Shown here piece after piece: positions 1-64,000 of a stretch of DNA of 64,000 bases; position 1 is the first letter of the stretch; each line of letters begins with the position of its first letter. This DNA comes from Microbulbifer salipaludis. GTDB lineage: Bacteria; Pseudomonadota; Gammaproteobacteria; Pseudomonadales; Cellvibrionaceae. The stretch spans positions 1,054,001-1,118,000 of the forward strand of contig NZ_JAEKJR010000001.1 in NCBI RefSeq assembly GCF_017303155.1, written 5' to 3'. A program made the translations under genes and the position numbers. The notes beneath the pieces were generated by a model that searched no databases, was not told where the DNA came from, and saw nothing but the letters and a program-made list of their open reading frames with translations.

Positions 1-65
1 GATCTTTTCGGTAAGAATGATTACGCATTCACCGCCGCGATTCGCATAGGTCTTCAGGAGTATTT

Positions 66-650
66 ATGTCCGCAGCGCAGGTTTCGTTTGATGATCTTGC
101 TAATCAGATAGTCGCCGCTGGCGGCAAAATCGGACCGAGCGAACTGCACGGCTTTATTTGCGGCCTGCTTGCTGCCGGTGCGCGCCCCGACAAGGGCCGC
201 TGGAAAAAAGAAACGGCGGAGTTTCTCGACCTGGAAGCGCTGCCCGCCGACCTGACGCGCGACAGCCTGGTTCTTGCCGAGCAGAGTCTGCAGGATCTGT
301 CGGACAAGAATTTTGCATTCCAGCCCCTGCTCAGTACCGGCGAAGAACTGGCCGAGCGCGGCCAGACACTGTGCCTCTGGTGCGAAGGGTTTTTGCATGG
401 GTTTGGTGTGGGCAAATACATCGGTGAACTGCCGGCGACGTCCAGTGAGGCATTGAAGGATTTTGCCGAGATCGCCCAGCTGGACGCCACCTCACTCGAG
501 AATGGCCCGGAACAGGAGCGGGAATTCTTCGAAGTGCAGGAATATGTGCGCATGGCGGCGCTGAATATCTTTGTGGAATGTAATCCACCGTCTGCCGAGT
601 GCGGGCCTGGTCAAGGTGATGATCAACCTGCGGGCCCCACGCTGCACTGA
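66..650 (+). CDS. ygfB: UPF0149 family protein YgfB
   Basis: This 194-residue soluble protein has the look of the UPF0149 (YgfB/YecA-like) family: an all-helical protein with a conserved LHGFICGLLAAG segment near residues 28-39 and a CEGFLHGFG segment near residue 110. The molecular function of the family is poorly defined; in Pseudomonas aeruginosa YgfB has been linked to control of ampDh3 and beta-lactam resistance. The start is supported by an AGGAG box about 6 bases upstream of the ATG. It is the first gene of a run with pepP, ubiH and a second hydroxylase, which is the same order as ygfB-pepP-ubiH-ubiI in E. coli, and this synteny is the main support for the name. The acidic, proline-containing C-terminal tail (last 20 residues) is not conserved as far as I recall. 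Confidence 0.9.
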   Translation: MSAAQVSFDDLANQIVAAGGKIGPSELHGFICGLLAAGARPDKGRWKKETAEFLDLEALPADLTRDSLVLAEQSLQDLSDKNFAFQPLLSTGEELAERGQTLCLWCEGFLHGFGVGKYIGELPATSSEALKDFAEIAQLDATSLENGPEQEREFFEVQEYVRMAALNIFVECNPPSAECGPGQGDDQPAGPTLH

Positions 651-673
651 GTCCGGAATCAGGCGATTTCTCC

Positions 674-2008
674 ATGAATATTTCCAAAGCTGAGTACGCT
701 CGCCGCCGGCAGCGCCTGGTCGAAGGGCTGGAGTCAAACAGTCTGGCGATTGTGCCAGCGGCCCGAGAGCAATTGCGCTCGCGCGATACGTATTTTCCTT
801 TCCGTCAGGACAGCGATTTTTCCTATCTCACCGGGTTCAACGAGCCCGAGTCCCTGCTGGTGCTGATTCCTGGACGCGCGCAGGGGGAAACGCTGCTGTT
901 TTGTCGGGAGCGGGACGCAGAAAAAGAAATGTGGGACGGCCCGCGCCTGGGGCCGGAGCGTGCGGCCGAGTTCTGTGGCCTGTGCGATGCCTTCCCGATT
1001 GGCGATCTGGACGACATTTTGCCCGGCCTGCTGGAAGGGCGGGACCTGATTTACTACACCATGGGGCGCTTTCCCCAGCTCGATCGTCGCCTGCAGGGCT
1101 ATCTGCAGGCCCTGGAGCATGCGCCGGGCGCGGTATCGGCGCCGGAAATGGTGAGCCTGGATCCGCAGTTACACGATTTGCGGCTGTTCAAAAGTGCTGC
1201 GGAAATTCGCCTGATGGCCAGGGCCGCGGAGATCAGTGCGGAAGGCCACCGTCGTGCCATGCAGTGCTGCCAGCCGGGCATGTACGAGTACCAGCTGGAA
1301 GCGGAACTGTTGCATGCCTTTGCGTCCGGTGGCGCACGTGAGCCTGCTTACCCGAGCATTGTGGGCGGCGGGCGCAATGCGCTGGTGATGCATTACATCG
1401 CCAACAGTGCGCCGCTGCGCAACGGCGAGCTGGTGCTGATTGATGCGGGCTGTGAATACCGCGGCTATGCAGCGGATATTACCCGGACCTTTCCCGTGAA
1501 TGGCCGTTTCAGTGGTCCGCAAAAAGCGGTGTATGAAATTGTGCTGGCCAGCCAGCAGGCGGCGATCGAAAAAATTGTTGCCGGCAACGACTGGGATCAT
1601 CCGCATCTCGCCAGTGTGGAAGTGATCGTCCGCGGGTTGAAGGATCTCGGACTGCTGAAAGGCGATTTACACGGACTGATCGAATCCGGGGCCTATCGCC
1701 GTTTTTACATGCACCGCGTCGGTCACTGGTTGGGTATGGATGTGCACGATGTGGGGGACTACAAAGTGCACGGTCAGTGGCGTCAACTGGAACCGGGTAT
1801 GACCATGACGGTGGAGCCGGGCATTTACATTGCGGCCGAGGAGAGCGATGTGCCGGAGAAATTCCGCGGCATCGGGATTCGCATTGAAGACGATGTGGCC
1901 CTGTTAAAAGACGGAACCCAGATTCTTTCCGCGGCGGCACCGAAAGCCATTGCGGATATCGAGTACCTGATGCGCGCCGGCGATCTGGTACAGGAGGCTT
2001 TACTATGA
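674..2008 (+). CDS. pepP: Xaa-Pro aminopeptidase PepP
   Basis: Cytosolic aminopeptidase P of the M24B family, which removes an N-terminal residue preceding proline using a two-metal (usually Mn) centre. The protein is 444 residues against 441 in E. coli. The N-terminal creatinase-like domain (roughly 1-170) precedes the pita-bread catalytic domain. The expected metal ligands are all visible: Asp257 and Asp268 (in IDAGCEY and AADITRTF), His351 (RVGHWLGMDVHD), Glu381 (TVEPGIYI) and Glu405 (GIGIRIEDD), so the enzyme should be active. It begins 24 bases after ygfB and overlaps ubiH by ATGA, indicating translational coupling within one operon. Confidence 0.96.
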   Translation: MNISKAEYARRRQRLVEGLESNSLAIVPAAREQLRSRDTYFPFRQDSDFSYLTGFNEPESLLVLIPGRAQGETLLFCRERDAEKEMWDGPRLGPERAAEFCGLCDAFPIGDLDDILPGLLEGRDLIYYTMGRFPQLDRRLQGYLQALEHAPGAVSAPEMVSLDPQLHDLRLFKSAAEIRLMARAAEISAEGHRRAMQCCQPGMYEYQLEAELLHAFASGGAREPAYPSIVGGGRNALVMHYIANSAPLRNGELVLIDAGCEYRGYAADITRTFPVNGRFSGPQKAVYEIVLASQQAAIEKIVAGNDWDHPHLASVEVIVRGLKDLGLLKGDLHGLIESGAYRRFYMHRVGHWLGMDVHDVGDYKVHGQWRQLEPGMTMTVEPGIYIAAEESDVPEKFRGIGIRIEDDVALLKDGTQILSAAAPKAIADIEYLMRAGDLVQEALL

Positions 2009-3282
2009 CGCAGCACACCGCGGCCGCTACCACCGATATCGATGTCGCCATTGTTGGCGGCGGCATGGCTGGCGCGAGTCTGGCGCTGCTGCTTGCCCAT
2101 CACTGCCCTGGGCTGAACATTGCACTGCTGGAGCGGCACCCGCTACCCGACGATACCGCCGCCTTGAACCTGCCGAGTTTTGATACCCGGGCCACCGCCA
2201 TTGCTGCCGGCAGCCTGCAGATTTTTGACGAGCTGGGTGTGTGGTCCGCGCTGCGCGAATACGCAGCGCCGATTACCCGGGTGCAGGTGTCCGATCGCGG
2301 CCACAGCATGAGCGCGAGCCTGAGTGCTGCGCGTGAGTCCGCCGCCAGTTTTGCGGGCATGCTTGGCGCGGTGGTTGAAAACGCGGCACTCGGTCCGCTG
2401 CTGTATCGCGCACTGGAAAATACCGGGGTCCGGGTGTTGGCCCCGGCGGAGGTTGCGGATGTGGTCATGACGGCTGCGGGGGCACAGTTGTCCTGGCGCC
2501 CGGCCGGTGCTGAGACTGCTACCGCGGAGTCTCTGCAGGCACGCCTGCTGGTGGTGGCGGACGGCGTCGACTCGCCACTGTGTCGGCGCTTGGGCATTGC
2601 CACCGAGGAAGTGGCCTACCACCAGCATGCACTGGTGACCACAGTGGGGCTGCAACAGGATCACGGCGGTGTGGCGTTTGAGCGCTTTACCGAGCGGGGC
2701 CCCATGGCATTGTTGCCGCTGCCGCAGCGCGATGGCGGGCATCGGGCGGCGCTGGTATGGACCTGTGAGGAAGGTGACTGGGAGCGGGTTGCCGGGCTTT
2801 CCGAGAAGGACTTTCTGAGTCACCTGCAACAGACCTTCGGCTGGCGTGCCGGACGTTTCGTGCGCGCCGGGCAGGTACAGGGCTACCCGCTAAAATTATC
2901 CCTGGCGCGCGAGCAGGTGCGCCGTGGGCTGGCGCTGGTGGGCAACTGTGCGCATTTTCTGCACCCGGTGGCTGGCCAGGGATTCAATCTGACCCTGCGC
3001 GACTGCGACGCCCTGGCGCGCGTTATCGGCCGCGCAATGTCGGAGCCGGGAGCGGATTTCCGGCAATCTGGCCCGGGCGAGCTAAACTTACTTGAGGCTT
3101 ATTGGCGCGAACGTCAACATGACCAGCAGTTGACCATCGGTTTCAGTGACCGCATCCCGCCACTTTTCGCCTCCCGCAGTCTGTTGCTTGGGGGGCTGCG
3201 TCAGGCGGGGCTGCTGGGCCTGGCCCTGGCACCCGCCCTGCGTGCTGGTTTTGCCCGTCAGGCTGCTGGACTTGCGCTCTAA
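2005..3282 (+). CDS. ubiH: UbiH-family FAD-dependent ubiquinone-ring hydroxylase
   Basis: A 425-residue class A flavoprotein monooxygenase expected to hydroxylate the octaprenylphenol ring during ubiquinone synthesis (UbiH acts on 2-octaprenyl-6-methoxyphenol in E. coli). The Rossmann FAD motif IVGGGMAGASLALLL lies near residues 16-30, the DG motif in VVADGVDSPLCRRLG is central, and the second FAD motif GNCAHFLHPVAGQGFNL starts at residue 313. Its position directly after pepP and before a paralogous hydroxylase matches the pepP-ubiH-ubiI order of E. coli, which favours UbiH over UbiF or UbiI. The ATG overlaps the pepP stop codon by four bases. Confidence 0.9.
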   Translation: MTQHTAAATTDIDVAIVGGGMAGASLALLLAHHCPGLNIALLERHPLPDDTAALNLPSFDTRATAIAAGSLQIFDELGVWSALREYAAPITRVQVSDRGHSMSASLSAARESAASFAGMLGAVVENAALGPLLYRALENTGVRVLAPAEVADVVMTAAGAQLSWRPAGAETATAESLQARLLVVADGVDSPLCRRLGIATEEVAYHQHALVTTVGLQQDHGGVAFERFTERGPMALLPLPQRDGGHRAALVWTCEEGDWERVAGLSEKDFLSHLQQTFGWRAGRFVRAGQVQGYPLKLSLAREQVRRGLALVGNCAHFLHPVAGQGFNLTLRDCDALARVIGRAMSEPGADFRQSGPGELNLLEAYWRERQHDQQLTIGFSDRIPPLFASRSLLLGGLRQAGLLGLALAPALRAGFARQAAGLAL

Positions 3283-3363
3283 CCACACTATAACGGTGGA
3301 TCTTGCAATGGCGGACAAGGGCCTGTCCGCGCCCTCGAATTTTTTCCCGGAGAACAACGGCCT

Positions 3364-4599
3364 ATGAACAGACAGCGAATGGACGTGACCATCGTCGGCG
3401 GTGGCATGGTGGGGATGGCACAGGCGGCTTTGCTGGCGGTGCGACACCCACAGATGCGTATTTCGCTGCTGGAGGCATCGAACACGGACCCGCAGGTTCA
3501 CGAGGATCGCTACGATGCGCGGGTGGTGGCGCTTACCGAAGCGTCGCGCAAGCTGTTGGAGGAGGTGGGTGCCTGGCAGCTGTTCGCCGGCAAGCGCGAA
3601 TGCCCGTACACCCAGATGCGGGTGTGGGACGCGGAAGGCACCGGCTCCGTGTGGTTTGATTGCCGCGATGTGAAATTGCCCAACCTCGGGCATATCGTGG
3701 AAAACAGTGTGATTCTCGCCGCCCTGCGCGAGCGTATCGCAGAATTAAGCAACATCGACCTGGTGACCGGCTTCAAGCTGGAGAGCTGGTGGCGGGATTG
3801 TGGCCTGTGGCATCTGCAGGCGCGGAGCCCGGAGCGGGATGTGGTCGAGGGGCTGGATAACCAGTCCCCGGTACTGACCACCCGCCTGTTGATCGGTGCC
3901 GATGGCGCGCGCTCGCGGGTGCGCGATCTGCTGCGTATCCGCACTCGCGATGTGGAGTATCAACAAACCGCGCTGGTGTGTGTGGCGCGCTGTGAGAAAC
4001 CGCATCAGTCGACGGCCTGGCAGCGCTTTCTGGACACCGGCCCATTGGCGTTTCTGCCGCTCGCCGGGCTGGGGGATGATCGCCACTGCGCCGTGGTCTG
4101 GTCCGCAGACGACAGCCTGGCGCGCGAGCTGGTGATGCTCGATGACAAGGCGTTTGCCCTTAATCTGGAGAAGGCCTTTGAAAGCCGCCTCGGCGCCATC
4201 GAGTCGGTCAGCGAGCGGTTTTCGTTCGCGTTGCGGGCGCGTCATGCGGAATCGTATTTTGGCCCCGGTGCTGTGTTGATTGGCGATGCGGCTCACAATA
4301 TTCATCCGCTCGCGGGACAAGGGGTGAACCTTGGGTTTATGGATGTGCTGGTGCTGAGTGAGGAAATTGACCGCGCACTGAAGCGGGATATTTCTCCGGC
4401 GCATGCCTCCGTACTTACTCGATATCAGCGTCGTCGCCGCGGCGAAAATGCGGCGACCCTCAAGGCCATGAGCACGTTCAAATCCCTGTTTGGCGCTGGT
4501 GATCTGCACTGGCGCTGGCTGCGTAATACCGGGCTGAGCATGGTGGACGCGAGCCCACTGCTCAAAAAACGCATCATCATGCGCGCCATGTCGGTGTGA
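3364..4599 (+). CDS. ubiI: UbiI/VisC-like FAD-dependent hydroxylase
   Basis: A 411-residue paralogue of the preceding UbiH. The N-terminal FAD motif is IVGGGMVGMAQAALLA, the DG motif is IGADGARSRVRDLL, and GDAAHNIHPLAGQGVNLGFMD begins at residue 307. UbiI (formerly VisC) introduces the C5 hydroxyl of the ubiquinone ring, and the third gene after pepP is its usual place. The family (UbiF, UbiH, UbiI, UbiL/M) cannot be separated with certainty by motif, so the subtype rests on synteny. An 81-base gap with a GGAG box precedes the ATG. A strong terminator follows 32 bases after the stop, closing the ygfB-pepP-ubiH-ubiI operon. Confidence 0.85.
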   Translation: MNRQRMDVTIVGGGMVGMAQAALLAVRHPQMRISLLEASNTDPQVHEDRYDARVVALTEASRKLLEEVGAWQLFAGKRECPYTQMRVWDAEGTGSVWFDCRDVKLPNLGHIVENSVILAALRERIAELSNIDLVTGFKLESWWRDCGLWHLQARSPERDVVEGLDNQSPVLTTRLLIGADGARSRVRDLLRIRTRDVEYQQTALVCVARCEKPHQSTAWQRFLDTGPLAFLPLAGLGDDRHCAVVWSADDSLARELVMLDDKAFALNLEKAFESRLGAIESVSERFSFALRARHAESYFGPGAVLIGDAAHNIHPLAGQGVNLGFMDVLVLSEEIDRALKRDISPAHASVLTRYQRRRRGENAATLKAMSTFKSLFGAGDLHWRWLRNTGLSMVDASPLLKKRIIMRAMSV

Positions 4600-4630
4600 G
4601 GCGTTTGCAGGGTTGCCCAGGCCATGAAGA

Positions 4631-4656
4631 AACGCGGCACACACGCCGCGTTTTTT
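4631..4656 (+). terminator. Rho-independent terminator after the ubi operon
   Basis: An 8-bp perfect stem (AACGCGGC / GCCGCGTT) with a 6-base loop ACACAC runs directly into six T residues. It lies 32 bases after the ubiI stop and before the rhomboid gene. Confidence 0.9.
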
Positions 4657-4741
4657 GTGCCCGCTGCCACTGCGCCGGAATCCGTCGGGGAAATTTGATA
4701 GAGTCCCGCCATCGCATCGTTTTATTCGAGTAGGCCCCAAT

Positions 4742-5755
4742 TTGAGTCACTGGATCACCATTTGTGAATTTCCCCTGAGCAAAGACCTGTCTGCGGTGGC
4801 GGACTTTATTCAGCGGCACCAGCTGCCCCTGCGTATCAGCGAGGAAAACAATCACCAGTGTGTGGCGAGCCTGGCCCCGCAACTGGTGGAACCCATGGGA
4901 CAGTTGCTGGCGCGCTGGCAGGCGGGAGAAGTCGATCTCGCGCAGATCCAGGTGCATACCTACGATGAAGCGGCTCCCGCGGGGGAGTCGGCTGCAGGCG
5001 AGGATGCGCAGGGCGCGGGAGAGAACACCGGGGAGGCGCCGGCATCGAATACGCAGGGCGAGGCGCCCGTGTCGGTGATTCCGCAGTGGTCGCTGCGGCA
5101 GACACCCGTCAGTTTGGTGTTAATCGCGTTGTGTTTTATCGGCTGGTTGATGTTGCGCCAGGGTTGGGCGGAGCCGCTGGTTATTTTCCCGCAGGGCGCC
5201 GGTGACTTTGGTGCGGCGCAATCGTCCCTTGCCTGGCATTTGTCGCGGGGGGAATTCTGGCGTTTGTGGACCCCGGCTATCGTGCATTTTTCACTGCCCC
5301 ACGCGCTGTTTAACGCGCTCGGGGTGTGGATTGTGGGGCGTTCGCTGGAGGCCCGTGCCGGCAGCGGGTGGTTTGCCCTGCTGGTTCTACTGAGTGCGCC
5401 CGTTTCTAACCTGACCCAGTATTACTGGGCGCCGCAGAATTTGTTTGGCGGCATGTCCGGGGTGGTGTACGCGCTGATCGGCGCTGCGTTTGTTATTCAG
5501 CGCTGGCAGCCGCAGTGGCGCGATGTGCCGCCGTCACTGATTTGGATCGCGCTGGTATGGTTGCTGGTCTGCATGGCGGGTATCGTCGATTACTTCATTC
5601 CCGGTGGCATCGCCAATGCCGCGCATATCGGCGGCTTTGCCGCTGGCCTGCTGCTCGCCCTTGTGTTCTGTCTGGGCGGTGGTGCTCGCCGCTATTTTTC
5701 CGCTACCGATGCGCGTCGTGACAACGACACAGCCAACAATCGACAAGAATTCTGA
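4742..5755 (+). CDS. GlpG-type rhomboid intramembrane serine protease
   Basis: A polytopic inner-membrane protease of about 337 residues. A soluble N-terminal domain (residues 1-60) resembles the GlpG cytoplasmic domain. It is followed by an acidic, Ala/Gly/Glu-rich linker (about 75-105) and then six membrane segments. The catalytic dyad is visible: Ser239 in GGMSGVVYALIG and His295 in NAAHIGGFAAGLLLA. The NALGVWIVGRSLE segment fits the oxyanion/loop region of rhomboids. I prefer the TTG at 4742, because an in-frame ATG at 4655 lies inside the upstream terminator hairpin and adds a non-homologous basic leader. No strong ribosome-binding site is seen, so the start is uncertain. The stop is 6 bases before the CNNM/CBS gene, so the two are probably co-transcribed. 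Confidence 0.88.
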   Translation: MSHWITICEFPLSKDLSAVADFIQRHQLPLRISEENNHQCVASLAPQLVEPMGQLLARWQAGEVDLAQIQVHTYDEAAPAGESAAGEDAQGAGENTGEAPASNTQGEAPVSVIPQWSLRQTPVSLVLIALCFIGWLMLRQGWAEPLVIFPQGAGDFGAAQSSLAWHLSRGEFWRLWTPAIVHFSLPHALFNALGVWIVGRSLEARAGSGWFALLVLLSAPVSNLTQYYWAPQNLFGGMSGVVYALIGAAFVIQRWQPQWRDVPPSLIWIALVWLLVCMAGIVDYFIPGGIANAAHIGGFAAGLLLALVFCLGGGARRYFSATDARRDNDTANNRQEF

Positions 5756-5761
5756 CCGACC

Positions 5762-6967
5762 ATGCTGCTACTGATTACTTATGTGCTGATTGCCCTCGGG
5801 TTCTCTTTTCTGTGTTCGATTGCCGAGGCGGTTATCCTCAGTGTTACGCGCCCCTATGTGAGCCTGCTGGAGCGGGAGGGACACCGGTCCGGGCGTGTAT
5901 TGCGCACGCTGAAAGAGGATATCAATGCGCCGCTGGCGGCGATCCTCACACTGAATACCGTCGCCCATACGGTGGGTGCCGCCGGTGCCGGCGCGCAGGC
6001 CGCGGCCGTATTCGGCAATCAATATCTGGGCATTGCCTCGGCGGTGCTTACCCTGCTGATTCTGGTGTTTTCCGAAATTATTCCGAAGACATTGGGTGCG
6101 GTGTACTGGCGGCAGCTGGCACCGGCCACCGCGTATGTACTGCGCTACCTGGTGATTGTGCTGAAGCCGTTTGTGTGGCTTTCCGAGCGGTTGACACGCG
6201 GGCTCGCCCACGGACCCACACTGACGGGATTCAGCCGCGAAGAGTTTGCGGTGATGGCGCAAATCGGCGAGGCCGAAGGTCAGCTGGAGCGACACGAGTC
6301 CAGTATTCTGCACAACCTGTTTTTTACCCTGCGCGATCATACGGTGCGCGAGGTGATGACACCGCGCACTGTGGTTTTTTCCCTGTCACAGGATATGACC
6401 GTGGCGGATGCCTATGAGCAGGTGGAGAAAAGTCGTTTCTCACGTATCCCGGTGTACGAGCAGGACGACCCGGATCTGGTGGTGGGCTTTGTACTGAAGC
6501 AAGACCTGTTGCAGGCCTATGCCCGCGGTGAAGTCGAGGACACCCTGCGCAGCCTGCGCCGGGATCTGCTGATGCTGCCGGAAACCGCCGCCATCTATCA
6601 GGTGTTTCACAAAATGCTCGCCAGGCGCGTGCAGATCACCGCCGTGGTAGACGAGTACGGCAGCCTCGAAGGCCTGGTGACTCTCGAAGATATTCTGGAA
6701 ACCCTACTGGGCGAGGAAATCGTCGACGAGGCGGACAAAACCCCGGACCGTCAGGCGCTGGCGAAACGCCTGTGGCGCTGGCGCTCGAAGCGCTATGGTT
6801 TGCTGGTGGACGAGATGGCGCAGCGGGAGCAGGAGGGCGAGGACCCCGAGGATCTGTTGCGCGAAGAGATCCGGCGGCAGCTGGATGAAGATGAGGCGGC
6901 GTCACCGACCTCGGATGCTGAGGCCGGCAGCACAAATAAAAATGCCAGGGGACGTGACGAGCAGTAA
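5762..6967 (+). CDS. CNNM/CBS-domain (CorC/HlyC-like) membrane protein
   Basis: A 401-residue protein with an N-terminal DUF21/CNNM transmembrane domain (residues 1-about 140, including LVFSEIIPKTLGAVYW) and two CBS domains (about 196-255 and 262-317; REVMTPRTVVF, VDEYGSLEGLVTLEDILE). Members of this family are implicated in Mg/Co export or homeostasis. The usual C-terminal CorC/HlyC transporter-associated domain is absent. It is replaced by an arginine-rich stretch and a long acidic tail with three RxxxEE-like turns. It follows the rhomboid gene almost without a gap. The exact ion substrate cannot be read from the sequence. Confidence 0.88.
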   Translation: MLLLITYVLIALGFSFLCSIAEAVILSVTRPYVSLLEREGHRSGRVLRTLKEDINAPLAAILTLNTVAHTVGAAGAGAQAAAVFGNQYLGIASAVLTLLILVFSEIIPKTLGAVYWRQLAPATAYVLRYLVIVLKPFVWLSERLTRGLAHGPTLTGFSREEFAVMAQIGEAEGQLERHESSILHNLFFTLRDHTVREVMTPRTVVFSLSQDMTVADAYEQVEKSRFSRIPVYEQDDPDLVVGFVLKQDLLQAYARGEVEDTLRSLRRDLLMLPETAAIYQVFHKMLARRVQITAVVDEYGSLEGLVTLEDILETLLGEEIVDEADKTPDRQALAKRLWRWRSKRYGLLVDEMAQREQEGEDPEDLLREEIRRQLDEDEAASPTSDAEAGSTNKNARGRDEQ

Positions 6968-7011
6968 TAACGGCATCGGCTTGCTGCCCCGGTGTTCGCA
7001 AGTCCCGGCAC

Positions 7012-7713
7012 CTAGCGCGCCGGGTCGATGGTCTCTCCCAGGCTATTGTTCACACGGAACCAGCCGGTAACGCTGTAGCGCGGACGGTGGCTGGTGAGCA
7101 CTTCGTGGGGAAATTCCTCGGAAAGGAAAATCACCATCTGCCCAAAACGCGGTGCGACTTTTTCGATGACCGTATCGCTGTCCGGGGCATAGATCTGTAG
7201 CTCGCCACCGTCTTTGGGCTGCCAGTTGGGGGTGAGGTACAGCACGGTACTCACGATCCGGTTGGTGTCGCCCTTGAATGCGTCCAGGTGCTTTTTGTAG
7301 TAGCTGCCGCGGTTGTAGCGGGCGTAGTGGCACTCGTAATCAAACAATCCCAGGAACAGCCGGCGGTTCAAACCCAGCCGCAGGGTTTCCGCCCAGCTTA
7401 GATAGGCGGCAACCGCCGGGTTGCTTCGGTCCAGCCAGAAAATTTCATCGGTGCGTACAAACTGGTTGAGCTGGTGCTCCTGCTCCCGGCCGATGCCTGC
7501 AGCCTGGAAACGCGCGCGGTCGATGGAGCGGAAATGCCGCAGCAGCGATCCCAGTAAGGCCGGCGGCAATGGTGCGGACAATACGATGTAACCGGTCTCC
7601 CGCAGTGCGCTGGCAATCTGGTCGAGGGGGTCGTGGTCGTCGGGGCCGCGTTGCCAAATGTTGTCCACGGGGGATTCCGCGGCGGGTGCCGCAGAGTAAA
7701 GCGCTGTATTCAA
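7012..7713 (-). CDS. 2-oxoglutarate/Fe(II)-dependent dioxygenase, prolyl-4-hydroxylase type
   Basis: A 233-residue soluble protein with the P4Hc-type 2OG-Fe(II) oxygenase fold. The iron ligands are visible as His142-x-Asp144 in KKHLDAF and His203 in FPHEVL, with Arg212 of RYSVTGWFR in the 2-oxoglutarate-binding position. The REGION HYARYNRGSYYKKHLD and the C-terminal SVTGWFRVN pattern match the family of bacterial 2OG oxygenases related to prolyl 4-hydroxylase (PKHD/EGLN-like). The substrate is unknown and nothing nearby reveals it. The gene converges with the CNNM gene to its left. The upstream 160 bases up to the SLC13 gene carry no recognised feature. Confidence 0.85.
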   Translation of the reverse strand: MNTALYSAAPAAESPVDNIWQRGPDDHDPLDQIASALRETGYIVLSAPLPPALLGSLLRHFRSIDRARFQAAGIGREQEHQLNQFVRTDEIFWLDRSNPAVAAYLSWAETLRLGLNRRLFLGLFDYECHYARYNRGSYYKKHLDAFKGDTNRIVSTVLYLTPNWQPKDGGELQIYAPDSDTVIEKVAPRFGQMVIFLSEEFPHEVLTSHRPRYSVTGWFRVNNSLGETIDPAR

Positions 7714-7875
7714 TTCGGTCGATTCCGAGTGTGCTGTGCAGGGGACTGGCCGGGCCAGCGGGTGCTGGCAAGGATGTGGCCATGGGGCACAGGGGTTGAT
7801 CAGGGCGGCTTTTATACCGCCGCTGGCCCCGGGGCGCCAGCAAATAATTGCCGCAGCAGGCGCGTGGATAACCGG

Positions 7876-9648
7876 CTAGGTCAGGTCCCAGCCGGTGAGC
7901 AGCACCGCAATCGTCACTGCGCCAATCAGCAGGTTCATGGGAATGCCCACTTTCAGGTAATCGGAGAACACGTAACCGCCTGGACCGTACACCATCAGGT
8001 TGGTCTGGTAGCCCAGCGGGGTGGCGAAACTCGCCGAGGCCGCCATCATCACCGCGAACATGAACGGCTCCGGGTTGAGGCCCGCGGCGGCAGTAATCTG
8101 CAGCACGATGGGTACCATGATAATGGCCGCCGCATTGTTGGTGACCATTTCCGTGAGCAGCGAGACGCACAGGTAAACCAGGATCAGCATCAGCCAGGGG
8201 TGGCCATAAGACAGCGAGATCACGCCTTCGGCCAATACCGCGGCCACCCCGGTTTTCTGCAGGGCAACCCCCAGGGCAAAGGACGCGGCGATGGTGATCA
8301 GCACCGGCAGGTCGAGGCTTTTTTGTGCCTGGGCCACCGAGCAGCAGCGGGTGACGAGCATGGCGCCCGCACCGATCAGCGAGGCATTCAGCATGCTGAT
8401 CAGGCCGCTGCCCGCGGCGAGCACCATGGCGATGAGTATCAGCCAGGCGGTGACCCCTTTTTCGTGCCGCGGGCTCTCCGCCTCCAGGTCGTTGATCAGC
8501 AGGAAATCTTTGCTGTAGCGCTGGCGCAACACAAAGCCCGGGCGGGCTTCCAGCAACAGGGAGTCCCCCGCCTTTAGTTTGATGCTGCCGAGATTGCCTG
8601 CTACCCGCTGCCCTTCCCGGGCCACCGCCAGTACCGCCGCGCCATAGCGTTTGCGAAAATCGGCTTCGCGGATACTTCGACCAATCACCTCGCAGTGCGG
8701 CGACACCACCGCTTCCACCAGTCGCCGCTCCTCCACCCCGGAAGGTTGCGCGTCGTGTTCATCGTGGTGGTCCGAGGGCACAATGCCGCGCACCCGCAGC
8801 AGGTCGGAAATGGCTTCGGTGTCTCCGGCGAACACCAGCCGATCGCCGCCGCGCAGGACTTCCTCCGAGCGCACCGGGGCAATGATCTGGCCGGCGCGGT
8901 CGATTTCCACCAGATACACCCGGCGCAATCCGCGCAGGCCGGCGTCTTCCACCGTCTTGCCAACCAGCGGGCCGCTGCTGTCGATGGCCACCTCAAGGGT
9001 GAATTCCCGCAGGTTGCCGAAGGGTTTCTGCTCGCGTCTGTCCGGTAGCCAGCGGGGGAAGAACACCAGCATGAACACGATACCCACCAGCGCGGCGGGC
9101 AGCCCCACGGCGGCGATGGAAAACAGGGAGAAGCCCTCGTTGCCGGTAATGGCCTGGTACTGGCCGTTAACCACCAGGTTAGTGCTGGTGCCAATCAGGG
9201 TGAGGGTGCCGCCCAGGATGGCACCGTAACTGAGGGGAATCATCAGCTTGGAAGGGGCGACATCAATCCGCTTGGCCCAGGCGTTGAGGGCGGGAATCAT
9301 GGTGGCGACCACCGGGGTGTTGTTGAGGTAGCCAGACAGTGCCACCACCGGGGCGAATACCCGCAACATGGCCGCGCGCACCGTACCGGGGCGCCCCAGC
9401 AGGTGTTTCACCAGCATGTCGATGCCGCCAGACGCGTGGATGCCGGCGGCCACCACGAACATGGCCGCCACGGTGATCAGGCCGCTGTTACTGAAACCGG
9501 ATAGGGCTTCTGCGGGCGAGAGTATGCCAGTGACACTCAACAGGGTGAGTGCCGCCATCATCACCAGGTGGGCCTGAATGCGCGTGGCGATCAGTGTGGC
9601 CAGTACGGCGAAAACGAGAAAAAGGGAAAACCAGCCAGACCAATCCAT
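7876..9648 (-). CDS. SLC13/DASS-family anion permease with two TrkA-C (RCK_C) domains
   Basis: A 590-residue inner-membrane transporter with a split membrane domain. The first five or so helices include LSGYLNNTPVVATMIPAL and the duplicated SYGAILGGTLTLIGTSTNLV motif. A central cytosolic region of about 200 residues (about 205-395) contains two TrkA-C-like units. A second half of membrane helices contains ITIAASFALGVALQKTG and TEMVTNNAAAIIMVP. This architecture is that of the bacterial SLC13 permeases related to sulfate/thiosulfate or C4-dicarboxylate carriers (SdcS, SLT-type). The substrate cannot be assigned. The C-terminal residues GWDLT are followed at once by the stop. It is transcribed divergently from gcvT. 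Confidence 0.88.
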   Translation of the reverse strand: MDWSGWFSLFLVFAVLATLIATRIQAHLVMMAALTLLSVTGILSPAEALSGFSNSGLITVAAMFVVAAGIHASGGIDMLVKHLLGRPGTVRAAMLRVFAPVVALSGYLNNTPVVATMIPALNAWAKRIDVAPSKLMIPLSYGAILGGTLTLIGTSTNLVVNGQYQAITGNEGFSLFSIAAVGLPAALVGIVFMLVFFPRWLPDRREQKPFGNLREFTLEVAIDSSGPLVGKTVEDAGLRGLRRVYLVEIDRAGQIIAPVRSEEVLRGGDRLVFAGDTEAISDLLRVRGIVPSDHHDEHDAQPSGVEERRLVEAVVSPHCEVIGRSIREADFRKRYGAAVLAVAREGQRVAGNLGSIKLKAGDSLLLEARPGFVLRQRYSKDFLLINDLEAESPRHEKGVTAWLILIAMVLAAGSGLISMLNASLIGAGAMLVTRCCSVAQAQKSLDLPVLITIAASFALGVALQKTGVAAVLAEGVISLSYGHPWLMLILVYLCVSLLTEMVTNNAAAIIMVPIVLQITAAAGLNPEPFMFAVMMAASASFATPLGYQTNLMVYGPGGYVFSDYLKVGIPMNLLIGAVTIAVLLTGWDLT

Positions 9649-9987
9649 AGCAGCATGTGTTTATTGTGGGGCAGTTGACGGGTAAACCTACTGCAAAGCC
9701 ACTGGCACCAAAAGTTATTTTTTCGCATATTGATAGAACCCTGCCAATAGCGCTGCCCTGCTTTTCTCCCTTTGCTGCGTGCAGACTGCTTCATAAGCGC
9801 CAGAGGATAATATTTTCCACTACTGCTGCTAGGCTTTGCAGAGTATTGGCATCTGGTAACGGCCGTCGCGCCGCCGGTAGAATACGCGGCTTTCCGGCAG
9901 GGCGCCTGGCAGGCCCAGGCGATACGCCGCAGGCGGCCCGCGCCTTCATCGGGACAGTCACAGTTCAAACACGGGATTCAGCACAGA
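9649..9987. other. Divergent intergenic region, SLC13 permease / gcvT
   Basis: This 339-base region holds the promoters of the permease and gcvT, but I could not place a convincing -35/-10 pair. A perfect 7-bp hairpin with a 5-base loop lies at 9903-9921, about 66 bases before the gcvT ATG. No glycine-riboswitch consensus is visible even though the downstream genes are glycine-cleavage genes. Confidence 0.5.
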
Positions 9988-11076
9988 ATGGGAAATAAAA
10001 CCGCGCTTTACGATGCCCACGTTGCCATGGGCGGCAAAATGGTGGATTTCGGTGGCTGGGATATGCCGCTGCATTACGGTTCACAGCTCGACGAACACCA
10101 CAAGGTGCGCAAGGGCGCGGGCATGTTCGATGTGTCCCATATGACCGTGGTGGATGTGGATGGCGAAGGCGCACGGGACTTCCTGCGCACGCTGCTGGCC
10201 AACGATGTGGCCAAGCTGGACGGCAACCCGGGCAAGGCGCTCTATACCGGTATGCTGAACGATCAGGGCGGTGTGGTGGATGACCTGATTGTCTACCTGC
10301 GCGATCCGGGCTACCGCGTGGTTGTAAACTGCGCCACTCGGGAAAAAGACCTGGCGTGGATGAACCAGCAGGCAAGCGCCTTTGAGGTGACCCTGAGCGA
10401 GCGTCCGCACCTGGCGATGATCGCCATCCAGGGGCCGGACGCGATCGACAAGGTGAAGGACGTAATGGGCATCGACTGGACGGCGGCGATCGACGGCCTC
10501 AAGGTGTTCAACAGTTTCGCGCGCGGTGACTGGTTCGTGGCGCGCACCGGCTATACCGGCGAAGACGGCCTCGAAATCATGCTCAACAACGAGGATGCCC
10601 CTGGCTTCTGGCACGCCCTGGCAGACGCCGGTGTGGCGCCCTGCGGGCTGGGAGCGCGCGATACCCTGCGCCTGGAAGCGGGTATGAACCTGTACGGCCA
10701 TGAGATGGACGATGACACCTCGCCGTTGCAGGCCAACATGGCCTGGACCATTGCATGGGAACCGCAGGATCGCACGTTTATCGGCCGCGAGGCACTCGAG
10801 CAGGAAAAAGCTGCCGGTGTGGAGAACAAACTGGTGGGCCTGGTGTTGGAAGAGCGCGGTGTTCTGCGCGCCGGGCAGCAGGTTGTGGTGGACGGCACCG
10901 ATCGCCGCGGTATCATCACCAGCGGCACCTTCTCCCCCACCCTGGGCTTCTCGATCGCCATGGCCCGGGTGCCGGTGAGTGTGGGAGATACCGCACAGGT
11001 AGAGATTCGCAACAAGCTGATCCCGGTGCGGGTGGTAAAACCGAGCTTTGTGCGCAACGGCAAGTCGCTGGTGTAA
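9988..11076 (+). CDS. gcvT: Glycine cleavage system T protein (aminomethyltransferase)
   Basis: GcvT transfers the aminomethyl carbon from the lipoyl arm of GcvH to tetrahydrofolate, releasing ammonia and forming 5,10-methylene-THF. The 362-residue length is typical (E. coli 364). The N-terminal [29 protein letters not shown], the FDVSHM segment and [14 protein letters not shown] are characteristic, as is [20 protein letters not shown] near residue 230. The gene is followed 105 bases later by gcvH. The decarboxylase gene gcvP is not in the window. Confidence 0.96.
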
Positions 11077-11181
11077 GCACCGGGCTGGAGCTTGCGCTCC
11101 AGCCATTGCGTGATTTTCTGGATATCCGTTTTTAAATAGACCGTTTACAGCTAATTTTGAGCTTTTTTGAGGGAAGAACCC

Positions 11182-11571
11182 ATGAGCGAGATTCGCAGCG
11201 AACTGAAATACGCCTCCAGCCACGAGTGGGCGCGCCTGGAAGAAGATGGCACCGTAACCGTGGGCATCAGCGACCACGCGCAGGACTCCCTGGGTGATGT
11301 GGTGTATGTGGAAACCCCGGAAGTAGGGCAGACCCTGTCCGCGGGTGAAGAGGCCGGTGTGGTTGAGTCGGTGAAAGCCGCTAGCGACATCTACGCGCCG
11401 ATTTCCGGCGAAGTGATTGCGGTCAATGAAGCGCTGGAAGACGAGCCGGAAACCGTCAACTCCAGCCCGTACGACGATGGCTGGTTTTTCAAGGTCAAGC
11501 CGAGCGACGAGAGCGAGCTGGACAAGCTGCTGGACGCCGATGCGTACAAGGCGGAAGCGGACGAGGGCTAA
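11182..11571 (+). CDS. gcvH: Glycine cleavage system H protein
   Basis: The 129-residue lipoyl carrier that shuttles the aminomethyl group between the P, T and L proteins. The lipoylated lysine is Lys65 in [14 protein letters not shown]. The remainder ([31 protein letters not shown]) is a textbook H-protein. The ATG is preceded by GAGGGAAGAA about 6 bases upstream. An in-frame TTG five codons earlier lies inside that ribosome-binding site and was rejected. A long bidirectional terminator follows. Confidence 0.97.
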
Positions 11572-11589
11572 GTTTCCCTTCTGTTTCCG

Positions 11590-11628
11590 AAACAAAAACG
11601 CCGGGCATTGCGCCCGGCGTTTTTGTTT
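11590..11628. terminator. Bidirectional Rho-independent terminator between gcvH and ptsP
   Basis: A perfect 17-bp stem with a GC core (CGCCGGGC / GCCCGGCG) and a 5-base loop ATTGC. It has an A-rich left arm and a T-rich right arm, so it can terminate both converging genes. Confidence 0.92.
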
Positions 11629-11664
11629 GAATGGTGGGCCTTAATGAAAAGGGCTAGCGCCGTT

Positions 11665-13950
11665 CTAGCTGGAGTTCTCTTCTGTCTGCTGTGGCTGCAC
11701 CAGCCCGCCTATGCCCAGATCCTGTAAATACCCGCGCAGTTTTTCCTCAATCTGTTCCGGGCATTCCATTTTCAGTACCTGCTGTAACAGGCGGTCCAGA
11801 TCCGATTTATTGATTTCCCGCAGAGCGGCTTTTACCCGCGGCAGGTTGGTGGCGTTCATGGAGAGCACGTCGTAACCCATGGCAACGAGCAGCAGTGCAC
11901 CGCCCGGATCGCCCGCGAGCTCGCCGCAAATGCCTACCTTGGTGCTGGTTTCATGGCCCGCGGTCACCACCTGCAACAGCGCCTGCAGCACCGCCGGATG
12001 GAAACTGTGGTAGATACCCGCCACGCGGCTGTTGTTGCGATCCACGGCCAGCAGGTACTGGGTCAGGTCGTTGCTGCCCACCGACATGAAATCGACTCGC
12101 TTGGCCAGTTCCCGCGCCTGGTACACCGCCGAGGGCACCTCGATCATGATGCCGAGCGGAGGGCGCTGGATGGCGTAACCTTCGTCGACCAGTTCATCGT
12201 AGGCACGATCCACGAGTTTGCGCGCGGCTTCCAGTTCGCCCACGCCGCTGATCATCGGCAACATGATGCGCAGGTTGTCGAGGCCCAGGCTCGCTTTCAT
12301 CATGGCGCGCACCTGCCCCAGGAAAATTTCCGGATGGTCCAGGGTGACACGGATGCCGCGCCAGCCCAGGAAGGGGTTGGTTTCCTCGATGGGGAAGTAG
12401 GTGAGTGCCTTGTCGCCACCGATATCCAGGGTGCGCATGGTCACCGGGCGCGGGGCGAAGGCCTGCAACTGTTCGCGGTAAATTTCCCGCTGCTCCTCTT
12501 CCGAGGGGAAGCGGTCGCGCAGTAGAAACGGCACTTCGGTGCGGTACAGGCCAACGCCCTCGGCGCCGCGCTCCAGCGAGCGTACTACGTCTGCCATCAG
12601 GCCCGTGTTCACCCACAGGCGGATGCGGTGGCCATCGGCGGTTTCACAGGGGAGCTTGGCAAGGTGGTCCAGGTTGCGCGCCAGCTCGCGCTCCTCTTCC
12701 ACAATGGCATCGTAGCGGCGCCTGAGTTCCGGGCTGGGGTGGATATGCAGCTCACCGCGGTAGCCATCTACCACCAGGTCGACGCCGTCGATCTGTTCCC
12801 AGGGCAGCTCCTGCGCCCCCATCACCGCGGGTACGCCCATGGCGCGGGCAATAATGGAAACGTGGCTGTTGGACGAGCCTTTGATGGATACCAGCCCGGC
12901 GAGTTTTTCGCGCGGCACATCCGCCAGTACCGAGGCGGTGAGCTCTTCGCCGATCAGGATGGTGTTGTCGGGGTATTCGCGCAGGCTGTGTTCCTGCTGG
13001 CGCAGGTGCATCAGCACCCGTGCACCGAGGTCGCGTACGTCTGCGGCGCGCTCGCGGAAGTAGGAATCCGACATGGCCTCAAAGCGCCGTACATGTTCCA
13101 GCATGACTTCCGCCCAGGCGCGGCTGGCGGTCAGCTGCTGGCGAATGCGCTCACACACTTCAACGGCGATGGAGCTGTCGTCAAGCATGCTGATATAGGC
13201 GTCGAACAGGGCGCGCTCTTCTTTGTTCAGGTCGTTCTTCAGGCGCTCGCCTACATCGCGGATCTCATCTCGTGCGGCCGCCAGAGACTGGTAGAACAGC
13301 TTGAGCTCGGCGTCCACGTCCATGGTGCAGGCGTAAGGCACGGTCGCCAGGTTGGCCGGCGGCGCAACAATGTGCGCGCGGCCGATGGCGATACCCGGGG
13401 AGGCGGCGAGGCCGACAAACTTCGCCTCGCTACGCTGCTGCCCCATATTGATAAGTGCGCCGGTGGCTTCGGCGTGGGCGATGACCCCGGCGAGCTGCGC
13501 CGACAGGGTGACCAGAAAGGCCTCTTCACCCTCGTCAAAGCGGCGGCGCTCCGCCTGCTGCACCACGAGTACGCCGAGTACGTTGCGGTGATGGATGATG
13601 GGGGTGCCGAGAAACGCGGAGTAGCGCTCCTCGCCGGTGGCGGGGAAGTACTGGAATGCGGGGTGGGCCTCGGCGTGTTCGAGGTTGATCGGCTCTTCGC
13701 GGGTGGCCACGTTACCCACCAGCCCCTCGCCGGGGGCCAGGTGCACCTGGCCGACGGCATCCTGATTGAGGCCTTCGGTGGCCATCAGGACATAGTTGCC
13801 GGATTGCTTATCGCGCAGGTAGACCGAGCAGACGCGGGTGTTCATTACCGTCCGCACCCGACGCACGATGATATCGAGCGCCGTGGTGAGATCCCGGGCG
13901 GTGTTTACTTCCTGAACGATACTGCGCAGTAAATCGAGCAAAGTGGCCAT
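11665..13950 (-). CDS. ptsP: Phosphoenolpyruvate-protein phosphotransferase PtsP (enzyme I-Ntr)
   Basis: First enzyme of the nitrogen phosphotransferase system: autophosphorylates from PEP and passes phosphate to NPr and then EIIA-Ntr (PtsN), which control potassium, nitrogen and envelope functions. The 761-residue protein has an N-terminal GAF domain (about 1-150) and the full enzyme I module. The phosphorylated histidine is His363 in GSSNSHVSIIARAMG. The PEP-binding barrel includes RTEVPFLLRD, MRTLDIGGDKALTYFP, SVGSNDLTQYLLAVDR and the active-site cysteine in VGICGELAGDP. I chose the ATG that gives MATLLDLLRS, since GAF homology begins there; an upstream in-frame start adds 21 Arg/Ser-rich residues. 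It follows rppH by 93 bases, the conserved rppH-ptsP order. Confidence 0.96.
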   Translation of the reverse strand: MATLLDLLRSIVQEVNTARDLTTALDIIVRRVRTVMNTRVCSVYLRDKQSGNYVLMATEGLNQDAVGQVHLAPGEGLVGNVATREEPINLEHAEAHPAFQYFPATGEERYSAFLGTPIIHHRNVLGVLVVQQAERRRFDEGEEAFLVTLSAQLAGVIAHAEATGALINMGQQRSEAKFVGLAASPGIAIGRAHIVAPPANLATVPYACTMDVDAELKLFYQSLAAARDEIRDVGERLKNDLNKEERALFDAYISMLDDSSIAVEVCERIRQQLTASRAWAEVMLEHVRRFEAMSDSYFRERAADVRDLGARVLMHLRQQEHSLREYPDNTILIGEELTASVLADVPREKLAGLVSIKGSSNSHVSIIARAMGVPAVMGAQELPWEQIDGVDLVVDGYRGELHIHPSPELRRRYDAIVEEERELARNLDHLAKLPCETADGHRIRLWVNTGLMADVVRSLERGAEGVGLYRTEVPFLLRDRFPSEEEQREIYREQLQAFAPRPVTMRTLDIGGDKALTYFPIEETNPFLGWRGIRVTLDHPEIFLGQVRAMMKASLGLDNLRIMLPMISGVGELEAARKLVDRAYDELVDEGYAIQRPPLGIMIEVPSAVYQARELAKRVDFMSVGSNDLTQYLLAVDRNNSRVAGIYHSFHPAVLQALLQVVTAGHETSTKVGICGELAGDPGGALLLVAMGYDVLSMNATNLPRVKAALREINKSDLDRLLQQVLKMECPEQIEEKLRGYLQDLGIGGLVQPQQTEENSS

Positions 13951-14043
13951 CCTCGCCGTACTTGTTCGGCGCCGCGGACTGGCGGCGTCGATCCTGGCTG
14001 AGCGTGCCCGCAACGACCGCGGTGGCCCGCATTGGGTGCCGGG

Positions 14044-14697
14044 TTACTGGTCGCGCTGCAGCCAGCGTCTTTCCAATTGTAATTGTGTGGGCGCCAGCTC
14101 GGTGAGCGCGCGCCGGTAGACCTCCCGCTTGAAGGTCACCACTTTGGTCAAAGGGTGCCAGTAACTCACCCATCGCCAGTGATCAAATTCCGGTTTGTAG
14201 CCATTGTTGAAGCTGATGTTGCTTTCCTCAGCATTCAGCTGCAACAAATACCACTTTTGTTTTTGCCCGATACAGAGTGGTTCCGAGCGGCGCCGTACCA
14301 GCCGCTGGGGCAGCCGGTAGCGCAGCCAGCCGCGGGTGCTGGCGAGCAGGGTAACCTGGCTGCGGGTGAGGCCCACCTCTTCGTAGAGCTCGCGATAGAG
14401 TGCCTGTTCGGGAGCCTCACCGGGGTTGATGCCGCCCTGGGGGAACTGCCAAGCGTCTTTGCCGCCTACCCTGCGCGCCCAGAGGGCCTGGCCGCGCTCG
14501 TTCAGGACAATGATGCCGACGTTGGGGCGAAAGCCCTCACTGTCGATATTGCTGCTGTTGTCCGTAGCTGCACCAGTGTTTCCCGCGCCCTGGGGGCGGG
14601 AAGCTTTTCCGCCGCCGGATTTGTCGTTGCGCGCGGAAGCTCTGGCGGGTCTGCGGCGGTTTTTACGCCCGGCGGGAGTCTGCTTGCCGTCGCCCAA
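14044..14697 (-). CDS. rppH: RNA pyrophosphohydrolase RppH (NudH) with N-terminal extension
   Basis: Nudix hydrolase that converts 5'-triphosphate RNA ends to monophosphate, starting RNase E-dependent decay. The Nudix box begins at [23 protein letters not shown] and is complete; [20 protein letters not shown] and the C-terminal [10 protein letters not shown] match RppH. Homology to known RppH starts at the [11 protein letters not shown] segment (base 14547 downward), but no start codon lies there because the preceding codon is AAT. The best alternative is TTG at 14697, with a GAGG box 8 bases upstream. This gives 217 residues with a 50-residue basic, low-complexity leader. The gene precedes ptsP as in other gammaproteobacteria. 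Confidence 0.88.
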
Positions 14698-14976
14698 AAT
14701 GCCGTCCTCAAATTTTGTCGGTGCATTACGCGAGGTAAGGGATACCTCTGCACCGTAATGTCCTGCATTGTTCCACAGCGGCCGATTTACAGCAATTCGG
14801 TGAAGCCGGTCGGTGTAACCCCCGTCGTGGCGGGGTAAAATCTGCCGCCTTGGGCGCGCGCAGCGGGTGTAAAGCACTTGCTCGCAAGGGCGCGACGGGG
14901 GCGGGTTGGCGCAAAAAGTTGTCTTTTGGGCAACCTGCGCGTCACCGGTGCCCTATAGTCAATAAAGGAGATTTTT

Positions 14977-15669
14977 GTGCAGCTGGCGATTTTTGACCTG
15001 GATAACACCCTGATTGGCGGCGACAGCGATCACGCCTGGGGGGAGTTCCTGGTAACCCGCGAATGTGTGGACGGTGACCGCTTCCGCAGTGAAAACGACC
15101 GCTTCTACCGGGATTACCAGCGTGGCGATCTCGACATCTTTGCCTATCTCGCGTTTGCCCTGGAGCCGCTGGCGCAGCTGTCCCGGGGACAGCTGCAAAA
15201 CCTGCAGCGAGAATTCATGCACGAGGTGATCAGTGATATCTGGTTGCCCCATGCGGAAACCCTGATTCAGCGGCACCGGGACGCAGGTCATCACATCATG
15301 ATCATCACCGCCACCAATCGCTTTGTGGTTGAGCCCATCGCCACCCGCTTGGGGGTGGATACCTTGCTGGCCACCGAGCCGGAAGAAGTGGATGGTGAAT
15401 TTACCGGGCGCGTGGCCGGGCACCCCTGCTTCCAGGAGGGCAAGGTGGTGCGGCTGCAGCAGTGGCTGGACCAGTACCCGCGCTACGCAGAAGGTGAGAA
15501 GTGGTTTTACAGCGACTCCATCAATGATCTGCCGCTATTGATGCAGGTGGAACACCCGGTGGCCGTGGATCCCGACGCGCAACTGCGCGATGAGGCGCAG
15601 GCCCGGGGCTGGCGGGTGATCAGCCTGCGTGGTGGTCAGGAAGATTTTGCCAGTGCCCTGCGCTGGTGA
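14977..15669 (+). CDS. HAD-superfamily phosphatase (SerB-like, subfamily IB)
   Basis: A 230-residue HAD hydrolase with the nucleophile motif FDLDNTLIGGDSDH (Asp7 and Asp9), motif II ITATN near residue 110, and the acid motif FYSDSINDLPLL near residue 178. The helical cap between motifs is of the SerB type. Its place beside rppH-ptsP matches PA0335 of P. aeruginosa, which from memory has been reported as a histidinol-phosphate phosphatase; the same role here is inference from synteny. The GTG start is clear because AAGGAGA lies 5-6 bases upstream. The stop is followed almost at once by the imelysin reading frame. Confidence 0.85.
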   Translation: MQLAIFDLDNTLIGGDSDHAWGEFLVTRECVDGDRFRSENDRFYRDYQRGDLDIFAYLAFALEPLAQLSRGQLQNLQREFMHEVISDIWLPHAETLIQRHRDAGHHIMIITATNRFVVEPIATRLGVDTLLATEPEEVDGEFTGRVAGHPCFQEGKVVRLQQWLDQYPRYAEGEKWFYSDSINDLPLLMQVEHPVAVDPDAQLRDEAQARGWRVISLRGGQEDFASALRW

Positions 15670-15761
15670 CCGAACAGGGCAAGCGCACGATTGCCCTGGC
15701 GCACTACTTACCTTCAAACACGTTGCCTTCAAACACGCTCAGTAACCAGTTCGGAAATATC

Positions 15762-16973
15762 GTGAAAAACGCAGTCATCCAGTCTTTATCGTTCGTTTCC
15801 CGGGGACGCTCCCTGACCCTAGCGCTCATCGGCGGCCTGTTGCTGGCTGGCGGTTGCGAGCGCGAGGCCGCGGCACCCGGCCCGGAGAGTGATACCCCCG
15901 CGGCGGAGGTGCAGGCGATCAACAAGGCAGCAGCTGAAGCCTATTCCGCCGAGTATTGGCAGGCCGGACAGGCGCAGGTAATCGATCTGCAGGCCGCCGG
16001 CCAGGCTCTGGAGCGGGCGGTGGGTCAGCTGCTGGAAGCGCCGACGGACGATCATCTCGAAACGGCCAAACTGGCGTGGCTGGATGCGCACCGCGAGTTT
16101 TCCGCCGCGCTGCCGTTCATCAAGGTGGCGTTTGCGCCGGCGGACCTGCAGCAGCAGGGTAATGAGCTGTTGCTGGCGTTGAACAGCTGGCCGGTGCAGG
16201 CCGGGTATCTGGATACGGTACCGGGGTATTCCACCAGTGGCATCGTCAACGACACCGCCATCGAACTCACCCTGGCCAATCTGCGCAAGCAGCATCGCCT
16301 CACCGCGCACGAAGAGGCCAGCACCGGCTTCCATGCACTGGAAGTTATGCTGTGGGGCCCCACCAGCGAACGCTCGGCAGCGCAGTTTGCCAGCGCCAGT
16401 GGTGGCGAGCAGCCGAAAGCGCAGGCCGCCAACCGCCGCCGCGAGCTGACTCGCCTGATTACCCAGGGGATCAGTGAAGACCTGGCGGCGCTGACTGCGC
16501 GCTGGCCGCTCGCCGCCAACGACCTGTCGCAACGGTATCTGGCGCGGGAACCCGCGGCCCGCCTGCAGGCGATCCGTGCCACACATATCGCACTGTTGCG
16601 CAGCGAGGTGCTGCCACGCATGCCCGAGAGTTCCGAAAGTGATGTGGAGAGCCCGCTCGCCGCTGATTCCAAGCAGGCGCTGTTGTCCATACTGCGCAAC
16701 CTCCAGGCCAGTTGGCTGCCAGAAGGTGGCGGTGGTCTGGCCGACCTGTTGCTGGATCGTCACCAGACTTCAGCGCTGGCGCAGACATTTGCGCAACTGG
16801 AAGAGCGGTTGTTAAAGATGGAAGACCCCATCGAGCTGGCGGCGCCGGCGGAATTGCAGCGCAGCCGTCACCAGGTGGAGGCCCTGCTGGGGCTGATCTC
16901 CGGTGACACCCAGGTGCCGGCAAAAGAGGAAGAAATGACACCGGTCAGCCTGAGCATACCCGATAGTGAGTAG
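15762..16973 (+). CDS. Imelysin-family (M75) lipoprotein
   Basis: A 403-residue predicted lipoprotein. Following the GTG at 15762, a hydrophobic stretch ends in a lipobox LLAGGC with the acylated Cys at residue 32. The mature part has the imelysin (insulin-cleaving membrane protease, ICMP-like) fold. GFHALE at residues 189-194 gives the conserved HxxE, and PGYSTSGIVND precedes it. Imelysins are periplasmic or outer-membrane-attached proteins often tied to iron, and most are thought not to be true proteases. No iron genes adjoin it. An upstream GTG at 15666 would add 32 residues that include a 15-bp tandem repeat; the lipoprotein signal argues for the downstream start. Confidence 0.82.
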   Translation: MKNAVIQSLSFVSRGRSLTLALIGGLLLAGGCEREAAAPGPESDTPAAEVQAINKAAAEAYSAEYWQAGQAQVIDLQAAGQALERAVGQLLEAPTDDHLETAKLAWLDAHREFSAALPFIKVAFAPADLQQQGNELLLALNSWPVQAGYLDTVPGYSTSGIVNDTAIELTLANLRKQHRLTAHEEASTGFHALEVMLWGPTSERSAAQFASASGGEQPKAQAANRRRELTRLITQGISEDLAALTARWPLAANDLSQRYLAREPAARLQAIRATHIALLRSEVLPRMPESSESDVESPLAADSKQALLSILRNLQASWLPEGGGGLADLLLDRHQTSALAQTFAQLEERLLKMEDPIELAAPAELQRSRHQVEALLGLISGDTQVPAKEEEMTPVSLSIPDSE

Positions 16974-17018
16974 CCGCAGGCGCAGGGCCCGCTTGCTTAA
17001 GCACAGTAAGACAGACGC

Positions 17019-17047
17019 AAAAAACCCAGGCAATGCCTGGGTTTTTT
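17019..17047. terminator. Bidirectional terminator between imelysin and mepK-like gene
   Basis: Perfect hairpin AAAAAACCCAGGC / GCCTGGGTTTTTT with a 3-base loop, flanked by A-tract and T-tract, between convergent genes. Confidence 0.92.
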
Positions 17048-17085
17048 GTTGGGCCTGGCTGGCTTGGTGCCAGCGCAGCTGGTGT

Positions 17086-17619
17086 TTACCAGCGACGAAC
17101 CGGGCCAGTGTCGACGTGTACGAAGTTACTCTTCGGGTAGTAACCCACACCGCCGGCCTTCAGGTCGATCGCCGCCTGGCGAACCTTGGACAGTGAGACA
17201 CCGGGCATACGAATATCCAGTGCCATACCGCGGGTGTGGTAGCTGCGTCGCGCCACACCTCGGCCCGCTGCACGCAGCTTGGCGTTGGTTTTAGGCGAAC
17301 GATATCCGGAGATAATCTCGACTTCGCCGTTGTAGTTCAGCTTCTCTTTGATCTTGTACACGATATCGAACAGTTTCGGGTCCATACGTGTCACTTCGTT
17401 GGCGCGGTGGTCGCGCAGCAGGCGGTTGAATTGCTTCAGGCCGCTGCTTGCGTAGTCGCCGTCCGCCCAGTAGGCGGTGCTGAGGCGCTCACCGGTGTGC
17501 AGGTTGCGCATTTTGAGGGTGCGCGACTTGCCTACCTTTGCCAGTGCGGGGCCGGCTGAAACCGCCGCCGCGGTAGCTGCAGAAACTGCTAAAAACCTGC
17601 GTCGTGAAAGTTCTTTCAT
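17086..17619 (-). CDS. MepK/YcbK-like peptidoglycan endopeptidase (DUF882, M15 fold), Tat-exported
   Basis: A 177-residue exported protein. The N-terminus carries a twin-arginine signal (SRRRFLAVSA...AGPALA, cleavage near residue 27). The mature domain is DUF882/peptidase M15: ISGYRSPKTNAKL, His128 and Asp135 in RSYHTRGMALDIR, and His168 in NFVHVDTGP form the zinc site. E. coli YcbK (renamed MepK) has this fold and cuts 3-3 (mDAP-mDAP) cross-links; ycbK lies beside the L,D-transpeptidase ycbB there. Here the gene also sits beside three L,D-transpeptidases, which supports a shared role in remodelling 3-3 links. Enzymatic specificity is inferred, not seen. Confidence 0.88.
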   Translation of the reverse strand: MKELSRRRFLAVSAATAAAVSAGPALAKVGKSRTLKMRNLHTGERLSTAYWADGDYASSGLKQFNRLLRDHRANEVTRMDPKLFDIVYKIKEKLNYNGEVEIISGYRSPKTNAKLRAAGRGVARRSYHTRGMALDIRMPGVSLSKVRQAAIDLKAGGVGYYPKSNFVHVDTGPVRRW

Positions 17620-18155
17620 ACCCTGTTACCGCCTTTGCTTTCGTAGTGAGTGTTGCCGTCATGAGCTTCTAGTCTTCGAGTGGCTTCCGGTGCCGCTCGG
17701 TATGGGTGCACTGTACGAAAAATGATCACCGGTTACAAACAGATCCGGGCTTATCGCGAATTGATCAAAAAATAACCTGGTGATTATGTTCTAGTGCACT
17801 AGGGCACGCGGATTTTTTTTGCCGCGCACCGGGACAGAACCCGCTGAATTAGCATGACAGCGTTGTCAGTTGTAGAAATTAATTTTTCTGCGACCGACCA
17901 GTTCCAGGTTGGGGGTGATGCGCCGCGCAAGATGAAACTACCGGGTTTCGAGCGGCGGTTTGGCGGGGAAACGCCCATTTTAAATGGCAAAAGGCGGCTG
18001 TTGGGGCCGTGGCTGGGTGGAATATGACCGGTGGGTGGCAGGAAATTCGGCTGAAATGCGTCGGTAAGGGGGCAGGGCGGGGGCGGACAGATTACTCAGG
18101 CCCCGGTAGAAAAGGGGCCCTCATAATCGTTTGTAAACACGCACATCGACTTCGG
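17620..18155. other. Non-coding region between mepK-like gene and first L,D-transpeptidase
   Basis: A 536-base stretch with lower GC than its surroundings near 17700-17860 and no supportable gene. It contains the candidate mepK promoter, a perfect 12-bp palindrome CTAGTGCACTAG at 17791-17802, and a GC hairpin (GGCCCC / GGGGCC, 9-base loop) at 18099-18119 that lacks a T-tract but may end the L,D-transpeptidase transcript. Confidence 0.5.
17710..17738 (-). promoter_or_regulatory. Candidate promoter for the mepK-like gene
   Basis: On the minus strand, TTGTAA and TACAGT are separated by 17 bases, each matching four of six positions of the sigma-70 hexamers. The transcript would have a leader of about 85 bases. 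No experiment supports it. Confidence 0.3.
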
Positions 18156-19448
18156 TCACTTATCCCGGTGATAGACGTCCGGGCGGAACTGTACCTTGCC
18201 GAGACCGTCCACCCAGGCGGTGAGATAAGTAATGAAGAGCTTGGGCGGTTCTTCCACTTTAATCGTCACGGATTCATCGCCCGTGGTTGACTGCGCAACC
18301 CGGGTTCGGTCCCAGCCCTGTGGGCCGAGCAGCGCGTATGCCAGCTCCTCGGGCTGCTCCAGGCGAATACAGCCGTGGCTGTAGGCGCGATGGTGCTGCT
18401 CGAACAGGCTCTGGGCCTGGGTGTCGTGCAGAAAGATGGCCTGTTTGTTGGGGATCACAAATTTCACCCGGCCGAGTGTGTTGCCGGGTCCTGAGATCTG
18501 GCGCAGGGTGGCCTTGCCGCTGGCCGCGCTCTTGATGCTCTCGTCACTGATGGGGGTGGTGGTGTTGGTGCCGTAACGGACCACCCGGTAGCCGCGCTTG
18601 TGCATGGCCTCGGGATTGTTGCGTGCCTTGGGCAGCAGGTCGGTGAGCAGAATGCTGCGGGGCACCGTCCAGGTGGGGTTGAAGACCACCGAGACCACTT
18701 TGGTGTTCAGATCCGGCGTGCGTTTGCTGCTCTTGCCCACCACGGTTTTCATCGACAGCACAACGCGCTGCTGCTCGATCAGCTGCAACTGGTAGTCCGG
18801 TACGTTGACCAGGATATAGCGTTTACCGGGATTATCGGGGAGCTTGTCCCAGCGCTCGGCATTGACCTCCAGACGCTGTGCCAGTTCCTCCGGAGTGCGC
18901 GCAAGCTCTTTCAGGGTGGCCCTGCCGACGATGCCCGAGACCGGTATGCCGTGGCGGCGCTGATAGGACTCCACCGCCAGTTGCAGCCCCGCGTCAAAGC
19001 GGTTCGGGTTCAGTACGGGTGCGGTGATGGGCCCGGGCTGGCCGGTATAGTCGCCAAAAAGTTGCAGCAGCTGACGCAACTGGGCAACCCGCGGTCCCTG
19101 GTCGCCGGCCCGCAGCGGTGCGCCGGGGTCGATGGGCTGCCATTTCCCGGCGAACGCCCGGTAGCGTGCGGCCTGTTCGCGCAGGATCTTGCCGGCGGTG
19201 GCAAAGTCCACCGCGCTGTCGGCGCCGGCCGTGCGGCGGGCCTCCGATACTGTTTCGGGTGCTGATTCGGGCACCGCCTCCGCGGTGGATGGCGCGGGTG
19301 GCGCTGCGTGTTCACTGGCGTGCGGGTACTCCGTAGTCAGCATCAGGGCACAGCAGCTCGCCGCCACGATCGTATAAAAGTGGCCGGCGCGAGTGCGTCG
19401 ACAATGATGTTTGGCAATCTTGTTACGGCTCATCGTGTTACGGCTCAT
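18156..19448 (-). CDS. L,D-transpeptidase, YkuD family (paralogue 1)
   Basis: A 430-residue periplasmic enzyme expected to cross-link peptidoglycan (3-3 links) or attach ligands, using a catalytic cysteine. A hydrophobic N-terminal signal (around YTIVAASCCALMLTTEYPHA) is followed by a Pro/Ala/Glu-rich linker, a peptidoglycan-binding domain (about 120-190; VESYQRRHGIPVSGIVGRATL) and the YkuD domain with the motif HGCIRL and Cys near residue 360. RYILVNVPDYQLQLIE and FNPTWTVPRSILLTDLLPKAR match the LdtD/YcbB class, but the LdtD N-terminal scaffold is missing. Its start overlaps a 15-bp tandem duplication that repeats the ATG. It starts 15 bases after the stop of paralogue 2, with a GGGGG box 7 bases upstream, so the two are cotranscribed. 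Confidence 0.88.
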   Translation of the reverse strand: MSRNTMSRNKIAKHHCRRTRAGHFYTIVAASCCALMLTTEYPHASEHAAPPAPSTAEAVPESAPETVSEARRTAGADSAVDFATAGKILREQAARYRAFAGKWQPIDPGAPLRAGDQGPRVAQLRQLLQLFGDYTGQPGPITAPVLNPNRFDAGLQLAVESYQRRHGIPVSGIVGRATLKELARTPEELAQRLEVNAERWDKLPDNPGKRYILVNVPDYQLQLIEQQRVVLSMKTVVGKSSKRTPDLNTKVVSVVFNPTWTVPRSILLTDLLPKARNNPEAMHKRGYRVVRYGTNTTTPISDESIKSAASGKATLRQISGPGNTLGRVKFVIPNKQAIFLHDTQAQSLFEQHHRAYSHGCIRLEQPEELAYALLGPQGWDRTRVAQSTTGDESVTIKVEEPPKLFITYLTAWVDGLGKVQFRPDVYHRDK

Positions 19449-19463
19449 GGGAACCCCCATTCC

Positions 19464-20792
19464 TCATCGTGCTGCGCTGGTTTCGCTGTCCGCCGGACGA
19501 TCGCGGCCGTAGATGTCCGGGCGGAAATTCAGCAGCCCCTCTTCATCCACCCACGCGGTCCAGTAAACGATATGCACGGGAATGGGCTGATCCAGTGCCA
19601 CGGCGCGCGTGCGGCTGCCGCTACCGGTGGTGTAGCGAACCAGCCGTTCCGCGTTCCACTTGCCCGGCTGTGAGCCCTGATTGGCGAGCACGATCTGGGC
19701 AAATTCCTGCGGCTTTTCCAGGCGGATACAACCGTGGCTATAGGCGCGCTGATTGCGGCTGAACAGTTCTTTTCGCTGTGTGTCGTGGAGAAAAATGGCC
19801 TGCTGGTTGGGAATGATGAATTTGAAGCGCCCTAGGGCGTTACCCTCGCCACCGCGCTGCTGCAGCGCCACGCTGCCCAGGCGCAGGGCGCGCAGGTTTC
19901 TGCCACTGAACGGCACGGACTTGCCGCGGTTGTTGACCAGCCGGTAGCCGCCGGCCGAGAGCGTGGCGGTCCCTTTGGGTAGCAGTTCGCGCACGGCGAT
20001 ATTAATGGGGACGGTCCAGGTGGGGTTGAACACCACGCGGGTCAGTCGGGTACTCAACTGGGGCGTCTGGTGCTTGGGTTTTCCCACCACCACGCGCATG
20101 CGGTACTGCTCCTGCTCGCCTTCGATCAGGCGCAGGGTGTATTCCGGGATGTTGACCACGATGTGTCGGGGCCCGAGGTCTTTCGGCATTTTTTGCCAGC
20201 GCTCGAGATTTGCTTGCAGGGTGGCGAGACGCTGGTCTGGCGGGGTGTTCAGGTGTTCGCGGGTGGCGCGGTCGACGATGCCATCGGCGCGCAGGCCATG
20301 GCGGCGCTGAAACCGCTCTACCGCGCGGCGCACCTGGTTATCGAATAGTTCGGGGTCTTGCTTGCGGTTGTCGGCATTGCCATCGGTGTCTGCAATGCTG
20401 GCCATGTCATCGGCGGTTGGCAGGTCACCGTACTGCATGAGCAGGCTGCGCAGTGCCCGGACTTGCGGGTCGCGCACGCCCGGGGACAGCGCCTGGCCTT
20501 TCGGCAGCGGCTGCCAGTCATCGCCCTCACTCAAAGCGCGATAGCGGGCCAGCTCCTCGCGCATCAGTGCGTACTGGCGCCCGTAGGGGGTGAAGGGGCT
20601 GTAGGACCCGGCAACGGTGGCGAATGGTGATGATGGGGCGGATGTGACTTGTTGTTCAGTTCCTTCCTGTTGCGCGCCATTGTTTGGGGAAGGCGTCAGC
20701 GTCGTCGCATCATCCAGTGCGACCGTCTCGAGGGAGAGAGAGAACACCACCGCAGCGCCCAGATTCAATTGAATACCCAGTCTGTTACCCAT
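19464..20792 (-). CDS. L,D-transpeptidase, YkuD family (paralogue 2)
   Basis: A 442-residue paralogue of its neighbour. A signal sequence (LGIQLNLGAAVVFSLSLETVA) precedes a low-complexity region, a LARYRALSEG segment, a peptidoglycan-binding domain (FQRRHGLRADGIVDRATREHL) and the YkuD domain with SHGCIRL (Cys near residue 355). HIVVNIPEYTLRLIEGE and FNPTWTVP are shared with both paralogues. The YkuD region lacks the GSGKATLRQ-type segment of paralogue 1 and has a shorter loop before HDTQ. The ATG chosen has an AGGGGT box 6 bases upstream. An in-frame start 8 codons earlier is possible. It forms a bicistronic unit with paralogue 1. Confidence 0.88.
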   Translation of the reverse strand: MGNRLGIQLNLGAAVVFSLSLETVALDDATTLTPSPNNGAQQEGTEQQVTSAPSSPFATVAGSYSPFTPYGRQYALMREELARYRALSEGDDWQPLPKGQALSPGVRDPQVRALRSLLMQYGDLPTADDMASIADTDGNADNRKQDPELFDNQVRRAVERFQRRHGLRADGIVDRATREHLNTPPDQRLATLQANLERWQKMPKDLGPRHIVVNIPEYTLRLIEGEQEQYRMRVVVGKPKHQTPQLSTRLTRVVFNPTWTVPINIAVRELLPKGTATLSAGGYRLVNNRGKSVPFSGRNLRALRLGSVALQQRGGEGNALGRFKFIIPNQQAIFLHDTQRKELFSRNQRAYSHGCIRLEKPQEFAQIVLANQGSQPGKWNAERLVRYTTGSGSRTRAVALDQPIPVHIVYWTAWVDEEGLLNFRPDIYGRDRPADSETSAAR

Positions 20793-20932
20793 CGTTGACC
20801 CCTGAACAAGTCTCAACCGGCCTTATGGCCTCGAACACATCGGGCGAACCCGCTGTCTCTAATTGGTAACTTGTGACTGGATTGGCGCCAAATAAGATTG
20901 GGGTATGCGGAGGGGGGCTTTTTAGCGGAATC

Positions 20933-20966
20933 GAAATAACTGCCGGGCGGATCCTCCGCCCGGCAG
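20933..20966 (-). terminator. Terminator after L,D-transpeptidase paralogue 3
   Basis: A perfect 12-bp GC-rich stem (CTGCCGGGCGGA / TCCGCCCGGCAG) with a 3-base loop; reading on the minus strand it is followed by TTATTT. It separates paralogue 3 from the paralogue 2-1 unit. A 10-bp palindrome TTGGCGCCAA lies at 20882-20891 in the upstream region of paralogue 2. Confidence 0.75.
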
Positions 20967-21001
20967 TGTGGTGGGCAGTGAGAGAAGAGGGAAGTAAGCG
21001 G

Positions 21002-22966
21002 TTACTGGAACTGGTTCACCGCGAGGCCATCCTTGCCATAGATGTCCGGGCGGAAGTGCATGCGGCCCTGGCCATCGACCCAGGCGGTCCAGTAGGTGAG
21101 GTAGACCTTCACATTCTTGCTCATGCGCACTTCGGTGGTTTCGTCGCCGGTGGTCAGCTGCTCGATGCGGTAGCGGCTCCAGTCACCGGGTTCGTCACGC
21201 AGCAGGGCCTCCGCCAGTTGGCGCGGTTTGGCCAGGCGCACACAGCCGTGACTGTAGTCGCGGTCGGTGAGACCGAACAGGCTCTTGGCGCGGGTGTCGT
21301 GCAGGTAAATCTCGTCGGAGTTGGGGATCTCGAATTTGATCCGTCCGAGGATATTCTGCTCACCGCCTTTCTGGCGCATCAGGAAGCCGCCGGCGGCTGC
21401 CCGCCCCAGGTTCTGGGAGGTGAGGGGCAGGTATTCACCGCTGCCATTGACCACACGGTATCCCATGTTTTCCATGCCGTGGGGGTTGGCGCGGGCCTTG
21501 GGCAGAATCTCCTTGACCAGAATGCTGCGGGGAACCGTCCAGGTGGGATTGAACACCACGCGGGCCACGCGGGTATTGATCTCCGGTGTCTGGTGGATTT
21601 TCTTGCCCACCACCACGTTCATGGAGAGCTTGATGCGGTCGTGCTCGACGTAGTTGAGCGAGTAACCGGGAATGTTGACCTGAATGAAGCGGTCTCCCAG
21701 GTTGGCTGGCAGCTTCTCCCGGCGGCGAATATTGGTCTCAATAATGTGCGCGCGCGCGGAGGGCGAGATGTTCAGGCGTTCGCGGGTCTGCTTGCCGACG
21801 ATACCATCGGGCTTCAGGCCGTGGCGAATCTGGAAGCGCACCACCGCCTGATGCAGGCTCTGGTCGAACTTCTTGCTGTTCATGTCACCGTAGCCGTAGT
21901 AATCCCCGTACACCGACAGCAGGTGGCGCAGGTGAATCACATTGTTGTGCTTGGCGCCGATGGTCATTGCGGGGCCAGCGGGCAGCGGGCGCCAGCGACC
22001 GGAGGCGGCCATGTTGCGATAACGTGCCAGTTGTTCGCGCAGGGCCTGGGCATCACTGCCGAACGGGGTGTTTTCCTCGACATAGAGGCCCTCGCCGTGG
22101 GACGGGTTCAGCCCGGAGCCTTCGTCCTGCAGACTGCGGAAGCGGGGCATCACACGCGGATAGCTTGGCGGGTAGCTGCGGGTGGAATAGCGCGCAGAAT
22201 GGCTGCTGCCGTAGCGGGAACCGGTACTGTAGGTATTGGTCCGCTGGCTGGGCTGCCGTTGGGTGTAGTAGCGCGAGCGATCGATGCCTTGGTTTGCACG
22301 GTTCTGGTCGCCACGGTTGTAGCCGCGGAAGTACTGGCGACCGCTATCGTTATTGGCAAGCAGCAGTGCATCGCTGGCATCGGCGCGGGCGCTGGCCATC
22401 TGGAAACCGCCGTCGGTCAGGTTGACCGGGGTGATGTCCTTGCGGCGCAGGCGCGGCTGGAGTTTCGGCGCGCGGGGATTGAGCTTGTCCAGCTGCGTGT
22501 CCTGGGCATAGGAGATAAAGGCATCGGTCAGCAGTACGTCGAGCACCGCAGCCATCTGCAGGCGCTGGGGCGTATCCCGCAGGGTGCGGTCGAAGTACCC
22601 GAGGTGGTAGCGGTAGTCCACCATGCTGCTGGGGTTGCCGGAGCTGGAGGCCGTGAGCTGTTTGAGCAGGTCGTTGGCGGTGTCACTCAGGCTGTAGTTA
22701 TCGAACCACAGCAGCCGGTAATCGGTGCGGCGGTAGATACGCCGTACCTGCACCGGATTGAAGATCGGGTCCTGTGCCGGCCAGGCGTCCGGATTATCCT
22801 CCAGCCAGTTCACCAGATGTGGGCGCACGGCACTTTCCGGTAGCACCGGAACCGTTTTCTGATTGGCAGTGAAAGCGTAATAGAGGGCAAACACGCACAG
22901 GCTACCGAGAAATAGCAACGGCAGCGGTGATTTGCGTTTGCGACGCTCTGGAATGAAATATGACAT
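21002..22966 (-). CDS. L,D-transpeptidase, LdtD/YcbB-like (paralogue 3, long form)
   Basis: A 654-residue enzyme with the full LdtD layout (E. coli YcbB is 615). It has a basic N-terminus and one membrane anchor (PLPLLFLGSLCVFALYYAF, about 15-33), and an N-terminal scaffold domain (about 60-170; IYRRTDYRLLWFDN, LLKQLTASS, YHLGYFDRTLRD). A low-complexity insertion rich in Gln, Arg, Ser and Tyr follows (about 210-275), then the peptidoglycan-binding domain (FQIRHGLKPDGIVGKQTRERL) and the YkuD domain with SHGCVRL, Cys near 575. LdtD makes 3-3 cross-links in E. coli. It has its own terminator and probably its own promoter. The insertion between scaffold and binding domain is the unusual feature. 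Confidence 0.92.
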   Translation of the reverse strand: MSYFIPERRKRKSPLPLLFLGSLCVFALYYAFTANQKTVPVLPESAVRPHLVNWLEDNPDAWPAQDPIFNPVQVRRIYRRTDYRLLWFDNYSLSDTANDLLKQLTASSSGNPSSMVDYRYHLGYFDRTLRDTPQRLQMAAVLDVLLTDAFISYAQDTQLDKLNPRAPKLQPRLRRKDITPVNLTDGGFQMASARADASDALLLANNDSGRQYFRGYNRGDQNRANQGIDRSRYYTQRQPSQRTNTYSTGSRYGSSHSARYSTRSYPPSYPRVMPRFRSLQDEGSGLNPSHGEGLYVEENTPFGSDAQALREQLARYRNMAASGRWRPLPAGPAMTIGAKHNNVIHLRHLLSVYGDYYGYGDMNSKKFDQSLHQAVVRFQIRHGLKPDGIVGKQTRERLNISPSARAHIIETNIRRREKLPANLGDRFIQVNIPGYSLNYVEHDRIKLSMNVVVGKKIHQTPEINTRVARVVFNPTWTVPRSILVKEILPKARANPHGMENMGYRVVNGSGEYLPLTSQNLGRAAAGGFLMRQKGGEQNILGRIKFEIPNSDEIYLHDTRAKSLFGLTDRDYSHGCVRLAKPRQLAEALLRDEPGDWSRYRIEQLTTGDETTEVRMSKNVKVYLTYWTAWVDGQGRMHFRPDIYGKDGLAVNQFQ

Positions 22967-23395
22967 GGTACCTCAGCGATACAGCAGGGCGCCGGTTTAC
23001 AGTGCGGAAGCCGGGAGCCCGATCGTTCATACCTTCCCAACCTTCGGCGCGCCTCTCCCTAACAATCCCCGGAGCAACCTCCAGCGACGGCACACCTGAG
23101 TCGAGCATCCCGCGCGACCTTCCTTTTATTGAAGCGAAGCTGGAGATCGTCTTGCGCGTATCTCAACATCCGCCTGCCTGTGAAATTAAGTATGGCAACA
23201 AATCCGAAATTTGCTTGGCGTGAAATTCACTTCACCTTAGGGGCGAGGCGGTGGGTGGGTTGAAGGGCGCGAAACTGGAGGACATTGGTGTCGATTTGTA
23301 GGGCATCTAGTGCAAACGGGCGGATAAATACCCGGGTTTGGGAATGGGCACGCATCGGATGTTTTGCCGGCCTGCGGCGGGTGCGCGAACGCCGC
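22967..23395. other. Non-coding region between L,D-transpeptidase 3 and NRDE gene
   Basis: A 429-base stretch holding the upstream region of L,D-transpeptidase 3 and the 3' flank of the NRDE gene. I see no gene, no strong hairpin and no recognisable promoter hexamers. The segment 23150-23230 is AT-richer than its surroundings. Confidence 0.4.
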
Positions 23396-24217
23396 TCAGC
23401 CAGCGGAGTAATGAAAATAGCGCGGGCTGCCGCTGACCTGCCCGTCAAAGTAAGTCTGCTCCCACAGCTGGACGTTGCCGAACCTGTCGACGGCCACCAG
23501 TGTGCTGGCGCGGGTTCCATATCCGCTATGTAAGCCGTTGTCTGTGCCCGCGGGATCGCCGTCGCGGATGCGGACGAAAATCGGGGAAAGCGCCGATTCC
23601 ATGGCGGGGCCCACCCCGGTATCGGGCAGTTGGCTGGTCTCTGCCCGGGTGTCGTCGCCCAGCAGTGTCAGTGCCGGGGTGACGAAATTGTCCGCGGTTA
23701 GTCGGTCTGGCAGGGTCTCGAGCAGATGGGCCAGTCGCTGGCAGCCATGGCGAACCTTGGGCCAGGGGGCGTCCGGGGCGCCGTTGGAGATGCCGTGGAC
23801 ACCGGGAGAAAACGTGAACGGGGTATGGCGATTGCCGGCACAGGCAAGCACATTATTGCGGCGGTGGTCGAACAGGATCGCGTTGAATCCGCGGTAGCGG
23901 GCGCCGGGCAGGGCCGCCGCGTAGTCTTGCGGGCACTGATCGCCGCCGAGAAACTGCGTGGGGATCTCCCCACGAGACAATACCCGCTCCGGTTCCGGCG
24001 TGCCCGGCTCGCGGATATTGGTCACCGCCGCCACCCGTCCGGTCGGCGCAATGCCCAGCCAGGTGCCGCCCGCCTGCAGGTCGCGCCCGGCGGTAATCTC
24101 GCGGTCTGGCCATGGGTGGGCCGGTGCCGCCGGGCGCTGGTAGAACTCATCCCGGTTGGCCAGCAGAAGCAGCGGGTACTCGGGATGCTGCCGGTAGGCG
24201 ATCAAAAGCAGGCACAT
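23396..24217 (-). CDS. NRDE family protein (TANGO2-like)
   Basis: A 273-residue protein of the NRDE/TANGO2 family. It begins with MCLLLIAYRQHPEYPLLLLANRDEFYQRP, containing the NRDE signature (Asn26-Arg-Asp-Glu) and the conserved Cys2 that suggests an Ntn-hydrolase-like fold. GGTWLGIAPTGRVAAVTNIR and SNGAPDAPWPKV are also typical. Function in bacteria is unknown; the human homologue is linked to lipid/coenzyme A or haem handling. The ATG giving Cys2 was preferred over an in-frame start four codons earlier, because family members start at this Met. The gene is divergent from lgt with a gap of 67 bases. Confidence 0.9.
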   Translation of the reverse strand: MCLLLIAYRQHPEYPLLLLANRDEFYQRPAAPAHPWPDREITAGRDLQAGGTWLGIAPTGRVAAVTNIREPGTPEPERVLSRGEIPTQFLGGDQCPQDYAAALPGARYRGFNAILFDHRRNNVLACAGNRHTPFTFSPGVHGISNGAPDAPWPKVRHGCQRLAHLLETLPDRLTADNFVTPALTLLGDDTRAETSQLPDTGVGPAMESALSPIFVRIRDGDPAGTDNGLHSGYGTRASTLVAVDRFGNVQLWEQTYFDGQVSGSPRYFHYSAG

Positions 24218-24284
24218 AGCATCTCGCAATCGTTATTTCCTCAATGCCATAATAACGCCCACTTTGAATAACTGCGGTTCGAGT

Positions 24285-25118
24285 ATGCTCACTTATCCCG
24301 AGATTGATCCCGTCGCGGTGGCCATCGGCCCCCTCAAGATCCACTGGTATGGCCTGATGTACCTGACCGGGTTTGCGGTGGCGTGGTGGCTGGCCATGCG
24401 CCGGGCGCAGAAGCCCTGGTCGCCGGTGATCAAATCCGAGGTGGAAGACCTGATCCTGTTTTGTGCCATTGGCGTGGTGGTGGGTGGCCGCTTTGGGTAC
24501 ATGTTCTTTTATAACTTCCATGAGCTGGTCGCCCACCCGCTCAGCCTGTTCAAGGTGTGGGAAGGGGGTATGAGCTTCCACGGAGGGCTGATCGGTGTGA
24601 TGCTGGCCGCTGCTCTCTATGCTCGCAAGATAGGCACCACCTTCCCGGCGTTGATCGATTTTGTCGCACCGCTGGTCCCCATCGGCCTGGGACTGGGGCG
24701 TATCGGTAACTTCATCGGTCAGGAGCTGTGGGGTCGGGAGACCGATGCCCCCTGGGGTATGGTATTCCCGCGGGATCCGGAGCTGCTGGTGCGCCATCCA
24801 TCCCAGCTGTACCAGGCCTTTCTGGAAGGCTTGGTACTGTTTGTGGTGCTGTGGATCTACTCCAGCAAGCCGCGTCCGCGCCTCGCGGTGGGTGGCCTGT
24901 TCATCCTCCTGTATGGCATCTTCCGCTTCCTGGTGGAGTTCGTGCGCCAGCCGGATGTGGGTATCGAGGTGATGTTCGGGTGGATGACCCGCGGCCAGCT
25001 GCTGTGCCTGCCGATGATCGCCGCCGGTATCATCCTGCTGGTGTGGAGCTACCGCACCCAGCCGTTGCCCGCGGGGCGCGGCCAGACCGAAGGCGCGGAA
25101 AGCCCTGCGGCCAAGTGA
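24285..25118 (+). CDS. lgt: Prolipoprotein diacylglyceryl transferase Lgt
   Basis: Inner-membrane enzyme that transfers diacylglycerol from phosphatidylglycerol to the lipobox cysteine of prolipoproteins, the first step of lipoprotein maturation. The 277-residue protein has seven hydrophobic segments. The family signatures are MSFHGGLIGVMLA (His99) and GRIGNFIGQELWGRETDAPWG (Arg139, Asn142), and the N-terminus IGPLKIHWYGLMYLTGF is typical. The ATG at 24285 was preferred over an upstream TTG. The gene precedes thyA, as in many gammaproteobacteria. A GC-rich hairpin (CGGCACC / GGTGCCG) lies in the 65-base lgt-thyA gap, without a T-tract. Confidence 0.96.
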   Translation: MLTYPEIDPVAVAIGPLKIHWYGLMYLTGFAVAWWLAMRRAQKPWSPVIKSEVEDLILFCAIGVVVGGRFGYMFFYNFHELVAHPLSLFKVWEGGMSFHGGLIGVMLAAALYARKIGTTFPALIDFVAPLVPIGLGLGRIGNFIGQELWGRETDAPWGMVFPRDPELLVRHPSQLYQAFLEGLVLFVVLWIYSSKPRPRLAVGGLFILLYGIFRFLVEFVRQPDVGIEVMFGWMTRGQLLCLPMIAAGIILLVWSYRTQPLPAGRGQTEGAESPAAK

Positions 25119-25183
25119 TGCCGTACTGCGGCCCGGCACCTTGGGGTGCCGGCCTGACCCGATTCAAAAATATGTGTATATAA

Positions 25184-26017
25184 ATGAAGCAATATCTCGA
25201 CCTCATGCGCCACGTGCGCGACAACGGCACCGTGAAAAGTGACCGTACCGGTACCGGAACCCGCAGTGTCTTTGGCTACCAGATGCGCTTTGACCTCGCG
25301 GAAGGCTTTCCGCTGGTCACTACCAAGAAATGTCATGTGCGCTCCATCATTCACGAGTTGCTGTGGTTCCTGAACGGTGACACCAACATTGGCTACCTGA
25401 AGGACAATGGCGTGCGTATCTGGGACGAGTGGGCCACCGAAGACGGCGACCTCGGGCCGGTGTACGGCTACCAATGGCGCTCCTGGCCCACCGCCGATGG
25501 CCGCCATATCGACCAGATCAGGGATCTGGTGCAGCAGTTGAAGACCCGCCCGGACTCCCGCCGCCTGATCGTCAGTGCCTGGAACCCTTCCGACCTGCCC
25601 GACGAGGGCGTTTCGCCGAGTGAGAATGCCCGTGCCGGCAAAATGGCTCTGGCACCCTGTCATGCCCTGTTCCAATTTTATGTGGCAGACGGCAAGCTCA
25701 GTTGCCAGTTGTACCAGCGCAGTGCGGACATCTTCCTTGGGGTGCCGTTCAATATTGCCTCTTACAGCCTGCTGACCCTGATGCTGGCACAGGTGTGTGG
25801 CCTGCAACCGGGTGACTTTGTGCATACCTTTGGGGACGCGCACCTCTACTCGAACCATATGCAGCAGGTGGAAGAACAGTTGTCACGGGAGCCGTTGCCA
25901 CTGCCACAGATGGTGCTGAACCCGGACGTGGATGACCTGTTCGATTTCCGCTTTGAAGACTTCGAGCTGCAGGGCTATGAGGCTCATCCGCACATCCCTG
26001 CGCCGGTGGCCGTGTAA
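25184..26017 (+). CDS. thyA: Thymidylate synthase
   Basis: Converts dUMP to dTMP with methylene-THF as carbon donor and reductant. The nucleophile is Cys159 in [50 protein letters not shown] and HLYSNHMQQ are conserved. The protein has 277 residues, 13 more than E. coli ThyA; the extra residues form one insertion just before the active-site loop (about 142-155, [13 protein letters not shown]), which is also found in some other proteobacteria as I recall. The stop overlaps the folA start (TAATG), so thymidylate synthesis and the reductase that recycles dihydrofolate are translationally coupled. Confidence 0.97.
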
Positions 26018-26523
26018 TGGCCGCGCCGGCGCCGATCCTGGCGATGATCGTGGCAATGGCGCGCAACCGTGCCATTGGGCGGGAAAACACCCTGCCATGG
26101 CGCATCTCCGGTGACCTGCAGTTCTTCAAGCGCACCACCCTCGGCAAGCCCGTGGTCATGGGCCGCAAGACCTTTGAGTCCATCGGTCGCCCGCTGCCGG
26201 GGCGGCAGAATATCGTGATCACCCGCAATCCCCACTGGCGTGCCGAGGGGGTCACCGTCGTTGCCTCGCTGGAGTCGGCGCTGGAAGAGGCTGCTCGCGG
26301 CGCGGTGGATGAGGTTATGGTGATCGGGGGCGCGGAAATTTACCGCCAGGCCATGCCGCTGGCCGACCGACTGTATGTGACCGAAGTGGACGCTGAGGTC
26401 GAGGGGGATGCGTTCTTTCCCGCGCTCGACGAGCGCTGGCGGGAGGTCAGCCGGGACTGTTACCCGGCTTCGGAGCGGGACGAATACAACTACTGCTTAG
26501 TCCAGTACGACAGGTTTAAATAA
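26017..26523 (+). CDS. folA: Dihydrofolate reductase
   Basis: NADPH-dependent reductase that regenerates THF from the dihydrofolate made by ThyA. The protein has 168 residues. Signatures: AMARNRAIGRENTLPWRISGDLQFFKR (substrate Asp in GDL), VVMGRKTFESIGRPLPGRQNIVITR and the NADPH loop VMVIGGAEIYRQAMP. It shares one base with the thyA stop codon. The first residues (AAPAPILAMIVAMA) are slightly longer than in E. coli. No terminator with a T-tract follows, but a 10-bp inverted repeat begins 8 bases after the stop. Confidence 0.96.
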   Translation: MAAPAPILAMIVAMARNRAIGRENTLPWRISGDLQFFKRTTLGKPVVMGRKTFESIGRPLPGRQNIVITRNPHWRAEGVTVVASLESALEEAARGAVDEVMVIGGAEIYRQAMPLADRLYVTEVDAEVEGDAFFPALDERWREVSRDCYPASERDEYNYCLVQYDRFK

Positions 26524-26530
26524 AAAACAG

Positions 26531-26569
26531 TTTGACCAAAAAATGCTCTATCGGGTAGATTTGGTCAAA
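26531..26569. repeat. 10-bp inverted repeat downstream of folA
   Basis: The arms TTTGACCAAA (26531-26540) and TTTGGTCAAA (26560-26569) are perfectly complementary with a 19-base spacer. It sits between folA and the TonB2 operon and could be a stem-loop or a spaced operator. Confidence 0.6.
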
Positions 26570-26650
26570 TGTTGCACAAAGTAGGCCGCCGCATATGTGT
26601 GCATGAGCCCCGATAGTGTTACCCGGGTGTTACTCAGCTACACAGGTTGG

Positions 26651-26673
26651 CAAATGCGGTCAATCCGCATTTG
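26651..26673. promoter_or_regulatory. 9-bp dyad overlapping the TonB2 operon promoter
   Basis: A perfect dyad CAAATGCGG / CCGCATTTG with a 5-base centre TCAAT. The last three bases are also the first three of the proposed -35 hexamer, a place suited to a repressor or activator. Confidence 0.45.
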
Positions 26674-26698
26674 AATAATCAAATCGGCTGTTTACAAT
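26671..26698 (+). promoter_or_regulatory. Candidate sigma-70 promoter of the TonB2 operon
   Basis: TTGAAT and TACAAT separated by 16 bases, about 98 bases before the DUF3450 start codon. The rest of the 273-base gap shows no other feature apart from the inverted repeats listed. Confidence 0.45.
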
Positions 26699-26796
26699 GT
26701 GCGGCTCTTAGCTGTCTTCAAACCAAAAACTACCGCGTTGTGGCAGCTAATCCATCGCGACCATGTTGTGAAATATTGAACCCACTGGGGGGTCTA

Positions 26797-27579
26797 ATGA
26801 AAACCAAGCGATTCATGGCTGTGGCGCTGACCACTGCGCTGTCTGCCGGCGCACTGTACGGTAGCGTAGCCACTGCGGACACTATCAACACTGTCCTCAA
26901 GGTCGGCGAGCAGAAAACTGCTGCTGCCACCGCATCTCAAAAGCGCATCGACAAGATCGCTCAGGAAACCTCTGACCTGCTGCAGCAGTTCAAGGTTGTG
27001 AACAGAGAGATTGACGGCCTGCGTGTATACAACCGTCAGCTCGAAAAGCAGCTGGCCAACCAGCTGTCCGTGATCAAGGACCTCAATGAGTCCATTGACC
27101 AGGTAACCGTTATCGAGCGTCAGATTCAGCCGCTGATCCTGCGTATGCTGGACGGTCTGGAGCAGTTCATTGAACTGGACGCCCCCTTCAAGCTGGCCGA
27201 GCGTAAGTCCAACCTCGAAGGTGTTAAGAACAATATGGACCGTTCCGATATCACTGTAGCGGAGAAATTCCGTCAGGTGCTGGAACTGTACAATTTCGAA
27301 GCGGAATACGCGCGTAAGATCGACAGCTACGGCGACACCCTGAACGTCAACGGTCAGGACCGCGAAGTAAACGTACTGCAGATCGGTCGTATCGCCCTGG
27401 TGGCCCAAACCACCGACTCCAAGATCTCCCTGGCTTACGACAAAGACCAGAAAGCTTGGGTTGAAGTGGATTCCGGCGACTACCGCCGCGCCATCATGCA
27501 GGGTCTGAAGATCGCCAAGAAACAGGCCACTACCGATATCATGACTATGCCGATTCCGGCTCCGGAGGCTGCGCAATGA
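26797..27579 (+). CDS. DUF3450 periplasmic coiled-coil protein of the TonB2 system
   Basis: A 260-residue exported protein with a classical signal peptide (MKTKRFMAVALTTALSAGALYGSVATA). A long coiled-coil (about 45-120; QKRIDKIAQETSDLLQQFKVVNREIDGL) precedes an alpha/beta tail. DUF3450 proteins are regularly encoded at the head of TonB2-type operons in Vibrio, Shewanella and related bacteria; their exact role is not established. The ATG is supported by the signal peptide and a GGGGGG run just upstream; an earlier start at 26647 would add 50 non-homologous residues. It overlaps the next gene by ATGA. Confidence 0.88.
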   Translation: MKTKRFMAVALTTALSAGALYGSVATADTINTVLKVGEQKTAAATASQKRIDKIAQETSDLLQQFKVVNREIDGLRVYNRQLEKQLANQLSVIKDLNESIDQVTVIERQIQPLILRMLDGLEQFIELDAPFKLAERKSNLEGVKNNMDRSDITVAEKFRQVLELYNFEAEYARKIDSYGDTLNVNGQDREVNVLQIGRIALVAQTTDSKISLAYDKDQKAWVEVDSGDYRRAIMQGLKIAKKQATTDIMTMPIPAPEAAQ

Positions 27580-28946
27580 AAACCTCTATCGCCAAACGCG
27601 TCCTAGCTGTTGCTGCTGCTGGCCTGATCAGTGTTTCCGCTGTAGCCCAGGACAAAGCATCTTCCCTGGACCAGCTGCTGAAGATGGTTCAGAGCTCCAA
27701 AATCTCCGAGTCTGCCGAGCACAAAAAGCGCGAAGCTGACTTCCGTCGTCAGAAGGCCAACCAGGCCTCCCTGCTGAGCCAGGCAGAAAATACCCGTACC
27801 TCTGAAGAAGCCCGCTCCGCGGCGCTGGAGAAGAAGTACGAAGAACAGGAGCTGCTGGTCCAGCAGAAGCGTCAGCAGCTGGACGAGCGTCTCGGCTCTC
27901 TGAAAGAACTGTTCGGCCACCTGACTTCTACCGCTGGTGACCTGCGCGCAAACCTGGACGGCTCCCTGGTTTCTGCCCAGTACCCGGGCCGTGCCGAGTT
28001 CCTCGATCAGCTGATCGACAAAATGAACTCCGCGACCAAGCTGCCGACCATTCAGGAAATCGAGCGTCTGTGGTACGAACTGCAGCGTGAGACCGTTGAG
28101 TCTGGCAAGGTTGTGAAGTTCAACAGCACCGTAATTCTGCCCGACGGCGAGCAGGCCCAGCAGGAAGTGGTGCGTGTTGGTAACTTCAACGTGGTTTCCA
28201 ACGGCAAGTACCTGGAAATGAACGACAGCCTGAAGCTGGCCGAGCTGATCCGTCAGCCCGACGGCCATTACCAGAAAATGGCTTCCAACCTGCAGAACGC
28301 CACCAGCGGCTTCACCGCGTTCGGTGTTGACCCCACCGGTCCTACCGGCGGCTCTTACCTGAAGGCCATGATCAACAGCCCGAGCATTGTTGAGCGTTGG
28401 CACCAGGGTGACAAAGTGGGTTACATCATCACCGCGGTGGGTGTATTCGCTATCCTGCTGGCTGTATGGCGTCTGATCGTGCTGTCTGGTGTTAACTCCA
28501 AGGTAAACGCCCAGCTGCGCTCCTCCACCCCGAACACCAACAACCCGCTGGGTCGTGTTCTGGCCGTGGCCGAAGAGAACAAAGGCGTTGACGGTGAGAC
28601 TCTGGAACTGAAGATGGAAGAAGCGGTGCTGAAAGAGCGTCCGGCCATCGAATCCGGTCTGAACCTGCTGAAGATTATCGCCATGGTGGCTCCGCTGCTG
28701 GGTCTGCTGGGTACCGTGACCGGTATGATCGTGACCTTCCAGGCAATCACCATCTTCGGCGCGGGCGATCCCAAGGCTATGGCTGGTGGTATTTCCTCTG
28801 CACTGGTAACTACCGTTCTGGGTCTGTGTGTGGCTATCCCGACTGTGCTGCTGCACACCGTGGTTAACGGCCGTGCCAAGCGTATCCTGCACATCCTGGA
28901 CGAGCAGAGTGCCGGTATCGTTGCAGAAAACGCTGAGCGTAAATAA
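27576..28946 (+). CDS. TtpC-like MotA/TolQ/ExbB proton-channel protein with N-terminal periplasmic domain
   Basis: A 456-residue protein with a signal peptide (MKTSIAKRVLAVAAAGLISVSAVAQ), a coiled-coil periplasmic region (about 30-110), a globular part, and a C-terminal MotA/TolQ/ExbB domain with three membrane segments (about 280-300, 365-390, 405-430; MVAPLLGLLGTVTGMIVTFQAI is the family signature). This is the TtpC architecture of the Vibrio TonB2 system, in which TtpC is needed together with ExbB2, ExbD2 and TonB2 for iron-siderophore uptake. The gene is translationally coupled to DUF3450 and followed 14 bases later by exbB, with GAGGAGG box before exbB. Confidence 0.9.
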   Translation: MKTSIAKRVLAVAAAGLISVSAVAQDKASSLDQLLKMVQSSKISESAEHKKREADFRRQKANQASLLSQAENTRTSEEARSAALEKKYEEQELLVQQKRQQLDERLGSLKELFGHLTSTAGDLRANLDGSLVSAQYPGRAEFLDQLIDKMNSATKLPTIQEIERLWYELQRETVESGKVVKFNSTVILPDGEQAQQEVVRVGNFNVVSNGKYLEMNDSLKLAELIRQPDGHYQKMASNLQNATSGFTAFGVDPTGPTGGSYLKAMINSPSIVERWHQGDKVGYIITAVGVFAILLAVWRLIVLSGVNSKVNAQLRSSTPNTNNPLGRVLAVAEENKGVDGETLELKMEEAVLKERPAIESGLNLLKIIAMVAPLLGLLGTVTGMIVTFQAITIFGAGDPKAMAGGISSALVTTVLGLCVAIPTVLLHTVVNGRAKRILHILDEQSAGIVAENAERK

Positions 28947-28960
28947 GAGGAGGCGGCAAC

Positions 28961-29488
28961 ATGCACGCATTAAATGACGCATGGGCCGCCGTTGTCGCCT
29001 TTATGGCGTCGGGCGGGCCAGTACTACTTCTGATCGCCGGCCTGACCTTCTTCATGTGGACGCTGATTTTCGAGCGGTTCTTCTACTTCAAGAGTGGCCT
29101 GAAACGTGATGTTCAGGGCGCTGTGGACACCTGGGAGGCGCGCCCCGAGCGCAAGTCCTGGGGTGCCCACCAGATCCGCTACGCGCTGGTTTCCCGGGTA
29201 TCCGAGAAAATTGACAGCAACTTGGACATGATCCAGACCTGTGTTGCCCTCGCGCCGTTGTTCGGCCTGCTGGGTACGGTCTGGGGCATGATCAACGTGT
29301 TCGAAGTTCTCGCGATTACCGGCGGCGGTGATGCCAAGCAAATGGCCAGTGGTGTATCCATGGCCACCATCCCGACTATGGCGGGCATGGTGACCGCACT
29401 GTCTGGGGTGTTTGCCAATACCTACATCACTCGTACCGCACAGCGTGAAACACAGTTGCTGGAAGACCATCTGACGATGGATCACTAA
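28961..29488 (+). CDS. exbB: ExbB-type proton channel subunit (TonB2 system)
   Basis: A 175-residue inner-membrane protein of the MotA/TolQ/ExbB family, shorter than E. coli ExbB but typical of ExbB2. Membrane segments are near residues 20-40, 90-115 and 130-155; the signature CVALAPLFGLLGTVWGMINVFE is in the second and TIPTMAGMVTALSGVFAN in the third. With ExbD it forms the proton channel that energises TonB. Its neighbours, TtpC-like upstream and exbD downstream, leave little doubt about its role. A 153-base gap separates it from exbD. Confidence 0.93.
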   Translation: MHALNDAWAAVVAFMASGGPVLLLIAGLTFFMWTLIFERFFYFKSGLKRDVQGAVDTWEARPERKSWGAHQIRYALVSRVSEKIDSNLDMIQTCVALAPLFGLLGTVWGMINVFEVLAITGGGDAKQMASGVSMATIPTMAGMVTALSGVFANTYITRTAQRETQLLEDHLTMDH

Positions 29489-29641
29489 GGCACCACAATA
29501 GCGTTACCGGTGTGGCCGAAAGGCATATACCGGTAGCCGAGAAGGTTTAGCCAGAGAGGGAGCTTCCGGTTGCACGATCCGTGTGCTGGGAGCTCCGCAG
29601 GGCCAAATCTCGCTATTAGCATTTCGCTAGAGAGAGTTGCA

Positions 29642-30043
29642 ATGAGCAGAAAAAAGACTACGGCAGAAGAAGAAGGCCAAGCGATTGACCTCACGCCCAT
29701 GCTGGACGTGGTGTTCATCATGCTGATCTTCTTCATCGTCACCGCGACTTTTATTAAAGAGCCGGGTGTCGATGTACTGAAGCCGGAAGCGACGACCGCT
29801 GATCTCAAAGCCGCCTCTATTCTGGTAGCGATTAACGACAACAACGAAATCTGGATCGCCAAAGAGAAGGTAGATGATCGCCTGGTGAAAAACACCCTGG
29901 AACGTCTCTACGCAGAAAACCCGAAAGGGTGGTTGGTGATTCAGCCCGATAAAAAGGCGAGTATCGAGAAGGTTGCCCTGATCGCAGACGCGGCCAGGAA
30001 GATCGGAATCGAGAAAGTGTCGGTCGCTACAGAGAAGAGTTAA
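29642..30043 (+). CDS. exbD: ExbD-type biopolymer transport protein (TonB2 system)
   Basis: A 133-residue bitopic membrane protein: short cytosolic N-terminus with AIDLTPMLDVVFIMLIFFIVTATF, where the membrane-embedded aspartate that carries protons (the Asp of MLDVV) is present, then a periplasmic domain ending in EKVSVATEKS. The ATG at 29642 follows a GAGAGAG box; an in-frame TTG 24 codons earlier was rejected since the ExbD N-terminus is short. It lies 5 bases before tonB. Confidence 0.93.
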   Translation: MSRKKTTAEEEGQAIDLTPMLDVVFIMLIFFIVTATFIKEPGVDVLKPEATTADLKAASILVAINDNNEIWIAKEKVDDRLVKNTLERLYAENPKGWLVIQPDKKASIEKVALIADAARKIGIEKVSVATEKS

Positions 30044-30048
30044 CAGCT

Positions 30049-30669
30049 ATGAACCCGGTAAGACTAGCAGGGGCGGGTGCGCTGGCGGTAGCCACCACTT
30101 TTGCCCTGATCTTCACCATGCATGCGCTGATCGAAGCCAACATGAAAGCTCCTGACGACGAGGAGCAGATCAAGGTGGCCGACGTTGTGATGCCGGAGAC
30201 GAAGATCGAAACAAAATACGATACCAGCAAACCGGATAAGCCCAACGAGCCTGAGCAGCCGCCGCCCGATATGCCGGAGCCGGAGTTTGACCAGCCGGAT
30301 GTAGACAATGCCCTGAACATGTCTGCGCCTGCGGCCAACGCCGACCTGAGAGTGGGTGGCATCGGTGGCTTCGCCTCTGAAGGTGACTACCTGCCGATCG
30401 TAAAGGTTCAGCCTCAATATCCGCGTCGTGCACTGCAGCGTGGCATCGAGGGTTGGGTTGTTGTGGAATATACGGTGACCAAGAACGGTTCTGTACGTGA
30501 TCCGCGTGTGGTGGAAGCCTTCACCAAAGATGGCAACCCGACCACAATCTTCAACCGCGCTGCGGTGAAGTCTGCGCTGAAGTACAAGTACAAGCCGCGG
30601 GTTGTTGATGGCGAGCCGATTGAAGTGCCTGGTGTAAAAACCAAGATCAGCTTCAATATGGCGCAATAA
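30049..30669 (+). CDS. tonB: TonB2-type energy transducer
   Basis: A 206-residue TonB protein. One N-terminal membrane anchor (about 5-27, LAGAGALAVATTFALIFTMHALI) is followed by a short Pro/Glu-rich span (KPDKPNEPEQPPPDMPEPEFDQPD) and a C-terminal TonB domain (about 115-206; YPRRALQRGIEGWVVVEYTVTKNGSVRDPRVV). TonB2 proteins have a shorter proline region than canonical TonB, as seen here. It transmits the proton-motive force to outer-membrane receptors. It is encoded within the exbB-exbD-tonB-TPR unit, 5 bases after exbD and 13 bases before the TPR gene. Confidence 0.94.
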   Translation: MNPVRLAGAGALAVATTFALIFTMHALIEANMKAPDDEEQIKVADVVMPETKIETKYDTSKPDKPNEPEQPPPDMPEPEFDQPDVDNALNMSAPAANADLRVGGIGGFASEGDYLPIVKVQPQYPRRALQRGIEGWVVVEYTVTKNGSVRDPRVVEAFTKDGNPTTIFNRAAVKSALKYKYKPRVVDGEPIEVPGVKTKISFNMAQ

Positions 30670-30682
30670 ATAGGGGACGCAT

Positions 30683-32020
30683 ATGAATATGACGACCGTG
30701 ACGAAAGGCCTGTCCAAGTTCGTCCTGCGCACGTCCGTAGCGCTGCCCCTGGTACTGGCGCCAGCTGTGAGCGTTACTGTACTGGAAGCCGCTGGCGTGT
30801 CAGCTGGTTTCGCTCAGGCGGAAGCCCAGAGCGAGCAGAAGACCCGCAAAGTGCCGGCCATGCGTGAAAACGTGTTCAAGAAGCTGGGTAAAGTGCAGGA
30901 AGCTGCCGATGCCCAGAACTGGCCGGCAGCGCTGGCAGCGCTGAAGGAAATGGAAGCCGGTAAGGACAAGTACAACGGTTACGAAACCGCCCAGATGTAC
31001 TACTTCTACGGCTTCGTTTACTACAGCATGGAGCGCTATCCGCAGGCGATCACCTACTACAAAAAGGTGCTGCAGCAGGGTGCGCAAAACCTGCCGGTTG
31101 CCCTCGAAGTGGGTACCCTGTTGACCGTGGCTCAGCTGTACTTCGTACAGGAAGACTACAAGCAGGCGCTGAACTACCTGAACCAGTGGTTCAAGGTGGC
31201 CGACAACGTTACAGCGGATTCCTACGCTCTGCGCGCCCAGGCCTACCACCAGGTGGGCAACGCGAAGGCCGCCATGGCAGATATCAGCAAAGCTATCTCC
31301 ATGTACGAGCAGGAAGGCAAAACGCCCAAGGAAAACTGGTTCCAGCTGCAGCGCTACTTCTATTACGAGCAAAATGACTACAAAAACGTAGCCAAGGTGC
31401 TTGAGAAGCTGGTGAAGCACTACCCGAAAGGGGAGTACTACAAGCAGCTGGCGGGTATGTACGGCGAGCTGAAGCGTGAAGACGATATGCTTCACATGAT
31501 GGAAGCCGCCTATATCGCCGGTGCCCTGCAGAAAGAGAAAGAGCTGTTGAACATGGCCTATCTCTTTATGGGTGCGGAGATGCCGTACAAAGGTGCCAAG
31601 GTCATCGACAAGGGCATCAAAGAGAAGAAGATTGAGCGCACCTCGAAAAATCTGGAAACCCTGGCTCAGGCCTACCAGATGTCTCAGGAGCTGCAAAAGT
31701 CGATTCCGGAACTGGAAGCTGCGGCAAGCATGTCCGACAAGGGCGATATCTATTCCCGTCTGGCCGGTATCTACCTGGACCTGGACAAGAATGAGACCGC
31801 CATTGATATGGGCGCCAAGGCGCTGAAGAAGGGTGGCATCAAGCGCCCGGATCAGCTGTACATCATACTGGGCATGGCCAATGCCAACCTGAAAAAGTAC
31901 GATGAATCGCTGAAAAACTTCAAGAAAGCTCTGGATGACAAGCGTTCTGAAAAGTTTGCCAAGCAGTGGATTAGTTTCGTTGAAGGTGAGCAGGAGCGTG
32001 AAAAGCAGCTGGCGATGTAA
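30683..32020 (+). CDS. TPR-repeat periplasmic protein of the TonB2 operon
   Basis: A 445-residue exported protein with a signal sequence (about 10-48; SKFVLRTSVALPLVLAPAVSV, then AGFAQAEAQ) and many tetratricopeptide repeats (for example MYYFYGFVYYSMERYPQAITYYKKVLQ and ILGMANANLKKYDESLKNFKKALDD). TPR proteins of this kind are the last gene of TonB2 operons in marine gammaproteobacteria and may act as a scaffold; the function is not proven. A strong terminator lies 33 bases after the stop. Confidence 0.88.
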   Translation: MNMTTVTKGLSKFVLRTSVALPLVLAPAVSVTVLEAAGVSAGFAQAEAQSEQKTRKVPAMRENVFKKLGKVQEAADAQNWPAALAALKEMEAGKDKYNGYETAQMYYFYGFVYYSMERYPQAITYYKKVLQQGAQNLPVALEVGTLLTVAQLYFVQEDYKQALNYLNQWFKVADNVTADSYALRAQAYHQVGNAKAAMADISKAISMYEQEGKTPKENWFQLQRYFYYEQNDYKNVAKVLEKLVKHYPKGEYYKQLAGMYGELKREDDMLHMMEAAYIAGALQKEKELLNMAYLFMGAEMPYKGAKVIDKGIKEKKIERTSKNLETLAQAYQMSQELQKSIPELEAAASMSDKGDIYSRLAGIYLDLDKNETAIDMGAKALKKGGIKRPDQLYIILGMANANLKKYDESLKNFKKALDDKRSEKFAKQWISFVEGEQEREKQLAM

Positions 32021-32052
32021 TTGCTACATCGGCCAACGCTTTACGCGAACCG

Positions 32053-32082
32053 AAAAAGCCGCACATTGTGCGGCTTTTTTTT
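32053..32082 (+). terminator. Terminator of the TonB2 operon
   Basis: Perfect hairpin AAAAAGCCGCAC / GTGCGGCTTTTT with a 3-base loop followed by an uninterrupted T-tract. Confidence 0.93.
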
Positions 32083-32120
32083 GCCTGAAATTTGTCATTT
32101 TGGCGCAATATTGAGCGATT

Positions 32121-32139
32121 AATGGGAATTATTTGCATT
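32121..32139. promoter_or_regulatory. Candidate Fur box upstream of the second tonB
   Basis: The 19-base site AATGGGAATTATTTGCATT is a dyad with seven of nine symmetric pairs and resembles Fur-regulated promoters of pseudomonads (of the AATGAGAATTATTATCATT type). It overlaps TTGCAT, a possible -35, about 110 bases before the tonB ATG. The wider gap 32083-32250 shows no other feature. Confidence 0.45.
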
Positions 32140-32250
32140 TTCGCCAGAATCAACTAAATACTGAAAGTAGCTGATCAGCTTTTTCCTCCGCACCGCAGAT
32201 TCTGTCCGGTGCGACCAATCAACACCTGAAAATAACAAGGAGAGGTGTTT

Positions 32251-32919
32251 ATGGAACAGGCTTATCGCTTATCCATGGCCATGCGGCCGTTTCCCCCACT
32301 CACGTTTTCGTTCTCAGTCAGATCCGCAACTGTCGTCCGCAACGTTGTGCTTGCAGTCGCGGTGACCGGACTGTTGCTGCTGGGAATGGCGCAGCTGATC
32401 GCAACCGACTACCAGGAGCCCCCGGAGGTTTTGCCGCCCAAGGTGGCCCCCATTCATTTGCCGGAAATGAAGCGCACCGTGGAGCGGGTAGACCCCATCC
32501 GCAAACCGCAGCAGCTGCCGCCGCCGGTGAAGCCGCAACCTGTTGAGCGCACACTGGAGCCGGCGCAGGTGCCGATTATTGTGGGGCCACCGGTCGTAAC
32601 CCAGCAAACCATTGACCCTGGTATCGTAAGTTCTGACCCGTTACCGTTCTACAAGCCAGCGCCCCGCTATCCCAGCCGAGCATTGGCTCAGGGAATCGAG
32701 GGTTATGTGGTGGTGGAGTTTACGATCACCCGCAGCGGTAGCGTGAGAGACCCGCGGGTTGTGGGCGGCTATGACAGTGCCGGTGCGCCTACGGAAGTCT
32801 TCAACCGCTCGGCACTCAATGCGGTTGAGCGCTTTAAATATCGGCCGACTCTGGTGGACGGCAACCCGGTAGAGAAACAAGGGGTGCGCAACAGGATTAC
32901 GTTCAAGCTGGCGGAGTAG
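32251..32919 (+). CDS. Second TonB protein (stand-alone)
   Basis: A 222-residue TonB paralogue. The membrane anchor (about 27-50; VVRNVVLAVAVTGLLLLGMAQLI) follows a longer cytosolic start. The proline-rich span PPPVKPQPVERTLEPAQVP precedes a C-terminal TonB domain (YPSRALAQGIEGYVVVEFTITRSGSVRDPRVVGG) that closely parallels the TonB2 copy upstream. It has no exbB/exbD partner of its own and probably uses the TonB2 complex or another one. The ATG at 32251 has an AGGAG box about 9 bases upstream; a GTG two codons earlier lies too close to that box. A bidirectional terminator follows. Confidence 0.9.
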   Translation: MEQAYRLSMAMRPFPPLTFSFSVRSATVVRNVVLAVAVTGLLLLGMAQLIATDYQEPPEVLPPKVAPIHLPEMKRTVERVDPIRKPQQLPPPVKPQPVERTLEPAQVPIIVGPPVVTQQTIDPGIVSSDPLPFYKPAPRYPSRALAQGIEGYVVVEFTITRSGSVRDPRVVGGYDSAGAPTEVFNRSALNAVERFKYRPTLVDGNPVEKQGVRNRITFKLAE

Positions 32920-32935
32920 GCCGGAACCAAGGCAA

Positions 32936-32964
32936 AAAAATAGCGGGCGTTTGCCCGCTATTTT
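32936..32964. terminator. Bidirectional terminator between tonB and ilvD
   Basis: AAAATAGCGGGC / GCCCGCTATTTT with a 4-base loop GTTT, flanked by A and T tracts, between convergent genes. Confidence 0.92.
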
Positions 32965-32982
32965 CTTGATAGGCATTAGCCC

Positions 32983-34818
32983 TCAATCGATTTCGCGTAC
33001 CGCGCCCCGATCGGCGCTGGTGGCCAATAATGCATATGCTTTCAGTGCCCGGCTGACTTTGCGTGGCCGCACTTTTGCCGGCTTCCAACCCTCACTGCCC
33101 TTCGCCTGCATGGCCTCACGGCGACGCTGCAGTTCCGCTTCCGGAATATCCACCTCGATCAGGCGCTTGGGAATATCGATGCGCACCAGGTCCCCGTTTT
33201 GCACCAGTGCGATGTTGCCACCGCCCGCGGCTTCCGGTGACACATGGCCGATGGACAGGCCTGAGGTGCCGCCGGAGAAGCGACCGTCGGTAATCAGTGC
33301 GCAGGACTTGCCGAGTCCCTTGGACTTCAGGTAACTGGTGGGATAGAGCATTTCCTGCATGCCGGGGCCGCCTTTGGGGCCCTCATAGCGCACAATGACC
33401 GCTTCCCCTTCCTGCACCTTGCCCTCAAGAATGTGCGCCACGGCGTCTTCCTGGCTTTCGACCACATGTGCCGGGCCTTCAAAGTGCCACAGCTCCTCTT
33501 CGACTCCGGAGGTTTTTACCACGCAGCCATCCGGTGCCAGGTTGCCAAACAGCACCGCGAGGCCGCCTTCGGCAGAGTAGGCATGTTCCACCGAACGGAT
33601 ACAGCCCTGCTCCCGATCGCCGTCCAGATTGTTCCACCGACAATCCTGGCTGAACGCCTGCTGAGTGCGAATACCGGCGGGGCCGGCGCGGAAGAACTTG
33701 TGTACCGCCGGGTCGTCGGTACGGCGGATATCCCATTGCTCCAGTGCTTCCCTCAGCGAATGGCTGTGTACCGTAGGCAGGCTGGCATCCAGCAGGCCAC
33801 CGGCCTCCAATTCGCCAAGAATCGCCATCACGCCACCGGCGCGGTGCACGTCTTCGATATGATACTTCTGGGTGTTGGGCGCCACTTTGCACAACTGGGG
33901 AATCTTGCGCGAAAGCTGGTCGATATCCGCCAGGGTAAAGTCCACTTCACCTTCCTGGGCGGCAGCGAGCAGGTGCAGGATAGTGTTGGTTGACCCTCCC
34001 ATGGCGATGTCCAGTGCCATGGCGTTACTGAACGCGGCGCGATTGGCGATGGTGCGCGGCAGTGCGCGCTCGTCGTCCTGTTCGTAATAGCGTTTCGCCA
34101 GCGCGACGATTTCGCGACCCGCGCGCAGGAACAGTTGCTCGCGATCTGCGTGGGTGGCGAGCATGGTGCCGTTGCCGGGCAGGGACAGGCCCAGGGCCTC
34201 GGTCAGGCAGTTCATGGAATTGGCGGTGAACATCCCCGAGCAGGAACCGCAGGTTGGGCAGGCGGAGCGCTCATACTCGGCCACCTGCTCATCGCTGGCA
34301 TCGTCGGTGGCCGCAATCACCATGGCATCCACCAGATCCAGCTTGTGCTCAGCGAGTTTGGTCTTGCCCGCCTCCATGGGCCCACCGGAGACAAAAATAA
34401 CCGGGATGTTCAGGCGCATCGCGGCCATCAGCATTCCAGGGGTGATCTTGTCGCAGTTGGAGATGCACACCAGGGCGTCGGCGCAGTGGGCATTCACCAT
34501 GTACTCCACCGAGTCGGCGATGATCTCGCGGCTGGGCAGGCTATAGAGCATGCCGTCATGGCCCATGGCGATACCGTCGTCCACGGCAATCGTGTTGAAT
34601 TCCTTGGCGACACCGCCGGCCTTTTCAATCTCCCGTGCCACCAGCTGGCCCATGTCCTTCAGGTGTACGTGCCCGGGCACAAACTGGGTGAAGGAATTGG
34701 CCACGGCGATGATCGGTTTTTGGAAATCGTCATCCGTCATGCCGGTGGCGCGCCACAGGGCGCGGGCACCGGCCATGTTACGGCCGGCGGTGGTGGTGCG
34801 AGAGCGGTACTGGGGCAT
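32983..34818 (-). CDS. ilvD: Dihydroxy-acid dehydratase IlvD
   Basis: Iron-sulfur enzyme of branched-chain amino acid synthesis that dehydrates 2,3-dihydroxy-acids to 2-keto-acids. The 611-residue protein (E. coli 616) starts [26 protein letters not shown] and has the cluster-binding segments [16 protein letters not shown] and [19 protein letters not shown]. The C-terminal [24 protein letters not shown] is also conserved. The gene is monocistronic as far as can be seen. It lies close to folA, as in the P. aeruginosa folA-ilvD area, with the TonB cluster inserted between. Confidence 0.97.
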
Positions 34819-34989
34819 AGCAGTTCTTAAACTTTTTGGACAGTGGATATCGGGCCTGACTGGCAGGCGGGGCGCGGTTGCACCCGAGAGCGCGACAGAT
34901 TATCAAAACGGAAGAGATATTGCGCGGTTCCGTGAAAAGGTTGGGGTGGGCGCAACCTCTGTCCGTTCTCTTCCACTATTTCTGCAAGC

Positions 34990-36303
34990 TTATTGCGCTT
35001 GCAGTGGCTTGCGTAATACGCGGGAATTTCGCTGAATGTTGTACAGGGACTTGCGGCTGGTAGGCAGGTCGCCGACGTCGACTTGGGTAAAACCCCGCTC
35101 GATAAACCAGTGCTCGGTCTGGGTGGTAAGTACATAGATTTCGTCGAGGTCCAGTGCGCGAGCCTGCCGCTCCAGGTGCTGCAGCAGTTTGGCGCCGCGG
35201 CCGCCGCCACGGAACTCCGGATGAATGGCCACGCAGGCGATCTCGGCCGCAATGGTATCTCCCTGGTCGTCCAGAATGGGATACAGGGCCGCGCAGGCCA
35301 CCGGCGTGCCGTCCACCTCTACCAGCGTGAAATGGTCGATTTCGGATTCCAGTTTTTCCCGCGAGCGCCGTACCAGAATCCCCTGTTTTTCCAGCGGCCG
35401 AATCAGCCCGAGAATGCCGCCCACGTCATTAATGCGGGCGCGACGAATCACCTCGTAGCTGTCGCGGTAGATCATGGTGCCGGCGCCTTCGCGGCTCAGC
35501 AGTTCCTGCAACAGTGCGCCGTTGTCGGCGTAACTGAGCAGGTGCACCCGCTGGGTACCGGCGTTGCACGCGCGGATAGCACAGGTGAGAGTTTCGCTGT
35601 CTACGCTATCCGCTACATCCTCGGCCTGATGGATACTCAGGTCATACACGGGCTGGCTGTCGACCGTCAGTTGCGGCAGGTCGCGGAACAGAATCAGTTT
35701 CTCAGCATTCAGCGCCTTGGCGGCTTCTGCGGCGAGATCGAGGTAGTTGAGATTAAACAGTTCGCCGGTCAGGGAGGTGCCAAACGGTGACAGCAGTACC
35801 AGCGAATTTTCCTCCAACGCGCGGCCGATGGCTTGCACCTCCATACGCCGTACCTGGCCGGTCCAGCGCATATCGGTCCCGTCGATGATGCCCACCGGGC
35901 GAGCGGTAACGAAGTTGCCGGACACCACTTTCAGTGCGGAGCGCGCCATGGGGGAGTCTGGCAATCCCTGGGAAAAGGCGGCTTCAATTTCAAAGCGCAA
36001 TTTGCCCACCGCCGCCTTGATAACCTCCAGGGTTTCCCGGTCGGTAATGCGGGTGTTGCCCTGAAAGCGGCTTTCTATGCCGGCTTTTTCCAGAGCCTCA
36101 TTGACCTGTACGCGGGCGCCGTGGACCAGCACCAGTTTCACGCCCAGGCTGATCAGCAGAGTGAGGTCGTGCACCAGGTTGCGAAAGTTTTCGTGCTCAA
36201 AGCCTTCCCCGGGAATCGCTACCACCAGGGTTCGCCCGCGCAGATCATTGATATAAGGCGCGGCGTTTCGGAACCAGTTGAGGGTGGTGGTTTCTGTATT
36301 CAC
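34990..36303 (-). CDS. argA: N-acetylglutamate synthase ArgA
   Basis: First committed step of arginine synthesis: acetyl-CoA plus glutamate to N-acetylglutamate. The 437-residue protein pairs an N-terminal amino-acid-kinase-like regulatory domain (about 1-285; GVKLVLVHGARVQVN, FNLNYLDLAAEAAKALNAEKLILF) with a C-terminal GNAT domain (about 295-437; CVAIHPEFRGGGRGAKLLQHLERQA is the acetyl-CoA loop). The start is placed at a GTG that aligns with the E. coli N-terminus; no good ribosome-binding site is seen and an upstream TTG would add 13 residues. The region upstream carries a large nested palindrome. Same argA-argE neighbourhood as P. aeruginosa. Confidence 0.93.
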   Translation of the reverse strand: MNTETTTLNWFRNAAPYINDLRGRTLVVAIPGEGFEHENFRNLVHDLTLLISLGVKLVLVHGARVQVNEALEKAGIESRFQGNTRITDRETLEVIKAAVGKLRFEIEAAFSQGLPDSPMARSALKVVSGNFVTARPVGIIDGTDMRWTGQVRRMEVQAIGRALEENSLVLLSPFGTSLTGELFNLNYLDLAAEAAKALNAEKLILFRDLPQLTVDSQPVYDLSIHQAEDVADSVDSETLTCAIRACNAGTQRVHLLSYADNGALLQELLSREGAGTMIYRDSYEVIRRARINDVGGILGLIRPLEKQGILVRRSREKLESEIDHFTLVEVDGTPVACAALYPILDDQGDTIAAEIACVAIHPEFRGGGRGAKLLQHLERQARALDLDEIYVLTTQTEHWFIERGFTQVDVGDLPTSRKSLYNIQRNSRVLRKPLQAQ

Positions 36304-36410
36304 GGTTTTAGTATTCAAAAGATGGAACGGAAGTTTGCACAATATACCGTATTTTCTGCGGATTTCCGTTGATTACTTTGGGATGGGAAAATCTCAATAG
36401 TTCACGCGAA

Positions 36411-36524
36411 GGCGTCGATGCCGGGTACGGGTTTGTGAGACCTTCTAAAACAGGGATGTTTTAGAAGAGCCCCCAGGGATGGGTACACGGCGTGTCTCAC
36501 AAACCCGTACCCGGTAGCGACGCC
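36411..36524. repeat. Nested-palindrome repeat, copy A
   Basis: A 114-base intergenic element between argE and argA. Outer arms of 31 bases (36411-36441 and 36494-36524) pair at 29 of 31 positions. Inside is a perfect 10-bp hairpin (36442-36467, loop AGGGAT), then the core GAGCCCCCAGGGATGGGT (36467-36484), which recurs identically in copy B on the other strand. It carries no ORF and does not end in a T-tract, so it is not a simple terminator. Confidence 0.85.
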
Positions 36525-36551
36525 GCCACCGGATCGAAATGACAGGTACCA

Positions 36552-37706
36552 CTACAGGCAAAATCGCCCAATCATGCCCTTTAACACTTCCACCATCGGA
36601 TCAATCCGCTCCAATCCAAGATACTCGTCGGGCTGGTGTGCCTGATCAATATCACCGGGCCCAAGCACAATCGTCTGCATCCCCAGCTTCTGCAGGAAGG
36701 GCGCTTCGGTGGCAAAGGCGACACTCTCGGCACTGTGCCCGGTCAGCTGCTCGGCCACCTGTACCAGTTCCGATTGCGCCGGCTCCTCGAATGCTTCGAC
36801 ACCACCGATCAGTGAATCCATTTGCAGCTGAATTTTTTCATCGTCCACTACATTTTTCAGGCGCTGGTGCAGCTCGCCTCGCAGTGCGTCCATCGGCATA
36901 CCCGGAAGCGGGCGCAGGTCGAACTGCAGCTCCGTGTGGCCACAGATCCGGTTGGGGTTGTCACCGCCGTGAATGCAGCCGAGGTTGAGGGTGGGTACCT
37001 GCACCGCGAATCCGGGATTCCGGTAACGCTCCTGCCACTCCCCGCGCAATTTCAGGATTTCAGACATCGCGGTGTGCATCGCTTCCAGCGCGCTGGCACC
37101 GTATGCGGGGTTGGAGGAGTGCCCTGCCTGGCCGGTGATGCGCAGGCGCTCCATCATCATGCCCTTGTGCATACGGATGGGTTTCAGGCCCGTAGGCTCG
37201 CCGATAATGGCGTAGCGGGCCTTGGGTAAACCCGCCTTTACCAGTGCGCGGGCGCCGGACATGGAGGTTTCCTCGTCGGCGGTGGCGAGAATAATCAGCG
37301 GCTGTTGCAGGGGTTTGCCGGCAAAGGCTTTGGCGGCTTCAATGGCCAGCGGGAAAAAGCCCTTCATGTCGGTGCTGCCCAGGCCGTACCAGCGATTGTC
37401 GCGCTCGCTCAGCTTGAACGGGTCCGATTGCCAGCGGTTGTCGTCGTAGGGCACTGTGTCGGTATGCCCGGCCAGCACCAGGCCGCCATCGCCACTGCCG
37501 AGGGTGGCGATCAGGTTGGCTTTGTGGGGCTGGTCTTCCATGGGCATGATCTGTACGGAAAAACCAAGCGTCTCAAGCCATGCGGCCAGCAGGTCGATTA
37601 CGCCGCGGTTGCCCATGTCCAGCTTGGGATTGGTGGCGCTGACACTGGGGCTGGCCACCAGTTGTTGCAGCTGGCTCTGCAGGTCGGGCAGCGTGCGGGT
37701 GCTCAT
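36552..37706 (-). CDS. argE: Acetylornithine deacetylase ArgE
   Basis: Zinc-dependent M20-family amidohydrolase that converts N2-acetylornithine to ornithine. The protein has 384 residues (E. coli 383). Metal-site motifs are visible: LAGHTDTVPYD, GLGSTDMKGFFPLA and TADEETSMSGARALV, with the catalytic Glu-Glu. The dimerisation lid lies between about 180 and 290. It is upstream of argA on the same strand, separated by the nested palindrome, and possibly transcribed with the DMT gene 30 bases before it. Confidence 0.95.
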   Translation of the reverse strand: MSTRTLPDLQSQLQQLVASPSVSATNPKLDMGNRGVIDLLAAWLETLGFSVQIMPMEDQPHKANLIATLGSGDGGLVLAGHTDTVPYDDNRWQSDPFKLSERDNRWYGLGSTDMKGFFPLAIEAAKAFAGKPLQQPLIILATADEETSMSGARALVKAGLPKARYAIIGEPTGLKPIRMHKGMMMERLRITGQAGHSSNPAYGASALEAMHTAMSEILKLRGEWQERYRNPGFAVQVPTLNLGCIHGGDNPNRICGHTELQFDLRPLPGMPMDALRGELHQRLKNVVDDEKIQLQMDSLIGGVEAFEEPAQSELVQVAEQLTGHSAESVAFATEAPFLQKLGMQTIVLGPGDIDQAHQPDEYLGLERIDPMVEVLKGMIGRFCL

Positions 37707-37736
37707 AGCTTCTTTCCTTGCATGGGAACGCGATGT

Positions 37737-38606
37737 CTATGGGTGTTTGTTGCGCCACTCGCTGAGAGCGACGGCGGCGACGATCAAGAGTCCGCCGGCG
37801 ATCAGTCGCGGCAGGTCAGCATCGCGGTTCCAGATCAGCAGATTGACGATCAGCCCCGCGGGAATCAACACATTGTTCATGGCCGCCAGCGTTGCTGGGG
37901 AGACCTGGGTGGCGCCCTTGTTCCACAGAAAGTAGCCGATACCGGACGCCACTGCGCCGAGCCAGAGTAGCACGCTCCATTGCACCACACCGGTGGGGTA
38001 CTGCGGCTTGCCTAGTAGTAGCCAGGCAATGGCGGCCACAATGCTGGCGCCGATAAAAAACCAGCCGAATGTCTGCCGCGGTGGCAGCGATTTGCCACGC
38101 ACTGCGCTGGATTGCATAAACTGCCTGTAGGCTACCTGGCCGCTGGCAAAGCACAGGTTGGCGCCTTGCACCACAAAAAAGCCGAGCCAGTAATCATCGC
38201 TGAGGCTGTCCCAACGAATAATGGCGGCACCAGCCACGGCGATCGCGGCCACCAGCAGGTTCCACAGGCTATTGCGCAGCGAGAGCCGGCGCGCCAGCAG
38301 GTTGTAGATCAGTGCAATATATACCGGTGTGAAAATAGTAAACAGCAGTACTTCCGGCACGCTCAGCAGCAGGAACGACTGGTAGTAAAACAGGTACATC
38401 AGGCCCAGCTGAATGGCGCCAATGGCCATCAGGGTAATGGCAGTGCGTGGTGGCGTGCGCCAGTTGAGAAAGGGTAGAAAGACCAGGGTTGCCAGTAGCA
38501 CGCGGGTGAGTACGGAAAAATAGCTGTCGACCTGGCCGGCCAGGTAGACCCCGATCAGGCTGAAGGAAAAGGCCCACAGTAAGGTGACAATGATCAGAAG
38601 TAGCAT
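37737..38606 (-). CDS. DMT-superfamily (EamA) transporter
   Basis: A 289-residue inner-membrane protein with ten predicted helices arranged as two EamA repeats (LLWAFSFSLIGVYL near the start; GYFLWNKGATQVSPATLAAMNNVLIPAGLIVNLLIW in the second half). These are drug/metabolite exporters of very varied substrate. The closest architecture I recall is YtfF/carboxylate-amino acid-amine exporters; a substrate cannot be assigned. It starts 15-20 bases from the divergent DUF6314-like gene and reads toward argE. Confidence 0.85.
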   Translation of the reverse strand: MLLLIIVTLLWAFSFSLIGVYLAGQVDSYFSVLTRVLLATLVFLPFLNWRTPPRTAITLMAIGAIQLGLMYLFYYQSFLLLSVPEVLLFTIFTPVYIALIYNLLARRLSLRNSLWNLLVAAIAVAGAAIIRWDSLSDDYWLGFFVVQGANLCFASGQVAYRQFMQSSAVRGKSLPPRQTFGWFFIGASIVAAIAWLLLGKPQYPTGVVQWSVLLWLGAVASGIGYFLWNKGATQVSPATLAAMNNVLIPAGLIVNLLIWNRDADLPRLIAGGLLIVAAVALSEWRNKHP

Positions 38607-38621
38607 GAACAGGTGTTTCCA

Positions 38622-39092
38622 TTGAATTCGCTGGTGGATTACAAAGCGTTAAGCGCGTTAGCGCAATTGGTAGAACGTCTGCAAAAGGTGCGGGCGTTCA
38701 GTTTTACTGCCAGCAACGGACCCGGCTCAAAAACCAACTGGCGTGGTCACGGGCGTGGGGATGTGACGGTTACCAGCTGCGGAGCCCATACCCTGTTTGC
38801 CGAGCGGGCAGAATTTTCCGATGCGGACGGCCATAAAATTGACCTGCAGAATACCTATCGCTGGACCCGTTGCCCCGCGTTCGTTCGCCTCGAGCACCTG
38901 CGGCGTGCGCAGCCGGTGCTCCTGTTCAACCTGGCACCGGTGACCGAGCACGGGTTTCGCCACCAGGCACCGCACTTGTGTGGTGAGGATACCTACACCG
39001 CCGACCTGATTCTGCACGCGGATGAGATCGAATTGATCTGGCAGATTCACGGGCCGCGCAAAAACGAACGTTTGCATTATCACTACTGGTAG
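38622..39092 (+). CDS. DUF6314-like protein
   Basis: A soluble protein of about 156 residues. The C-terminal pattern HLCGEDTYTADLILHADEIELIWQIHGPRKNERLHYHYW resembles DUF6314, whose members share H-C-D-Y and GPRKN near the end; this is recall of the family, not a search. No function is known. No ATG is available: GTG at 38613 and TTG at 38622 are the candidates; the TTG has an AGGTG box 6 bases upstream. It sits divergently next to the EamA transporter. Confidence 0.6.
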   Translation: MNSLVDYKALSALAQLVERLQKVRAFSFTASNGPGSKTNWRGHGRGDVTVTSCGAHTLFAERAEFSDADGHKIDLQNTYRWTRCPAFVRLEHLRRAQPVLLFNLAPVTEHGFRHQAPHLCGEDTYTADLILHADEIELIWQIHGPRKNERLHYHYW

Positions 39093-39130
39093 CCCCTGTT
39101 TTTACCGTGAAAACAGGATACCCTCGTGCC

Positions 39131-39170
39131 CATTCTGACCCATTTTCTTCTGACCCATTTTCTCCTGACC
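39131..39170. repeat. 15-bp tandem repeat upstream of the M24 peptidase
   Basis: Two complete copies and one partial copy of the unit CATTTTCTTCTGACC (second copy with one change) end about 36 bases before the peptidase ATG. The repeat lies in the 5' leader of the transcript. Confidence 0.7.
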
Positions 39171-39206
39171 GATAGTCTCGTGATGGATACCCGTGGAGAA
39201 CGTGAC

Positions 39207-40472
39207 ATGCCCACCAAGCGCCAACTTCTGAAAACCGCCGCGCTGCTGGCGATGACGCCGGCAGTGCCCCTGCGCGCCGCCACCAACGCCGCGCCCGCGG
39301 ACAAAAAGCCCGGATCCCTGCTCGACGGCGTGCAGCCAATTCAAGTGTCCGAGCGGCAGGCGCGGGTCGAGAAGGCGCAAGCACTGATGGGCAAGGTCGG
39401 TATCGATGCCATGGTACTGGAGCCTGGTGCCGCCATGCTGTACTTCACCGGGATTCGCTGGTGGCGCTCGGAGCGTCTGACCTGTGTAGTGATTCCCCGG
39501 CGCGGCGATATTGCCGTGGTAACGCCATTCTTTGAAGAGCCCTCGGTGCGCGAGTCCATGACCTTTGGCGAGGATGTCCGCACCTGGCACGAACACGAGA
39601 GCCCGTTTGCGCGGGTGGCTTCGGTGCTCAAGGACCGCGGCATCAAGAGCGGCACCCTTGGCCTCGAGGCCTCGGTACGCTGGTTTGTGGCCGATGGCCT
39701 GCGGGACGCCCTGTCCGGGTTCAAGCTGGTGAGTGCCGACCCGGTTACCCGCGGCTGCCGTATGGTCAAGAGCCCGGCGGAGCTGGCGCTGATGAAAAAG
39801 GCCAACGAAATCACCCTGGCCGCCTATGGCATGGTGTGGAAGCAGTTGCGCCCGGGGATGACACCGGCCGACGTCAACCAGCTGATGCGCGAGGCGCAGA
39901 CCAGCCTGGGTGGGCAGGGTGTGTGGACCATGGCCCTGTTTGGCGAGGGCAGCGCCTATCCCCACGGCACCGATCAGCCGCAGCAGATTCGCGAAGGCCA
40001 GATTGTGCTGATGGACTGCGGCTGCAGTGTCGAAGGCTACCAGTCGGATATTTCCCGCACCTTCGTGTACGGGGAGCCCAGTAAAAAACAGCAAAAAATC
40101 TGGCAGCTGGTGCGCGAGGGGCAGAATGTGGCCTTTGAGGCCGCCAAACTCGGTGCGCCGGCGGGCAGTGTCGACGACGCGGTGCGCGCGTTTTATCTGA
40201 AAAATGGCTTCGGGCCGGACTACCGCCTGCCCGGACTGTCCCATCGCACCGGCCACGGAATCGGTATGGAAGGACACGAGCCGGTGAATTTTGTGCGCGG
40301 CGAAAAAACCGAGTTGGCACCGGGCATGTGTTTTTCCAATGAGCCGGGCATTTATCTGCCGGGGGAATTCGGTGTGCGTCTGGAAGACTGCCTGTACATG
40401 ACGGAGAAGGGGCCTGCCTGGTTTACCCTGCCGCCAGACAGCCTCGCCAGCCCACTGGGGCGCCTGGGTTGA
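39207..40472 (+). CDS. Exported M24-family metallopeptidase (Xaa-Pro dipeptidase-like)
   Basis: A 421-residue protein with an exported N-terminus (MPTKRQLLKTAALLAMTPAVPLRA), which looks like a Tat-related signal with Lys-Arg instead of Arg-Arg. The catalytic domain has the five M24 ligands: Asp in LMDCGCSVEG and SDISRTF, His in SHRTGHGIGM, Glu in FSNEPGIYL and GVRLEDCLY. An N-terminal creatinase-like domain comes first. Such periplasmic M24 peptidases are common in marine gammaproteobacteria; the substrate is unknown. The ATG has a GGAGAACG box upstream; earlier in-frame starts run through a tandem repeat and lack a signal. A 7-bp hairpin overlaps the stop. Confidence 0.85.
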   Translation: MPTKRQLLKTAALLAMTPAVPLRAATNAAPADKKPGSLLDGVQPIQVSERQARVEKAQALMGKVGIDAMVLEPGAAMLYFTGIRWWRSERLTCVVIPRRGDIAVVTPFFEEPSVRESMTFGEDVRTWHEHESPFARVASVLKDRGIKSGTLGLEASVRWFVADGLRDALSGFKLVSADPVTRGCRMVKSPAELALMKKANEITLAAYGMVWKQLRPGMTPADVNQLMREAQTSLGGQGVWTMALFGEGSAYPHGTDQPQQIREGQIVLMDCGCSVEGYQSDISRTFVYGEPSKKQQKIWQLVREGQNVAFEAAKLGAPAGSVDDAVRAFYLKNGFGPDYRLPGLSHRTGHGIGMEGHEPVNFVRGEKTELAPGMCFSNEPGIYLPGEFGVRLEDCLYMTEKGPAWFTLPPDSLASPLGRLG

Positions 40473-40489
40473 GCCCAGGCAAATTCCCG

Positions 40490-41299
40490 CTAAAGGGTGA
40501 TCTGCCCGCGCAGATAGGTAATGGCGCGTCCGCGCATGATCACCCGCTCCCCGTTCAGTTCGCAATCCAGCTCGCCACCGCGGGCTGAAATCTGTCTCGC
40601 CTTGAGAGCGGGCTTATCCAGCTTTGCCGCCCAGAAAGGCGTCATGTACGTGTGGGCCGAGCCGGTCACCGGGTCTTCATCAATGCCGATGGCCGGGGCG
40701 AAGAAGCGGCTGACGAAGTCGCAGTCAAATCCATCACCGGGCGCGGTGCAGATCACCCCCTTGTAGGGAAGCCTGGCCACCGCGCGCATATCGGGCTCGA
40801 GATTGGCAACGATGTCCGCGGAGGCAAACTCCACCAGCAGCTGATCGTTGGAACCGGCAACTTCCATGGCTGACAGCGGCGCGACACCGAGGGCGTCGGT
40901 ATATTCCTCGCCGAGACTGATCGGTTGGATGTTTTGTACGGGGAAGTCCAAAGCCAGCCGCTCCCCTTCACCCTCTCTTTCCCGACGCACGATCAGCTTG
41001 CCGCTGCGGGTGAAGAAGTGTATTTCATCGTCAATAAACCCCAGCTCCGACCACAGCAGATGCGCAGTGGCCAGGGTGGCGTGACCGCACAAGGGGACCT
41101 CTTCGCCGGGGGTAAACCAGCGCAGTTCGAAGCCGTGGCCGGCAGGCACGGTGAACGCGGTTTCCGCGAGGTTGTTCTCGGCGGCGATCTGTTGCAGTTG
41201 TTGGTCGTCGAGCCAGCGGGTCAGTGGTACATAGGCGGCGGGGTTGCCGCGAAAGAGTGCCGAGGTAAAGGCGTCGGCCTGGTAGATGGGCAGTTGCAT
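40490..41299 (-). CDS. PhzF-family isomerase/epimerase
   Basis: A 269-residue protein of the PhzF (phenazine biosynthesis-like) family, related to diaminopimelate epimerase. The catalytic Glu46 is in AENNLAETAF, and PLCGHATLATAHLLW and DPVTGSAHTYMTPFW are the hallmark motifs. Most relatives have no known substrate; no phenazine genes adjoin, so a role in phenazine synthesis is not implied. It converges with the M24 peptidase. A gagGAGT box precedes the ATG. Confidence 0.9.
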   Translation of the reverse strand: MQLPIYQADAFTSALFRGNPAAYVPLTRWLDDQQLQQIAAENNLAETAFTVPAGHGFELRWFTPGEEVPLCGHATLATAHLLWSELGFIDDEIHFFTRSGKLIVRREREGEGERLALDFPVQNIQPISLGEEYTDALGVAPLSAMEVAGSNDQLLVEFASADIVANLEPDMRAVARLPYKGVICTAPGDGFDCDFVSRFFAPAIGIDEDPVTGSAHTYMTPFWAAKLDKPALKARQISARGGELDCELNGERVIMRGRAITYLRGQITL

Positions 41300-41326
41300 G
41301 GAGGAGTCCTTCTCACATTACCAGCA

Positions 41327-41361
41327 TAAAAAAAGGGAGCGCCCGGAGGCACTCCCTTTTG
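41327..41361 (-). terminator. Terminator after the PiT/DUF47 operon
   Basis: On the minus strand AAAAGGGAG and CTCCCTTTTTTT form the stem, with a C/A mismatch and three more GC pairs above it; a T-tract follows. It lies between the PiT stop and the PhzF start. Confidence 0.8.
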
Positions 41362-41415
41362 TATCAGGCGCGGTGGGTCATTGTCATTACCCGGCGCTGT
41401 GTTACCAGCCCCTCT

Positions 41416-42693
41416 TTACCAACTAAAGACGCCCTTGAAGAAGAAGAAGAACAGAATCGCCAGGCCGGCGCCCGCGGGCAGGGTCACGATCCAGGAGGCG
41501 GCGATGGTGGTGATCATGCGCAGGTTAAGCGCACCGATACCGCGTGCCAGGCCGACCCCCAGTACCGCACCCACCAGGGTGTGCGTGGTGGAAATGGGCA
41601 GGCCGGTGCCGGAGGCGAGGACCACCGTGGCAGCCGCACCCAGCTCGGCAGCAAAACCGCGGCTCGGGGTCAGCTCGGTGATCTTGCGGCCGATCGTAGC
41701 CATTACCTTGAAGCCATAGGTGGCGAGGCCCACCACGATACCGGCACCACCCAGCAGCAGGATCCATGGCGGCATCACCGCTTTGGCAGTAACCGTGCCC
41801 TGTTGTACGGTGTTCACCACCGCGGCTAGCGGGCCGACGGCGTTGGCTACATCGTTGGAGCCGTGGGCAAACGCCATGGCACAGGCGGTGAAGATCATCA
41901 GGATGGCAAACACGCGCTCCACGTTGGCAAAGCGGTTGTCTTTTTCCATCGCCGGGTCGCGTTTGATGCGCTTCAGCAGCACCATACCGATGGCCATGAC
42001 CACCAGGCCCATCACCCCGGCAATCAACGCGTCCTGCAGGAAGCTCAGGGAAATACCGGCGTCCTTGAACACGTGCTTGAGGCCCTTGGTGAGCGTCACC
42101 ATGGAGATCATCCAGCCCACCGCAAACATGTAGACGGGGATGTAGCGCTTGGCGTTGGTGAAGGGGTCCTCGGTGTTGAGGATCAGCCGCTGCACGCTTC
42201 TGAATAACAAAAACGAGATGGTGCCGGCGAGCACCGGCGAGACCACCCAGCTGGCCACGATGCTGGCCACCTTGCCCCAGGCCACCGCGTCCACCGAGAT
42301 GCCCACGGCCGAGAAGCCAACGATGGCGCCGACAATGGAGTGGGTGGTGGAAACGGGCCAGCCCAGAATACTGGCGATCATCAGCCAGGTGCCCGCCGCC
42401 AGCAGAGCGGAAAGCATGCCGTACACCAGCAGCTCTGGTGTGTCGTTAAATAGGTCCGGGGCAATGATGCCCTTGCGGATGGTCGAGGTCACTTCACCGC
42501 CGGCCAGGTAGGCGCCGGCAAACTCGAAGATCATGGCGATGATAATCGCCTGTTTGATGGTCAGTGCGCGGGAGCCCACGGAGGTGCCCATGGCGTTGGC
42601 CACATCGTTGGCGCCCACACCCCAGGCCATGAAAAATCCGAACACACAAGCCAGAATCAGAAAGATATGGCCGTATTGAGCAATGATATCCAC
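41416..42693 (-). CDS. pit: PiT-family inorganic phosphate transporter
   Basis: A 425-residue low-affinity phosphate:H+ symporter of the PiT (PHO-4) family with about ten helices. The duplicated signature is seen as MAWGVGANDVANAMGTSVGSRALT near the start and AFAHGSNDVANAVGPLAAV in the second half; both contain the GANDVANA core. The C-terminal LPISTTHTLVGAVLGVGLARG also fits. The DUF47 gene is 15 bases upstream and is cotranscribed. The pair matches PA5207-PA5208 beside argE-argA in P. aeruginosa, so the location is conserved. Confidence 0.94.
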   Translation of the reverse strand: MDIIAQYGHIFLILACVFGFFMAWGVGANDVANAMGTSVGSRALTIKQAIIIAMIFEFAGAYLAGGEVTSTIRKGIIAPDLFNDTPELLVYGMLSALLAAGTWLMIASILGWPVSTTHSIVGAIVGFSAVGISVDAVAWGKVASIVASWVVSPVLAGTISFLLFRSVQRLILNTEDPFTNAKRYIPVYMFAVGWMISMVTLTKGLKHVFKDAGISLSFLQDALIAGVMGLVVMAIGMVLLKRIKRDPAMEKDNRFANVERVFAILMIFTACAMAFAHGSNDVANAVGPLAAVVNTVQQGTVTAKAVMPPWILLLGGAGIVVGLATYGFKVMATIGRKITELTPSRGFAAELGAAATVVLASGTGLPISTTHTLVGAVLGVGLARGIGALNLRMITTIAASWIVTLPAGAGLAILFFFFFKGVFSW

Positions 42694-42708
42694 GTTTTCT
42701 CTCCCCGC

Positions 42709-43386
42709 TTAGCGCGCCAGTAACAACTGCAATCGGTTACCCACACCGTGGGCCTCATCTGCCAGGTCACCGACCCACTCGATCACCCGGTAGAGGAAAA
42801 TCACATCTACCGGCGGCAGGTCTTTTTCTAATTTGAACAGTGCCGCGCGCACTTCGACTTCGAGCTCGTCAGACTTGCGCTCGAGATCGTCCAGTTCTTC
42901 GGTCATGCGGCGGGCGATATCCACTTCGCGGCCGGAAAAGCCGGATTCCAGCAGTTCGTCCAGCTCGTTGATAGCCTTCAGCGCCTGGGCGGAGGTGGCC
43001 ACGGCACTTTCGACAAAGATGGTCATCATCGGGTGCATGGATTCCGGGAACTGCATCTGGCGGCCAATGGCCAGGCCCGCAATGTCCTGGGCCTTGTTGG
43101 CGACCTTGTCCTGCACGTGCAGCAACTCCAGCAGGTCGCTGCGGGAGACCGGCATAAACAGGCTGTCCGGCAGGTGCAGGCGCAGGTCTTTCTTGATGTC
43201 GTCGGCGCGGTTCTCGCTGGCGGAGATGCGTTGCTGAACGGTTTTGGCCGTGCTGAAGTCGCCCTGCATAAGGGCTTCAAAGAAGGGCACCAGATCCGCT
43301 GACGCCTCGTGGGCGGTCGCCATGTGCTCCTTGATCGGCTTGATCGGCGAGCGGCCGAACAGGTTGGCGATATTGGACAGGGGCAT
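42709..43386 (-). CDS. DUF47/TIGR00153 PhoU-like protein
   Basis: A 225-residue helical protein of the DUF47 family, distantly related to PhoU, encoded directly upstream of the PiT gene and probably regulating or assisting it. The region LLHVQDKVANKAQDIAGLAIGRQM and the C-terminal DVIFLYRVIEWVGDLADEAHGVGNRLQLLLAR are typical. The ATG has an AAGGAACA box upstream. Earlier in-frame starts add residues without family homology. No Pho box was recognised in the 235 bases before it. Confidence 0.9.
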   Translation of the reverse strand: MPLSNIANLFGRSPIKPIKEHMATAHEASADLVPFFEALMQGDFSTAKTVQQRISASENRADDIKKDLRLHLPDSLFMPVSRSDLLELLHVQDKVANKAQDIAGLAIGRQMQFPESMHPMMTIFVESAVATSAQALKAINELDELLESGFSGREVDIARRMTEELDDLERKSDELEVEVRAALFKLEKDLPPVDVIFLYRVIEWVGDLADEAHGVGNRLQLLLAR

Positions 43387-43621
43387 GGTCTGTTCCTTTT
43401 TCCGGTCCTGACAGTTGATTGAAAAGCCGCTTGATTGGACGCTTGTCTGAGCCCTTGGTTGATCGAAAGGCGGCCGAATTGGGCGGCATGGTACCCCAAC
43501 ACGTGCGCAGGTCACAGTGATGTGACCGTTTCGTGGCAGACCGGGTGTCCGGTGCACTGTTGCGGATCGTCATAAGCGCTACAATGCGCCTTCAAACTAA
43601 AGCGTAGACGGGTGACAGGGT

Positions 43622-45397
43622 ATGGCTGGAAGCAGAGTGGCGGACCGGGTTCTCGACCTGCCGGGGTTGCTGGAAGACCTGGTGAGCCAGGGCTATGTGA
43701 GCCGCCCGGATGCCAATCGGTTGATCGGTACGCCACGCAGTGCCGAGCAGGCGCAGATGCACCCGCTGTCTTACATCGCCAGCTGCGAACTGCCCAACCT
43801 GAAAAAGCCCGGCAAGGCCCTGGATGCCGCCACCCTGACCCAGTGGCTGGCGGATACGTCGTCGCACGGCCTCTACCACATCGACCCGCTCAAGGTGAAC
43901 GTAGCAGAAGTCACTGAGGTGATGAGCTTCCAGTTTGCCAAGCGCCACCAGATCCTGTGTGTGGAGGCCACCAAGGACATGCTGCTGGTGGCCACCGCGC
44001 AACCCTATACCTCCGGTTGGGAAGAACAGCTGGAGCACACCAGCGGCCGCACCGTGCAGCGGGTGGTGGCGGACCCGGCGGATATCAAACGCTACGGCAC
44101 CGAGTTTTACTCCCTGGCCAACTCCATTTCCGGCGCCAGCGGCCTCAAGGGCAGCTCTGGGGCGGGCAACTTCGAGCAGTTGCTGGAACTCGGCAACCTC
44201 AAGGACCCGGAAGCCAATGACCAGCATATCGTCAATATTGTGGACTGGCTGCTGCAGCACGCCTTCGACCAGCGCGCCAGTGATATTCATATTGAGCCGC
44301 GCCGCAACATCGGCCGTATCCGCTTTCGCATCGACGGCGTACTGCACCCGATCCACGAACTGCCGGATCAGGTCAACGCCGCGGTCACCAGCCGCCTGAA
44401 GATTCTCGGGCGCATGAATGTAGCGGAGAAGCGCAAACCTCAGGACGGGCGCATCAAGACCAAGCGCCCGGATGGCAGTGAGGTGGAGCTGCGTCTGTCG
44501 ACGCTGCCCACGGCGTTCGGCGAAAAACTGGTGATGCGAATTTTTGACCCGGAAGTGCTGGCGCGCTCCTACCTCGACCTCGGCCTCGCCGGTGACGACC
44601 TGGCCCGCTGGCAGACCATGTTGTCCCGCCCCAACGGCATCGTCTTGGTGACCGGCCCCACCGGCTCCGGTAAAACCACCACCCTGTACACCGCACTCAA
44701 GCAGCTGGCCTCCACCGAGGTGAACGTGTCAACCATCGAAGACCCCATCGAGATGGTGGAAGACAGCTTTAACCAGACCCAGGTGCATCACAGCATTGGC
44801 CTGGATTTCGCCGCCGGTATCCGCACCCTGATGCGTCAGGACCCGGACATCATCATGGTGGGTGAGATCCGCGACCTGGAAACCGCACAGATGGCGGTGC
44901 AGGCGGCGCTCACCGGCCACCTGGTGATTTCTACTCTGCACACCAACGACGCCCCCACCGCGGTGACCCGTCTGCTGGATCTTGGCCTGCCCCACTACCT
45001 GCTGAAATCCACGGTGCTGGGTGTGATGGCCCAGCGGTTGGTGAGAACGCTGTGCCCAAGCTGCAAGCGCAAAACCGAGGTGAGTGACGAGGACTGGCAG
45101 GCACTGGTGAAACCCTGGAAAGCGCCGAAGCCGGAAGTGGTGTATCAGCCGGAGGGCTGTCTGGATTGCCGCAATACCGGCTATCGCGGCCGTCAGGGCA
45201 TCTACGAAATTCTGCCGTTCAGCGAAGGCGTGCAGGCGCTGGTAACCCACGACTGTGACCTGCAGCAGGTTCGTCGCCAGGGTATGCGCGAGGGCATGAA
45301 CAGCCTGCGCTTGTCCGGCGCGCGCAAAGTGGCCGCGGGTATCACTACCGTGCAGGAAGTACTGCGGGTGGCACCGCCGCCGGATATTGCGTTTTAA
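43622..45397 (+). CDS. Orphan GspE/PilB-family type II/IV secretion ATPase
   Basis: A 591-residue AAA+ ATPase with a T2SSE_N/MshEN-like N-terminal domain (about 50-180), the Walker A motif GPTGSGKTTTLYT starting at residue 345, an Asp box TIEDPIEMVEDSFNQ, the Walker B/His region IIMVGEIRDLETAQMA and a tetracysteine zinc motif CPSC ... CLDC near the end. Such ATPases assemble type IV pili or type II secretion pseudopili, but no pilin, platform or peptidase gene adjoins. It could power a machine encoded elsewhere. The gene is monocistronic and ends at a bidirectional terminator. It is divergent from the phosphate genes. Confidence 0.9.
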   Translation: MAGSRVADRVLDLPGLLEDLVSQGYVSRPDANRLIGTPRSAEQAQMHPLSYIASCELPNLKKPGKALDAATLTQWLADTSSHGLYHIDPLKVNVAEVTEVMSFQFAKRHQILCVEATKDMLLVATAQPYTSGWEEQLEHTSGRTVQRVVADPADIKRYGTEFYSLANSISGASGLKGSSGAGNFEQLLELGNLKDPEANDQHIVNIVDWLLQHAFDQRASDIHIEPRRNIGRIRFRIDGVLHPIHELPDQVNAAVTSRLKILGRMNVAEKRKPQDGRIKTKRPDGSEVELRLSTLPTAFGEKLVMRIFDPEVLARSYLDLGLAGDDLARWQTMLSRPNGIVLVTGPTGSGKTTTLYTALKQLASTEVNVSTIEDPIEMVEDSFNQTQVHHSIGLDFAAGIRTLMRQDPDIIMVGEIRDLETAQMAVQAALTGHLVISTLHTNDAPTAVTRLLDLGLPHYLLKSTVLGVMAQRLVRTLCPSCKRKTEVSDEDWQALVKPWKAPKPEVVYQPEGCLDCRNTGYRGRQGIYEILPFSEGVQALVTHDCDLQQVRRQGMREGMNSLRLSGARKVAAGITTVQEVLRVAPPPDIAF

Positions 45398-45424
45398 GCC
45401 AGCGTATATTCGAGCCTGTAACCT

Positions 45425-45454
45425 AAAAAACCCGCGCATTGGCGCGGGTTTTTT
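45425..45454. terminator. Bidirectional terminator between the secretion ATPase and DUF4340 genes
   Basis: AAAAAACCCGCGC / GCGCGGGTTTTTT hairpin with a 4-base loop, symmetric A and T tracts. Confidence 0.92.
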
Positions 45455-45474
45455 GATGGTGCATCGAGTGGGGT

Positions 45475-46437
45475 TCAGCTTTTTGCTTGATCCTCCTCAC
45501 TCGCGTCTGGTTCCTCTTCTGCGGTCTGCTCCTCGTCTTCCCGCTCCACCAACACCAGATCCTGGTGGCGTTTGTCCATCACCCGATCGAAATCGTATTT
45601 GGCGATTTCAAACAGCTGATCGCGGTCATCGCGGCGCACATAGTATTTGTCGTCCGCGCTGGCGAAGTGATAGCGGCGCTCGCCATTGCCGGCCTTCACC
45701 ACAAACTCCGTTGCCTCCACCTCTGGAGCCTCGTCGACCGCTTTGGTGATACGCAGTTTCTCGAGCGCGGTGGCCAGTTCGCGGGCCTTGCCCGGGTCGA
45801 CCGCCGGTGTTTCTTCCCCGTTGTCTGCGGCAAACGCCCAGCCGTCCTCACTTTTTTCCAGGGTGTAATCCGGGCCCTGGATGCGCGTCAGGTCGCCGGC
45901 GGCCAGCAGGGTTTTATCCAGCCAGTTGTCGGCGGTTGAAGGCAGGTCGAAGCTGTTGAGCTCTACCGCATAGATCGCATCGTCGCCGGCGCGGCGCACA
46001 TGCACCTTGCGGAAGCCGGGGGAGGTGCCCACGAACAGCTCCAGTGCGGGATCATCCCCTTCCGCGGTGTACAGCTTCAGTCGTTTGCGGAATTTGTCTT
46101 CCGCCACTTCGAAGCGCTCGCGGGCACTGTTACTGGTGGCGATAGGCCAGGTTCCTTTCAGCGCGTTGAGTTTTTCCAGCAGGGTGTCGAGCTTGTCGCG
46201 GTTGACTGGTAGATCGTGCAACGCCGGCAGCTGCCACTGGTCCTCTTGTTTCACCAGGGTCACGCTTTCCCCATCACCGACAATTTCCAGTCGTTGCAGT
46301 GCGTCGGTTTCCGCCTGCACCAATGGTGTGGATTGTGCCTGCGCCTGTTGCCGCGAGCTGGACTCCCAGAACAGGCCGGCGGCCAGCACCAGCTGTAGTG
46401 CCAGCACACCGCTCAGGGCCATTTGCAGATTTTTCAT
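45475..46437 (-). CDS. DUF4340 protein of the GldFG-type ABC system
   Basis: A 320-residue protein with a signal anchor (LQMALSGVLALQLVLAAGLFW) and a periplasmic DUF4340 domain, consisting of repeated beta-rich units with segments such as DNWLDKTLL and TLEKSEDGWAFAADNGEE. The C-terminal 25 residues are acidic. DUF4340 proteins are usually encoded next to GldG-like proteins of ABC exporters; the function is unknown. It starts 14 bases after the fused permease stop, so it is the third gene of that operon. Confidence 0.87.
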   Translation of the reverse strand: MKNLQMALSGVLALQLVLAAGLFWESSSRQQAQAQSTPLVQAETDALQRLEIVGDGESVTLVKQEDQWQLPALHDLPVNRDKLDTLLEKLNALKGTWPIATSNSARERFEVAEDKFRKRLKLYTAEGDDPALELFVGTSPGFRKVHVRRAGDDAIYAVELNSFDLPSTADNWLDKTLLAAGDLTRIQGPDYTLEKSEDGWAFAADNGEETPAVDPGKARELATALEKLRITKAVDEAPEVEATEFVVKAGNGERRYHFASADDKYYVRRDDRDQLFEIAKYDFDRVMDKRHQDLVLVEREDEEQTAEEEPDASEEDQAKS

Positions 46438-46451
46438 GCTTCAGTTCCTCC

Positions 46452-49361
46452 TCAGCCGGCCAGCAGCTGTTGATAGCGCTGCTGGCGGGCGCGATTGCGC
46501 AGGTGCTGGATCAGGGCGACGAGGCCCAGGGCCAGCAGTGCGGCGATATAGTTCAGGGATTCCCAGAACAGGCGGCTGTCCTGCTCCATGGGAGGCAGGG
46601 TGCGGTTGAAGTGGCTGCGCGCGCGGATGCTGAGCAGGCCCGCATCCTCCAGGGACCAGTCCACACTGTTGGCGGCCAGTTGCAGGGTATTGAGGTAGTC
46701 GCCACCGGCGGCGGCACCACTCATGCGCACCACCTGATCCCGCAGGAAGTCGTTGGACGCGAACAGGATAATGCGCGCGGACTCCGGCGAGCGGCTGATC
46801 TGGCTGGGCAGGTTTTCCAACTTGCCGGCGTCGCTGGCATTCTCCCCGTCTTCGGCTGACGCCTCTTCGGGCTGCTGGGCCAGCGGCGAGGGTTTGTCGG
46901 CGAAATAAGAGTCAAAGCGCCCGGCGCTGACCACGCCCAGCAGGTGCGCGGCGCGCTCGCCCTCCGGGGTAAAGGCGCTGATCTGCCCGTCCACATAACG
47001 CGGCATCACACTGGTGCTGCTGGACAGCCAGGACTCCTGCGAGCTGTGCAGTAGCGGGGTGACGTTGCGTCCGGCGGATTTTTCCTCGTCCACGCGAATG
47101 GGCGAGGCCCAGCTCAGGGTGGCCTGGGGCAGGTTGCCGGTGATGGGGTTGTCGGCGTTGAGGCCGTCGCCGCGCACGTCGATAAAGTAGGGGTAATCCA
47201 GCATGCGCAGTTCCTGCAGCTGGAAGCCGCCCACGTTGCGGGTCACCGGTACCGGGAAGGCGCTGTTCTGCGGGTCCAGTACCAGTTTGCTGTCGACCTC
47301 AAGCCCCATATGTTGGAGCCACTGTTCCAGACCGCTGTTGACCCGGTTCAGGCGCAGGCTGCGGTTGGACAGGTCCGCGCTGTACGGGGAGGTGGCGGCG
47401 ATCACGGTGCCGCCCTGCATCAGGAACTGGTCCACCGCGTACAGGGCTTTTTCGCTCAGATTGCGCGGTGCCAGCAGCATCAGGATGTCGGCGTTGCCGG
47501 AGACGCGGCCGTCACTCAGGTCCTCGCGTTCCACGTTCAGCTCGGCACCCAACAAGGTTTCCAGCTGGCTGAAGCGCGCGCCGCCGCCCATGCCCTGACT
47601 GAAATCGTCCGCCGGCGTCACCAGTGCCACGGTTTTGGTAAAGCCGCTGGCGAAGCGTTTGATGCCTGCCTCCAGGTTGCGTTCGAAGGTGTCCGCGCTG
47701 AGGTCGTCCAGCGGTATCTGTACCACTTTGTCATGTTGATCGTCGCGGGCGAGGGTGAGGTAAAAATAGAAGGGCCGCCCGATCAGGCTTGCGGCCATGG
47801 GCTGGAAGCCGTAGTCCTCGGCGATCTGCCGGGCTACTTTGCCGCCGTCCGCTTCGGGGTCGATAAATTCGACGCTCAGGCGCTCGCCGGCATCCGCCTG
47901 GATTTTTTCCACAGACTCGCGGATGGATTGTTTAAATTCCATCAGCTGTTCCGGCAGCTGTTCGTCGGCGGAGACGTAGGCGGTAAACGCCAGCTTGCCC
48001 TGCACCGTGTCGAACAGGTTGCCCTCGCTCTGGTAGCTCTGCAGGACTTTTTTCACTGCGCGGGTGAGGTCGTACTCCGGGTTGCGCAGTTGCACGTCCA
48101 CATCGGTTTCCCGATCGGCGTTGACCTCGATCAGGTCGCGGAAACCCAGTACCTCGTATTCGTCCCCGTATTGCACCAGCACATCAAAGTAGGAACTGAC
48201 GATGGAGGCCTGGTAGCGATCCGCCACCTGGAAGGGCACCGGGGCGATCCCGTATTTGCGGTTGGCTTCCTCTTCCAGTTCCGGCTCTTGTGTCGGGTCG
48301 ACCATTTCCACGCGTACACGGCCGTTGCCGGCCACTTCGTATTCCCGCAACAGGTCGCGCATCTGCGGCACCAGCGGTGCCAGTAGCGGATGGGTCTTGC
48401 CGCTGAAATAGGCGCGGATCAGCAGCGGTTCCTGCAACTGGTTCAGGTACTGCTGGGTGGCCGGGGAAATGGAATACAGGTTGCCCTCGGTCACATCCGC
48501 GCGCAGGGACTTCAGTTGCCCCAGCCATAAATTGGCGCCGAGGGCGTTGACCACCAGCAGCGCGGTGACCGTGAGCCAGGCCTGGCGGTGCTTGCGGTTG
48601 CCGCCAATGGCCCAGCGCTCGCGCTCCAGCACCAGGGTATTGAGAGATAGGAACACGGCGCACAGGCTCAGGTAGTAGTACAGATCCGGCAGGTCGATGA
48701 CGCCGCGAGTAATGGCATCAAAGCGCGCGCCGGTACTGAGGCTGCGCAGCCATTCGCCGGCGCTGTTGCCGAAAAAGTCCGTGAGCAGCGGTGTGCCAAT
48801 CAGGTAGAAAACCCCGCACAGGGCCGAGGCCACAATCAGGCTGACGATCTGGTTGCTGGCGCGGGCGGAGACGAACAGGCCGATGCTCAAATACGCCGCG
48901 CCCAGCAGGAAGGTGGCCAGGTAACCGGCCCATACCGGCCCCCAGTCCAGGTCGCCAATGATCGCCACGGTGAGCGGCAGCGGCAGGGTGATGGCGAGGG
49001 CGATCCCGAGCAGTGCCAGGCAGGCGACAAATTTGCCCAGCACAAACTGCCACAGGGGGGCTGGCTGGGTGAGGATATGTTCCAGGGTGCCCTTGGCGCG
49101 CTCGTCGCTCCACAGGCGCATGGTGAGCGCGCTGGTGAGAAAGATCAGCAGCAGCGGCATCCATTCGAACAGCGGGCGCACGTCGGCGATGTTGCGGGCG
49201 AAGAAAGCCTCGCCCCAGAAAAATACGAACAGGCTGATGGCGGCAAAGGTGGCGAGAAACAGGTAGGCCACCGGTGACGCGAAAAACAGGGTGAGTTCTT
49301 TGCCGGCCACGCGCTGGATCAAGCGCTTGCCGCTGACCGGTGAGGTGTTATCAGGCCGCAT
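46452..49361 (-). CDS. Fused ABC-2 permease (GldF-like) and GldG-like auxiliary protein
   Basis: A 969-residue protein. Residues 1-about 245 are an ABC-2 permease with six helices (GKELTLFFASPVAYLFLATF, LWSDERAKGTLEHILTQP). A further helix near 265 leads into a GldG-type periplasmic domain (about 290-900; ITEGNLYSIS-like VTEGNLYSISPATQQYLNQL, then ILMLLAPRNLSEKALYAVDQFLMQGGTVIA), and a last helix near 940 anchors it. In Bacteroidetes GldA, GldF and GldG are separate gliding-associated ABC components; here F and G are one chain. The ATG overlaps the ATPase stop by 11 bases with AGGAGG upstream. What it transports is unknown. Confidence 0.9.
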   Translation of the reverse strand: MRPDNTSPVSGKRLIQRVAGKELTLFFASPVAYLFLATFAAISLFVFFWGEAFFARNIADVRPLFEWMPLLLIFLTSALTMRLWSDERAKGTLEHILTQPAPLWQFVLGKFVACLALLGIALAITLPLPLTVAIIGDLDWGPVWAGYLATFLLGAAYLSIGLFVSARASNQIVSLIVASALCGVFYLIGTPLLTDFFGNSAGEWLRSLSTGARFDAITRGVIDLPDLYYYLSLCAVFLSLNTLVLERERWAIGGNRKHRQAWLTVTALLVVNALGANLWLGQLKSLRADVTEGNLYSISPATQQYLNQLQEPLLIRAYFSGKTHPLLAPLVPQMRDLLREYEVAGNGRVRVEMVDPTQEPELEEEANRKYGIAPVPFQVADRYQASIVSSYFDVLVQYGDEYEVLGFRDLIEVNADRETDVDVQLRNPEYDLTRAVKKVLQSYQSEGNLFDTVQGKLAFTAYVSADEQLPEQLMEFKQSIRESVEKIQADAGERLSVEFIDPEADGGKVARQIAEDYGFQPMAASLIGRPFYFYLTLARDDQHDKVVQIPLDDLSADTFERNLEAGIKRFASGFTKTVALVTPADDFSQGMGGGARFSQLETLLGAELNVEREDLSDGRVSGNADILMLLAPRNLSEKALYAVDQFLMQGGTVIAATSPYSADLSNRSLRLNRVNSGLEQWLQHMGLEVDSKLVLDPQNSAFPVPVTRNVGGFQLQELRMLDYPYFIDVRGDGLNADNPITGNLPQATLSWASPIRVDEEKSAGRNVTPLLHSSQESWLSSSTSVMPRYVDGQISAFTPEGERAAHLLGVVSAGRFDSYFADKPSPLAQQPEEASAEDGENASDAGKLENLPSQISRSPESARIILFASNDFLRDQVVRMSGAAAGGDYLNTLQLAANSVDWSLEDAGLLSIRARSHFNRTLPPMEQDSRLFWESLNYIAALLALGLVALIQHLRNRARQQRYQQLLAG

Positions 49362-50319
49362 TTTCCAGTGCCTCCTGTTGTTTTTGTTGTGCGGGTGCTT
49401 GGCTTTCATTCACCTGGCGGAACAGGCTTTCCAGATCCTGCTGCTCCGGCTGCAACCGGTACAGTTCGCCACCGGCGGCGATGAGGGTGCGGGCGATTAC
49501 GGCACTGGTGGAACGCAGGTTGGCGTCCTCCGTCAGCGCAATGCGGAACTGCCCGACCTTGGCCATTGCTTCGATACTCTCGATGCCTTCGTCTTTGCCC
49601 AGGCGGCCGAGTACCTCGCGGGCGTCGGTGGCGGAGGTTTCAAGCCAGATGCGGTTGGCGTTGCGCAGGCGCTCGAGTCTTTCGTCCACGGCGAGTTGGC
49701 CGCGGTGAATAATCAGCACGCGATCACACAGTGCTTCCACTTCCTGCATGATGTGGGTGGAGAGGATGACGGTGGCTTCGCGGGCGATCTCTTTGATGAG
49801 TGCGCGCATCTGCCGGGTCTGGGTGGGGTCGAGGCCGTTGGTGGGCTCGTCGAGGATCAGCAGCCGGGGCCGGCCGAGTATGGCCTGGGCGACGCCGACG
49901 CGCTGTTTGTAACCCCGCGAGAGGGTGTGGATGCGCGCGTGCAGTTTGTCCGCCAGCTCGGTGGCTTTGATGGCGCGGCGGATTTCGGCAACCTTTTCGT
50001 CGCCGTCGAGGCCTTTTAATGAGGCGGCGTAGTCGAGGTAGTCGGCGACGGTCATTTCGCCGTACACGGGCAGGTTTTCCGGCAGGTAGCCCAGTTGCCG
50101 TTGCAGGGTTTTGGGCTTGTCGGCCATGTCGATGCCATCAATATTGACGCTGCCGGTATCCGGTTCCAGATAGCCGGAGAGCATTTTCATGATGGTGGTT
50201 TTGCCGGCGCCGTTGTGGCCGAGCAGGCCGACAATTTCGCCTTTGCCGATTGTAAAACTGACGTCGTCGACGGCTTTGAATTCGCCATAACAACGGCTGA
50301 GGTGGGTGACTTCCAGCAC
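49351..50319 (-). CDS. ABC transporter ATP-binding protein (GldA-like)
   Basis: A 322-residue ATPase with Walker A GHNGAGKTT, Q loop, signature LSRGYKQRVGVAQAI, Walker B LLILDEPTNGLD and the His of LSTHIMQEVEALCD. It belongs to the ABC-2 ATPase group (CcmA/NatA/GldA). It is the first gene of a three-gene operon with the fused permease and DUF4340. The divergent region upstream contains repeat copy B and then glnE. Confidence 0.93.
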   Translation of the reverse strand: MLEVTHLSRCYGEFKAVDDVSFTIGKGEIVGLLGHNGAGKTTIMKMLSGYLEPDTGSVNIDGIDMADKPKTLQRQLGYLPENLPVYGEMTVADYLDYAASLKGLDGDEKVAEIRRAIKATELADKLHARIHTLSRGYKQRVGVAQAILGRPRLLILDEPTNGLDPTQTRQMRALIKEIAREATVILSTHIMQEVEALCDRVLIIHRGQLAVDERLERLRNANRIWLETSATDAREVLGRLGKDEGIESIEAMAKVGQFRIALTEDANLRSTSAVIARTLIAAGGELYRLQPEQQDLESLFRQVNESQAPAQQKQQEALENAA

Positions 50320-50863
50320 CTTGTCCTCCTTTGGGTTTGGTTGTCAGGGGTGGTGGTAACGCAATTCCTCTTAACGGGCGCCGTGGCGGCACCGCTAGGT
50401 GGTACAGCTTTGCGAGACACGCCATAAACCCATCCCTGGGGGCTCGGCTGCGGCCGTCCTGGCCGCAGACGGTCTCGCAAAGCTGCACCACCTATCGGCG
50501 CCTGCGCTCATAGTTAAGAAGTATGAAAAATGTGCCGCAGTGATTTGTGACTGGTTATGGAGGCGGACGCGAGATGGGCAGGTAGATGGCGCGTCGAATG
50601 GCGCGGCAGTTAGTTAGCGCGACTGGGGGGTGGTTGTGGCTGTTCTGGGGGTGGTGAGTCGAAATAATCATTGCTCGTACAACGGGGGACGCCCCGGAAT
50701 AAAAACAAGGTTCAGACGAAACAACGCCAAATTTTTTAACGGCATTTAGATAGGGCCGGGTGGCAAAAGTTCAAGCCCGGGCACGACGAATGGGGCGACG
50801 GCCAATGTATACTTGCGGGCTATCGTTAAGATGGACTTGTCGCGACCGTCAGGAGATACCCGC
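50320..50863. other. Divergent intergenic region, ABC ATPase / glnE
   Basis: A 544-base region holding repeat copy B and about 360 further bases with no gene I can support. The stretch 50600-50700 is G-rich and the last 60 bases hold a TATACT box (50812-50817 region) that may be part of the glnE promoter; the -35 match is poor. Confidence 0.4.
50388..50502. repeat. Nested-palindrome repeat, copy B
   Basis: A 115-base element in the opposite orientation to copy A. The 31-base arms (50388-50418 and 50472-50502) pair at 28 positions. On the minus strand an inner hairpin CTGCGGCC / GGCCGCAG (loop AGGAC) is followed by the core GAGCCCCCAGGGATGGGT (50428-50445), identical to copy A. Confidence 0.85.
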
Positions 50864-53734
50864 ATGCCGTTGATTGATCACTGCCCCGCCGAACACCAGC
50901 CCCAGCTTCGTCAGCGTTGGGAGGCCTGGTGTGGGGCGGTGGGTGCAGATCGGGTGGCGGAGATAGAAGCGCTGCTGGATGCGGAGCGTGCCCAGGTGCT
51001 GGCGCGGGCTTTTGTAGGGTCGGACTTTTTTGTGCAGCAGTGCGGGCGCCACTCCCACTGGTTGGCGGCACTGTTGCAGAGCGATGACTGTGGTCTGGCT
51101 GCACCGGATCTCGCGGAGATCGAATCGGAAGAGCAGCTGGAAAAAATACTGCGCAATCTGCGCAACCGGGTGAATTGCGAGGTAATCTGGCGTGATTTTG
51201 CCGGCCAGTGGGATATCCCAACGGCCTGTGCGCGACTGACCCAACTGGCGGAGGTGTGCATTCAGGCGGCGCTCGATTGGCACCGCCTTAAGATGGTTGA
51301 GCGCCACGGCGAGCCGCGCAGCCGCGAGGGTGCGGTACAGCCGATGATCGTGTTGGGCATGGGCAAGCTGGGTGCGCGGGAGTTGAACCTGTCTTCCGAT
51401 ATCGACCTCATTTTTGCTTACCCGGAACCGGGTCAGAGCGACGGTGACAAGCCCCTGGAAAACCAGGCGTGGTTCCAACGCCTGGGGCAGCGCCTGATCA
51501 AATCCCTGGATACGGTTACCGCGGACGGTTTTGTGTTTCGCGTGGATATGCGCCTGCGTCCTTACGGCGACAGCGGGCCGCTGGTGAGCCACTACGCTGC
51601 GCTGGAGGATTACTACCAGACCCAGGGCCGCGAATGGGAGCGCTACGCCATGATCAAGGCGCGTCCGGTGGCCATGAGCGGTGGCGATGGTGGCGTAGCG
51701 GCGGAAGCGGCAGAAGAACTGATGGAGTTACTGCGCCCGTTTACCTACCGTCGCTACATAGACTTCAGTGTGATCGAGGCGCTGCGGGAAATGAAAACCC
51801 TAATCCAGCGCCAGGTCCGCGCCCGCGGTATGACGGACAACATCAAGCTCGGTCGCGGCGGTATTCGCGAGGTGGAATTTATTGCCCAGGCGTTCCAGCT
51901 GATTCGCGGTGGGCGCGAGCCGGACCTGCGGGTGCGCAACATTTTAAAGGTGTTGCCGCTGCTGGAAGCCGATGGTCATTTGCCGGCGGGCAGTGCGGAG
52001 CAGTTGTGGGATGCCTATCTGTTGCTGCGCCGGGTGGAGCACGGCCTGCAAGCGGAGCGCGACCAGCAAACCCAGACCCTGCCCGCGGAGATGGCACGGC
52101 GTGAACAACTGGCGTTTGCGCTGGGCTATGCCTCCTGGCCACTGCTGGCGGAAAAACTGGATGCCGCGCGCGCAATCATCGAGCACGAATTTGACGAGGT
52201 CATTGCGCCGCCGGAGGAGCCTGCCGAGCTGACCGCAAATGATCAGTGGCAGCTGCTGTGGGCGGGCTGCGAGCGCAATGCCGACCGCGACAGCTGGCTG
52301 GAGAAGTTGCACCAGGCCGGCTTTCAGCCCGCGTCCCAGGCGCTGGATTGCATCGTTGCCCTGCACAGTGATCGCATTGTCAGTGCGTTGCCGGCTTCCA
52401 GTCGCCAGCGCCTGGACCAGACCATGCCGCTGCTACTGGCTTCCGCTTCTGAAGTCGGCGAGCCGTTACTGGCGCTGGAACGGGTGATGCCCCTGCTGCG
52501 CTCCATTCTGCGTCGCAGCGCCTATCTGGTGTTGATCAATGAAAACCCGCCGGTGCTGGCGCAGCTGTTGCAGCTGTGCGCCGCGTCGCCGTGGATTGCC
52601 GAGCAGCTCGCCCGTCACCCGATCCTGCTGGACGAAATGCTCGATCAGCGCCGCCTGCTGGCACCCTCTACCGCTGGCGATATTGCCGACGACCTGCGTC
52701 AGGAAATGCTGCGCGTGGAGCCGGATGATCTTGAGGGGCAGATGGAAGCCCTGCGCCTGTTCAAGCAGAGCCAGAGCCTGCGTATTGCCGCGCAGGAGGT
52801 GACCGGTGCCCTGCCGCTGATGAAGGTGAGCGATTCCCTCACCTGGCTGGCGGAGGCGATCCTGCAGCAGTCTCTGGCGCTCGCGTGGCAGCAGATGACG
52901 GAAAAGCACGGTTTGCCCGGCGGGGCGAGCGCCGACGATATGCGCTTTGCGATCATTGCCTATGGCAAGCTGGGTGGTTTGGAGCTGGGGCACGGTTCCG
53001 ACCTGGATATCGTGTTTGTGCACGATGCCGAACCGCAGCAGTACACCGATGGTGAACGATCCATCGACAACCTGAGTTTCTACACCCGTCTCGCCCAGCG
53101 TCTGATCCATATCCTGCAGACCCGAACCCTGAGCGGCCCCCTGTACGAAGTGGACACCCGCCTGCGCCCGTCGGGCAACTCCGGCCTGTTGGTGACCTCC
53201 CTGGCCGCGTTCGAGAAATACCAGCGCGAGAGCGCCTGGACCTGGGAGCACCAGGCGCTGGTACGTACGCGTCCGGTCGCCGGCAGCGTGCGCCTTGGCG
53301 AGGCATTCGAGGCGCTGCGAGTAACGCTGCTGTGCGAGCTGCGCGACGCACCGAAATTGCGCGGGGAAGTGGTGGAGATGCGGGACAAGATGCGCGCGCA
53401 TCTCGACAAGTCGGGCAGCCAGCAATTTGACCTGAAGCACGGCCCGGGCGGCATCATCGATATCGAATTTATCGTGCAATTTACCGCGCTGGCATGGGCC
53501 CACAAGGCTCCTGCCATTGTGCGCTACACCGACAATATCCGGATTCTGCAGAGCCTGACCGAGGCCGGCCTGCTGCCAGAAACCGAGGCCGCCGACCTGA
53601 CCGGGGCCTACAAAGCCTATCGCTCGGAAGGGCATCGCCTCGCGTTGCAGCAACTGCCCGCTCAGGTGCCCGCGGACTGGTTTCCCGCCGAGCGCGAAAA
53701 TGTTGAGCAGGTGTGGAAGCGATTGCTGGGCTGA
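50864..53734 (+). CDS. glnE: Bifunctional glutamine synthetase adenylyltransferase/deadenylase GlnE
   Basis: Controls glutamine synthetase by adding or removing AMP in response to PII and glutamine. The 956-residue protein (E. coli 946) has two nucleotidyltransferase domains: GMGKLGARELNLSSDIDLIFAYP (about 160-185) for deadenylylation and AYGKLGGLELGHGSDLDIVFVHD (about 700-725) for adenylylation. The PII-binding region lies between, and KHGPGGIIDIEFIVQF is near residue 863. The ATG at 50864 has an AGGAG box 9 bases upstream; an in-frame start 17 codons earlier is weaker. It is followed by a degenerate copy of its own 3' end, then by ilvE, as in the P. aeruginosa glnE-ilvE order. Confidence 0.95.
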   Translation: MPLIDHCPAEHQPQLRQRWEAWCGAVGADRVAEIEALLDAERAQVLARAFVGSDFFVQQCGRHSHWLAALLQSDDCGLAAPDLAEIESEEQLEKILRNLRNRVNCEVIWRDFAGQWDIPTACARLTQLAEVCIQAALDWHRLKMVERHGEPRSREGAVQPMIVLGMGKLGARELNLSSDIDLIFAYPEPGQSDGDKPLENQAWFQRLGQRLIKSLDTVTADGFVFRVDMRLRPYGDSGPLVSHYAALEDYYQTQGREWERYAMIKARPVAMSGGDGGVAAEAAEELMELLRPFTYRRYIDFSVIEALREMKTLIQRQVRARGMTDNIKLGRGGIREVEFIAQAFQLIRGGREPDLRVRNILKVLPLLEADGHLPAGSAEQLWDAYLLLRRVEHGLQAERDQQTQTLPAEMARREQLAFALGYASWPLLAEKLDAARAIIEHEFDEVIAPPEEPAELTANDQWQLLWAGCERNADRDSWLEKLHQAGFQPASQALDCIVALHSDRIVSALPASSRQRLDQTMPLLLASASEVGEPLLALERVMPLLRSILRRSAYLVLINENPPVLAQLLQLCAASPWIAEQLARHPILLDEMLDQRRLLAPSTAGDIADDLRQEMLRVEPDDLEGQMEALRLFKQSQSLRIAAQEVTGALPLMKVSDSLTWLAEAILQQSLALAWQQMTEKHGLPGGASADDMRFAIIAYGKLGGLELGHGSDLDIVFVHDAEPQQYTDGERSIDNLSFYTRLAQRLIHILQTRTLSGPLYEVDTRLRPSGNSGLLVTSLAAFEKYQRESAWTWEHQALVRTRPVAGSVRLGEAFEALRVTLLCELRDAPKLRGEVVEMRDKMRAHLDKSGSQQFDLKHGPGGIIDIEFIVQFTALAWAHKAPAIVRYTDNIRILQSLTEAGLLPETEAADLTGAYKAYRSEGHRLALQQLPAQVPADWFPAERENVEQVWKRLLG

Positions 53735-53908
53735 GGCGCTAAAACCTGTTGCTGGGTGTTGGGGCGTGTGCAGGAACCGGGTGTGTTCGGTTCACAAGCA
53801 GCGGTGCCGGATTTGGGCTGCATAAAAATTGCGTGAAAAAGCGGTAACCATGGGCGCGAGAAGATGCGAAACCCCTGGCCGGAGCAATGATCGTACACTC
53901 GGGACTGT

Positions 53909-54216
53909 TGTGCCTCAGACGGTATTGTCGCTATCCAATTTATGGTTCAATATGACCCACTGGCCCGGGCGCAGCGCGCCCCTCAACTGTGCGATCACTC
54001 GATAAAATTCGCATTCCTGAATGTCTCACCGAGACGGGCCTGATGCCGGCCCACCAAGCCGTGCATTGGATCGACGCCTACAAAGCCTACCGATCTGAAG
54101 GTCATCGCCCGGCATTACAACAGCGGCCGGGGGTTGTATCCGGTGACCAATTCGAAGCGGAAAGAAAGACCGTTGCAACAACTTGGCAGCAGATGCCGGA
54201 CCGAGCGAGCGCGTGA
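53909..54216 (+). pseudogene. Decayed fragment of a second glnE (3' end)
   Basis: This segment aligns to the last 110 codons of the intact glnE that ends 175 bases upstream. Bases 53909-53983 match codons of the HGPGGIIDIEFIVQFTALAWAHKAP stretch (CASDGIVAIQFMVQYDPLARAQRAP), then a single missing base shifts the frame, and from 53989 the frame VRSLDKIRI... parallels VRYTDNIRI... to a stop at 54216. Over 69 aligned residues from there 37 are identical by hand count, including the ten-residue run YKAYRSEGHR. Traces of similarity appear further upstream, from about 53820, with stop codons. It is too diverged for a recent duplication. Confidence 0.85.
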
Positions 54217-54281
54217 AATTGTCGCCTGCTGCCCGGCCTGTGAGCGCTGCCCGATTAAACTGTTTTTCATCAGGCTCTGTA

Positions 54282-54361
54282 CTGTAGGAGCCCGCCTGCA
54301 GGCGAATTGGCTCGACCCGGTGTAGACCGCTCCCGCTCCTTCCCCCAGGCCGTTCCTACAG
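54282..54361. repeat. REP-like element upstream of ilvE
   Basis: An 80-base stretch bounded by CTGTAGGA (54282-54289) and TCCTACAG (54354-54361), which are perfectly complementary, with an internal palindrome GCCTGCAGGC near 54294. The start resembles the TGTAGGAGC-type repetitive extragenic palindromes of pseudomonads. Between glnE and ilvE (53735-54393), this and the glnE fragment are the only features seen. Confidence 0.65.
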
Positions 54362-54393
54362 AGTGCGTTTATAGAATTTTGTAGGAGTTTCCC

Positions 54394-55350
54394 ATGTCTT
54401 TTGCCGATAGAGACGGCGTTATCTGGTTTGACGGTGAACTGGTTCCCTGGCGCGACGCCCGAGTCCATGTACTGACCCACACCCTGCACTACGGGATGGG
54501 CGTGTTCGAAGGCGTGCGCGCCTACGAGACCGCCGATGGCGGTACCAGCATCTTTCGCCTGCACGAACATACCCGCCGCCTGTTCCGGTCTGCCAAGATC
54601 ATGAATATGCCCATGCCGTTTGCGGAAGAACAGCTGAACGAGGCCCAGCGACTGGTGGTGCGCGAGAATGGGCTGAAAGAAGCCTACCTGCGCCCGATGG
54701 CATTTTACGGCTCCGAAGGTATGGGGCTGCGCGCCGATGCGCTGCAGACCCACGTGATTGTTGCCGCCTGGGAGTGGCCGAGCTACATGACCCCGGAAGC
54801 GCGTGAGTTGGGCATCAAGGTCAATACCTCTTCGTACACCCGCCATCATGTGAACATTGCCATGTGCAAGGCGAAGGCCAACGGCAACTACATTAACTCC
54901 ATGCTTGCCCTGCAGGAGGCGATTCGCAACGGCTGTGAGGAAGCGCTGTTGCTGGATCCGGAGGGGTATGTGGCCGAGGGCAGCGGTGAGAACTTCTTCC
55001 TGGTCAGCGACGGCGTGATCTACACCCCGGAACTGACCTCTTGCCTGGACGGGATTACCCGCAAATCGGTCATCCAGCTTGCAGAAGAGTGTGGCTACAA
55101 GGTGGTGGAAAAACGCATCACCCGCGACGAGGTGTACATCGCCGATGAAGCCTTTTTTACCGGCACCGCCGCGGAGGTACTGCCGATCCGGATGCTGGAC
55201 GGGCGCACCATCGGCGCCGGTCGCCGTGGCCCCATCACCAAGCGTTTGCAGCAAATGTACTTTGACGCGGTACAGGGCCGGAGCCCGGCGCATATGGGTT
55301 GGCTCAGTGACGTGCACGAAACCTGTGAGCCGATGGCGGCCTCTGCCTGA
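54394..55350 (+). CDS. ilvE: Branched-chain amino acid aminotransferase IlvE
   Basis: PLP-dependent fold-type IV aminotransferase that interconverts branched-chain amino acids and their keto-acids. The 318-residue protein starts MSFADRDGVIWFDGELVPWRDARVHVLTHTLHYGMGVFEGVRAY, the typical class IV N-terminus. The Schiff-base lysine is Lys161 in CKAKANGNYINS; ALLLDPEGYVAEGSGENFFLV follows. A GTAGGAG box precedes the ATG. A strong terminator follows. The ilvE-glnE association is conserved in pseudomonads. Confidence 0.96.
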   Translation: MSFADRDGVIWFDGELVPWRDARVHVLTHTLHYGMGVFEGVRAYETADGGTSIFRLHEHTRRLFRSAKIMNMPMPFAEEQLNEAQRLVVRENGLKEAYLRPMAFYGSEGMGLRADALQTHVIVAAWEWPSYMTPEARELGIKVNTSSYTRHHVNIAMCKAKANGNYINSMLALQEAIRNGCEEALLLDPEGYVAEGSGENFFLVSDGVIYTPELTSCLDGITRKSVIQLAEECGYKVVEKRITRDEVYIADEAFFTGTAAEVLPIRMLDGRTIGAGRRGPITKRLQQMYFDAVQGRSPAHMGWLSDVHETCEPMAASA

Positions 55351-55377
55351 TCGGCACCGACCGGTATCCGGTGGAAA

Positions 55378-55415
55378 TAAAAAGGGCGGCAACCTCCGGG
55401 TTGCCGCCCTTTTTT
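55378..55415 (+). terminator. Terminator after ilvE
   Basis: An 11-bp perfect stem GGGCGGCAACC / GGTTGCCGCCC with a 4-base loop TCCG, preceded by A residues and followed by six T residues. Confidence 0.93.
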
Positions 55416-55528
55416 ATGGGCCGCAACGAGAGCCCTTCCCTAGAGGCCCCCAGGCGAATCCCTTAGAATGGCGTTCAGCTGTTACACAACCCATCGAATA
55501 CCGTCTCTGGCGGGGCAAGGTCTGTCGA

Positions 55529-56437
55529 ATGTTTTCCTATTTTATGAAGAAGCGCCTGCGCAAACACGACGCGGTCAACAACCGCAAGCTGGAGTCGATC
55601 CTGCGCATGCAGTTGCTGCAGCAGCAGGCGTTGACCAGTCGCGAGATGGGTGTGGGTAACGACAAGGCGCACAATATCGTTGTGTCCCTGACCTCGTTTG
55701 ATCGCCGGATCCACGATGTGGTGTACGCGGTGGAAAGCCTGTTTCAGCAGTGGGTGAAGGCGGACGCGGTGGTGTTGTGGCTGTCCACCAGAAATTTCCC
55801 CGACCGCATCCTGCCGGAGAGCCTCGAACGGCAGAAGCAGCGGGGCTTGCAGGTGTTCTTCGTGGATGAAGACTTCGGGCCCTACAAGAAATACTGCTAT
55901 GCGTTTGAGCGCTTCCCCGAGAGCCTGATCATCACCGTGGATGACGACACGCTTTACCCACCGGATATGATCGACCAGCTGTACCGCGCCTACCTGCGGG
56001 CGCCGGATGCGATCCACTGCCACCGCGCCCATAAAATGCGCCTGGACGGGCAGGGCAAGTTGAAGCCCTACGATAGCTGGGACTCGGGCCGGCGCTGGAG
56101 CGAGGATGACGAATACCCGTCACCGCTGGTGTTTCCGACCGGCGTGGGTGGCGTACTTTATTTCCCGGGTGCCTTGCATCCGGATGCCTTTGATGCCGAG
56201 AAGTTCATGCGCCTGTGCCCCAACGCAGACGATATCTGGCTCAAGGCCATGAGCCTGAAGCAGGGCACACCTTGTGCGCCGATACTGGATTCCCGCGACT
56301 GGACCACAAGATTTCTGTCGCTGGCGGGCAGCCAGGGTTCGGCGTTGAGAAAAGAAAACTGGCGCAAGCGCGGCGGCAACGACTGCAAAATACGCGACGT
56401 GTTCCAGCATTACGATTTGTACAAGCTGCTGAGATAA
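55529..56437 (+). CDS. GT-A type glycosyltransferase-like protein
   Basis: A 302-residue protein with a basic N-terminus and no signal. VVSLTSFDRRIHDVVYAVESLFQQWVKADAVVLWLS opens a GT-A-like fold. IITVDDDTLYPPDMIDQLYRAYLRAPDAIHCHRAHK carries the acidic DDD in the place of the DxD metal motif, and FPTGVGGVLYFPGALHPDAF and DDIWLKAMSLKQGTPC follow. These are features of sugar transferases acting on surface glycans. The donor and acceptor are unknown. The ATG chosen has an AAGG box 10 bases upstream; a second ATG five codons later is possible. It starts the glycan region downstream of ilvE, with copy C of the palindrome after its stop. Confidence 0.8.
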   Translation: MFSYFMKKRLRKHDAVNNRKLESILRMQLLQQQALTSREMGVGNDKAHNIVVSLTSFDRRIHDVVYAVESLFQQWVKADAVVLWLSTRNFPDRILPESLERQKQRGLQVFFVDEDFGPYKKYCYAFERFPESLIITVDDDTLYPPDMIDQLYRAYLRAPDAIHCHRAHKMRLDGQGKLKPYDSWDSGRRWSEDDEYPSPLVFPTGVGGVLYFPGALHPDAFDAEKFMRLCPNADDIWLKAMSLKQGTPCAPILDSRDWTTRFLSLAGSQGSALRKENWRKRGGNDCKIRDVFQHYDLYKLLR

Positions 56438-56475
56438 ATGCAGACAGTTGCTAGTGCATTGAATTTGGATGGGAA

Positions 56476-56601
56476 GGCGCCGATACCGGGTATAGCTTTG
56501 CAAGACCTTCACCGCCATGGATGGCGGTGCAGAGCCCCATGGATGGGTTAACGGGGGGCGCCTAGCTCGTGTCTTGCAAAGCTATACCCGGTAGCGGCGC
56601 C
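56476..56601. repeat. Nested-palindrome repeat, copy C
   Basis: A 126-base element between convergent genes. The 31-base arms (56476-56506, 56571-56601) pair at 30 positions. An inner hairpin ACCGCCAT / ATGGCGGT and the core GAGCCCCATGGATGGGT (56532-56548) parallel copies A and B, with an extra 12-14 bases after the core. Confidence 0.85.
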
Positions 56602-56648
56602 GCCACCGGGCAAGACTCCGAGCCCCGATGCTTGGCGCTTGGGAAGTA

Positions 56649-57992
56649 TTAGCCGTTGTTGGCTACCTGCGGACGCCCCACGCAGTAGTAATCAAACCCG
56701 GCCTCTGCCATATCCAGCGGGTGGTACAGGTTGCGGCCATCGAACACGACCGGCTCGGACAGGCTGCCGCGCACGGTCTGGTAGTCGAGGGATTTGAACT
56801 GCTGCCATTCGGTGGCAATCACCAGGGCGTCGGCGCCGGAGAGGGCGCTGTCGCGGGTGCCGCACAGCTGTAGCTCGTCGCGGTTGCCGTAAATGCGCTC
56901 GCATTCCTGCATCGCTTCCGGGTCAAAGGCTCTGACCTTGGCGCCCATCTCCCACAGGTTCTCCATCAGCACACGGCTCGGCGCCTCGCGCATATCGTCG
57001 GTGTTGGGCTTGAACGACAATCCCCACAGGGCGAAGGTCTTGCCGGAGAGGTCCTGGCCGTAACGCGCGATGATTTTTTCCAGCAGGTAGTGCTTCTGCT
57101 TGTGGTTGCGCTCCTCCACCGCATTCAGCACTTTCGGGTCAAGGCCGAGCTGGGTGGCGGTGGTTTTCAGGGCCTGCACATCTTTCGGAAAACAGGAACC
57201 ACCGTAGCCGATTCCCGGGTAGATAAAGTGGTAGCCGATGCGCGGGTCGGAGCCGATGCCCTGGCGCACGGATTCGATATCCGCACCCACCCGGTCGGCG
57301 ATCACCGCCATCTCGTTCATAAAGCTGATCTTGGTGGCGAGCATACAGTTGGCCGCGTACTTGGCCAGCTCGGCACTGCGCACATCCATCACGATCACTT
57401 TGTCGTGGTTGCGGTTGAAGGGCGCGTACAGCTGGCGCATCTTCTGCTCGGATGCATTCTCGGAGGTGCCGATAATAATGCGGTCGGGCTTCATGCAGTC
57501 TGCCACCGCCGAGCCTTCCTTGAGGAATTCCGGGTTGGAGATCACATCAAACTCCAGGTTCAGGGCATTGCGCTCCTGCAGGGTGCGGGTGACTTCCTCG
57601 CGCACCTTGTCCGCCGTGCCCACTGGAACCGTGGATTTGTTGATGATGTATTTTTTGCCGTCCATGTGCTCGGCAATGGTGCGGGCCACAGTGAGTACAT
57701 AGCGCAGGTCGGCGGAACCGTCTTCATCCGGCGGAGTGCCTACGGCGATGAAAATAAGCTCGCCATGGGCGACACCTTCGGCGGCGCTGGTGGAGAAGGT
57801 CAGGTTGCCGGATTCATTGTTGCGTTTGACCAGCGGCTCCAGCCCGGGCTCAAAAATGGGGATATGCCCCTGTTTCAGGCGTTCAATCTTGTTTTCATCG
57901 ATATCGATACAGGTAACCCGGTGGCCGGCTTCCGCCAGTACCGCCGCCTGTACCAGCCCCACATAACCGGTGCCAAAAACCGTTACATTCAT
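56649..57992 (-). CDS. ugd: UDP-glucose 6-dehydrogenase
   Basis: Makes UDP-glucuronate from UDP-glucose with two NAD, a precursor for capsule or LPS sugars. The 447-residue protein has the N-terminal NAD motif [22 protein letters not shown], the catalytic Cys267 in [19 protein letters not shown] and the dimer region [20 protein letters not shown]. It sits among surface-glycan genes, so glucuronate-type sugars are likely used there. It is transcribed leftward, separate from the glycosyltransferase genes beyond it. Confidence 0.96.
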
Positions 57993-58121
57993 AATCGTTC
58001 TCCAATTCCTTTATTGTCCATTGGCCCGTTACCGTGCCCGATACCTCGTCAGGTGGGCTCAGCACGCGGGGGACGTCAATTAGTCTGCAGCACCGTCAGG
58101 TGGATGTGATGTGTCGCCTGA

Positions 58122-59147
58122 TCACCGCATCCAGACATAGTCGTGGCTGAATTTCGAATCCGTTGTCGCTTCCACAATGTACTGGGCAAACAGCGTGTTG
58201 TTCATTTCCCGGTGAAAGAAGGCTCTGCAATTTGCGGCCCAATGGCGGCGCCTGGCGTCGTCCTGGTGAAATGCCAGCAACTGGCGCTGCAGTGTGTCTT
58301 CGCTATCGAAGTAAGCCAGGCTCTCCGGCGGGAAGATATCGTCAAACCCCGCCGCCGCATGGGTGAAGACCAGCAGGCCATTGCCTGCCAGCTGCGCAAT
58401 ACGGGCGGAAGAATACCACTGGAAGCCCTCCTGTCGGTTCAGGTTCAGGCCCATTTTACTGCGCGCCAGCTTGCGTTCGTAATCCAGCCCCCACAGGGTG
58501 GGCTGGTCGAAGAGCCCGGGGGTGTGAAAGCGGAAGTCTTGCGGCAACTGCTCGCGCAGCTGGGAGACCAGCTGCCCGCGCTCGGTATGCTGGCGGGAGT
58601 TACTGCAGAATAGCAGGTCGGCCTCCAGTGCCGGGTCATCGCCGGCGATCGCGCTCACATCGGCGTGTTCCACGCTGGGGTCCACCGGGTTCGGCATATG
58701 CCAAAGCCGGGCGCGGTTGCCGGCAAATCGTTGGAGTTCGTTGGGGCCGGTGGATACGAACATGGCGTCGGCAATAGCGCAGCGCTTTTCGATGTTCGCC
58801 GCATTGCGGGGTACGAACAGCGGATCGTTATTGCAGGCCGCGAGCAGGATATTCGGATGCCGGCGGCGGATTTCGGCAAAGGTGTCGTTTTCAATCAGGT
58901 CGCAGTGGCCGAACACGATCAGCTCCGGCTGAAACGCATCCACTGTCTGCAGCAGCCGGCGATTGGTCTTCTTTTTGCCCAGTTCGCGGATACCCAGTGG
59001 GGCTTCGAAGCGGGCCACGTCGCGATCGCTGAAGGCCAGCACATTGTGGCCGGCACGGATCAGGCCCGTGTAGAGCTTGAGCGCCCAGCTGACCCGGATG
59101 TAGCCGTACTTGCGGTGCTGGTGATTATCGACGTGAAGAATACGCAT
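58122..59147 (-). CDS. Glycosyltransferase, GT-B type
   Basis: A 341-residue protein starting MRILHVDNHQHRKYGYIRVSWALKLYTGLIRAGHNV, with HxxRKYG and a C-terminal half NLNRQEGFQWYSSARIAQLAGNGLLVFT ... FPPESLAYFDS resembling the CgeB/spore-coat or GT-B donor-binding region that ends with a glycosyltransferase-like family of the DUF3880/GT1 type. The donor is unknown. The Met chosen begins the Rossmann-like sheet; a 12-bp tandem repeat precedes it in frame and a GTG start upstream could add up to 33 residues made of that repeat. There is no strong ribosome-binding site at the chosen ATG. Confidence 0.75.
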   Translation of the reverse strand: MRILHVDNHQHRKYGYIRVSWALKLYTGLIRAGHNVLAFSDRDVARFEAPLGIRELGKKKTNRRLLQTVDAFQPELIVFGHCDLIENDTFAEIRRRHPNILLAACNNDPLFVPRNAANIEKRCAIADAMFVSTGPNELQRFAGNRARLWHMPNPVDPSVEHADVSAIAGDDPALEADLLFCSNSRQHTERGQLVSQLREQLPQDFRFHTPGLFDQPTLWGLDYERKLARSKMGLNLNRQEGFQWYSSARIAQLAGNGLLVFTHAAAGFDDIFPPESLAYFDSEDTLQRQLLAFHQDDARRRHWAANCRAFFHREMNNTLFAQYIVEATTDSKFSHDYVWMR

Positions 59148-59172
59148 AGGGGAGGTGGCACCAGCGGTCGCG

Positions 59173-59256
59173 GCATCGTTTATGGAATCGTTTGCGGCAT
59201 AGTTTGCCACATCGTTTGCCACATGGTTTGTCACGTGGTTTGTCACATGGCTTCTC
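59173..59256. repeat. Seven 12-bp tandem repeat units
   Basis: Degenerate tandem copies of a 12-base unit such as ACATCGTTTGCC. They lie upstream of the ATG of the GT-B gene and read in its frame as a four-residue repeat (for example VANDVANYAAND). Confidence 0.8.
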
Positions 59257-59426
59257 GGTGCCGGGCATTATACTGCCCGACCCTTGCGGTTCAATTGCGC
59301 CAGGTCCCAGTTTTGGCGGGGCCGGGGCGGCGTCGCGGCGCGCGCTCCCTTCATTCCATATGGCGCCTGCGGTAGCATGCGTGGTTTCTACCGGTGACCA
59401 CGGGATGGCAGTATGAGGCAAGCGCA

Positions 59427-60362
59427 TTGCTGACAATCTGGCGATTTATGGATGGCAACCGCGCCCACGAGAAGCAGAGCGCGGCACTGGTGAGTGGGCT
59501 GCGCGCCGTGCTGGGTGCGGACCAGCTGGTGTGCTGTGACCTGAACTGCGACGAGGTGCGCTTGCCGTTGTGGCGCAAGGCCCCGCCATCACTGGCGCAG
59601 CTGCCGATACCTGATTTCATCCTGGGTGCCGGTCACCGCACTCATTGGCCGGTGGTGCGGGCGCGTAGCTTGTTCGGCGGTCGCAGCGTGGTGATCATGC
59701 AGCCCTCCCTGCCCCTGGCGTGGTTCGACTTTGCGGTTATTCCCGAGCACGACCGGCCGCCACCGCTGCAAAACGTAATTCTTACCCGCGGTGCGCTGGC
59801 AGAGCCGCTTCCCGATCTTCCCCCCGAGCCTGATCGCGCCCTGCTGTTGCTGGGCGGGCCCAGCAAGCATTTTCACTGGGATGCGGCGAAGGTGTCCGCC
59901 GTGACCAGCAGGCTACTGCTGCGGCCCCGTCGCTGGATCGTATCAGACAGCCGCCGCACGCCCCCGGATACCCTGGCACAGTGTGCCGGCAATGGCATCG
60001 AGCTGCATGCCTGGCAGGCGTGCCCCGAGGGCTGGCTGGCAGAGCAGATGGCGCGCGCCGGAGAAATCTGGGTGACCGGTGACAGCGTGTCGATGATCTT
60101 TGAGGCGCTGCAAAGCCGGGCACCCGTGGGCGTGATTCCCATGCCAAGCCGCCATCCGCGCAACAAGATCCGCTCGGCGCTGGACCGGCTGCTGGACGAG
60201 GGGCTGGTGACGGACCGCATCGCAGAAGAGGTGCCCGGCGCGGTGCCGCACACTCCCGCACTACGCAAACCACTGGCGCAGGAAGTCCTGTGTGCGCAGG
60301 CGCTGCTGCGGCGCAGCGGGTGGGCCGCAGCACAGGTCGCCTTGCCGGGGGCGGCGCAGTGA
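59427..60362 (+). CDS. ELM1/DUF1022 family putative glycosyltransferase
   Basis: A 311-residue protein. The beginning LTIWRFMDGNRAHEKQSAALVSGLRAVLG matches the DUF1022 (mitochondrial fission ELM1-like) start, in which DGK/NxGHENQ is typical. The middle (HRTHWPVVRARSLFGGRSVVIMQPSLPLAWFDFAVIPEHD) and GEIWVTGDSVSMIFEALQSRAPVGVIPMPSRHPRNKI agree with this GT-B fold family. In bacteria DUF1022 genes occur in LPS/glycan loci; activity is unproven. The TTG start has a GAGG box 8 bases upstream. It overlaps the next glycosyltransferase by GTGA. Confidence 0.82.
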   Translation: MLTIWRFMDGNRAHEKQSAALVSGLRAVLGADQLVCCDLNCDEVRLPLWRKAPPSLAQLPIPDFILGAGHRTHWPVVRARSLFGGRSVVIMQPSLPLAWFDFAVIPEHDRPPPLQNVILTRGALAEPLPDLPPEPDRALLLLGGPSKHFHWDAAKVSAVTSRLLLRPRRWIVSDSRRTPPDTLAQCAGNGIELHAWQACPEGWLAEQMARAGEIWVTGDSVSMIFEALQSRAPVGVIPMPSRHPRNKIRSALDRLLDEGLVTDRIAEEVPGAVPHTPALRKPLAQEVLCAQALLRRSGWAAAQVALPGAAQ

Positions 60363-61483
60363 TTTTGATTGCCACACAGTGCTTTCCCCCGGACCGCGGT
60401 GGCATCGAGGGGCTGATGGGCGGCCTTGCGGATACGCTGAGTGCCACTGGCCAGCCGGTGGCCGTCTATGCGGATCAGGCGCGCACGCAGGTGTCGTCCC
60501 GCTCGTGCAGCTACGACGTCCATCGCTTCGCTGGCTGGAAGCCATGGCGGCGCTGGCGCAAGGCGGCGGCGATACGCGCGGCCATTCGGGCTGGCGAGGC
60601 GTCGGGGAACACGGCTCCGGCTGTCACCGGGGTGTATGCGGACTCCTGGAAGAGCGCAGAAAAGTTGGGGGCGTTGCCTGTGCCGTTGGCGGTGCTCGCC
60701 CACGGCATGGAGTTCCCGGCTCATCCATCCGCGCGCAAGGCCGCGCGAATCCGTCATGCGCTGCGCTGTGCCGATACGGTGATTGCCAACTCCTCGTACA
60801 CCGCGGATCAGGTTGCGCCCTATCTGCGGGGCAAAACCCGGTTGATAGTGATCAACCCACCCATCGGACCACAACCTCCGGTGCTGGAAACAATGCAGGC
60901 GGAGCTACGCGCCCGGGTAGGGGGCGCGTCACCGGTGCTCACCACAGTGGCGCGCCTGGAACCGCGCAAGGGCGTGGATATGGTGATCCGCGCACTGCCG
61001 GCGATCCGTCAGGCCTACCCGGGAGTCATCTATCTGGTTGCCGGTGGAGGCGACGATCGCACCCGCCTGGAGCATCTGGCCCGCGAACAGGGGGTGCTGG
61101 ACTGTGTGCATTTTCTGGGGATGGTGGATGATGCGCAAAAAGCGGCGCTGTACGACTGCAGCGACCTGTTTGTGATGCCGGTACGGCGTGAGGGCAGTTC
61201 GGTAGAAGGGTTCGGTATCGTCTATCGCGAGGCCAACTGGTACGGCGTGCCGGTGTTGGCGGGGCGCGACGGTGGCGCGGTAGACGCGGTGGCCGAGGGG
61301 AGCAACGGAGCCCTGTGCAATGGTGCGGACCTGGCGGACGTCACTGCAACAATCCTGAAGTTGCTGGGGGACGAGCCCGGGCGCCAGGCAATGGCCGCTC
61401 GCGCAGCGGAGCTGGCGCGCGGACCGGCCCAGTGGAAGACTGCGGTACACGAATTTTTGTCGGCGTTGACGCCTTCACGCTGA
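60359..61483 (+). CDS. GT4-family glycosyltransferase
   Basis: A 374-residue cytosolic or membrane-associated GT-B enzyme. The N-terminus ILIATQCFPPDRGGIEGLMGGLADTLSATG, the central VARLEPRKGVDMVIRALPAIRQAYPGVIYLVAGGG and the C-terminal ESSVEGFGIVYREANWYGVPVLAG (EX7E-type) motifs are characteristic of family GT4. The GTG start overlaps the stop of the DUF1022 gene, so the two are coupled and likely act on the same glycan. Donor and acceptor are not predictable. A short GC hairpin lies 34 bases after the stop, without T-tract. Confidence 0.9.
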   Translation: MILIATQCFPPDRGGIEGLMGGLADTLSATGQPVAVYADQARTQVSSRSCSYDVHRFAGWKPWRRWRKAAAIRAAIRAGEASGNTAPAVTGVYADSWKSAEKLGALPVPLAVLAHGMEFPAHPSARKAARIRHALRCADTVIANSSYTADQVAPYLRGKTRLIVINPPIGPQPPVLETMQAELRARVGGASPVLTTVARLEPRKGVDMVIRALPAIRQAYPGVIYLVAGGGDDRTRLEHLAREQGVLDCVHFLGMVDDAQKAALYDCSDLFVMPVRREGSSVEGFGIVYREANWYGVPVLAGRDGGAVDAVAEGSNGALCNGADLADVTATILKLLGDEPGRQAMAARAAELARGPAQWKTAVHEFLSALTPSR

Positions 61484-61539
61484 GCCTGTTGACCCCAATG
61501 TACGTATTGTTTTGACAGGGCGGTGCAAGGCCGCCCGGA

Positions 61540-62208
61540 TCAGTTTCCCTTGAGCCGCTCGGCTTTTTTCCAGGGAATACTGCGATCGGAAATTTCCCAG
61601 TGAATACGCTTCCACATTTTCTCGATACGCCGCTCGATATAGCGTTTCCGCGACACCGAAATATATTCTGGTAGTGGCAAAAACGCGGCACTGCCGAGGC
61701 CGTCCACAAGATAGAGTTCCGCTTGCCCTTTACGAGTCACCACTACCAGATTGTGCGGCAGCAGGTTTTTGGTCAGTACGCCGGTGGCGCGCAGCCATTG
61801 TGAGAAGCGGTCGAGCGCGCCCTGAATAGGGGTGTCCAGCCCAAAATGGGTGAGATGGGTTTCCAGTGTCATCGCCGGTGTGCCCTGTTCGTCCAGCAGC
61901 AGTTCCGACACCGCACCCGGTCCGGCGCTGGTGTCGGTCATACCGTACCAGCGGGGAAGATGGGCCCATACCGGGCTGTCTGCGGGCGCATTGCGTAAAA
62001 CCCGCTGCTGGTAGCCCGCCAGCTCCCGCGCGTTATCGTCGAACTGGCTGTCGCGGGCCAGGGCTTTGTACCAGGGCGCGCGCTGGCGAAGCTCCGCGAC
62101 GCGGCCGGGCCGCATGACTTTGACACAGCGATCGGCGAAGTGTGGATGGTGGTAGCAGTGGCGGTTGCCGCCTGAGGCAAACGGTGTGCTGTTGCTGAGG
62201 TCAATCAA
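61540..62208 (-). CDS. YrbL-like kinase-fold protein
   Basis: A 222-residue protein similar to YrbL (PhoP regulatory network protein) with a degenerate protein-kinase-like fold: a nucleotide-loop-like FASGGNRHCYHHPHFADRCVKVMRPG, with Lys of VKVM in the ATP-binding position, and a catalytic-loop-like TKNLLPHNLVVV with the aspartate of YLVDGLG. In LPS-core loci small kinases of the WaaP/InaA type phosphorylate core sugars; that role is possible here but unproven. The start overlaps the stop of the preceding glycosyltransferase by ATGA. Confidence 0.75.
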   Translation of the reverse strand: MIDLSNSTPFASGGNRHCYHHPHFADRCVKVMRPGRVAELRQRAPWYKALARDSQFDDNARELAGYQQRVLRNAPADSPVWAHLPRWYGMTDTSAGPGAVSELLLDEQGTPAMTLETHLTHFGLDTPIQGALDRFSQWLRATGVLTKNLLPHNLVVVTRKGQAELYLVDGLGSAAFLPLPEYISVSRKRYIERRIEKMWKRIHWEISDRSIPWKKAERLKGN

Positions 62209-63332
62209 ACGTCCGTTCCCGAGTTTGGTTTCCGCGCAATCAGGCGCTGGTACAGTGCCAGGGTCTGTTGTGCCTGGTGCTGCAGGGTAAACGCTGCGGG
62301 CAGGTGCGGCGTGGCTGGAGTGTGCAGCAGCTCCCGTGTTTTGCTCACCAGCTGCTGGCGGTCGCCGTTTTCAATCAAGCCTTGGGGGAAGCCCGCACGC
62401 AGGGATTCCGCGGGGCCGCCCACGTTATAACCAATGACCGGCACCTGCATGGCCAGCGCTTCAATCACCGTGCGGCCGAAGGGCTCCGGCTTTTGTGACA
62501 GGTTGTACACCAGCGCGGCGTGCCGGTACCACTCCCGGATATCGCTGCGGTGGCCGGTAAAGGTGATCCTGCCGGCAATGCCGTGCTTTGCCACCAGCGC
62601 GTGCAGCTCCTCGGCATAGTGCTGTTTGTTTTTTTCCGCTTCGCCCAGAATGATTCCCTGAACCTCCTCTCCTTGCCGGGCAAGCTCGGCTATCAGGGCA
62701 ATAAAGGCTTCCTGGCCTTTCCAGCGGCTCAGGCGCGCTGGCAGCAGTAGCCAGCGGCGGTCGCGCAATTCGGGAAACTCCCCCAGGGTGTTTTCGAGCC
62801 AGCCTGCGGGGGCCGGAACCTGCGGGGAAAACTCGCGGGTATCCACCCCACGGAAAATGACCTCAGGCGCTGCGCACAGATCCTGCGGGTAGCTAGTGAG
62901 CAGGTAGTCCTTCACGCAGTCGGAAATGGCAATGACCTGCTCGGTGCGCGCCATGATCGCGCTATAGCGATTGACCGAATACAGGCCGTGCGCGGTGCTC
63001 ACCAGACGAGGGCGCGTGGCCGGGTCGAGCTTTTTCCAGGCCAGATAGGTGATCCACGCCGGCACGCGGGAGCGGACGTGCAGGATATCCGGCTGCAGCT
63101 CGCGGATCCGTTGGCGCAGGGGGCGCACCTGCAACAGGCTGGACAGGGATTTTTTGTGAATTGGCAGCGTGATGTGTCGGCTGCCCTCCATTTCCAATTG
63201 CTCTACCAGCCGGCCGCCGCTGGAAATAACAATGGATTCGTGGCCCTGTTGCACCAGCGCACGGGCCATGTCGAGGGTGCCGCGTTCGACGCCGCCGGCA
63301 TTCAGTGCCGGTAATAATTGAATAACCTTCAA
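62205..63332 (-). CDS. GT4-family glycosyltransferase
   Basis: A 375-residue GT-B enzyme: IQLLPALNAGGVERGTLDMARALVQQGHESIVISSGG at the N-terminus, LPARLSRWKGQEAFIALIAELARQGEEVQGIILGEAEKN in the centre, and KPEPFGRTVIEALAMQVPVIGYNVGGPAESLRAG at the C-terminus, the E(x)7E donor site of family GT4. The TTG at 63332 is chosen because the first strand starts there and GGGGAG lies 9 bases upstream; the reading frame stays open further 5' without homology. It is coupled with the kinase-like gene and lies downstream of the O-antigen ligase on the same strand. Confidence 0.9.
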   Translation of the reverse strand: MKVIQLLPALNAGGVERGTLDMARALVQQGHESIVISSGGRLVEQLEMEGSRHITLPIHKKSLSSLLQVRPLRQRIRELQPDILHVRSRVPAWITYLAWKKLDPATRPRLVSTAHGLYSVNRYSAIMARTEQVIAISDCVKDYLLTSYPQDLCAAPEVIFRGVDTREFSPQVPAPAGWLENTLGEFPELRDRRWLLLPARLSRWKGQEAFIALIAELARQGEEVQGIILGEAEKNKQHYAEELHALVAKHGIAGRITFTGHRSDIREWYRHAALVYNLSQKPEPFGRTVIEALAMQVPVIGYNVGGPAESLRAGFPQGLIENGDRQQLVSKTRELLHTPATPHLPAAFTLQHQAQQTLALYQRLIARKPNSGTDV

Positions 63333-63364
63333 GGCAAAGCGCTCCCCTACACGATTCCCAGCCG

Positions 63365-64000
63365 CTAGCGCGGAGTGTTTGCGGCGGCCTGCCGGCGCTT
63401 TGCCGCCCAGATCTGGGTCAGCAGCCCGCCACCGACCAAGGCGAGCACATAGCGGCCACTGTCGTAAAAAAGGTAGGACTCGAACAGGTTGACGATGGCA
63501 AAAAACACCGTAAAAGACAGGCAGAAAGTCAGGGTGCTGCCGGAGATCAGGCCGGCCCGGTAGTAACGCAGGCAGCGGCTGACCAACCAATACACCAGTG
63601 CGCCGAGCAGAAGCAGCCCCAGCAGGCCAAAGTTCACCAGAAGATCCAGGTAGCTGTTGTGCAGGTGGCCAAAGTTTTCTTTGATCGCCGGCGGCAGGTG
63701 TTCGGAATGGTCGAAAATCAGGCTGCGGCCGTTGCCGCCCCAACCCACCAGCGGGCGCTCGGCAATCCAGTCCAGTGCCTCTGCCCAGGTGCGGAGACGT
63801 ATGCCGGTGCTGGTCAGCGGGAGGTTGTCGAAGTTCCCCTGCTGTACCTGGAGCATGGTGTTCTGCTCGGCCTCCAGGCGCTGGCTGACAATGTCGCCGA
63901 TGCTCAAGTAGCCCACCAAAGTGGCCGCACCGCAGACCGCGAGGGTGGCCGCCAGCAGGTAGCGGCGATGGTTGTGGAAATACTTGTGCACAACGACCAC
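63365..64000 (-). CDS. O-antigen ligase/polymerase family protein, C-terminal part (5' end beyond the window)
   Basis: The last 211 codons of a polytopic membrane protein of the Wzy_C/WaaL superfamily; the gene continues past the right edge. Visible are a helix (LLAATLAVCGAATLVGYLS), a periplasmic loop ending WGGNGRSLIFDHSEHLPPAIKENFGHLHNSYLDLLVNFGLLGLLLLG, with the family HNSYLDLL-type motif, and further helices near 125-145, 155-175 and 180-195. WaaL attaches O-antigen to lipid A-core; Wzy polymerises it. These cannot be told apart from a fragment. It is the first gene of a leftward unit with the GT4 and kinase-like genes. Confidence 0.85.
   Translation of the reverse strand: MVVVHKYFHNHRRYLLAATLAVCGAATLVGYLSIGDIVSQRLEAEQNTMLQVQQGNFDNLPLTSTGIRLRTWAEALDWIAERPLVGWGGNGRSLIFDHSEHLPPAIKENFGHLHNSYLDLLVNFGLLGLLLLGALVYWLVSRCLRYYRAGLISGSTLTFCLSFTVFFAIVNLFESYLFYDSGRYVLALVGGGLLTQIWAAKRRQAAANTPR

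What the first reader, a model, noticed from the sequence alone, without database searches (positions are those of the whole stretch)
36411..56601. Family of nested palindromic elements, three copies in one window
Copies at 36411-36524, 50388-50502 and 56476-56601 share a layout: two 31-base complementary outer arms, an inner hairpin, and a conserved core. The core GAGCCCCCAGGGATGGGT is identical in copies A and B, which lie in opposite orientations, and nearly so in C. They sit in three contexts (tandem, divergent and convergent intergenic regions). They have no T-tract, no ORF and no transposase, so they are neither plain terminators nor insertion sequences. Three copies in 20 kb suggest hundreds per genome. 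Candidate roles: MITE-like mobile DNA, a structured small RNA or processing site, or a chromosome-organising site.
Basis: seen in the sequence. Interest (0 to 1): 0.7.

Follow-up and report, generated by a model that had tools for sequence, protein, structure and literature searches.

The report
Genome-wide family of strand-specific hairpin elements
The three sequences belong to a large family of short repeats lying between genes in many related bacteria, whose long stems differ from copy to copy yet still pair with themselves, and whose two small loops almost always carry the same GGA signal.

Summary
Confirmed. Each folds into a three-way junction: an outer stem of about 31 bp and two small hairpins. 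Outer arms are nearly free in sequence but stay paired. Both small hairpins keep GGA in the loop. Arm mismatches on the GGA strand are G.T far more often than A.C, so a folded single strand is what is kept, not a symmetric cruciform. Copies are intergenic, near stop codons, mildly sense-biased (76:46 in two genomes); close pairs found are all oppositely oriented. Between two close relatives 53 of 85 shared copies differ strongly in place, and some sites keep only the foot of the stem. No tie to Y1/RAYT transposases was found. Best reading: a REP-class non-autonomous hairpin element, mobiliser unknown. The loops match CsrA/RsmA sites (16 of 104 own copies hold the exact SELEX consensus), a bold, untested lead; five genomes with many copies but no CsrA match speak against it. 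New variant of a known kind.

The parts
36409..36532 (+). copy A (class I), whole folded element; GGA strand is +, genes on both sides run on -
   Evidence: covariance model match in the own genome; fold z -10.8
36411..36441 (+). copy A, 5' outer arm
   Evidence: inverted repeat I5
36443..36466 (+). copy A, hairpin 1, loop AGGGAT
   Evidence: sequence and fold
36467..36484 (+). copy A, hairpin 2 core with GGA loop
   Evidence: pattern match, fold
36494..36524 (+). copy A, 3' outer arm
   Evidence: inverted repeat I5
36385..36408 (+). copy A, weakly conserved upstream flank of the family
   Evidence: flank profile of 101 copies; family-level, not tested for this copy
36533..36549 (+). copy A, weakly conserved downstream flank of the family
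   Evidence: flank profile of 101 copies; family-level, not tested for this copy
50380..50504 (-). copy B (class I), whole folded element
   Evidence: model match; fold z -9.3
50472..50502 (-). copy B, 5' outer arm
   Evidence: inverted repeat I7
50446..50471 (-). copy B, hairpin 1, loop with CAGGACG
   Evidence: sequence and fold
50428..50445 (-). copy B, hairpin 2 core with GGA
   Evidence: pattern match
50388..50418 (-). copy B, 3' outer arm
   Evidence: inverted repeat I7
56474..56609 (+). copy C (class I with the extra module), whole folded element
   Evidence: model match; fold z -8.4
56476..56506 (+). copy C, 5' outer arm
   Evidence: inverted repeat I4
56507..56531 (+). copy C, hairpin 1, loop ATGGAT
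   Evidence: sequence and fold
56532..56549 (+). copy C, hairpin 2 core with GGA
   Evidence: match G000:C1:1110532-1110549
56555..56567 (+). copy C, extra module around GGCGCCTAGC, seen at the same place in copies of both classes
   Evidence: sequence comparison; limits set by eye
56571..56601 (+). copy C, 3' outer arm
   Evidence: inverted repeat I4

Best explanation
The copies are members of one family of non-autonomous, dispersed palindromic repeats of the REP/REPIN kind. What is kept is the folded form of one defined strand, the one with GGA in the loops: a long outer stem that carries two small hairpins. SHOWN here: family size, fold, covariation of the arms, strand asymmetry of mismatches, GGA in the loops, intergenic place near stop codons, strong differences in place between close relatives, and sites where only the foot of the stem is left. 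INFERRED: the family spreads and is rewritten through a folded single-stranded form handled by an enzyme not identified here; the arms stay matched because a changed arm is corrected from, or selected against, its partner; the hairpin is lost by deletion between short repeats; and where the element is transcribed it acts as a 3'-end hairpin whose GGA loops a loop-binding protein could read, CsrA/RsmA being the obvious candidate.
For: Arms: 101 own copies show all four Watson-Crick pairs at columns 20-23 with 0-2 broken per column. Cross-genus: 44 copies give 91.9% paired cells against 37.3-45.7% when slid, covariation 0.96 against 0.15-0.21; these 44 of 73 were picked for arms that match at 22 or more of 31 positions, so the percentage is inflated by that choice. 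Strand: G.T against A.C 138:3, 133:9, 145:16 in three genomes and 67:24 in 53 cross-genus copies found by a pattern outside the arms. Loops: GGA in hairpin 1 in 100 of 102, 124 of 125 and 61 of 69. Place: 103 of 104 intergenic by my own gene caller; tandem single copies nearer the upstream stop in 37 of 55 and 50 of 67. Turnover: 53 of 85 shared copies under 90% identical; 8 of 31 located partner sites read by eye as scars.
Against: No mobiliser found; only Y1 transposases were looked for. No clean insertion with a target duplication was read: partner sites are scars or differ over the whole intergenic stretch, so gain is inferred. Rewritten copies have no donor above 0.93 identity in either genome, which plain copying between present copies does not explain. 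G.T pairs are also the better tolerated mismatch in DNA, so the strand test cannot separate RNA from ssDNA. In G007 the inner 20 arm positions show no significant bias (15:9, p=0.31), and G000 and G027 are not independent. About 20 of 73 cross-genus copies have poorly matching arms (12-21 of 31).
Confidence: 0.55

Rival explanations
1. The main selected function is as RNA: each element is a CsrA/RsmA-binding module at mRNA 3' ends, one dimer bridging the two GGA loops, and the many copies together act as targets of, or a distributed sponge for, CsrA.
For: GGA in both core halves in 100 of 104 own copies, the two GGAs 23-24 nt apart in 88 of 104; exact CsrA SELEX consensus in 16 of 104, 17 of 113 and 16 of 135 copies, none on their other strand and none in 265 kb of surrounding sequence (overlapping loci counted twice). 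Consensus and preference for GGA in a loop as given in PMC4347634, section 10 read. Folded GGA strand kept. Single copies sense:antisense 35:20 and 41:26, pooled 76:46, p=0.008. Own genome has one csrA; the 11 genomes with 5-27 CsrA matches have few scored elements (1-13, one with 49); Spearman -0.49, n=47.
Against: Six genomes have no CsrA match at E<=0.001, five of them with 67-73 scored elements. 46 of 122 tandem single copies are antisense, and strand bias and loops are no weaker there (42:4). Genomes with one csrA can also have few elements (G025 1, G042 2, G046 0, G014 8). No transcription data.
Confidence: 0.22
2. An mRNA 3'-end hairpin (stabiliser, attenuator or RNase III site, as proposed for BIME, ERIC and NEMIS repeats) without CsrA and without present-day mobility.
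For: Position near stop codons and mild sense bias; very stable stem; RNase III processing proposed for NEMIS RNA (PMC2229807, passages).
Against: Does not explain conserved GGA loops, hairpin cassettes exchanged between copies or the strong differences in place between relatives.
Confidence: 0.1
3. A REPIN-type element mobilised in trans by a Y1 (RAYT/IS200-like) transposase.
For: Similar size, palindromic, opposite pairs; REPIN paper reports hairpins, compensatory changes and excision reads (PMC3116915, passages). A weak Y1 gene (24-33 bits) occurs once in many genus genomes.
Against: Of 14 Y1 loci examined (about 1.5 kb each side) none of the two own ones and only one other (30.7 bits, L356) has a model match; copies against Y1 matches Spearman -0.07; three genomes without a Y1 match have 17, 49 and 38 scored copies; no GTAG tag at the foot.
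Confidence: 0.06
4. A double-stranded or cruciform chromosome-organising site.
For: G007 copies by sixth of the replichore from dnaA: 50, 24, 25, 23, 18, 9 (best 149 only). No own copy in C2:1.098-1.860 Mb; three in G027 C2:437-1349 kb, where a dif-like sequence with 3 mismatches lies (none found in G000 or G007).
Against: Arms have little fixed sequence; a cruciform is alike on both strands, the mismatches are not. Gene content near the origin could give the same gradient; not tested.
Confidence: 0.03

Closest known systems
REPINs and RAYT-associated REPs (PMC3116915 and PMC3686654, passages read)
   Same: Intergenic, high copy, palindromic, hairpin in ssDNA or mRNA, compensatory changes, loss of the hairpin.
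   Different: Here the centre is fixed and the arms vary; REPIN ends are fixed and the spacer varies. About 124 nt folded with a three-way junction; no GTAG tag; no Y1 link found.
CGTC-tagged REPs, above all the Halothiobacillus neapolitanus CGTC-1 dimers inside 41-bp palindromes (PMC3733652, passages read)
   Same: Two hairpins nested in a longer palindrome; no dedicated transposase; opposite dimers; mostly near 3' ends. The printed half-palindrome attcacgGGTaTTTCgAAGC looks like class II right arms by eye, so those repeats may be relatives (not tested).
   Different: CGTC stems are 8-9 bp, start with AT pairs and end in CCA tails; the paper gives the outer palindrome a consensus, here it is variable.
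CsrB/RsmZ-type CsrA-binding RNAs (PMC4347634, section 10 and passages read)
   Same: GGA in hairpin loops, some exact SELEX-consensus sites.
   Different: Two-site elements at many loci instead of one many-site sRNA; no Rfam match; no promoter-like site at copy A.
ERIC, NEMIS/Correia, RPE and other miniature repeats (PMC2229807, passages read)
   Same: About 100-150 bp, long stem, intergenic, possible RNA roles.
   Different: Not comparable in sequence as far as tested: copy A has no match in 20,395 E. coli records; the others were not compared.

Membership tests
RAYT-associated REP/REPIN | GTAG-type tetranucleotide at the foot of the hairpin | tested here: not met
   ends of 101 copies read AAGG at the 5' foot and GCCAC at the 3' foot
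RAYT-associated REP/REPIN | cognate Y1 transposase gene flanked by copies | tested here: not met
   no model match within about 1.5 kb of the two own Y1 genes; 1 weak match in 12 other Y1 loci
RAYT-associated REP/REPIN | copy number depends on presence of the transposase gene | tested here: not met
CGTC-tagged REP | 8-9 bp stem starting with AT pairs, 4-5 nt loop, CCA tail | tested here: not met
   hairpin 1 stems after CGTC begin TGCG, GGCG, GCAA and the like, read by eye in the alignment; feature list from PMC3733652 passages
CGTC-tagged REP | dimer nested in a longer palindrome (as in H. neapolitanus) | tested here: met
   two hairpins inside 31-bp arms; identity with the H. neapolitanus repeats not tested
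CsrA/RsmA-binding RNA | GGA exposed in hairpin loops | tested here: met
   hairpin 1: 100/102, 124/125, 61/69 copies, shuffles 15-18%
CsrA/RsmA-binding RNA | high-affinity consensus RUACARGGAUGU | tested here: inconclusive
   exact in 16/104, 17/113, 16/135; the other copies differ
CsrA/RsmA-binding RNA | CsrA present in the host | tested here: inconclusive
   42 of 48 genus genomes have a match, own genome one; five genomes with 67-73 scored copies have none
CsrA/RsmA-binding RNA | binds CsrA and is transcribed | not testable with these tools
   no binding or RNA data
intrinsic terminator | T-tract after the stem | tested here: not met
   none after the arms of A, B or C in either orientation; scan at A
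Rfam RNA families | match at gathering score | tested here: not met
   none in the window; on elements in 8 loci only sub-threshold hits
ERIC | sequence similarity to enterobacterial ERIC | tested here: not met
   no match of copy A in 20,395 E. coli records, blastn, E<=0.1; that ERIC occurs in E. coli is recalled
MITE | fixed terminal inverted repeats and target-site duplication | tested here: inconclusive
   the inverted repeats are the variable arms; partner sites gave no readable duplication

The most novel reading that the evidence does not exclude
A mobile RNA-level regulatory element: hundreds of dispersed hairpins carrying paired CsrA/RsmA sites on a self-matching palindrome, so that a selfish repeat has become, or exploits, a genome-wide CsrA titration network, with genomes amplifying either the element or csrA.
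Probability: 0.2. Interest if true: 0.85.

Novelty: new variant of a known kind. Interest (0 to 1): 0.62.

Why it matters
The family is spread over many gammaproteobacterial genera, reaches no Rfam family's gathering score, and was not found described in ten searches of an open-licence library, which misses most subscription journals. Its arms are a clean natural experiment on how palindromes evolve: pairing is kept while sequence is almost free, and differences in place and hairpin loss can be read between close species. The mismatch asymmetry tells which strand matters. The GGA loops allow a simple biochemical test of a link between mobile repeats and the Csr network.

Tried and rejected
Rejected: plain terminator (no T-tract); part of a gene (103 of 104 own copies intergenic); an Rfam RNA; Y1-driven REP; symmetric cruciform; arms copied from each new target site (arms share a consensus within the genus, and look related within Xanthomonas).

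Led nowhere: plasmids (one partial match, 40% of the query, in a Marinobacter plasmid), phages (none), E. coli (none); literature searches returned nothing, 30 four, 31 one and 81 one paper that looked off topic in the listing. One search returned nothing for a title phrase of a paper the library holds (one search lists it), so empty searches are weak evidence. An enrichment of paired copies between convergent genes in G000 (14 of 38 paired against 4 of 66 single) did not repeat in G007 (10 of 42 against 17 of 93, p=0.49).

Limits and dropped rows: gene contexts come from a codon-usage caller I wrote, not from annotation; one fragment (C2:952749) was dropped from the 104 places and one copy (L075) added. 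A4 uses 101 of 104 copies. The cross-genus set is 73 copies from 80 of the 120 loci; the strand test used the 53 with 22 or more of 31 matching arm positions, A5 used 44 of the 73. One search leaves out copies of 145 nt or more and arms under 80% complementary. G033 (80% complete) was left out of the correlations. Only 60 of 87 planned G007 regions were fetched. Of 47 copies without a partner, 31 partner sites were located; scars, no-trace sites and other repeats there were read by eye.
Full report
CHECK OF THE OBSERVATION. Mechanical repeat finding gives the same 31-nt arms with 94, 90 and 97% complementarity. A and B share the core exactly, in opposite orientation, and C nearly so. Each folds far better than 200 shuffles (z -10.8, -9.3, -8.4). 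A lies between argE and argA, B between an ABC-transporter ATPase gene and glnE, C between a gene without a family match and a UDP-glucose-dehydrogenase-type gene. The host is probably a Microbulbifer: named Microbulbifer records carry closely similar copies, and one genus genome has a contig of the same length as a named M. elongatus contig.

FAMILY SIZE. A covariance model built from the three copies gives 120 matches at E<=1 in the own genome, 104 places after removing antisense duplicates. One of these is a fragment that I dropped, and one further copy turned up in a fetched locus, so 104 copies were studied. Only 150 of 256 candidates were scored, so this is a lower bound. G027 has 113 and G007 149, with the same cap.

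ANATOMY. Copies fall into two classes, judged by eye: class I ends its inner arm in GAGACC/GTGTC and has hairpin 2 of the type GAGCCCCCAGGGATGGGTTTACGGC; class II has TTTTCAGGA-type arms and hairpin 2 GCGTACAGGGATGTATTCACAGCG or GCGCCCAGGGATGGGTTCACAGCG. Hairpin 1 comes as exchangeable cassettes with different stems. A short module around GGCGCCTAGC occurs at the same place in copies of both classes. Weakly conserved flanks reach about 24 nt upstream and 17 nt downstream, so the unit may be nearer 165 nt.

ARMS. In 101 own copies the middle arm columns show all four Watson-Crick pairs, for example CG 32, UA 30, AU 22, GC 17 with none broken. In 44 copies from many genera 91.9% of cells pair against 37.3-45.7% when partners are slid by one to three columns; the covariation score is 0.96 against 0.15-0.21. 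Those 44 of 73 were picked for well matching arms, which inflates the first figure; of all 73, 53 match at 22 or more of 31 positions and the other 20 at 12-21. Arms are thus nearly free in sequence but mostly bound in pairing. Within the genus they share a consensus, so they are not simply copies of each target site.

WHICH STRAND. In a double-stranded cruciform, G.T and A.C mismatches on the GGA strand should be equally common. They are not: G000 138 against 3 (98 copies), G027 133:9 (102), G007 145:16 (120). Many G.T come from two conserved wobble positions; without them the counts are 62:3, 56:8 and 65:16. In the inner 20 pairs they are 20:2, 20:6 and 15:9, the last not significant (p=0.31). 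G000 and G027 share many near-identical copies and are not independent. The cross-genus copies, found by a pattern that does not touch the arms, give 67:24 (p=7e-6) and 24:8 in the inner 20 (p=0.007). The own-genome bias is present in all four gene contexts (61:3, 42:4, 32:0, 16:1). So one strand, folded on itself, is what is kept. This does not separate RNA from single-stranded DNA. An earlier paper took G.T pairs in GTAG repeats as a sign of transcription (PMC3733652, passage).

LOOPS. Hairpin 1 has GGA in its loop in 100 of 102 own copies, 124 of 125 in G007 and 61 of 69 cross-genus copies, against 15-18% in shuffled sequence; in the cross-genus set hairpin 1 lay outside the search pattern. 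The first and last GGA of the core are 23-24 nt apart in 88 of 104 own copies. Sixteen of 104 own copies, 17 of 113 in G027 and 16 of 135 in G007 hold the exact CsrA SELEX consensus; it is absent from the other strand of the elements and from 265 kb of surrounding own-genome sequence, overlapping loci counted twice. The consensus and the preference for GGA in a loop are as stated in section 10 of PMC4347634.

PLACE. 103 of 104 own copies are intergenic by my gene calls, and 132 of 135 in G007 lie between two called genes (two inside, one with a neighbour missing). Single copies between co-directional genes lie nearer the upstream stop: 37 of 55 in G000, 50 of 67 in G007. Sense outnumbers antisense 35:20 (p=0.058) and 41:26 (p=0.086), pooled 76:46, p=0.008. 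Close pairs (gap under 150 bp in G000, under 300 in the others) are opposite in 19 of 19, 22 of 22 and 21 of 21. Copies thin out away from the origin: G007 has 50, 24, 25, 23, 18 and 9 by sixth of the replichore from dnaA; the own genome has none in C2:1.098-1.860 Mb; G027 has three in C2:437-1349 kb, where a dif-like sequence with three mismatches lies (the same search found none in G000 or G007). All rest on capped lists.

DYNAMICS. G027 is a close relative (flank identity 94% on average). 85 of 104 own copies have a same-orientation copy at the orthologous site; three more sites have an inverted one. By the scoring, 32 of 85 are at least 90% alike and 53 of 85 below, 41 of these between 0.60 and 0.80; five changed class. 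Eleven are identical although their flanks are 83-99% alike. Where arms differ, 265 pairs changed on both sides, 245 of them still Watson-Crick, and 184 on one side; pairs there were defined by RNA folding. In the 53, homology stops a median 49 nt left and 27 nt right of the element, so the near flanks differ too. Some changes look nested: core kept with outer arms changed, or the reverse. No copy in either genome matches a changed one above 0.93, so no donor was found. Of 47 copies without a partner, the other genome's site was located for 31: eight read as scars in which the hairpin is gone and the foot of the stem or one outer arm remains, two of them with a short direct repeat at the junction; seven entries at six sites show no clear trace; three carry another palindromic repeat; the rest are the inverted sites, pairs against singles, or copies missed by the capped search. 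Scars also appear at more distant orthologous sites (L216, L244, L247, L252). Loss of the hairpin is well supported; gain is inferred.

MOBILISER. Copy number is unrelated to the number of Y1 matches (Spearman -0.07, n=47); three genomes without a match have 17, 49 and 38 scored copies; of 14 Y1 loci only one, not in the own genome, has a weak element match. No other enzyme was searched for.

CSRA. The own genome has one csrA. The 11 genomes with 5-27 CsrA matches have 1-13 scored elements, 49 in one; overall Spearman -0.49. No tree was built, so shared descent may explain this, and some genomes with one csrA also have few elements. Against the reading, G017, G023, G031, G032 and G036 have no CsrA match at E<=0.001 and 67-73 scored elements. 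It stays a rival.

VERDICT. A real and widespread palindromic repeat family of the REP kind with its own architecture: fixed centre, free but paired arms, strand-specific fold, two GGA loops. It fails tested defining features of RAYT-REPs and CGTC-REPs, so I file it under neither and call it a new variant of a known kind. The nearest layout found in print is the H. neapolitanus CGTC-1 dimers inside 41-bp palindromes (PMC3733652, passages), whose printed half-palindrome resembles class II arms by eye; whether they are the same family was not tested.

Noticed in passing
G009, G021, G028, G029, G030, G034, G038, G040, G043, G044, G045: These genus genomes have 5-27 CsrA (PF02599) matches each, against 0-2 in the other 37.
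   Followed up: partly
G017, G023, G031, G032, G036, G047: No CsrA match at E<=0.001 in genomes rated near complete; whether csrA is lost, diverged or missed is unknown (G001 has a diverged one, E 1.5e-11).
   Followed up: no
L222, L235, L236: At the argE/argA site, other species carry a different palindromic repeat (GTAGGAGC...GCTCCTAC, REPIN-like).
   Followed up: no
L056, L464, L469: Own-genome sites that in G027 hold the element carry another inverted repeat with GTGGATGCGC / GCGCATCCAC arms.
   Followed up: no
window 36340-36361 and orthologous loci: AATATACCGTATTTTCTGCGG just upstream of argA is strongly conserved across the genus although the rest of the intergenic region is not; a possible regulatory site.
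   Followed up: no
A weakly matching Y1-like gene with an open frame of about 250-320 codons occurs in many genus genomes, including the own one (C1:799005) and G027.
   Followed up: partly
L119, L150, L165, L177: Records titled Bacillus subtilis and Klebsiella pneumoniae carry the core; probably mislabelled or contaminated assemblies.
   Followed up: no
L159 126-294: Cobalamin riboswitch (73.7 bits) in a fetched relative locus.
   Followed up: no
window 18162-21849: Three diverged direct copies about 1.35-1.5 kb apart (repeat families D1-D6, D12), probably paralogous genes.
   Followed up: no
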